From contig MHGF01000020.1 of assembly GCA_001805445.1 (NCBI GenBank), forward strand, positions 1 through 32,294: a DNA stretch of 32,294 nucleotides. The letters run 5' to 3'. This document shows, one piece after another, positions 1 through 32,294 of the stretch (its first letter is position 1; every line of letters begins with the position of its first letter). Under the pieces are notes generated by a model. The model saw only the letters and a list, made by a program, of their open reading frames with translations, did no database searches and was not told the DNA's origin. The translations under genes were made by a program, and so were the position numbers. Source of the DNA: Omnitrophica WOR_2 bacterium GWF2_43_52 (lineage in GTDB: Bacteria > Omnitrophota > Gorgyraeia > Gygaellales > UBA12090).

Positions 1-498
1 GAGTTTTTGAATAAACTTACTGATAATGATCCTGAGGGATTTTATCCGTCTGTCAATGCCGAGAGAATGGTAGTGAAAATGGATGATGGCAGGCAGGTAA
101 ACTTACATACAGCCTTAGCCGCGGTTGATACGGGTTTTAAATTGAAAGACGCGCAGCGCAGGCGCATCAGGGCTTTTGATATGCTTCTTAAATCAGCGGG
201 ATTGGCCCCGGATTGGAGAAAGAGATTTAGAGCTATGTCATATAGCGCGTTAATAAGTTTTGACTGGGGGCTGCTTATCGAATCAGACAAAGAGTATTTT
301 CTTGAGCTTTTAGTCGGGCTTAAGCATGCGCATGATTCCCTGGGACAGATTGTAAAGGATCCTATAGTAAAATCATTACAGCGCTGGATAGAGCAGTATT
401 GCATGAAGAAAAACAAAAATATAAAACAGCAGCCTGACAAAAGCGAAATAAGGCGAGCCATTACGCTGTTAGAAAATGAAATTCGCCTGAGCGTGGAA
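1..498 (+). other. Helical segment of unknown function, upstream of first SSPI junction
   Basis: Codons 1-166 are charged and mainly helical, for example the region with SAGLAPDWRKRFRAM and the following ISFDWGLLIESDKEYF. I recognise no catalytic motif. The segment ends in a short Lys/Gln-rich stretch followed by a helix (SEIRRAITLLENEIRL) and the first GSSPID junction at 499-516. It is probably the end of a domain that begins before the window. Confidence 0.5.
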
Positions 499-3400
499 GG
501 CTCAAGCCCCATAGATGCGCAACTGCTTACTGCGGCAACGGGGTATTATGAGAGAGGCTCTGAATTTAAGCAAGCGGGCGCGTTGGACGCGGCGCTCGTT
601 GAGTTTGAAAAATGCAGGCAGGCCTTAAAGGACTATCCTACGGCAAAGATGTATATAAGCGCCCTTGACCAGATAGCTACGCTGCAATCAGAACTATATC
701 AGTTTGATAAAGCCATTGCTACCATTAAAGAAGCAATAACGCATATACAAAAAGTAAATAGTCCGGATGCCGCGTTGGGATGGGACAGCAATTACCGTGT
801 TATAAGAGATTTCATTGCCGCGCAGCTGTATATTTATTTGGCAGGTTTTCATTATAACGCCGGACAAACTGGCAAAGAAGAAGCAAAGGGAATCCATGAG
901 GCGCTCGCCGCACTTCAGACTGTGGAGAAGATTTACAAGAAAACCTTTCAGTATACTCTCGATATGGGGACTGAGGAGCAAAAGAAGCCTTTGAAAGAGG
1001 TGTATGCCCGCCGCCTGACACTCCTTGGCTGCATCAGGAGATATGAAGGAGATAACGTTAAGGCAAAAGAGAGCTTTGAAAAAGCTCTGAAGTATAACGA
1101 TAAGAATACGACAGCCCGTATGGGACTTGTTATGTGCCTCATGGACGCGGGCACTGAAGAAAATTTAAAAGCAGCCAAGGAGAAGACGCAGGAGTTGGCA
1201 AAACTGATTGAAAAAGAAGGATTTTACGCCTATTCCGTTTCGCGTTATTTAGTTGAGGCAAGGATAGCCAGGGTAGATGAAAAGCTCGATGAAGCGATAG
1301 AGTTGCTTGCTCTGGGAATTACCTATAGCGATGAAAATAAGATGCCCCCGCATTTTAAGCTTGAACTGCTCGTAGAATACGGGGAATGCGGTGTGGCGTT
1401 AGGAAGGCATATTGAAGCAATGGATAATTTTAGGCATAGTTTAGAAATCGTAGGATTGGGCCAGCGGCGCGTGCCAGCATCAGGATGGCCGCGACTAATG
1501 GCAAGGCGCGGCCTGAATGGTTTTATCGGGGCATTGCAGGCAGTAACACAAGAAAGCTTGCGAAATCTTCCCGAAGGAGCAATACCCGCGCTTGATGGGC
1601 ATTTGCAATGGATGATGAGCTGGATAGGGATAGAAGAAATGAAAGTCCATATTCCTGGAAATATCGCTCAAACGGCGAAAGATACGGCTGATAAAGTTTC
1701 GAAGCTAAGGAATTTATTTGAGCAGATTAAAAATGCAAAGATACAAGGGCTCTCGGAAGATGAGTTAACGCAGGGTATCAATGGATATATCAAAACAATG
1801 ACAGAGCTGCTTACGAATGAATATATAGGCACGTTAAGCCAATATGAACTTAAGGCGCTCAAGATGAATATAGGAAAGATAGGAGCGGTTTTAAAGGAAA
1901 ATAGTTTTAACGAAGAATGTGATAAATTCAATAGCCTTATGAACGCGATTGCCGATGCGGATTTTAGAAAAGGGATAGAAAACGCGAGGGCAAAGCAAGG
2001 GCTTAGAGAGGTATTATTACCTTTAGTGGAATTTTATAAACTCCTGGAAGAAACTGGAATTCCTACACGCAAGGGGCGCAGTGACAGAGAGGAAGATTTG
2101 GCAGGCTATGTGCGCTATATGCTTTCCATAAATACCGCGGAGGAATTGAGTGATTTTATTCATAAGGCAGTATCTGAAGGGATACAGATTGACTCAATGA
2201 GGTTTGAAAATGGCGCCCGGCAGCTTTATATAGTGCCGTTTATGCCTAAAGAAGAGAAAAATGGATTACAAATTATTTTGGTTGCGGTAGATGCCCTAAA
2301 AAAACCTGTGGGCATTGCCGTATTGGACCGTAAGGGTTTTATTCAGGCTGTATTGCTTCTGCTTTCAGATGTGCCTTTAATGGCAGAGGTGGAAAGGCTA
2401 AAGAATGTTATTTTTAAATGCATCTCTACGCTGAATCAGGCAGTCTTATGGGCTGATAGGAATAAACCGGATGCCGAGAAAACAAAGATACGGTATAAGC
2501 TTGCATATTATGAAAACAAGAAGAATGATCAGAGGCAGATTATTGTTATTGCCAGCCAAAAACACGGGGGTAAGGTATCAGAGGTATGGCGCTGGCATGG
2601 GATAGATGGCGGGGTGCTCCAGAGGACAGGTAAAGAGATAATTACTCCCAGCGATACTGAGAGCTATTATGAGACTACGTGGTTTTATTATCATTATGAA
2701 ACAGGCAGGCCGGCTGAGATTGAAAGCTGCCGCGATTACGCGGGGGTAAAAACCAAAGAGGAAGAACTGTATGAATTTTATGGCTGGCTTAATAGCGCCG
2801 GTATAACTACTTTTCCTGAAGAGTTCATCCAAAACAGGATAATCAGTTATCTTAGTAAAAAGTTTGCGCAGAAGCCAAAAGCTGAAGAAACCATTGCCCA
2901 CATAGCTTCTCAGGTAATGAGTGAAGGCCTTGAGGTTTACCGTAAAAGCGATACGATGAGGTATTATTTGCTCGGTATGGCGCCGGTGGTAAAGGATAAT
3001 TCGCAAGCCATAAAGCTAAAATGGGACCTTGTCGTGGCAACGCGCGATAAGAGCGGAAATATCCAAGGCCCGGCAATTATTGGGCGGATACCATTGCTTC
3101 AGACAGTATTGTTTCTTTTGTCAGGCGCAAGCAAGATGGAGCAGGTTGAACAGGTATCCAAGATAGTGTTTGGGTTGCTTCACGCGGTTAACGAAGGGAT
3201 AGCTACCTACAACAAAACGCGCGAGGGCCAGAAAACCATTCATTATGCCCTTGCCTATTATCAAGAGCACACTCAACCTCGTTACATTATCCTCGTCTGC
3301 AATGAGTATAGCCTGAATGGCGATGCGCCTGTATTCATAGGGCAGAAATTGCGCTGGATTGAATTTGATAAAGGATACCGCAAGGAAATGGATGATAGAA

Positions 3401-6400
3401 AGGTGCCTTTTCTTGAGCTTCAGGCAATTACCACAGGATTTTATTATAACTTTGATAAAGTGTCAAAAGAGTGCGTATTCCTGAGTTTCCGCAATGAACC
3501 GTTGATTATTGAAGCTGGTGAAGGCAATAGAAATAGCCTGGTATTCTCTCCTGAGGCTCCTGTTTTATTTGAGGAAAACAGCGAAAAAAGAAGCCCGAAA
3601 CCGCGTACTAAGGCAGTTACGCAACAAGTTGATGAAGAAGCCGCGATAGAAGAGCGGGATTCAATATCAGCATGGATATACGAGAAGGCCAATAAACGCA
3701 AAGTGAAAAAGATTATTTCCCTGCTGCGCCTTAACTCAAAAGATAGCTTGGCCAGTTTGGCAAGGGGCATTGAGCAGGGAGAAATTGAGGCATTTTCTCA
3801 AGAGGCTGAAGATGGCCGTAGCGCCAGGGATGTGATTCTTCCTAAGGGGCAGCAGGGTGATGAAAAGTATTTACTGGGCGTTGTAACTGATGCCGTAAGC
3901 GGCGAGATTGCCTCTCTAGAGCTTATTCGTTATGATGAAAGGGATGCCTTGGCAGAATCTTTAGGGATAGGCGTTGATTCTCTGGAAGAAAATACGCTCA
4001 CTTACATTGTGGAAACAATAGCCCAGGGGAATATGGTTTTCTTTAGATATGTAGACGGTGCCGTAGAAATCCATATTGTTACGCCGCAAGAGTACGCGCG
4101 GATAAAAGATGTAAAAAACGAGCTCATCACGGTAACCAGAGACGAAAAAGGCGCAATGTATATTGGAGGAGAGTTGGCGCTTCTTCCTGAAACGGACATT
4201 TCAAAATTCCAGAGGAATGCCGGCGCATCGCCATCGCCTTCCGCGCAAGAGGCTAACTCACCCCTTAAGCAGGACGGCTATACTCTTCTATCAACGGGCA
4301 TGGCGTTTATCTGCGCGTCTTTACTGAGCAGCAGGATAGTGGCAGGGGCGTTGTATGGACAGGGAGCCCCTGAAACGCGCGAAGTTTCTTTCGCCGGATT
4401 AATCCGCATGGGGTGGATTATCCTGGCAATAACAGGGGCATGGCTTCTGTTTAAATTCATAAGGGGCAGGGTAGCTGCTACAATTACAAGCCATAAACTT
4501 AAGACGTTGGAGTATGCGCGCCATAACAATGTCGGCAGCCTTGGCGTTTGGAACGCAGCAGATGATGAATTGGCTAAAATAGAAAGTATGGAAGAATTAG
4601 AAGGAATGCTTAAAAAGGCAGGAGACGCTGCGTATACAAAACAGTATCTCAAGATTTCTTATCGCCTCGGGGTATTGAAAGTTCAGGCCAAGAGTATTGA
4701 AGAAAGCATTGCTATTTTTGAGAGCGTCTTAAAGAATATAGGAAGCGCGCAAGATGCCGGGTGGAAGAATGATGAAAAAACAGTGTTTAAAGCCAAGGCC
4801 TTAAGCACGATGGGTATGGCGTTATTCCTGCGAGCCGCCTTTGGCAGGCAGGGAGGGCATGGGACAGAAGAGGCGCTAGGGGCATTAAAGAAAGTTCTGA
4901 AGTTAAAAGGTTCAAGCGATGCCTTAAAGAGAATAAAAATAATCTCAAGCAAGGAAATAGGATATATCTTATTGCTTGAAGAAAATCCGGAGGAAGCAAT
5001 TGTATACCTCAATAACGCGGCACATGGCATAGAGTATCCTGAAAATAAAAATATACTTCTTGAAGCGAGGCTTCTCCTTTTGTTAGCGCTCTTAAAGGCC
5101 GAGAGAATTAAGTGGGCATGGAAAGAGTTTAAGTATCTTTCTAAAGAAACAAGGAAGGGAAAAGAAATACCCTGGAGGGCAGATGTAACTTTTGCCTTTG
5201 CTAAAATGAAACGATTGGGGCTGATTTCGCTGCTTGAAGAATGTGAGAACGATGATTTTATTGCCGCCTCAGAAATGTGCCAGGCAGCACTTGAATGTAT
5301 AGTTACAATACTATTGAAGAAGCTAATTAAAAAGCTTACTCGGGGCATGGATAATCTAAAAGGAGGTTATGCCATCATATGTACTATGCCTGATTTCTTA
5401 TATGAAAGAGGCCTTTGTAAGCTTGAGCTCGGCAAAACTGACGAAGCGAAGAAGGATTTTGCTTCCGCGCTTAGCCTTATTCTTTATGGCGAGTTGCGGC
5501 CCATAGTAGAATATGATTTGAGCACGTTTAAAGTATATATCGAAAAAGCAAGGTTGCGAAAGGATATCGTTATTGTTAATGATGTCCTGGAAGGGTTGTC
5601 GTTATGCGAAAATAACCTTATATTAAAATTAGTACAGGTATATGTGCGCCTTACCAGCGGCGATAAATTCGGTAAGGTTATTTCCCAGCTTAACGAGGCC
5701 AACTTCAGCGAGTGCGCAGCTGAGCGCCTCTCTGAGGAAAAATTACGGGCATTAAGAGACTACGTGGATACGCTCGCAAGAGAATTTGGAGAAAGAGGCC
5801 TTGTCGCCCAAAGAGATTACCTGGACTCTAGGAAATTATGGATAGAGGCGTTGATAGCGAAGAAGAAAAATTTACCGGTAAGCAGTTCTCTTTTCTTCTC
5901 ATATTGCCAGTTCCTGCCCGGCCATTACAATGAGCTGAATATTTCCGCCTTTCGGCTGCCAGTAGGCTTGTTTGGAATGGCTAAAGAGCGCTGGGAAAAT
6001 CCAAATATTACCGCGTTGTGGCTTAGCGTTTTTGATAGAGTAATAGGCTCTGATAAAGTCATTGTTAGGCCTTATGGAAGTATAACCTATGACCTTGATA
6101 AAAAGGGAATCCCGCGCTGGAACAAACTTAGTGATATAGACATCGATGTGTACGCAAGCAAAGAAAAAACATGCAATGCCATTTACGGGAAATGGAGAGA
6201 AATTGCGGATACCTTTATAGCACAGGCAAGTAAAGCGGGCTTAAAGGTAATTCTTGCTTCTTCCTCTAAGCCTGATACTGAAAACGATATGCAGCAGGAT
6301 GCAGGCCTATGTATCTTTTTGAAAACAAATACGTATTGTTCTATACCTATAAGTATTGGTGTTTTATCTTTTAGAGAGCTTTGGGGTAATGAGCCGATGG

Positions 6401-9400
6401 TAAGTTACAATCCGTTCGGCCTGTATTACGGTTCGCCTGCCATAATGGCACAGTTTAATAAGGAAGTTAAGAAAATGACACTTCTAGAAGCGCTAGATCA
6501 GCGTTTTACCCATTATCAACATTTATTTGAAATAGCCGTAGTGTTTATAAAAGGAGAAAACTGGATGCATGAACCGTTGCCTGCAAAGCCGCTCAAATAC
6601 CTAGCCCAGCTTGCATTTTTACGCGGCAGGCGGCATACGGGAGCCCGCCTTTTAAAAGAAGTAGACATAATCGCTGCACTATCCATTAAGGATAAAGCGC
6701 AAAGAATGGCAGAACAATTATTTAGGGAATATGCGCCTCTGCTTAGCCCCGGGCAAAACGCGCTTATTAAAGAGGAAATGAAAAGGAATCTCCTGGATAA
6801 ATTTTACAAGGCATCGTCAGCTGTTCGTAAATCAGCAGCTCAATCTTCTTTGCCGTGTAGAGCTGAACTAAGATATGATGCATATTATAATAGGCTGTGG
6901 CAGGGTATTAAACAGTCAGATTGCCTTCCGTGCCCCATTAGAAAGAATAGAATCAAGAGAAATACTTTACCTTCCGCGCCCCGTTGGAAAGAATTGTATC
7001 GGGTGTGGAGTTTGTTTTACCTCTCCGTGGCTGGTGGGGAAACAGACTTTACCGCTTTCCAACGGGGTATAGCTGGTGGGGAGTATTTACCACTTTCTGA
7101 CGGGGCGTGGCTGGTTTACTCTGAGAGCAGTCGAAGAGTGGTGTCTGATGTACCTGCTGCAGCCTATGGCCATAAGCATACTCAAGCTACTATTTCCTCA
7201 TCGGCATTAAGCAAAGATGATGTTATGGCCGAAAAATTAAACCATATTTTTGTAAATGCGGAGAGTAGAGGCAAGCTCTTTTATAATTCGTATCATACAA
7301 ACGCAATGAGGCTTGATTATATGCGGGAGATAATCGCGGAAAAAGATTTGTGTAGGATGGATACGTTTACCTGTTTGACGCGGTATATTATGCGTGCGCA
7401 TAAACTTGTCGAAGAATATGCCTCTGTTCCAGAAAGCTTGATGGCAAAAGGAAAACTTTTTCTGAGGCTTAAAGAGGAAATGGAGAAGATCGTCCGTTCT
7501 GTGTATCCTGAAAATCCTGCTCTGGTTACTGAAGTGATGGATATGTTTAAATGGTTAACTCAGGAATATCATCGCGCAAAAATAAGAAGAATAAATGCTC
7601 TCTCAAAACTGGATGAAGGTATTTTCTATATTAGCTATATCAGCAAAGATTTACAGGCGCAAGAGGGATGTGTGATTGGCGCTACAGAGAAAACAATACG
7701 TTCCTGGGATTATATAGGGCAAATCACGAATTTTTATCATGCCGTTTATCCCGGGGGGATAATACCGTTATGTGATAAATCGCATATTATGATAAGTTAT
7801 ATTTCTGAAGATATGCACATAGCCTCTGAGCTGATTGAAATGATAAAGCAGGAGAATGAGGCGCGCGCTATACTTTCGGTTGGCATTGGCAATGCGTCGT
7901 GGGAACCGTCACTCGCGCGGGAGGGCAGGCAGGCCATAGGAGTTGACTTAAGCATGGAGAGGTTAGCCGAGGCAAGAAAGAAAGGAAGCGCCCTATGCAG
8001 GGCAGACGCGCATTTCTTGCCTTTTAAGAGCAACAGTTTTGACCTCGTAGTTTTTTCTGAGTCCATAGGAGATATGGACTTAGAGATGGTGCTTAAGGAG
8101 GCCTTCAGGCTATTAAGGGTGAAAGGGGTAGTTATTATTACTACGTATGAGGCTCATGAAACTAAGCGGATAGAAAATACGCTTTATATCAAATATCCTC
8201 CTTCCGCTATTATAGAGGCGCTGGAAAATATCGGATTTAGCGATGTGATACAGAAAGAATTGGTTGGCCGGCTTGTCTTTAATCTCATTGCGCTAAGAGG
8301 AGTAAAACAAAAGCCTCGCACCTTAGAGCGCAAGGAACCCGGGAGTAACCCGCTTGACAGCCATTATAAGGATGCAGAGTATTATGTGCGGGAAATAATA
8401 GATGCGCGCAATTTTGATGAAAATAAGGCACATGATGAGAAATATTTAGCCGAATATACCTTAGGCTATTTGGAGCCGTTAGTGGCTATAATAGCCAAAA
8501 AAATTATAGAGCGGGATTTCAAGGCAATAGCAGAAGCGGCAAAAGCTATAGTTGCGTATCTTGAAAAAATAAGGGAGTATGCACGAGGAAAGCAAGCCTT
8601 TCAGGATTTTGAGAAGGATACTTTTACCGGTAAACTTAATAATTTAATCCAAACGGCAGCGAACGCGAATAGTTTGGCAGAGTGTAAAGAATTTATTGAA
8701 ACAACGGTTACCTTATTAGATAAAAATATCAAAGATATTAATGAAGTGTTGAATATTCTGCGTAAGCGGATTAAGAAAGATGGTGTAACCAGCAGCCCGG
8801 TATCTATCGGCTATAGAAACGAAACCAGCACGTTTATACAGGTAAATGGGTCTAAAATTGAGCTTGCTTGCAGGCAGGCTATCGCTGATATGGTGGCAGT
8901 AGGCGCGCTCGCGTGTTATTTTGAGGAAGGGAGTTTAAGAGAGCATATGCGCCGTTTGCGCGGCACGGATACGTTACCCCAAAAAATATCTATTCGCTTA
9001 GGCAGTGGCGTTCCGCAGATAACTTTTAACAGGAGTAAGTTTATTATTACTATTTGCGCATATTCAAAAATTAAAATTATTGAGCAGATAAAAATGGCAA
9101 TTAGCCCGGAGGCTGCCGGCCAGCATAAAAACTTGGTAAAACTGCCCGGTAAAAAACGATATGGCAGATTCTATGAAGCTCTCCCTGAAGCGATTGAAGT
9201 TAGAAACAGGAGACAGCAAGCCGTAGGAATTGACGATGATTTAGCGATATATACCGTTTACCGCGGGGATATTTTTGATTTCTATAAAACGCTTATTTTT
9301 GATTTAAAAGGGCATAATGCTCAGCGCGTTATTGAAACCCCGGGCCATTTATTGAAAATAGGCTGGATTGATATGTTACTTAATAGCGGTATGCCGCAAA

Positions 9401-12400
9401 AAGATTCGCATATTGACGTTTGCCTCTTCCACGCGAAGGCTGCCGAGTGGTTATGGAATACGCTTGCGTATGAATTAAAGGTTAATCCCGGATGGGAGTG
9501 GCGCCAGATATATACGCGGATACTTTTATTGATAGTTTCAAAGAGTGATGGCATAGGGTTAAAAAATATCACGGCAAACGGCGCCGGGCCTGTGTGGGCA
9601 TGGGATGTGGGCGCGCTGGTAAACGATAGTGAGGCTACCTTTAAGATGGCGCCCGAAGTTGACATAAAAGGCAATAGTCAGGGTTTAAATAGAGTATTTT
9701 TAGGAAATTCTACAGGAGTGGCCTCTCCCGTGGATAAGTGTATTAAGGTAATAGCGCCTGATTTTATTTCATCGGTAACCAGGCATATGAAATTACCCGC
9801 AAAAGTGATGGTGAATACGCTTATTACCGCTTTTGCCGCGGGTGATTTAATAGCCATAAAAGTAACAAGCGATAAGGGCGCCTACGATATATTTGAAATA
9901 GAAACCGGAGAAGAAGTTAAGCTAAAGGCAGGGCAAATACTTATTGGCGCCCTTGGCGCAAGATATGCCCAAAAAGGGGTTGATGGAAGGGTTCCTCGGA
10001 GAGGGGTTAAAGCAGGCGATAGCATCGAGATTTTAAGTGTCGGGGGTATTTTAGGCGAGTCTACGCGAGTCCATAGCGAGTTGTTGCCTCCGAGAAAGGC
10101 CAAGGTGTTAGGCATTGTGGTTTCTGATGAAAATAAAGAAGCCCCTCTTAATATGAGAAGCGCGGGGGTAGAATGGCTTGATCATCTTGAGAATAGCCCT
10201 CCCATAATTTTAGCCGTGGGGACTTCTATGGATGTGGGGAAAACATTGACCGCGGCACGAATAATAGGAGGATTGTCCGATAAAGGATATAAAGTCGCCG
10301 CGGTCAAATTTACGGGGACATCACGGATGAAAGACCCTGCCACATTTACTGCGATAGGACATCCTGTTTTGACGTTAGATTTTACTTATGCGGGCATACC
10401 TTCTGATACAAGCATAGCCAAAACCGAAATCCCAAGGGTGGTGAAAGGTTTAATAAGGCATATTGTTGAAGTGAGGCCGGACGTTGATATTATTGTGGCA
10501 GAACTGTCTGACGGAGTTATTGATTATGGAAGTGTCCCTACCTTAGATGACGCCGAAATACGAAGCAATGTATGCGCGTTAGTGTTGGCCGCGGATGTTG
10601 TAGAAAAGGCAATATCCCAAACAAGGTTTCTTAAGGAGAGATGGGGCATAGCGCCCGTGGGTATTACGGGTATAGTAACTGATGATTTACTAAGGTGTGG
10701 TGCAATTGAAAACGTGCTTAATATCAAAACATTCAATATGCTTAAAGAAGAAAGAATTGCAGAACGCAATGATTTGACGTGGCTTATCCAGAAAGAGATA
10801 TACAGCCACACTAACGCCTGTAAGCTAAAAATCACTTTAGGGAAGAAATTTTCCCCTTCGTTAGGTGGTATTGTCAAAACCAAGCCCGCGTTACTTATTA
10901 ATCAGATTATTGATACATTCAAGGTAAAGGATACGCTTGCAGAGAGGTTTAGAAGAGCGTTATTGCCTTGGAACTTAGGTTTTATAGGTCCAGATGTGTT
11001 ATTTTCAGAAGGCGGCCCTATTGTTCTTGAACTTAATACAAGGCCGCGAACTGTTATGTTAACGCCTCAGGATTTTGTTAAAGCGGCGTATGAGCGTTAT
11101 GTAAGAGCGTTTATTGATTTCTGTAAAACGCACGGCGTTAGGCCCAAAAAGGTGGGAATATTGATTAACGATAGCGAGAATTATCCTCATGAAATATTTG
11201 AAATACAGCAAGCACTTGAAAATCGCAATATTTCTTCGGAAGTTATAAAGCTGAGTAAGCCTGTTATCGGAAGATTTGACGCTATTTTCAGGTTCGCGAC
11301 AGACTTGCCGTCTATCAAGGAGTATAGCTTTGAAATTCCTATTATGAATTCTCTTTATGCTGACCTTATGGGAGGAGCGAATAAGGTTGAATTTGAGAAT
11401 GCGTGCGTAAAATTCGAGAGAAAATACGGGATAAAGATACAACGTCCGCTCACGTTTATCGCAAATACCATTGATGAGGTAATGAAGGCATTAACAAAGT
11501 TAAGGTATCAGGCGGTGATTAAAGCGTCAGACAGAAATATGGGTATAGGGATATATCCGATTGCGAATGAAGCGGAAGCAAGAAAAGCCGCGGAATTTAT
11601 CCAAGGGTATGCCAACAGCAACCCAAGGTATAGGTTCTTTCCCTGTGTTGTCCAGGAAAAGATACAGGCAAAGAAAACAAAGACAGGCAAAAGGGTCTTT
11701 GATTTCAGGTACACCCTTGCAAGGACAAATCAAGGGATAACTGTAATTACCGCGTATTCCCGTATGGCCGTGGAAAACAGCATCATTACCAATTGGTGGG
11801 GTAAAATGGGGACCATAGATTGGGATAGGGCAAAAGTATTAACAGAAGAGAATATGAGTGACCTGGGGCTTACGAGAGAAGATTTGATAATGGCTCTTTA
11901 TGAAAGTATGAAGGCGTTCGTAGCACTTGAAGATAATATCACAATTTCCAGCAATAAGACTGTTTTGGCTGCGCAGGTATCGTCTCCAGTGGAAAAAGGC
12001 GCTTATCCGCATCACAACGAATTAAAGGCTATGCCCTTTTGCAAGGGTAGCAACCTTATTGAGGAAAATGAACGCGGCTTCATTCTTTCTCAATGGGGGC
12101 AGATGCGTAATCACAATCGGGCTTCCTCAAGTATGGCGGCGAGGGAAGAATTAGAGAAAGTCGTAAGGGATATTTTTTCTTTGCTTAAAGAAAACAAGGC
12201 GCCTCCAGAGGCGTTGTATGAAATACTCGCCATATCCATTTTTAAGCAAACACCCTCCTTATCTTATTGTCTAGAGCTCCTGCAAGATATAGTTAATCCT
12301 TCAACAGAGAGAGAAACAAAAATAAAATGCATTGATAATCTAAAAACTAAAGCAGGTTTAGACACAGAGCCGCTTTTGTTCCTTGCCTATTATCAGGAGA

Positions 12401-15400
12401 TTCTTGCCTTTTACCAGAAATTCATTCCGGCGTTTAATCAAAAGATAGAGGCCTCCATTGAGGCGCTGCGTTCAGGAAATACTACGCCAAAAGAGTATAT
12501 TAAGCGTATTATTAAGCCTGTTAAAATACTCGAAGATACTCATAAGGTGTTAGCCTGGTATTCGAGGTTAGGCCTTGGAAATGAAATCTCCAAAGAATGG
12601 TTTGTGCCAGCGCTGCAGTGGCTACGGTTTGGCTTAATTAGTATGTATTTTGAGGATATTGCTTTTCTTAAGAAAGAAGAGCGAAAGGTAAGGGCAAAGG
12701 CATATCCTTTGCTTTTTTCTTTAGCAGCTGTGAGCTTGACTCAAAATCACCATAAGGTCTGGATGCTTGATATTAACGCAATACAGGAAGCCTCGCAAAA
12801 GGAATTATCACGCAGGCTGGCTATGGAGTATCTGGTTTGTGCCTTTGATAAGGATTATACCTTAGCCGATAATTTGAAAGCCCTGGATAGTGAAATGCGG
12901 CAGTTACTAAATAAATTATTTGAAGTCAATCCGAGAACACATATTGCCGTGATTACCGGGGCAGGGATTGAGAGGACAGACCGTGATATAACAGATTTGT
13001 TGCAAGATTCAGCTAAGAAGAGGCTCTGGCGCTACGCGGACGGCGGAGGAAGCGGTTTTACCTCGGGGCAATTAATAAATGAGGCCCCCGCGTATTTTGT
13101 ACCGCTAAAAGCGGATGAGATCGCGAAACTCAGGCCATTAGTATATGAAACCTTGTCTTTGCGCCAATTCAAAATTGACATGGAAAGCGTGGAGATAGTT
13201 GAGAAACCGGCGATGTTTACTGTAAGAACCCCTGGTGTTTCAGATAGAAAACGCATACGGATAGCGCAAGAGTTAAGGCAGAGGCTTGATAAAAATGGAG
13301 TTAAGGGCTACAAGGTATTTGCTACTTCTGTGGCAGTGAATATCTCTAAAGCAGATAAAGCTGATGGCTTGCGGGATTTAGCAGGAAGAATTGCCGAAAT
13401 GTATGGATTGACAATTGAGGAAGTATTAAGGAAAACACTTGCCGTTGGCGATAGCCAAATTGACCTGCCTATGCTCAATGTAGCTGCCGAGTCAGGCGGG
13501 TTAGCTATTTTTGTAGGTAATTATATTGCCGGGCTTTCGCCAAAGGTATTTGTCTGTGACATCAAAGGCCCCGCGGGAACAAAGGATATACTGAAAAGAT
13601 ACATTGAAGGTATTGCACAACCCACAGGCAAGAATGATATATCGGTTAAAAATGACAGCTTGCCTTCTACAACCGCAGGCAGCCCTGTTATTAAAAATGA
13701 ACCTGTCCCCTTTTTCAAAGCTAGCGCTAGTTCGCCAAGCTATGGGAAAAAGAATGAAAAAAGAAGAAGAGAAATATTTGTATATGGAAAAGGCAAAAAG
13801 AAATCTTTTGGTTTACCCGAAGATGACGCCGCTTACTTCAGGAAATACCTTCACGAGATTTCGTTCTTAATGCGAACCCATGCTTTGAACATGGCAGGAG
13901 ATGTCCTTATGGAATTTGCCGAGCGAGTCAGTGCCTCTAAAAAAGCAAAAGCAACGATGTCTTTTATTAATCCGTTAATAATAAAGGTATTACTGTTGGC
14001 AAAGGCTTATATCGATAAGGGTAAGCTTGGGAACCAAGACGCTTGTTTAATAAAAGCTCAAGACTGGATAAATAAGGCAGAAGAGCTATATGAAATTCTT
14101 TTAAAAGATGAAACTGTGGACAGCGATTTGATCAATGGCATTGCCACCTTAAGAATATCATTGGTACTTGAGTTTACGGATACCGCCAACACAGATGCTC
14201 GAGCAATAGCCATAGGGCGGTTGGCACAGATGTTTAACCAATATCCGCATTCTATTAGATACGAGACGCTTGTCTTTTTAGAAAGAGCAATGAAGGGTAT
14301 GGAGGGAAGCTATGGCGTTGCTGACAAACAATCAGAATTACGCCGGCTGGCGAACATAAAAGCCATGATTCAGAAAATTAAGCTGCTGCTGGGAAAGGAA
14401 TTCCCCCCTCATTCAAATAAGGAATATGATGCGATTCAGGCAATTAACATAATAGTAAATATGGTCAATGTTAAAGAACAGTTAGACATTATTTACCTCA
14501 AAGAAAAAATGAATGACCAAGACCCCGCTGTAAAGCGGCAAGCTTTACTTACAATAATCAGAGAAATCTTTAGCGATGGCTATGAGCTATTAAGGCTTGA
14601 AGCCTTTGAGAGGTTATTGGCTTTTGTGCTGCCGGAATTATCCCAGAGCAAAGCAGTTCCTCTGTCTTTAGGTGAAATTGACCTGCATACCCATTCGGTA
14701 TATTCGGATGGAGATAAAACGTATGAGGAATATCTTCTCTCGGCCTTGGAGAGCGCGCAAATGGGCGTGTGTATTATTGGGCTTACCGACCACGATGATT
14801 ATTTTCCAAAGGGAGAGTTCTTCAAGGCATTAGCCATATTACAGCAGGCGGTGTATAGGCATAACCGGCAAGCGGTTAAACAGATTATCCTGCCTACCAT
14901 TATCCCGGGAATGGAAATTACGACTATTTTAGAAAATTATATTTTTCACCTTCTTGTTTTATTTCCTCCGAACTACAAGGAAATCCTTAAGAGGCACGAG
15001 GCTGTTGTGGAAAATTTCATCGCTAAATTGCAAGCATGGAAAGAGGCGAGGGAGGGCCGTTTTATAGAATTTCTGAAACGATTTAGAGAAAAATATTCGG
15101 ATAAGATAGTGTATCCATACTACCAGATTAGCGATGAAGAGATAGAGCGGCATCGGCGAATCAATCCCACATTCGTTTCTATAAGCCAAATAGTATGGGG
15201 AAAGCATAAAAATAAATTTATTGAGGAAGGTTTTAGGAGTTACGATGATTTAGATAAAAAGATACGTGATGAAATTCAGATGGCATTTACTGAGACCGAA
15301 AAGGCTGCAATAGCAACCGTTGATGAAGTAGTGCGATTTGTCAATTGTATCGGCGGGCAGATTATTATTCCGCATCCGCATGCCCTTAACGGCAAAAATA

Positions 15401-18400
15401 GCCCAGCCTTTACGGAGAAGCTTTTGCTTATTTTTGACCGGGCATATCGGGAGAATAAGTTGTTTAAGGGGGCTGTCCTTGGGGTTGAGCTTTATGGTAA
15501 TACCATACATAGCTTAAGGGAAATCAGAGCGGATTTACTTGCCATGATACAACGGCTAAACCAGCACGTAAGATTATATCAGGAAATGCCGTTGTTGGCA
15601 GTCCCCGGGTCCGACGCTCATTATACTCCTATGGGCCTCTCAAAAGGCGCGCTGTATCCTGAGGATAGCAATTACACTCGGAAGCTTCAAAAAAGGATGG
15701 GTATTATTTTAGAAGATGGTTTTGGCAAAGCGAATAAGAGCGGCACTGTGGCCCCTGAAAATTTTTCTGTTTTTACCAGTAGTTCGCTCGAGGAAGAGAA
15801 GGGATTTGGACATAGAATCGTGAAGCATTGTTTTGGCAGAGGCTCTTGGGGCGATAGCCGCAAAAGCGGAATGGATTATAGTTATGAAGCGGTGGAAGCA
15901 TCGTTTTTACCTATTATTGAGCGGATAAAGCGTTATTTCCCGCAATTCATTGGCGTGCGGTTATTGGAAATTGGCTGCGGAACAGGTAATCTTCTAAAAT
16001 ATCTGGAAAGCCGCGGGATGCATATTCGCGGTATTGATAACGACGCAAATACAGTTGCTGTCGCCAGGCAAAAAGTAAAAAAAGTATTTTTTCTCGAAAA
16101 AATATCAGGAATTAGAAAAGCCTTGCGCGGAGAGGTGTTTGATGTCATTATCAGCAGTTTCTTGCTTCAGAAACCAACACTGACTGATACCGAAATAGGT
16201 GACGTCGTCAGGTATACCAATGCCTTGTTAAGAGAAGGAGGCGTGCATATTCATGCGGCAGCCCATAAGATGCCTCTTAAACACTTTCGTTCGCAGGGAA
16301 TTACCCTCGTAACGGATATATCTGGCAAATCCCAGATTTATCTTTATTATCATCTTGTCGTTGGCACGAAACATTCTAAGAAGATTTTTTCATCAGTGAT
16401 AGTTCAGGAGGCACAAAATTCTGATATGGCTTTAGAAATGAGCGAGAATAGCAGCCTGCCTGCCAGCGATGCAGGCAGCCCTCTTGAAGAAAATGAACCC
16501 GTCCCCTTTTCTTCGGCTATGCCGATAGCGGAAGCCGCAAAGAATAATTTTACTCCAGAGATTGATCGTGATATCCGCGGTATAGAAATTAAAAAGGCTT
16601 TTCGCCTTTTGCCAGGCAATAAAAAAGAAGAAGTAAGCCTTGATTCCATAATAGTCAATAAAGACGCGGCATTAGGCAATATTCTCTGGGGATGTATTAA
16701 TATTATGTCGCGATTAAACGCCCATTCATTAAAATATATCATCAATAATTTGAATACCATCGTTATAGATAGAATCAGAGGGATGTTTGTGTGGTGGCTA
16801 AAGCGCCTGCTGGATACCCGGGATTTATTCCTAGTGGTAAAGGCATCGGAAGGGGAGCGTAAAGGAGGTTCAGTGGTCGTGCGGCCTACGCTTCCCCACG
16901 GAGTAAGGCTCGGATTTGGCGAAAGGCGCATAGATATGGTTTTAAACCCCTTAGAAATGGAAGAGGGCATCTGTGATTCCTCTAAGAACTTGACGCGCGC
17001 GTCTTTCATGCTTATGCCGGTAAAAAAAGGGAAGGAGCATGCTATTCCCTTCTTGAGCGATGATTATTTCTGGGGGATACAAGTGGGTAAAAAATATAAG
17101 AAAATAGATTTAGATATGATTTTTGAGAAATCTTTTGACAAGGGTAAGGGGTGTCTTGATATTAAACTTATGGTGAAACTTATTCGTCAGGAGTTTAAGC
17201 AGAAATACAATAAAGAGCCTGGTGAAATTAAGATAGAGATGCTTGCGAGAAAGAGGCTTCAGGGTTTATTTGAGGCGTTGTGCGCAGAAGGTTTTTATAT
17301 AAAAGACAAAGATTTCGAACGTGCCTTAGAAAATACAAGAAAAAGCCCCGGACGGCATGAAAATGGCAGCTTTATCTTAAAACAAAATGACGACTGGTCA
17401 GGAAGAATAGAGCAGTCTTTAGGAGATGGCGCTGACATAAGCATTGGCTCGGGAGGGGCGTCAGAGGCGCTGAATAAGGCTTTTATCGTGAGAAAATACG
17501 GCGGTAAGTTTAGAGGCATCCTTGTGGCTACAGAATACCTTGCGCAAGGTGAAGCGATACATTATTTTGAGCATGTCTGGAACTTTTCTCCCAGAGAACT
17601 GGCCAACTTTAAAAGGTTTAAAAGAAACCCCTATCAGGTTTTTAACGAAAAGAGCCTCATAAGAGGCAATACTGAGGAAGGCGTTCTGGTAATCGGCCTT
17701 ATACGTGATGACCCTTACGTAGGAGGCGGAATTAAAGGGGTTAGTATAGATGAGAATACAGGTATCGTTACTTTAAATTTATTATGGCTTGGCCCAGGCA
17801 GAGATATCCTGAATTTCGAGGTAGAGCTTATAACTAGTATCCCTGCTTACAAAAAAGAGTTTGAAGCGGCAAAAAGCGAAACGGACACAATAGAGCCACT
17901 TTATACCTTAGCCTTTGCCTACGCTGAATTTGGCCTTTGGGATAAGGCAAGGAAAGCAATAAAGCAGGTGCTAACATTATCTGAAAAATATGAAACGGGG
18001 CTAAAACAGGCGGAAAGAAAGATTGCCAGTAAATATATCTTCGGGAATGAACAGTTTGGCTTAGGCAATCCTGATAAAGCTAATCAGGCCGCGATTAACC
18101 TATTTAAACAGGCTAATGAAATTGTAGAGCAAAACTCAATAGATGATGTTTTTCGCATCAAGCGTATGCTGCGCAGGATTTATCTTGACCACATGTATCG
18201 GATTATAAAAGAAGCGGAGGCAAATTTAAAGAGGGGCAGGGAAGGCAGGAATGAGGCAAGGAAATTGTATGGAGCAGCACTTGAGTTATGGCAAAAGGTA
18301 TTCGCATACGGCGGCTATGAAATAGGGCTTATGGAGGCCTGGAATGAGCTTAAGCTATGGGAAGTAAAGGCGCGCTATGAAGAAACTATGCGGCAGGCGT

Positions 18401-21400
18401 GGTTCAGGGAAGAAAAGGAAGCAAGCCTTGCGCAGAAGTTGAAAGCGGCGTACGAAGCATTGATGGCCTTTAGGGATACTGAATTGGTCAAGGCCTATGA
18501 ACAACGGCAGCAAGCGCATGGGGGAGATATTTTCTCATGCGTGGCGCTGGCTGCCGTTTTAAAAGATTTATCTCCTTCAAGGCGTAGAGGAGCAATAGAG
18601 GCATATATGCAATTGCGGGATATGATTAATGATAAGCATACGGATGCCGCGGGGCTTTTAACAAGATATGAAAAATACGGATTAAGCCGAAATTTAGCAG
18701 AGGCGATTATCGGCAAGCGGGATACAATGGATACTCAAAAGATAAAGTCGGTTATTGAACTTTTTGAGATACCTGAACCAAAAGACACTGAGCGCATCAC
18801 GGATTTCTTAAGCAGGCTGATTCCCACGCGTAAAATCCTGGAGGAGAAAAAAGATATTTTGTATCTGTTAGAGCGGGATGAATTGTTCCCTCAGACTGAA
18901 ACGCAGGAACAGCTTTTGTATATTAGGGTAGAAGAGGCAATGAAGCTGGCAGTAAGCAAAAAAGACTTAGAGGTTGAAAAGCTTTGGGTAGAAATCCAGA
19001 AAATCTATCGCTTTCTTGCCGAGGTAAAAAAATATAATGCCAAAAAACTTCTGGCAATGGGCCATCCTGAAGGGGCAAAGGGTGAATATATAAAGGCATT
19101 AGGATATTCCAATGCTATGATTGACAGGTTTGAAGGGATAGCTCCGTACAATTCTCAACTTGATATCATTGATACGTATAAGGAAATGGCTGAAAAGTTT
19201 CATGCCATCGAATTTTGCGAAGAGGGTATAAAAGCGTGCGAGGTTTTAATCAACGATGCAGAGGCAAAGAAAAGGTTTAGGCAGGTGGTAGAGCATGGTG
19301 GCCATAAAAAGGTTGCCGAAGATAAAAAGCGCGCTCTCCTAGCATTATGGAAATCTTTGGCTGTGAATAGCCGCGGGAAAGAAGGGGCAGCAATGAGCTC
19401 GCCTTATCCATCAAAAAATACCGGATCAAGCCCCATAAATAACCCTATGCAAGGAAAAAGTAAACGGGTAGCTATTAGTGAGGAATCATTTTATAAGTAT
19501 ACCTTTAGCCCTGTGATGGATAATACCGTTGATATAACCTCAGTCGCGCGTAATTTAGCCCGGATTAAGCAAGAGTTAAGCAGGCAGGGCTATGGTAATA
19601 TCCATGCGCCTAATGTTATTAAAGGTTTACGAAACCTTCCCGGCATAGATGAAAAGTGGCTGGCGGTTAAGGTGAAGATTGAGCACCATACCGAAGGGCT
19701 CTTTGAGTATCAGATAGACAAGCCGGATTATGAATCGCTCTTTAGCGTCTATCAAATTTTCTATCCGGTTGATGAGATACGGTGGAGCATTGAGGATAAA
19801 ATTCTCGATTTATTAACCCATCGCCTTGATTATCATACGCCAACCTTTGATCAGATTAAGATTCTTAATAAGCTCTTTTTTGAATATTTAAACGCGGCAA
19901 TGGTTGAGGAGCTTTTGCCTTACGTGAGGATATACAGAAACGGGGAATCGCTCAAAGATTTTGAGATTGATTTAGGCAATCTCCAGATTCTCACCAAGAA
20001 TACCTTTGTTACGGATAATGAGGGTAAAGAGAAAGCGGAATATTTTGAGGCACAGCATACAAAGCTTCAGGAACTGCTCTTTGGGCTGTTGAAGCAAAAA
20101 GATAAGAATCCCACCGTAAGGATAAACGCGGTAATCGTCATACTGCGGCTAGTGCTGATAGAAGAGGAGTGCCAGGAAGCTTTCAAGCAGCTCCTGAGTG
20201 TATATCCTGATAAAGGCGCGATTATGCAAATTCTTAGGTATTTTGCCAGGGAATACCCCAATAAAACGTTTCTCACCGGAGATGCCAAACAACGCTTTTT
20301 GCGTAACATTATTTGGGCCGTGAATTATCTGGGCATTGATAACGGCAAGCCAAAAGGCAGTTCAGCGGTTAACAGGGTAGAGTATATAAAGGAAAGTACC
20401 GATAGTAGAGTGGCTGCTCATAAAAAAGATAGCCGGCAGAGCAGCCCTGTGAATGAAGTTGCCAATGAGCAGTTATTAGAAATCCTTCCCGATTACGCGA
20501 AAAGATTGGTGAACGAACTGCGTGCGAGATTCAATAGCATTGAGCCCTCTTTATACGCGGCATTTCGCGCTGATGAGGAGCATGGGCTATTGCATGGATT
20601 AGAAACAGTTAAAAAATCATTGGAAATTGCCGAAAAGGAATATATTTATGCTGAAACCGGCCCTGATTTTTATGTTATTATTGCCAGCGGCCTGCTTCAC
20701 GACGCGGATACCCGCAACCGCCCCACACACCATAGTGATTCAGCGAAATTGGCAGTGAAAATACTAAAAGCAATAGGTTGGTATAGATGGAGGATAGCGC
20801 AGGTTGCCGGCGCGATATACGCTCATCGGGGAATAAGCGCGTATGAGGGCCTAAGGCGGGCAACCCCAAAATCTATCGAGGCCAAGATTATCCATGACGC
20901 GGATACGCTTTTGGCGGTTGAAAATTTTGAGCGTATTGCTGAGTACGGAAGAGGCAAAAGAGAATTTTATAATCAACAGTTGGATATCACAAAGAGGTTG
21001 GCACATCTAAAAGGATGTATTAAAGAAGGCTTCAATGAAGTGGACAGCATAAGTTATTTAACGCATCATCTCATTCATTCCACAAGCCCCGATACCTATT
21101 ATACTCATACCGTAAAGGCTATGGTAAGTAAGGGCGAGCTTTTCTTAAAGGCGAAAAATGAGCTTAAGCGGCTTATTGAATCGGAAAGCATCCCGATTGA
21201 CGATAAGAAAAGTATTTGGGATATGATTAAACAATTAACCTTTATGTATCATAGCGAGAATATGCAAAAGGTAGAGGCAGAAGAATGGCTGGATGATGAG
21301 ACAGTATGGGTGAGTTATTATGCTATAAGTAATGTTCTCTGCAAGGGTGGGATGATTGTTAGTTCAGCGATAGCCTTTCAGTTAATTGAGAAAGCAGTGG

Positions 21401-24400
21401 CATGTGGGAAAATGATTATGCTTACTGCCTATGACGCCAAAACCGCCCGGGCGCTTGAAGAGGCTGGAATACACTGGATTCTGGTGGGTGATTCGGTGGC
21501 AATGGTGGTGCATGGTTTTGATACTACCCGCTTTGCCACAATGGAGATGATGGAGCGGCATGTGCGGCAGGTGAGAGAGGGCGTAAGAAATAAGGATACT
21601 ATAGTTATCGGCGATATGACCTGGCTGTCGTATGAGACGGAAGAAGAAGCGGTAGAAAATGCCCGGAGGCTGATACGCGCGGGGGCAACCGTCGTAAAGG
21701 TGGAAGGTGGCAGAGAAAAGGCGCATATAGTGCGGGCTATTGTCAACGCGGGTATCGCGGTAATGGGGCATTTAGGCTATACGCCGCAGACCGGAAAGTT
21801 GAGAGTATATGGAAAGAATGAAAAAGAACAACAAAGGCTGTTTAATGATGCCTTAAGCTTACAAGCGGCAGGGGCATTTGCCATTGTCTTAGAAATGGTC
21901 TATAGCGAAGTGGCAAAGGCGCTTACCGAGATGCTGGAGGTGCCAACTGTCGGCATTGGCGCAGGCAAGGATACAAGAGGCCAGGTATTAGTTATCAATG
22001 ATATTTTAGGAATCTCAAAATTCATCTCAGGCAAAAAGCCGCGTTTTGTCAAGAAATTTATTGAAAAAGGAGAAAACCACTCTAATCCAGAAGTTATTAC
22101 AGCAGTTGCCAGAAGATATAAGGAAGCGGTAATAAGCGGAGAATATCCTGCCCTGGATAATTATTTCAGCCTTGCCGTAAGGAAGAATCTAAGTTCTCCT
22201 GTAGAAAAAACTTCCTGCAGCCCGGTATTTTCTTCCGATGAAATGGAGTATTGCTACAATATTAGTGTTGGGTTGGATGAGCAGGTGAAGAAGGAAGAAG
22301 ATATGCTTAAGGCAAAGAGCCTGCGGCAGGAAGCAATCAAGGCCTATAAAATAATCCTTAAAGCGCTTAAATCACAGCCAACAAGCCAGCTCTATATACA
22401 AGCGCTTATCAATACAGCTGTTGATTATTTCTATCTTGGGAAATATACGATAGCCATCCGTATGGCTGAAAAGGCGCTAACGCACGCGAAAAAGGTTTCT
22501 AAAGGAGATAGAGCTATCCTATTAATCTTAGCAGGCTTTTATCAGGACCGGTTAGCAGAAAAACAGGGGACAAGGGCGGATATAGAAAAAATAAAAGGAT
22601 ATGTGAAAGACGCCTTAAAGTTTGCTCCTTCACCACAGGAAAAAGTGCAATGCTATTATATTTTAGGCAATAGCGCTTATTACGATGGCGATTTTCCTCT
22701 TGCCAAGAAATATATTAAGGAAGCTTTGGCGATAGATAGGTCTTATATCTTCGCGCTTTTCCTGCACTGCAGGCTGTTGTTAGAGGAAGGAAATAAGGAA
22801 GAGGCAAGGAAAATCTTGGATGGCTTAAAAGGCCTGATTGCCAGGTACCAGGGGATATCTTCAGACAGGAAAAAATTGGAGAACAATTTTTATTTATTAG
22901 AAGGTAAGTTTTCAGTATTAAATAGAGATTCTCAGGAAGCGCTTAAGGTGCTAAGCGAAGGGATAGAAGCGATAGGTTCTCCTAAAGATAGCGATGATAC
23001 ATCAGTGTTAGCTGAAATGCGCTATGAAAGAGGATTGGTGAGGGCGTCTTTTCAGGATGTGCGGCAGGCAAGAGAGGATTTTGAAAAAGCTATAGAGTTG
23101 TATCTTGGTAAAGAGGCTAGCCAGGCAATGCTCTCAGGCGGCGCGCTCCCCGATTCGGTGAAATGGTATATTGAAAATCGGATGTTTGCACCTGATAGTT
23201 CGCTTCTTATGAGCGCGTTTATGCGTTTATCAAATAGTGAGTATTTGGACAATAAGTGTAGAGAGGCGCGAGGGCTGCTTGAGAGCGCTTGGTTTTTGTC
23301 TGTCAATGACGGCCAAAGGTTTGAAATATTATGGCAATCAATAACCATGGCCCAACAGTCAGGGAATAAAGCTGAGCTTAATCAGTTTATCAGTAACGTA
23401 GAGTCTTTAAAATTAACGGATGAGCAGAAAAAGCAGGTTGAAAGGTTAAAAATAAGTTTAGAAGGATTGCCCGATTTACTCAAGAAAATAATTGAGCTCA
23501 TTGATGCCCTCAAGAAAGCAGCCGGGAGCATAAAAAAGCCGCTTAAGGTAAGTTTTGTGGAAGCAGTTAATGTTATAGAGCAAAACGTTGGCAATTATTC
23601 TAAGGAGGAATTGCCGCGAATAAAAGATGCCTTCAAGGAACTCGCGCAGGGTGAGCCTCATAATGAAGCCTTGCGTAATAAGATGAAAAAGTATGTAGAT
23701 AAAGATATGGTAGTGCGGATAGATTCCCTTATGAGCAGGATTTTAGAAAAAGTTGGCATGGAAGAAAAACAGCCGGACGCAAAGCAAGAAGCGTCTGTTA
23801 GGCTCGGCAAGCAAGCAAAAGAAGAAGGGAAGCCGCCTCAGATTGTTCAGCCAGAAGCTGTTGCTGCTACGCAAAAGATGCCGGAAATGTCCCTGCCTGT
23901 GGAGAGTAAAGCCTCCATAGAAACAGTAAAACCGCAGGAAACCGATGTCAGGGCGCATAAGGAAAACCTCTTGAAGGAATTAGTAAGAAAAGGTGTGCTA
24001 AGAGAAGAAAATACGCCAGAAGCTGAGGCGGCGAGGGATTTAATTAACCTCTATGCCAAAAAGGGAATGCTCAATGAGATAGTAGAAGGATATTGGTCCT
24101 TGCTTGCTATAGTGGAGCAGCCAAACCAAGTATGCAATTTTATGCTCAAAGGGAAGCTTTACCGCTTTAAGAATGTGCGGATGATGATAGAGGGAAATCT
24201 GCCACGCATGGGAGTTAGCTGCTATAGCAACGGTAAATATGAAAAGCGGCGGATGCCTTTAGACGAGCTTTATAAAAAAGCGCGGCATACTTTTAAATTC
24301 GGAAATCTATTTTTGGGTAAGCCCATGGATAAAAACCGCCATGGAGAGCTGCACTCGCATTATTGGATGCGTGAAGGCGGGGGGGACGAAATTTTTATCA

Positions 24401-27400
24401 TAAAACAAAACCCGTTCCTGCTAATTCCTTATTACGCTGAAAAACAGTCGCGCAAGAGTTTTTCCAAGTATGCCTTGGCAAAGATTATTTCTGGAATATC
24501 TTTTAGCCAGGCACAGAATGTTATTAAGCAAATCAATGAGGCGCTCTATGGGTATAAACAGACGCATCGCAGGCAAGATAAGTGTGTTATTTTGTTCAAT
24601 CCCAAGGAAAAAGATATTGTTATCGTTAATTCAAACGGCCTTGTGGTAGGCCGCATTTTCATTGAGGAGTCAGGGGCTTCTTACCCTGACGAAAGGTTTC
24701 CAAAAGATATGAAAGTAGAAGAAGGATTGGTTGATGTTACTGATATTATTTATGAGTCTCGCAGGGAAGAAAGCGCTAAACCGCAGGCTGACGATGGACA
24801 GCCAAGACACGAAGAGGCTCCAACAGCAGTGACGAAGAGAGAAGTTCCCGCGCAGGAAGGATTGCCTTCCGAAGGAAAAACGAGCGGCTTAAAGAGGCGC
24901 CACAAAAAGCAAAAAAGTGAAGGGACACAGGAGGAAGTTGAAAATAATAACATAGAAAGGAAGAAAAAAGAAGAAATTAGGGAAGAATCTATGCTTCTTG
25001 AATATAAAGAAGAACAAGAAGTAAAAGATGAATACAGTGTTTTTATGCGCCATTTGGGATTACAAGCAGGGGATATGATACAGGATATTTTAGTACATAT
25101 CCGTAATGAGCTTGCGGCAGGTAATCGTGTTTTCTATGGCAGTGACGAAAGCAGCCATCCCTGGATGTATGCAATTGCCGAAGGCGCCTTGTATCAACAT
25201 GACCCAACAGTTGAGGATTTTCCGGAAGTTGCCGTGGAATTTTACTTTCAGCAGGAAAAGTGGCTGCAAGAGTATACGCGATATCTTGTGGAAATCATTG
25301 TCAATAAAGAGAATGAATTGTCACTTGTGTTTCCTCAAAGCTCAAGCCCTATTGATGCGCTAAAATTGAGGACGGAGGCGCAAAGAGTATCTGATCAAGG
25401 GAGTTCTTATTTGGCAAAACTCCTGCGAGGTGAGGGGACGCGTGACGATATCACGAAGGCAATCAGCAGTTTTCAGCAGGCGCTTAAAATTGCCGAGCGA
25501 AACAAGTTTGAAGATATCGCCGTTATTTGTAATAATAGCTTGGGATTGCTTTTATTGCAAGAGGGACAGGCTGAAAAAGCCTTGAAACATCTTTTAAGGA
25601 TAGATAGGCAAAAGCTGAAGGAAATGTTTTTAGAGGGAGCGGGAGAGGAGGCAGCCTTGGATGTTGAGTTTAATCTTATTTCAATGCTTGGGTTAGCATA
25701 TTTTGGGCTTAAAAATACTTCGGAAGCAGGAAAATATGCGCGGGAATTAAGGGATAAAGTTGACGGCATGCCGGATAAATTTATCGGTATCCTTAATCTT
25801 TTTGAGGGAAAGCTGGCAAGAGCCAAAGGAGACTTTACCCTGGCAATGGGATTCATTGACGAGAGTATCGGGTGGTTAGAGAAGGTAGAAGATGAAAATG
25901 TGTTACCTACTATTGCCGATAGTTTGTATGAAATGGGTATATGCCTGTTACAAAGTAAAGATGCTATGAATGCAGAGGAATTCTTCTGGGATAGTATTCG
26001 TGCGTCGCTAAATTCGGATAGGGAAAAGAATCTGCTGTTAGAAGAGATTGGAAATCTCGCGAGAAAAACGCTTATTTTTAAAGGCGATAGGTTATTTTTA
26101 AGGAATATCCTGGATAGCCTTGTAGAGGTATTAAAGGAAAAGGGGGAATTTGATAGTGTTGAAGCATTGTATAAGGCACAGGTTAAGCTAAGCGAATGGG
26201 AGGAAATGGCAGAGAGCCTGCTCAAATTAGCGCAATTTTATAAAGAGAAAAATGCATGGGATGAGTTAATAGCACTTTACGAAAAAGAATTATCCGGCGC
26301 GGTTAAGTGTAAGGAGTTAATTACAATGAAGGTGGAGGCCCTTCTAAGGAGAGGTAAAGCAGAAGATATCGTTACCGCGTTTCTTAATGACCTGAATACT
26401 AAGCCAACAGTAAGCCTGCAAAAAAGGACGGAGTTTGTATTCCTTTTGGATGTCCTTCTTCAAGAAGATAGTACGCGTTATCCTCTTACGCAGCTTGAAG
26501 AATGGCTTGCCTTGATAGGCCAAAGTGAAGAGCTAAAACATAAGAAATATAAGGAAGAAAATGAGCTTATAGAGCGGATTAAAGCCAGGATTGCCAAGCT
26601 GCGTTCTTTTCAAGAATCCTTGTCCGCGCTTAGGCTTATTTTAAAGTCAGATATCACGAATATCTCCAGAGAACTTAAGAATGGGATATTAAGCGTTTTT
26701 ATGCCTAGGGAAGAGCCTTTAGGGAGGCTGAAGAGAATAAGGGAAGAGTTAGAAAATCTCTCTACTTTCTTTGAGGAAAACATGAATCTAGAGGAAAAAG
26801 CGATGGTTAAAGATAGGCTCTGGACTATAGATATGACTTTAAATGAAAATTCGCGCAAGGTTAAAGAAATAGAGGGTGTGTTAGCAAGCTTGTATCTTAG
26901 CGGGGCGCGTGGTTTGGCGATAAGAAGGGTATGGAGGCGGCAAGGGGTAAACCTTATCATACGCAATAAGGCTGGCAGTTCAGAGCCTATTGCCGATACG
27001 GTAGCTTTATTTGAAGGGGTATTCAGTAATATTAAGGCGCAACGCTCCTTGAGCATTAAAAAGCTTGGTTTAGGTGAGGAGGAATTATTGGATACTATTG
27101 AATGCGTGGGAAGAAGAGGTGTGGAAGTTCCTTCTCAAGGTGAAAATAACGCCTTGAAGAAATATTACCTGTATCCTGTTACCCTGCAGACTGGAGAGCA
27201 GAATATTATTATCGTGGGAATTGATGGCGCAGGCCATGTGGAATACTTTGATATGCGATATGCCGCTGAGTTTTTAAAGACAATCCTTTCTTTGCTCTCG
27301 GGAGTTTCTCTCAATGAGGTAGCGGATATCGCGAAAAATATGCTTGTAGGAATAAGGTCAAAAGAATCAGCTCTCTGGCAGATAGCCTGTTATGGCACAG

Positions 27401-30400
27401 AAGGCGCAAAATATTTTCTGCTCATAGATGTGAGAGCTCATCAAGCCTATCGCTATACCATTGCCGGTAGGTGGGTTAAGTTAGAGGATGATTTTTCGCT
27501 TGAAAAATTCCTTGAGGCTCAGGAAGGCCAGTTGATTACGTCTGTATTCAGGCTTTCTATTGAAAAACAAAGAGAAGGAGGCTCCAAGGCGGTTATTGTC
27601 AGTTTTCCCTCTGGCCCAAGCAGCCCACGTTATAGCAGCTCGCCTATAGATGAACAGGCGCAGCGGCTAAAAGAAGGCGTAAGAACAGTTGATGATTCTG
27701 AGAAAAAGAAAGAATTCAGGCTTAAGGAAGTTGCCTGCTATGGCCGGATACTGGCGCATCCCAAGGCCTCCACTGTAGAATTTCCGAAAGAATTGTTACC
27801 GGCGGTGCGCGGCGCCTACAGGGATGGCGGCATATTTAAAGAAGAGTCATTCCCGACCGTAGAGGAGGAGCTTTCTTTGCCTCGGGATGCACTTATGCAT
27901 TTAGAAGATGTTACGGAGATTATCGCTATTTCCCGCAGCGCGCCAAAAAATAATATAAGCTCTGTCATAACAAAAGAAATATCAGAATGGGAAAATAGGA
28001 TACTCATTGTTTTTAAAGGAAAAAGATATGAGGCAAGCAGGAGCATCCTAAGACATATAATAAATAAACATACTAAAAAAGAATTGAAGGCGATAGAGCA
28101 GAAATTCACTATGATTGCTAACGCTTTATCTGCTATTCCGAAAAGATTATTGGTGCAAAATGAAAAGCAAAGAGCGGTAGTAATGGTTAGCCTGATAGGG
28201 GCATTGGATAGTGTAAGTGAAAAAAATACCTTAGGGCGCTTCCCCAGCTTAAAAAAGATGATTTTACCGTCAAAGGCACTGAATGCGATTTTCGCTTACT
28301 TCTTAGAGAAAGACATTGCCCTGCTGCGCAAGGGGCCTATTGCCTGGGAGGATTTCGCGGAATTTAGGCAAAAAGAAAAACTTAAGGTATTGAGGCAGCT
28401 ATTCCCCCGCGGCTTTAATGGCTATGCGAGAAAACACGGTATCAAGACTACTCCTTTCGAGGGTTTTCATTATCGTTTCCGGAAGATTTTGACAAAATCC
28501 GTGTATGGCATGGTTTACCGCTCAATGGTAGAAAAAAACAGCCGTATAAAACCCGATAGCCATCGCTATGGAGAAGTAAGCGATATCATCTTAGAGCGGC
28601 TCAACCATCGCGGCCTGAATACGCAAGCCCCATCAAGCCCATTATTAGAGGTGATACGAGAAGGCAGCGGCAAACAGCTTTCTTTGCCTTCAATGTTACG
28701 CGATAGCGATATGTATGATGTAATCTTATTCAGTGTGCAAGAATATCTGGGAGAGCAGGCCGTAGTGAGGGAAAAATATATTGCCGAGTATGGTATGTCG
28801 CAAGGCGTTGAAGAAAATGTTTCTTCAGCAATTGAGAAAGAAGATGTGAACAAGGAATTTGACAGCGCGCTCGTGAAATTGAAAGAAGGGAATCTGGATG
28901 AGCAATTAAAGGCTTTTGAGGCCCTATGTGGGCTAATAACAAAATGCAGATCGTTAGCGGCCAGGGTAAATGTTCAAAAAATCATTAACCTGATAAGCGA
29001 AGAAAATGTTGGAGTAATGTGTTATGCCTTGCAAATTATCCCAATCTTCTTTCAGGAAAATGAGCTGTTGGTAAGAAGGAAAAGGTATTTGAGGAAAGTT
29101 TTTAATAAGATAAAGCCAAAGTTAGCACACGCTAACCCTTGGATCAGGGTGGAAGCCGTGGATGCGGCTGTTTCATTGATATCTTTAGACGCGTCTCAAT
29201 TTGCCAAAGCGGATATCCACAATGTTTTCGAAATAGCGCAAGAGATGCTTTATTTCAAAAGTAAGCTTGAAATACCGTATGCCCTGAAGGCGCTGGCGAT
29301 ACTTATGCGGATAGAGCCTTCGTTTGTCAGCGATGATTTAATAGAAAAGGTTATCCGTGTAATTAAAGAGGATTTTGGCATATCTGTTTTCAACGAGGAA
29401 ATGCTTGTTAAGGCATTGGTATTAGTGTTGAGGCAGCCTTATTTTAACAGCCTTTGCCCGGCTTCGCAGGGGCTGCTATTTTTCTTTATCTACGAGAAAC
29501 TGTCGCAGGGAGCAGAACTCTTGGAGGTGAATATTGCTCATTTAGTAAGAGTCTTACGATGGCAGGATTCGCTCAATAGTGACTATGGCTTATTCCACGC
29601 GCATCTGTATCATGTGGTAAAGGAAGAGGATGAGTACAAAAAGAATGAGTTATCCTATATTTTTCAGCTTCTTGCCTTTATAGGCAGCAGCCACGAAAAC
29701 AAGGCGCACGCGCACCTGCCCCAGGCTATGGTTTTAGAATTATTATCTTTATCAGGGAATTGGGTGGCGCTTCTTAGATTGTTCGCGCAGTTTCATAGCG
29801 TGGGGATACTCTCTCCTGTGCGAGATGATTATCAAAGCGTTTCGTATCATTTGTCTACCCAGGATAAGGAAATATTAGATACTCCCGCCTTTCTTATCTT
29901 AAGCAGTATATTCCTTGATTGTATTAAATTCTCGTCATTAGAAAGTAACGCTTATATTGCTCCCGAAACCTACGCCACGATCCCTCTGCGGTATCTTAAC
30001 AGCGGTAAAAAAATGCTGGCGCAGGATACGCAAATGCTGTATCAGAAAGATATTTTCAGGAAAGCGCTTCTTTGGTTTGTCTTTAGCCGGAATGATAAAA
30101 GATCAATCCCTGTTCAGAATAAGATTATGGATATGTTCTCAAATTGGTTGATTGCGATAGGATTGCCGTCGTCTTTTGATGATTTTGCGCGGCTGCAAAA
30201 TATAAGAGATAAGACAATAAAAGACAAACTTTTAAGTGATCTCTTGCATAAAATAGCAGAAAGAATAATCCTTGAAGCGGCGAAGGAACGGCTTAGGCAA
30301 TTAGAAGGGTATTCTCCAGAAAGCTATGAGGAAGAAACAATAAGGCAGGCGCGAATACAAGAAGTAAAACAGTATTTTGATAAGAATGCGCCAAATTATA

Positions 30401-32294
30401 AAGCATTGGCTAAGGTCTTGGATGGTTATCGCTTGAGAAGAGCAAGTATGATAGTGTCGGGGGCAGCAGGGTATTCATTTGGTGAATTAAACAACCAGCA
30501 ACACAGAAAGATCCTTTATGTCTTACAAAATATGCCGCTTAGCAATAAGGTAAGAGAGTTAAGCAATGCGTTAGATGAGATTCTTGACGAAATCAAGGTG
30601 CTTTTGTATCCTGAGCCTTTAATGAGAAAAATCATTGGAATTATCGCTAATCCTGATACCCGTTTAGCGGAAATCCCTGAGATTATTGATAACAAGCTTA
30701 TCTATACTCTTTATTTTGAAGGTAATACCAGAGAGTATAAAGAAGTAGCGCATCTTATCGAGAACATTGGCGGGGAAAAGGCAAGAAAGGCATTAGAGAA
30801 GTTCAGGAAACCAGAAGGAAGTTCAGCAATAGTAAGGGCAGTTTCTGTAGAAATTAAGGATACGTCAAAGAAACTATTGAGTGCAGGTTATCAAATTATT
30901 GTGCCGGAAATATTAAAAGGATTGTCGGTTCAACTAAGAGATTGGTGGGGAAATCCTGTTTCCTTTTATATCGCAGGCAGCCAGGCACGGTATATGCTTT
31001 TTAAGGTAAATACCGGGCTTGTGTATAGTGAAGAGCTTGATATTGTGTTAGAGGAGCACGTTGATAGTAAATATATTCGGAATGAGATTCATATATTTCT
31101 TAGGCGTAATGGTTTCATAGGAAAGATTGATTTTATTAGTATGAAAGCCTTTGAAATGGTACAAGGTACTTCTTTTAGTATACAGAGAATATTGGTTAAG
31201 TTTTACAAGGGTGAGATATCATTGGCTGTTTTTGATGAGCAGGATTATCAGGATTTGGTAAGCGGCACATTACGATATTTGGGTAAGGCGATGGATTGGA
31301 GGCCTGCAGGAAGAGGCCTTGAGCTTATGCAATATTTTAGTCTCCTGCCTGACGAAAGGACACAGTATTTATTAGACAATAGCTTGGTGAGCAGAGCATC
31401 ACATTACCGAGAAATTATAGAGTCTATAAGAGCCATAAGAGCTAAAATATCTAAACCCAGTAGAGGCAATGATAGTTTGGCGGTGACTTCCTCATCTATA
31501 GAGTATGGGGTTTTAGATATTAATAGAGAAAAACTTGAGGATATGGTCATTCAGGGATATACGAGATTATCAGGGCTCCCTTGCGCAAAAGCCCGGGAAA
31601 GTATACGTAAGCTTTGTAATATTATTAATGAAAACAGAGAAAAAGAATCTATTGTTAGGCAGATAGAGTTATTCGAGAGCCCTCAGTATAAGGTATTTCA
31701 AATCCAGGAGCCTTTTGGGGTGAATGTCTATGTGGTAATTTACCGGAATAAGAATGGCAAAACACAGGCAATTTTAGTTGATACCGGCCCCGGGTTTTAT
31801 TTTGAAAAACTCAAAGTGCAGCTAAGAGATGAATTGGGTGTCGCACTTAATGATATTGAGTCTGTTATTATTACTCATGGGCATCCTGATCACATAGGGG
31901 CGCTTGGCTATTTTCTTCGGGAAAATCCCTCGATTAAGGTTGTTGCCCATCCGCAATGGCCAAAGGTTGCCGCGAATATCTTCCCCAATGACACAGCGAA
32001 TAAAAAGTATTACGATACTTTGACACGCTATTATCGTTTGATTATGGAAAACGCGTATTTAGAGAATATACGCGCTGTGCCACTTAGCTTTAGGCATGAG
32101 CAAAGCTATAAGATAGGAAGTATGGTTTTTAGGAAAATGATGGATATCCCTATATTCAACAGTTCACTTATAATCCTGACTTCTCCTGCCTGCGGCCCTC
32201 CGGCGCGCCACAGTATAGATTCTCTCTCTATCTACGAACCTCAAAACCGCATTTTATTTATCGGTGATACCTACATTGAACGCGCCTTCCTTAA
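1..32294 (+). CDS. Giant multidomain protein, interior fragment (at least 10,764 codons, open at both ends)
   Basis: Reading from base 1 in frame +1, no stop codon is met up to the last base; the last complete codon ends at 32,292. No ATG-to-stop frame occurs in frame +1, while short ones exist in other frames, which is what an unbroken coding frame gives. Start, ribosome binding site and stop are all outside the window. The protein contains TPR and other helical arrays, one membrane hairpin, and embedded folds in this order: nucleotidyltransferase-like, methyltransferase, DUF1611-like NTPase, ATP-grasp pieces, HAD, PHP, methyltransferase, HD, PanB, second nucleotidyltransferase-like, metallo-beta-lactamase. 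Junctions often carry Ser-Ser-Pro-Ile/Val/Leu. Giant ORFs of this kind are known from Omnitrophota; that assignment is inference. It does not look like a polyketide or peptide synthetase: no ketosynthase, adenylation or carrier motifs were seen. The function of the whole is unknown. Confidence 0.95.
502..1455 (+). other. TPR array 1
   Basis: Codons 168-485 form repeated helix pairs of about 34-40 residues with TPR spacing, such as ALDAALVEFEKCRQAL, YQFDKAIATIKEAITH, NVKAKESFEKALKYN, KLDEAIELLALGITY and HIEAMDNFRHSLEIV. The small-residue/A-x-x-x-F/Y pattern is typical of the family. TPR solenoids bind peptides or act as spacers; no catalytic role is expected. The array follows directly on the GSSPID motif, as TPR array 5 (25342 onward) does on SSSPID. 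Confidence 0.8.
1456..2136 (+). other. Helical spacer of unknown function
   Basis: Codons 486-712 continue the TPR region with less regular helices (FEQIKNAKIQGLSEDEL, ALKMNIGKIGAVLKENSF). No enzymatic motif is seen. The segment ends at the Arg/Lys/Asp/Glu-rich stretch KGRSDREEDLAGYVRYML, which leads into the first LLSG domain. It could be diverged TPR repeats. Confidence 0.4.
2137..2745 (+). other. Unnamed LLSG domain, copy A
   Basis: Codons 713-915 form an alpha/beta domain that I cannot assign to a named family. In order: an N-terminal helix ending in VSEGIQI, strands QLYIVPFM and LQIILVAVDALKKPVGI, the core helix pair FIQAVLLLLSDVPLMAEVE, then strands IRYKLAYYE and QIIVIASQK followed by an EVWRW strand and a Tyr/Trp-rich end (ETTWFYYHY). 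Copy B, next to it, matches in the same order, and two further full copies occur near 24.0 and 27.1 kb. No obvious catalytic His, Cys or Asp motif is shared, so a binding or structural role is more likely than catalysis. This is inference. Confidence 0.55.
2878..3522 (+). other. Unnamed LLSG domain, copy B
   Basis: Codons 960-1174 repeat the order seen in copy A: helix ending MSEGLEVY, strands MRYYLLGMAPV and KWDLVVATRDKSGNIQG, core helix LLQTVLFLLSGASKMEQVEQ, then HYALAYYQEH and RYIILVCNEYS, and a final Tyr-rich strand (TTGFYYNF) and CVFLSF. Equivalent pairs are VSEG/MSEG, AVLLLLSD/TVLFLLSG and RYKLAYYE/HYALAYYQ. This is a tandem duplication at protein level that has diverged strongly at DNA level. 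Function unknown. Confidence 0.6.
3601..4218 (+). other. Helical lead plus half LLSG domain, copy C (N-terminal half only)
   Basis: After an Arg/Lys/Pro linker (KRSPKPRTKAVTQQ), codons from about 1220 form helices, and then a half copy of the LLSG domain: LGIGVDSLEENTLTYIVETI, the loop AQGNMVFF, and the strand pair ELITVTRDEKGAMYIGGEL. The last matches DLVVATRDKSGNIQGPAIIG of copy B. The core LLSG helix pair is missing. The chain goes instead into the Ala/Ser/Pro linker GASPSPSAQEANSPL. A similar half copy lies just before the SSSPID junction at 25342. Confidence 0.45.
4219..4281 (+). other. Ala/Ser/Pro linker with NSPL motif
   Basis: The linker AGASPSPSAQEANSPLKQDG is low-complexity and probably unstructured. 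It carries a degenerate junction motif (NSPL at 4255-4266). It separates the half LLSG domain from the membrane hairpin. Confidence 0.6.
4282..4458 (+). other. Predicted transmembrane hairpin (two helices)
   Basis: Codons about 1428-1453 (LLSTGMAFICASLLSSRIVA, continuing GALYG) and 1471-1486 (GWIILAITGAWLLFKF) are two hydrophobic stretches split by a short polar loop (QGAPETREV). The second is followed by IRGR, a positive stop-transfer-like end. Two passes would place both flanks on the same side of the membrane; by the positive-inside rule the IRGR side would be cytoplasmic. This is the only clear membrane segment I see in the window, so it could anchor the giant protein or mark the end of one processed product. 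The first helix contains Ser, Arg and Cys and is the less certain of the two. Confidence 0.7.
4480..5850 (+). other. TPR/helical array 2
   Basis: Codons about 1494-1950 hold helix pairs of TPR type: EESIAIFESVLKNIG, TEEALGALKKVLKLKG, NPEEAIVYLNNAAHGI and KTDEAKKDFASALSLIL, with a less regular middle (WAWKEFKYLSKETRKG). The GERGLVAQRDYLDSRKLW stretch at the end leads into the nucleotidyltransferase-like domain. An AGGAGG at 5361 is inside the coding frame and has no in-frame start at usual spacing. Confidence 0.65.
5860..6640 (+). other. Nucleotidyltransferase-like domain 1
   Basis: Codons about 1954-2213. The diagnostic part is IVRPYGSITYDL, with Gly-Ser at 6076-6081, followed about 16 residues later by LSDIDIDVYAS, with Asp at 6133, 6139 and 6145. 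This is the GS-x(n)-D-x-D pattern of the polymerase-beta nucleotidyltransferase superfamily, in which the acidic residues bind metal and nucleotide. A further stretch (NTYCSIPISIGVLSFREL) could supply the third acidic strand, but I cannot place it. The all-helical tail with LAQLAFLRGRRHTGARLL resembles the helical regions that follow such cores. Substrate unknown. The domain could be tRNA- or protein-modifying, aminoglycoside-type, or a non-catalytic relic. Confidence 0.5.
6641..7194 (+). other. Helical segment interrupted by a Gly/Trp/Tyr-rich insert of palindromic DNA
   Basis: A helical segment (KRNLLDKFYKASSAVRKSA) gives way at about codon 2285 to a stretch unlike the rest of the protein: Cys, Pro, Arg, Trp and Gly rich (LWQGIKQSDCLPCPIRK, then RWKELYRVWSLFYLSVAGG, then IAGGEYLPLSDGAWLVY). 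This is the translation of the nested palindromic repeat at 6921-7115. It is unlikely to be a functional domain in its own right. Normal composition resumes at VSDVPAAAYGHKHTQ. Confidence 0.6.
6921..7115 (+). repeat. In-frame nested palindromic element (two forward, two inverted units)
   Basis: Two direct units, 6921-6948 and 6967-6994, agree at 24 of 28 bases. Their core GCCCCNTTNGAAAG reappears inverted twice downstream, at 7055-7067 and about 7093-7106. The inner pair is perfect over 13 bases: CCCCGTTGGAAAG at 6979-6991 and CTTTCCAACGGGG at 7055-7067. The outer pair (GCCCCATTAGAAAG against the reverse of CTTTCTGACGGGGC) agrees at 12 of 14. The inverted arm also carries direct repeats: GCTGGTGGGGA at 7030 and 7072, and CGTGGCTGGT at 7026 and 7106. 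The whole can fold into a long hairpin. It is read through in frame without a stop. This resembles mobile palindromic elements found inside genes, such as Rickettsia palindromic elements, by structure only. Confidence 0.75.
7195..7789 (+). other. Helical segment ahead of methyltransferase 1
   Basis: Begins with a degenerate junction motif (SSSAL, 7195-7209) and contains helices such as DDVMAEKLNHIFVNAE, RLDYMREIIAEKDL and LRLKEEMEKIVRSVY. The last part (IFYISYISKDLQAQEG, then NFYHAVYPGGIIPL) may be the N-terminal cap of the methyltransferase domain that follows. No catalytic motif of its own is seen. Confidence 0.4.
7790..8310 (+). other. Class I SAM-dependent methyltransferase domain 1
   Basis: Codons about 2597-2770 show the Rossmann-like methyltransferase order. 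Motif I is ILSVGIGNASWEPSLA (glycines at 7882 and 7888), followed by the second-strand acidic residue in QAIGVDLSMERLAEARKK. Then come the DAHFLPFKSNSFDLVVFSE block, a post-I/motif IV pattern like the ubiE/Methyltransf_11 family, and an EAFRLLRVKGVVIITTYE strand. The tail IIEALENIGFSDVIQKELVG matches the usual C-terminal hairpin. Motif I has GxGxxS where family members usually have GCGTG, so SAM binding may be altered. Substrate cannot be inferred. A second methyltransferase domain lies at 15790-16395. Confidence 0.8.
8341..8790 (+). other. Helical spacer ending in SSPV junction
   Basis: Codons about 2781-2930 are almost fully helical (YYVREIIDARNFDENKAH, AKKIIERDFKAIAEAAKAI, DINEVLNILRKRIKKDG). 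The segment is followed by TSSPVS at 8788-8805. It is probably a structural spacer or small helical bundle. Confidence 0.45.
8791..9720 (+). other. Unrecognised globular domain between SSPV and ASPV junctions
   Basis: Codons 2931-3240 form an alpha/beta domain that I cannot name. Visible blocks are ETSTFIQVNGSKIELACRQA, QKISIRLGSGVPQITFN, DDLAIYTVYRGDIFDFYKTL, VIETPGHLLKIGWIDMLLNS, SHIDVCLFHAKAAEWLW and NITANGAGPVWAWDVGAL. The His/Asp-rich strand HIDVCLFHAK and the Gly-rich NGAGPVWAW could be functional sites, but the basis is weak. It is bounded by SSPV (8791-8802) and ASPV (9721-9732), so it looks like one complete bead. It could also be an N-terminal part of the NTPase domain that follows. 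Confidence 0.4.
9740..10830 (+). other. DUF1611-like P-loop NTPase domain
   Basis: Codons about 3247-3610. The N-terminal part is beta-rich (DLIAIKVTSDKGAYDIFEIE, GQILIGALGARYAQKG). The Walker A motif GTSMDVGKT at 10219-10245 follows strand PIILAV, and is followed by TAARIIGGLSDKGYKVAAVK, FTGTSRMKDPATF, LDFTYAGIPSDTS and DVDIIVAELSDGVID. This series, with VGKT, a KxTGT segment and LDFTDAG-like strand, is how I know the dethiobiotin-synthetase-like DUF1611 NTPases. The expected activity is nucleotide hydrolysis or ATP-dependent ligation on an unknown substrate. It is followed at once by ATP-grasp sequence, and such a fusion may imply a two-step ATP-dependent reaction. The key Lys and Thr of the P-loop are intact. 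Confidence 0.7.
10831..11130 (+). other. C-terminal ATP-grasp piece (E-x-N-x-R motif)
   Basis: Codons about 3611-3710. FIGPDVLFSEGGPIVLELN followed by TRPR carries the typical ATP-grasp end: Asp at 10993, Glu at 11029, Asn at 11035 and Arg at 11041, which coordinate Mg-ATP. The beginning of an ATP-grasp fold (lid Lys and glycine loop) is not visible between the NTPase and this piece; instead, the segment KFSPSLGGIVKTKPALLINQ leads in. The first half may have been lost, or the next domain may supply it. See the unusual order described in the findings. Confidence 0.6.
11131..11976 (+). other. ATP-grasp domain, RimK/GshB-like N-terminal and central parts
   Basis: Codons about 3711-3992. A pre-grasp segment KKVGILINDSENYPHEIFEI is followed by FDAIFRFATDLPSI and EIPIMNSLYADLMGGANKVE, comparable to the P-x-x-N-x-x-x-A-x-x-x-x-x-NK pattern of RimK and glutathione synthetases. 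IKIQRPLTFIANTIDEVM matches the PxT segment. QAVIKASDRNMGIGIYPI supplies the ATP-binding lysine (11521) and glycine loop. FDFRYTLARTNQGITVIT corresponds to the central Arg/Lys strand. The E-x-N ligands expected next are absent: the chain reads TNWWGKMGTIDWDRAK and helices instead. It is followed by VSSPVEKG (11977 on). Likely ancestral role: carboxylate-amine ligase; present activity uncertain. Confidence 0.6.
11992..12828 (+). other. Helical spacer ahead of the HAD domain
   Basis: Codons about 3998-4276 begin after VSSPVEKGAYP. The first 40 residues (LKAMPFCKGSNLIEENE) look like a small folded region; the rest is helical: SLLKENKAPPEALYEILA, YYQEILAFYQKFIPAFNQ, ALQWLRFGLISMYFEDIAFL. There is no motif I can assign. 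It possibly belongs to the HAD module as an N-terminal helical extension. Confidence 0.4.
12829..13600 (+). other. HAD-superfamily phosphatase domain (Cof/sucrose-phosphatase-like)
   Basis: Codons about 4277-4533. Motif I is VCAFDKDYTLADN, with Asp at 12847 (nucleophile) and 12853 (acid/base). Motif II Thr is in AVITGAGIERTD (12955). A cap region of about 100 residues follows (RPLVYETLSLRQFKIDME, TVRTPGVSDRKRIRIA). Motif III Lys is in VNISKADKADGLRDLA (13348 or 13357). Motif IV is AVGDSQIDLPMLNVAAESG with Asp at 13450 and 13462, then GLAIFVGN. The layout with a large C2-type cap between motifs II and III is that of Cof-like hydrolases, which act on sugar phosphates or nucleotides. All catalytic residues are present, so it may be active. 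Substrate unknown. Confidence 0.8.
13651..13716 (+). repeat. Interspersed 66-bp repeat, copy 1 (read in frame)
   Basis: Matches 16447-16512 at about 48 of 66 bases, in the same reading phase. It encodes NDSLPSTTAGSPVIKNEPVP followed by FF. On the minus strand it reads AAAAAGGGGACAGGTTCATT. From general knowledge this resembles GGGGACAGGTTC-type boxes of interspersed repeats often seen with REP-associated tyrosine transposases; I cannot verify this here. It lies exactly at the junction between the HAD domain and the next helical spacer. Confidence 0.65.
13726..14666 (+). other. Basic linker and helical segment before the PHP domain
   Basis: The segment starts with an ASSPS junction and a strongly basic linker (KKNEKRRREIFVYGKGKKK). 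Codons about 4610-4888 are helical (HEISFLMRTHALNMAGDVL, AQDWINKAEELYEILLKDE, NKEYDAIQAINIIVNMVN). Part of it, with DQDPAVKRQALLTIIREIFS and DGYELLRLEAFERLLAFVL, looks HEAT-like. No enzymatic motif. Confidence 0.45.
14667..15720 (+). other. PHP-domain metal-dependent phosphoesterase
   Basis: Codons about 4889-5240. The order of metal ligands is that of the PHP family: HTH in EIDLHTHSVYSDG (14686, 14692); Asp-His in GLTDHDDYF (14788, 14791); Glu in IPGMEITTI (14914); His in ENYIFHLL (14947); His-Pro-His in IIIPHPHALNG (15373, 15379); Asp-x-His in VPGSDAHYTPMG (15613, 15619). PHP proteins hydrolyse phosphoesters (histidinol phosphate, nucleotide 3',5'-bisphosphates, polymerase-associated phosphatases). 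All expected ligands are present, so an active trinuclear-metal site is plausible. A helical insertion of about 120 residues lies between the IFHLL His and the HPH motif and is longer than in small PHP enzymes. Substrate not deducible. Confidence 0.85.
15721..15789 (+). other. Linker with degenerate SSSL junction
   Basis: A short Gly/Asn/Ser linker joins the PHP domain to methyltransferase 2. FTSSSLEEEKG carries SSSL at 15778-15789, a degenerate form of the SSP[IVL] motif. Confidence 0.45.
15790..16395 (+). other. Class I SAM-dependent methyltransferase domain 2
   Basis: Codons about 5264-5465. Motif I is textbook: RLLEIGCGTGNLLKYLESRG at 15958-16017, then the acidic residue of strand 2 in IRGIDNDANTVAVARQK, and EVFDVIISSFLLQ for motif IV. 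ALLREGGVHIHAAAH is the typical post-motif strand. The tail KSQIYLYYHLVVGTKH resembles the C-terminal strands of Methyltransf_25/11 domains. Unlike methyltransferase 1, its motif I is fully canonical. Substrate unknown. The placement after a PHP phosphoesterase is not a known functional pair. Confidence 0.85.
16406..16428 (+). promoter_or_regulatory. Possible internal Shine-Dalgarno with in-frame ATG
   Basis: AGGAGG at 16406-16411 lies upstream of an in-frame ATG at 16426-16428. The gap of 14 bases is longer than the usual 5-9. It falls just after the methyltransferase 2 domain, at a junction. It might allow internal initiation or be a remnant of a former separate gene, but a chance match is at least as likely. 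Confidence 0.15.
16447..16512 (+). repeat. Interspersed 66-bp repeat, copy 2, with perfect 8-bp hairpin
   Basis: About 73% identical to 13651-13716 and in the same codon phase. It contains CTGCCTGC (16455-16462) and GCAGGCAG (16471-16478) as a perfect inverted repeat with an 8-base loop. Its end AATGAACCCGTCCCCTTTT gives the same GGGGACGGGTTC-type box on the minus strand as copy 1. It encodes NSSLPASDAGSPLEENEPVP followed by FS. It is located between methyltransferase 2 and the next domain. Confidence 0.7.
16513..17880 (+). other. Unrecognised globular segment
   Basis: Codons about 5505-5960 do not match a family I know. The first part has strands and short helices (DRDIRGIEIKKAFRLLPG, MVLNPLEMEEGICDSS, FMLMPVKKGKEHAIPF). 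The middle is helical (KLMVKLIRQEFKQKYNK). The second part is beta-rich with Gly turns: GADISIGSGGASEALNKAF, KFRGILVATEYLAQGEAIHY, GVLVIGLIRDDPYVGGGIKG, GIVTLNLLWLGPGRD. The repeated Gly-rich turns suggest a beta sandwich or an alpha/beta binding domain, possibly two domains with a boundary near 17340. No catalytic motif can be named. Confidence 0.35.
17881..19380 (+). other. TPR/coiled helical array 3
   Basis: Codons about 5961-6460 begin with clear TPRs (PLYTLAFAYAEFGLWDKAR, KAIKQVLTLSEKYETG, NPDKANQAAINLFKQANEI) and continue with long charged helices (RMLRRIYLDHMYRIIKEAEA, MRQAWFREEKEASLAQKLKA, KLLAMGHPEGAKGEYIKALG). It ends in a basic stretch and the double junction MSSPYP plus GSSPIN (19393-19440). 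Confidence 0.6.
19393..19440 (+). other. Double SSP junction
   Basis: Two motifs lie eleven codons apart: SSPY at 19396-19407 and SSPI at 19426-19437, joined by a Pro/Ser/Lys/Asn linker (PSKNT). The first uses AGC-TCG serines, the second TCA-AGC. Such pairs also occur at 27619/27637 and 22192/22219. Confidence 0.65.
19441..20370 (+). other. Unrecognised domain ending in SSAV junction
   Basis: Codons about 6481-6790. It starts with VAISEESFYKYTFSPVMD and a DITSVARNLARIKQELSRQG helix, followed by strands (KWLAVKVKIEHHTEGLFEY), then helices (EDKILDLLTHRLDYHTPTF). The last part (LQELLFGLLKQKDKNPTVR, then INAVIVILRLVLIEEECQEA) looks like an armadillo/HEAT-like helical repeat. I recognise no active site. 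It ends in GSSAVN (20356-20373), a degenerate junction. Confidence 0.35.
20440..21340 (+). other. HD-domain phosphohydrolase
   Basis: Codons about 6814-7113, beginning after QSSPVNE. Metal ligands appear in HD-superfamily order: His in EHGLLHGLETV (20581, 20593), the His-Asp pair in ASGLLHDADTRNRP (20698-20703), His-His in THHSDSAKLA (20728-20733), His in IYAHRGIS (20824), and Asp in KIIHDADTLLAVENF (20896, 20902). The helical tail with ITKRLAHLKGCIKEGF resembles the C-terminal helices of small HD phosphohydrolases (HDIG/YedJ-like). Expected reaction: metal-dependent hydrolysis of a nucleotide or other phosphoester. The active site looks complete. It sits directly before PanB, separated by about 30 residues; no pathway link is known. 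Confidence 0.8.
21361..22190 (+). other. panB: Ketopantoate hydroxymethyltransferase (PanB) domain, complete
   Basis: Codons about 7121-7397 align over essentially the full length of bacterial PanB (about 264 residues). KMIMLTAYDAKTARALEEAG and ILVGDSVAMVVHGFDTT open the TIM barrel, then IVIGDMTWLSYETEEEAVEN, GATVVKVEGG, AVMGHLGYTPQTGKLRVYGK, FAIVLEMVYSEVAKALTEM and PTVGIGAGKDTRGQVLVIND. Metal ligands are Asp at 21490, Asp at 21613 and Glu at 21703; the catalytic Glu is at 21892. PanB adds a hydroxymethyl group from methylenetetrahydrofolate to 2-oxoisovalerate, the first committed step to pantothenate and CoA. PanB is normally a free cytosolic decamer, so finding it in mid-protein is strange. 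The flanks are VSSAIA (21358) and LSSPVEKT (22189), so it could be released as a unit of normal size. Confidence 0.92.
22192..22230 (+). other. Double SSPV/CSPV junction after PanB
   Basis: LSSPVEKTSCSPVF contains SSPV at 22192-22203 and SPV at 22219-22227. It marks the exact end of the PanB homology. The VSSPVEK form is shared with the junction at 11977, after the ATP-grasp domain. Confidence 0.7.
22231..23460 (+). other. TPR array 4
   Basis: Codons about 7411-7820. Clear TPR units: EAIKAYKIILKALKSQPTS, YFYLGKYTIAIRMAEKAL, YYILGNSAYYDGDFPLAKK, YIKEALAIDRSYIFALFL, LLLEEGNKEEARKILDGL, RDSQEALKVLSEGIEAIG and VRQAREDFEKAIELYLG. Gly/Ala/Tyr positions fit the TPR consensus well, better than in arrays 2 and 3. 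Probable scaffold or peptide-binding solenoid. Confidence 0.85.
23461..24000 (+). other. Helical segment and Pro/Lys/Gln-rich linker
   Basis: Helices (LPDLLKKIIELIDALKKAAG, EELPRIKDAFKELAQGE) are followed by a low-complexity linker of about 55 residues rich in Lys, Gln, Glu and Pro (KQPDAKQEASVRLGKQAKEE, then PQIVQPEAVAATQKMPEMS). It is probably unstructured. It leads into the next LLSG module. Confidence 0.45.
24001..24762 (+). other. Unnamed LLSG domain, copy D
   Basis: Codons about 8001-8254. The first part (IVEGYWSLLAIVEQPNQVC, GKLYRFKNVRMMIEGNLPRM) has a His-rich loop KNRHGELHSHYWMREGGG. The second follows the LLSG pattern: strand DEIFIIKQNPFLLIPYYAEK, core helices YALAKIISGISFSQAQNVIK, then strands KCVILFNPKEKDIVIVNSNG and LVVGRIFIEE and end VDVTDIIYES. 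The core IISGIS corresponds to LLSGAS of copy B and LLSGVS of copy E. The His-rich loop is absent from the other copies, so it could be an added metal site or a separate small domain. Confidence 0.45.
24763..25020 (+). other. Low-complexity Lys/Glu linker
   Basis: About 86 residues with alternating Lys/Arg and Glu/Gln runs (LKRRHKKQKSEGTQEEVE, NNNIERKKKEEIREES), plus a Pro/Thr/Ala part (RHEEAPTAVTKREVPAQEG). Probably disordered. It is the most charged stretch in the window. Confidence 0.65.
25021..25341 (+). other. Half LLSG domain, copy C' (N-terminal half only)
   Basis: Codons about 8341-8447. FMRHLGLQAGDMIQDILVHI followed by RNELAAGNRVFYGS parallels LGIGVDSLEENTLTYIVETI and AQGNMVFF of copy C near 3.9-4.0 kb, both just before an SP[I/L] junction. 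It continues with YAIAEGALYQHDPTVEDFPE and EVAVEFYFQQEKW. The LLSG core helix is not seen. Assignment as homologous is by eye and moderate. Confidence 0.35.
25342..26640 (+). other. TPR array 5
   Basis: Begins at SSPIDAL (25342-25362). Codons about 8448-8880 hold TPR helix pairs: DITKAISSFQQALKIAE, NSLGLLLLQEGQAEKALKHL, LGLAYFGLKNTSEAGKYAR, LARAKGDFTLAMGFIDESI, LYEMGICLLQSKDAMNAEEF, YKEKNAWDELIALYEKEL. Later repeats are less regular. The start after an SSPIDA motif repeats the arrangement at 499-516, where TPR array 1 begins. Confidence 0.8.
26641..27060 (+). other. Coiled-coil-like helical segment
   Basis: Long charged helices with heptad-like spacing (GRLKRIREELENLSTFFEEN, LNENSRKVKEIEGVLASLYL) followed by a basic patch (AIRRVWRRQGVNLIIRN) and the variant motif AGSSEPIADT at 26971-27000. 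No enzymatic features. Confidence 0.45.
27061..27612 (+). other. Unnamed LLSG domain, copy E
   Basis: Codons about 9021-9204. It opens with KLGLGEEELLDTIECVGRRG, then strands KKYYLYPVTLQTGEQNIIIV and GIDGAGHVEYFD, core helix AAEFLKTILSLLSGVSLNEV, and strands KYFLLIDVRAHQAYRYTIAG, RWVKLEDD, LITSVFRLSIEK and KAVIVSFPSG. It matches copy B in order and in the YYL, LLSG-x-S and final V-x-x-SF blocks. It ends directly at the double junction SSPRYSSSPID. This is the most compact full copy and the best query for searches. Confidence 0.55.
27613..27654 (+). other. Double SSP junction
   Basis: GPSSPRYSSSPIDEQ holds SSPR (27619-27630) and SSPI (27637-27648). It separates LLSG copy E from the next unknown domain. 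Confidence 0.7.
27655..28632 (+). other. Unrecognised domain between SSPI and SSPL junctions
   Basis: Codons about 9219-9544. The first part includes KEVACYGRILAHPKASTVEF, LLPAVRGAYRDGGIFKEES, VTEIIAISRSAPKNNISS and ILIVFKGKRYEASRSILRHI; the second is helical and basic (AFAYFLEKDIALLRKGPI, PRGFNGYARKHGIKTTPFEG, YGMVYRSMVEKNSRIKPDSH). I recognise no family. The conserved-looking basic end could bind nucleic acid or be structural; this is a guess. Confidence 0.35.
28633..30819 (+). other. HEAT-like helical solenoid
   Basis: Codons about 9545-10273, after APSSPLLEVI. It starts with a short region (EVIREGSGKQLSLPSMLRD), then repeated helix pairs of 35-40 residues: LKAFEALCGLITKCRSLAAR, NPWIRVEAVDAAVSLISLD, IPYALKALAILMRIEPSFV, EMLVKALVLVLRQPYFNSL. 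The DAAVSLISLD and ALKALAILM helices recall HEAT/armadillo repeats. The second half (about 29.6-30.8 kb) is more irregular (YQKDIFRKALLWFVFSRNDK, EVKQYFDKNAPNYKALAK). No catalytic motif seen. Confidence 0.5.
30820..31485 (+). other. Nucleotidyltransferase-like domain 2 (degenerate)
   Basis: Codons about 10274-10495, beginning at SSAIVRAVSVE. VSFYIAGSQARYMLFK has the Gly-Ser and Arg positions of nucleotidyltransferase heads (compare GGAVRD in poly(A)/CCA polymerases). VYSEELDIVLEEHV stands where D-x-D is expected, but only one Asp is present, followed by a Glu. GKIDFISMKAFEMVQG could give the third acidic strand. The helical tail AGRGLELMQYFSLLPDE is consistent. With the acidic pair altered, it may be inactive. 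It is less certain than domain 1 at 5860-6640. Confidence 0.35.
31486..32294 (+). other. Metallo-beta-lactamase-fold hydrolase domain, cut by window end
   Basis: After TSSSIEYG and a helical lead (REKLEDMVIQGYTRLSGL), the fold starts at FGVNVYVVIYRNKNGKTQA, with ILVDTGPGFYFEKLK as the typical V-D-T-G strand. The H-x-H-x-D-H motif is complete in VIITHGHPDHIGALGYF (His 31876, 31882, 31891; Asp 31888). VVAHPQWP follows. CGPPARHSIDSLSIYE probably supplies the next ligand His (32209), replacing the usual PGHTPGS, and RILFIGDTYIE the bridging Asp (32266). The last His-containing strand is beyond the window. Family members hydrolyse glutathione thioesters, phosphodiesters or lactones; this one cannot be specified. 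Confidence 0.85.

What the first reader, a model, noticed from the sequence alone, without database searches (positions are those of the whole stretch)
1..32294. A single uninterrupted reading frame fills the entire 32.3-kb window
Frame +1 has no stop from the first to the last base, about 10,764 codons, and both ends are outside. At random, a stop would be expected about every 21 codons, and ordinary bacterial genes end after some 300. Recognisable folds (PanB, PHP, HD, HAD, metallo-beta-lactamase, two methyltransferases) all lie in this one frame, so it is truly coding. Giant ORFs of this scale are known mainly from Omnitrophota. The embedded set of soluble metabolic enzymes is unlike typical giant adhesins or polyketide synthases.
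Basis: partly seen in the sequence, partly recalled or inferred. Interest (0 to 1): 0.95.

Follow-up and report, generated by a model that had tools for sequence, protein, structure and literature searches.

The report
Giant gene of swappable enzyme modules
This whole 32-kb contig is an inner stretch of one giant gene of an uncultured, likely Omnitrophota, bacterium, strung together from enzyme-like and helper modules (among them a diverged second copy of a vitamin-pathway enzyme) whose relatives sit in a different order in a related genome, with breaks falling at short serine-proline linkers more often than chance; the product would be an enormous chain that is likely cut into separate working proteins.

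Summary
Frame +1 has 0 stops in 10,764 codons with even codon periodicity. The window is the complete contig C20 of a 40-contig genome, so the gene runs off both ends. Seven more contigs of this genome are open end to end, as are contigs of related genomes, up to 75,147 bp.

Giant Omnitrophota ORFs are published. The anatomy looks new: a non-repetitive string of TPR and enzyme modules (PanB, HD, PHP, HAD, methyltransferases, metallo-beta-lactamase fold) with [S/A/G]-S-P-[L/V/I/M] linkers. Related modules lie in relatives' giant frames in another order, and homology breaks at linkers: 174 of 288 edges versus 51 expected overall, 7 of 23 versus 2.1 on the window side alone. PanB here, and SecA, NAPRTase or FolD in sister giants, are extra copies beside ordinary genes; PanB keeps its active-site residues. 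The 3' end of a sister giant frame sits at one conserved chromosomal place in three genomes.

Best reading: a module-swapping giant gene, probably yielding a processed polyprotein. Shuffling is well supported; processing is inferred.

The parts
1..32292 (+). single open frame, 10,764 codons, open at both contig ends; internal part of a giant gene
1009..1449 (+). TPR repeats (aa 337-483)
   Evidence: TPR_8 3.3e-6, TPR_19 4.5e-6
5392..5478 (+). TPR repeat (aa 1798-1826), just below curated cut-off
   Evidence: TPR_1 2.4e-6, 27.6 bits against 27.8
5875..6846 (+). module without Pfam name (aa 1959-2282), 30% identical to a module of G003:C38
7870..8139 (+). methyltransferase domain 1 (aa 2624-2713), within a block related to G003:C33 (aa 2446-2770)
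   Evidence: Methyltransf_11 7.4e-14
10198..10329 (+). weak P-loop/CobQ-like match (aa 3400-3443), below curated cut-off
   Evidence: CbiA 0.0016, DUF1611 0.0017
11518..11808 (+). ATP-grasp YheCD-like match (aa 3840-3936), just below curated cut-off
   Evidence: 7.6e-6
13258..13503 (+). HAD-type hydrolase domain (aa 4420-4501)
   Evidence: Hydrolase_3 1.4e-4; block aa 4256-4563 to G003:C33
14680..14991 (+). PHP domain (aa 4894-4997)
   Evidence: 9.2e-6; block aa 4810-5207
15964..16245 (+). methyltransferase domain 2 (aa 5322-5415); module 70% identical to G003:C33 and 53% to G006:C20
16474..19281 (+). FBPase GlpX-like module (aa 5492-6427), 45% identical to G003:C33; relatives found only in long open frames except one weak hit; GlpX match of the window itself is below cut-off
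19405..20553 (+). module without Pfam name (aa 6469-6851), 43% identical to G003:C33; order swapped relative to the GlpX-like module
20593..20913 (+). HD domain (aa 6865-6971)
   Evidence: 1.5e-4
21391..22152 (+). ketopantoate hydroxymethyltransferase (PanB) module (aa 7131-7384), active-site residues kept
22327..22827 (+). TPR repeats (aa 7443-7609)
   Evidence: TPR_12 5.4e-9
25444..26295 (+). TPR repeats (aa 8482-8765)
   Evidence: TPR_12 1.1e-7, TPR_7 2.6e-7
29530..30810 (+). module without Pfam name (aa 9844-10270), 27% identical to G003:C38
31711..32097 (+). metallo-beta-lactamase-fold domain; its module is cut by the contig end; block aa 10484-10760 is 63% identical to G003:C33
502..513 (+). 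linker SSPI
8791..8802 (+). linker SSPV
9721..9732 (+). linker ASPV
11980..11991 (+). linker SSPV
13678..13689 (+). linker GSPV
16474..16485 (+). linker GSPL
19426..19437 (+). linker SSPI
20440..20451 (+). linker SSPV
22192..22203 (+). linker SSPV
25342..25353 (+). linker SSPI
27637..27648 (+). linker SSPI
28633..28644 (+). linker SSPL

Best explanation
The window is an inner piece of one giant gene made of enzyme-like and TPR modules with short Ser-Ser-Pro-type linkers; the modules have likely been exchanged by recombination at those linkers, and the translated chain is likely cut near them to release second copies of metabolic enzymes and scaffolds. Shown: the open frame, its coding character, the linkers, the different module order in G003, an excess of homology breakpoints at linkers, the separate free-standing PanB gene, and the kept PanB active-site motifs. 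Inferred: that recombination at linkers caused the reshuffling (about 0.85), that the window belongs to the same gene as the 3'-end contigs C7-C17-C2 (about 0.5), that the product stays mostly in the cytoplasm (about 0.6), and that it is proteolytically processed rather than used as one intact chain (about 0.4).
For: One frame: 0 stops in 10,764 codons, even periodicity. No internal translation starts at linkers: Shine-Dalgarno-like sites at 55 of 160 linkers versus 53.8 at random places; SD plus in-frame start 22 versus 27.8. Linkers: 12 in the window versus mean 1.07, maximum 6 in 200 shuffles; 0.163 per 1000 aa in 397 other ORFs of this genome versus 1.11 here and 2.33 in G003:C33; 0 of 12 fall inside the 15 Pfam segments listed for the window; median spacing over 13 giant pieces 317 aa. 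Shuffling: 75 homology blocks; 174 of 288 edges within 40 aa of a linker versus mean 50.6, maximum 95 in 1000 shifts; 29 linkers inside blocks versus mean 102.9, minimum 58. Window side alone, 12 blocks: 7 of 23 edges versus mean 2.14, reached in 26 of 2000 shifts; both sides of these blocks 16 of 46 versus 6.2, reached in 0 of 2000; the 63 blocks without the window 158 of 242 versus 44.3. Extra copies: PanB, SecA and NAPRTase in this genome, FolD in G003, occur free-standing as well as in giant frames. PanB keeps the VGDS, GDM, KxEGG, GHxG and VLE motifs, a confident model (243 of 342 residues at pLDDT 90 or more; the linker stretch, model residues 309-321, under 50) and best PDB match 1m3u. 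dN/dS 0.19-0.34 for four window modules against G003. A subtilase (Peptidase_S8 8.2e-9) with H, N and S motifs and a plausible D, read by eye from recalled motifs, lies in the 3'-end contigs C17-C2. Three of five solved PanB sequences come from single ten-chain entries, which fits a released subunit better than a module fixed in a chain (inference).
Against: No peptide, transcript or cleavage data. The subtilase contigs are not physically linked to the window, and the C17/C2 join has 185 of 190 matching bases, so it is provisional. On the window side 16 of 23 block edges are not near a linker. The SecA of C7 is split by an insertion that holds two hydrophobic stretches, so some giant copies may not be enzymes. 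Three of the sister modules tested have dN/dS 0.48-0.71, so selection on them is weak. Linker DNA shows copying (AGCCCGCTG in 38 of 94 SPL linkers versus 1.3 expected), so the motif may be a recombination scar rather than a cleavage site; in the window this core is found at 0 of 12 linkers. Low pLDDT at the linker may reflect missing alignment depth there.
Confidence: 0.55

Rival explanations
1. The product stays one intact giant protein, for example a cytoplasmic or surface multi-domain scaffold, with linkers as mere flexible joints; module swapping diversifies it, as proposed in print for other Omnitrophota giant proteins in attachment or predation.
For: Published passages describe giant Omnitrophota ORFs as surface or adhesion proteins, with peptides of the V. 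archaeovorus giant ORF 3-fold up in attached cells (PMC10066038). TPR and HEAT modules suit scaffolds. The linker after PanB is modelled with low confidence, as a flexible joint would be.
Against: No adhesin domain, no internal repeats, no TM segment passing my filter in the window. Ser/Thr/Asn content is unlike the Ser/Thr-rich frames of this genome. PanB normally works as a decamer (recalled).
Confidence: 0.35
2. The giant frame is an evolutionary sink: modules are captured and swapped but most have little function, kept open only because stops would truncate the chain.
For: Long branches of the giant PanB copies (0.69 and 1.93), dN/dS up to 0.71 in sister modules, an insertion in the SecA of C7.
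Against: dN/dS 0.19-0.34 in four window modules; active-site motifs of PanB kept in both giant copies; frames stay open over thousands to 25,048 codons in several genomes.
Confidence: 0.1
3. Assembly or binning artefact: separate genes fused by assembly errors or lost stops.
For: The window is a contig without flanks; some sister contigs of this genome end in near-repeats, for example C6 and C16.
Against: Seven other contigs here and contigs in G003, G013, G039 and G074 are wholly open; codon periodicity is even; G003 modules align over hundreds of residues without a frameshift.
Confidence: 0.02

Closest known systems
Giant ORFs of Omnitrophota (Seymour et al. 2023, PMC10066038; search listing and passages seen)
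   Same: Same phylum, judged by the title of a same-family relative's record; ORF longer than 20 kb; few annotated domains per length; giant ORFs fragmented in draft genomes.
   Different: Passages seen describe transmembrane helices, adhesion domains (discoidin, laminin G, dockerin) and surface roles where anything is annotated. The window shows metabolic-enzyme and TPR modules with linker-bounded shuffling; the words linker, shuffl, polyprotein and SecA were found 0 times in that paper's main text.
Giant genes up to 85,800 aa in PVC lineages (West-Roberts et al. 2023 preprint, seen only as cited in PMC12057145)
   Same: Scale and lineage.
   Different: Interpreted there as surface weapons of predators or cellulosome-like structures, with transmembrane helices and carbohydrate-degradation domains; the Pfam scans of the window list no such domain. 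The preprint itself is not held and was not seen.
Polyketide and non-ribosomal peptide megasynthases (recalled)
   Same: Very long multi-enzyme chains that evolve by module exchange.
   Different: No KS, AT, ACP, condensation or adenylation domain listed; modules are unlike one another and resemble general metabolism.
Polyproteins and multi-enzyme fusions such as the eukaryotic AROM type (recalled)
   Same: Several metabolic enzymes in one frame.
   Different: Far longer, shuffled between species, extra copies beside ordinary genes, recurring SSP linkers.

Membership tests
Omnitrophota giant ORFs | uninterrupted ORF longer than 20 kb | tested here: met
   32,292 nt open
Omnitrophota giant ORFs | host phylum Omnitrophota | tested here: met
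Omnitrophota giant ORFs | multiple transmembrane helices with large extracellular domains | tested here: not met
   0 segments by a strict hydropathy filter; two weaker hydrophobic stretches by eye near aa 1424-1470. In print this is said of most giant ORFs of one class only, so it is not a strict criterion
Omnitrophota giant ORFs | adhesion domains (discoidin, laminin G, dockerin) | tested here: not met
   none listed in Pfam scans of the window; in print reported for some giant ORFs only
Giant repetitive adhesins | internal repeats and Ser/Thr/Asn-rich composition | tested here: not met
   no self-match at E<=1e-4; S 6.2%, T 3.7%, N 4.1% versus S 10.7-12.1% and T 12.0-12.7% in frames C12 and C35
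PKS/NRPS megasynthases | carrier, ketosynthase, condensation or adenylation domains | tested here: not met
   none listed (Pfam, whole window) or 58 (NCBIfam, 8 of 12 window segments)
Polyprotein | one translated chain cut into separate products at defined sites | not testable with these tools
   no proteomics; linkers and a subtilase in sister contigs are only suggestive
Polyprotein | protease encoded in the chain | tested here: inconclusive
   none listed in the window; subtilase in C17-C2, whose link to the window is not shown
PanB (ketopantoate hydroxymethyltransferase) | family model match and active-site residues | tested here: met
   PF02548 2.8e-79; TIGR00222 236.4 bits over cut-off 207.55; NF001452 270 bits, just under its cut-off of 272; motifs kept; which residues are catalytic is recalled

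The most novel reading that the evidence does not exclude
A bacterial cassette polyprotein: one stop-free chromosomal locus that collects extra copies of core enzymes and regulators (coenzyme A, NAD, folate, glycolysis, SecA, two-component parts) as in-frame cassettes, swaps them between lineages at a short Ser-Pro linker, and makes them as a chain of tens of thousands of residues that a built-in subtilase cuts into a second, fast-evolving set of proteins.
Probability: 0.25. Interest if true: 0.93.

Novelty: new variant of a known kind. Interest (0 to 1): 0.74.

Why it matters
Giant bacterial ORFs are known but mostly unexplained. The linkers here cut the giant frame into nameable units and suggest how such genes change: by exchange of whole modules at a recurring linker. 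That makes an open question testable: whether these chains are intact machines or processed polyproteins. Linkers predict fragment boundaries for proteomics, and single modules such as PanB can be assayed. It would also mean that a bacterium keeps a second, changeable set of core enzymes inside giant genes.

Tried and rejected
Many genes that lost their stops, with starts after each linker: rejected, no Shine-Dalgarno or start enrichment at linkers. Linker as a genome-wide DNA repeat: the strict DNA core was found 11 times, in 4 of 40 genomes; the 4 hits in this genome are all in giant frames. First guess of the linker DNA was poor: 7 hits against 1 in the control. Protein search for other giants with the window: 686 candidates, none at E<=0.001. 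Same with the G006 giant frame: 3 distant proteins with SecA domains among 2678 candidates. Recent duplication of the own PanB gene: not supported, the giant copies form a separate, long-branched group with the metagenomic protein P0004 (built with 57 of the 120 listed database hits; the tool warns that long-branch joins may be false). Joining contigs to the window: no end overlap, no match for the missing end of the metallo-beta-lactamase module in the own stretches held. G003 C33 and C38 as neighbours (C33 ends with a below-cut-off FolD match, C38 starts with FolD): no overlap, not claimed. Free mobile element: not supported for the sister 3' end, which sits in conserved gene order in three genomes; untested for the window. 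Weak Pfam matches of the window, below cut-off and dropped from the parts list: FAD_SOX, CA109-like, 4HB_MCP_1, ARM_TT21_N, CNOT1_TTP_bind, ARS2, PEP_mutase; the segment aa 6466-6813 had none. Limits: edges are not independent because some modules recur in several pairs; the 397 ORFs include a few from other frames of giant contigs; the G039 frame holds 287 N and only 9,333 of its 25,048 codons were scanned with Pfam, and parts of C6 and of G003:C38 were not scanned; dN/dS is Nei-Gojobori on 12 chosen pairs, with dS up to 2.6; of 9 orthologue pairs 3 were saturated and 3 have under 45% identity, so may be paralogues.

Full report
WHAT IS THERE. Frame +1 of the window holds no stop in 10,764 codons; the other five frames hold 334 to 1,037. 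Codon-position GC and purine patterns are the same in the ten 3-kb blocks tested (bases 1-30,000), and the chance of no stop with this composition is about 10^-318 to 10^-324. The window is contig C20 of a 2,472,172-base, 40-contig genome of 94% completeness, and C20 is exactly 32,294 bases long. Both gene ends lie outside. Neither contig end overlaps any other contig end by 15 or more exact bases (the right end of C25 is masked and could not be compared).

IT IS NOT ALONE. I looked at both ends of all 40 contigs. Besides C20, seven contigs are open from end to end: C1 (4,163 codons), C5 (2,137), C6 (11,118), C7 (1,915), C16 (8,344), C17 (1,750) and C30 (5,690). Together with C20 this is 45,881 codons, about 5.6% of the assembly. 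C7 joins C17 by 86 exact bases. C17 joins C2 by 190 bases with 185 matches, giving a provisional frame of about 5,839 codons ending in a stop. Relatives show the same: G003:C33 is 55,264 bp and wholly open (18,421 codons), G003:C38 and G006:C20 carry the 3' ends of frames of 8,199 and 6,572 codons, and G039:C111 (75,147 bp, 25,048 codons, 287 N), G013:C155 and G074:C71 are wholly open. The G003 contig matches a public record titled 'Candidatus Omnitrophota bacterium isolate E14_concoct.bin.43' by length and match position.

MODULES. Pfam finds in the window TPR repeats in four regions (one just below cut-off), two methyltransferases, HAD, PHP, HD, PanB and a metallo-beta-lactamase fold over their cut-offs. 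Below cut-off are ATP-grasp YheCD (7.6e-6), a P-loop match (0.0016) and FBPase GlpX (2.7e-4). The GlpX assignment is carried by the G003 counterpart (8.3e-15), which aligns end to end with 45% identity. Much of the window has no named domain. The parts of sister frames that were scanned add NAPRTase, an isochorismatase domain, NAD(P)H-hydrate dehydratase, SecA, response regulators, PGK, MalQ-type glucanotransferase, CoaBC-type domains, CoaE, FolD, PPDK, sigma-70 region 4 and others. The window has no internal duplication at E<=1e-4, so it is not a repetitive adhesin.

LINKERS. A four-residue motif [S/A/G]-S-P-[L/V/I/M] occurs 12 times in the window against a shuffled mean of 1.07 (maximum 6 of 200). 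Density is 0.163 per 1000 aa in 397 other ORFs of this genome, 1.11 here, and up to 3.74 in other giant pieces. The long frames of C16 (1 motif), C34 (1), C24 (1), C12, C32 and C35 (0) do not show it and are a different class. None of the 12 lies inside the 15 Pfam segments listed. Over 160 linkers in 13 giant pieces the median spacing is 317 aa. At DNA level, AGC-CCG-CTG encodes 38 of 94 SPL linkers against 1.3 expected from codon use, but 0 of 12 in the window. So in sister frames the linker DNA itself seems to have been copied, while in the window only the protein motif is kept.

SHUFFLING. BLASTP between nine own giant pieces and six of relatives, plus relatives among themselves, gave 75 blocks. 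Of 288 block edges away from contig ends, 174 lie within 40 aa of a linker, against a mean of 50.6 and maximum of 95 in 1000 shifted controls; 29 linkers lie inside blocks, against a mean of 102.9 and minimum of 58. For the window's own 12 blocks the signal is weaker: 7 of 23 edges on the window side against 2.14 (reached in 26 of 2000 shifts), 16 of 46 on both sides against 6.2 (0 of 2000). The 63 blocks without the window give 158 of 242 against 44.3. Edges are not independent, since some modules recur. Window modules match G003 giants in no common order; for example the GlpX-like module (aa 5493-6426) precedes the module at aa 6469-6851 here and follows it in G003:C33. Three sister modules have dS of 0.10, 0.16 and 0.18, less than any of nine orthologue pairs (0.37 or more), as if exchanged after the genomes parted. 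The window's own modules are older (dS 0.50 to 2.63) with dN/dS 0.19 to 0.34.

A FIXED PLACE. The five genes after the stop of the own 3'-end contig C2 are matched 5 of 5 and in order in G003 and G006 (52 to 87% identity to G003). Between G003 and G006 these five are 95 to 99% identical, and all 14 flanking pairs 77 to 99%, yet the 17 blocks shared by their giant frames are 34.6 to 83.5% identical and in different order. The place stays; the content turns over. Whether the window belongs to this locus or to another giant gene of the genome is not shown.

EXTRA COPIES. The genome has a separate PanB gene (C3, 360 bits) beside the window copy (269 bits). Of 58 genomes searched, own included, 53 have PanB; the only other copy in a giant frame is in G003. 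Among 12 genomes searched, SecA, NAPRTase and FolD likewise occur as ordinary genes plus giant-frame copies: SecA in G000, G003 and G006; NAPRTase in G000 and, in a 2,237-codon frame, G008; FolD in G003 only. The giant copies score lower than the ordinary ones for PanB, SecA and FolD, but not for the NAPRTase of G000 (123.7 against 124.5 bits). The tree puts both giant PanB copies together with one metagenomic protein, apart from 21 ordinary PanB of the order, with a long-branch warning. The residues that I recall as PanB metal and catalytic residues are kept (alignments). The model of the module has 243 of 342 residues at pLDDT 90 or more, while the stretch beginning at the linker (residues 309-321) and residues 1-26 are mostly under 50; it fits E. 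coli PanB 1m3u best (TM 0.91 by target; the species name is recalled). The GlpX-like module was found in 6 of 128 genomes of the order (7 matches, own included, all in frames of 1,559 codons or more) and in 13 of 384 of the phylum (14 matches, 13 in frames of 1,032 codons or more, one weak match in a 419-codon frame).

HOW IT LIKELY WORKS. Shown: one coding frame, linkers between modules, changed order, extra copies, purifying selection. Inferred: recombination at linkers swaps modules; the chain is translated as a whole, since there is no sign of internal starts; and it is then likely cut near linkers. For cutting speak the linker spacing near a usual protein length, the low-confidence linker after PanB, ten-chain PanB crystal entries for three of five solved sequences and a subtilase near the 3' end of the C7-C17-C2 frame, with H, N and S motifs judged by eye. 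Against it stand the absence of any protein data, the unproven link of that frame to the window, and a SecA copy split by an insertion with two hydrophobic stretches. The main rival is an intact giant scaffold.

AGAINST WHAT IS KNOWN. Seymour et al. (PMC10066038; listing and passages seen) report giant ORFs over 20 kb in 77 of 116 Velamenicoccia genomes and in other classes, with transmembrane and adhesion domains where annotated. PMC12057145 (passages seen) cites giant proteins up to 85,800 aa in this superphylum. PMC11573180 (passages seen) lists phyla rich in huge proteins. PMC13153191, on the predator Velamenicoccus, held none of the terms asked. In the listings of searches I saw no description of linker-bounded, shuffled enzyme modules; preprints are not held, so this is not proof of absence. 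I therefore call it a new variant of a known kind.

Noticed in passing
L024 (own contig C7), aa about 603-1279: SecA copy in a giant frame, split by an insertion of about 66 aa that holds two strongly hydrophobic stretches (aa 765-815).
   Followed up: partly
L033/L049 (own contigs C17 and C2): Subtilase-like protease spanning the C17-C2 overlap near the 3' end of a giant frame, with GTS, SAGND and a His motif by eye.
   Followed up: partly
L028/L102 (C12), L103/L072 (C34), L064 (C24), L073 (C35): A second class of long frames, poor in Cys and SSP linkers; C12 and C35 are Ser/Thr-rich, and C24 and C35 begin with signal-peptide-like stretches by eye. They may be surface proteins.
   Followed up: partly
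L007 (own contig C39, 16,299 bp): The two ends of this contig overlap by 39 bases, so it may be a small circular element.
   Followed up: no
L139 (G003:C33): CoaC-type flavoprotein, NUDIX, CoaB-type domain, transglutaminase core, a cytidylyltransferase and CoaE follow one another in one giant frame, as if much of the coenzyme A pathway had been collected.
   Followed up: no
L155-L158 (G039:C111): A 25,048-codon open contig with peptidase C39, peptidase M23, fucose pyrophosphorylase, starch synthase and two-component modules in the 9,333 codons scanned.
   Followed up: partly
L076 (own contig C3:159304-160074): The ordinary PanB of this genome lies in a 744-codon frame, so it may itself be fused to another enzyme.
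   Followed up: no
P0004: A free-standing 279-aa metagenomic PanB groups with the giant-frame PanB copies; it may be a source or an escaped module.
   Followed up: partly
L032 (own contig C16, minus strand): Long HEAT-repeat array (8 stretches) and glycosyltransferase domains in a wholly open contig almost without SSP linkers.
   Followed up: no
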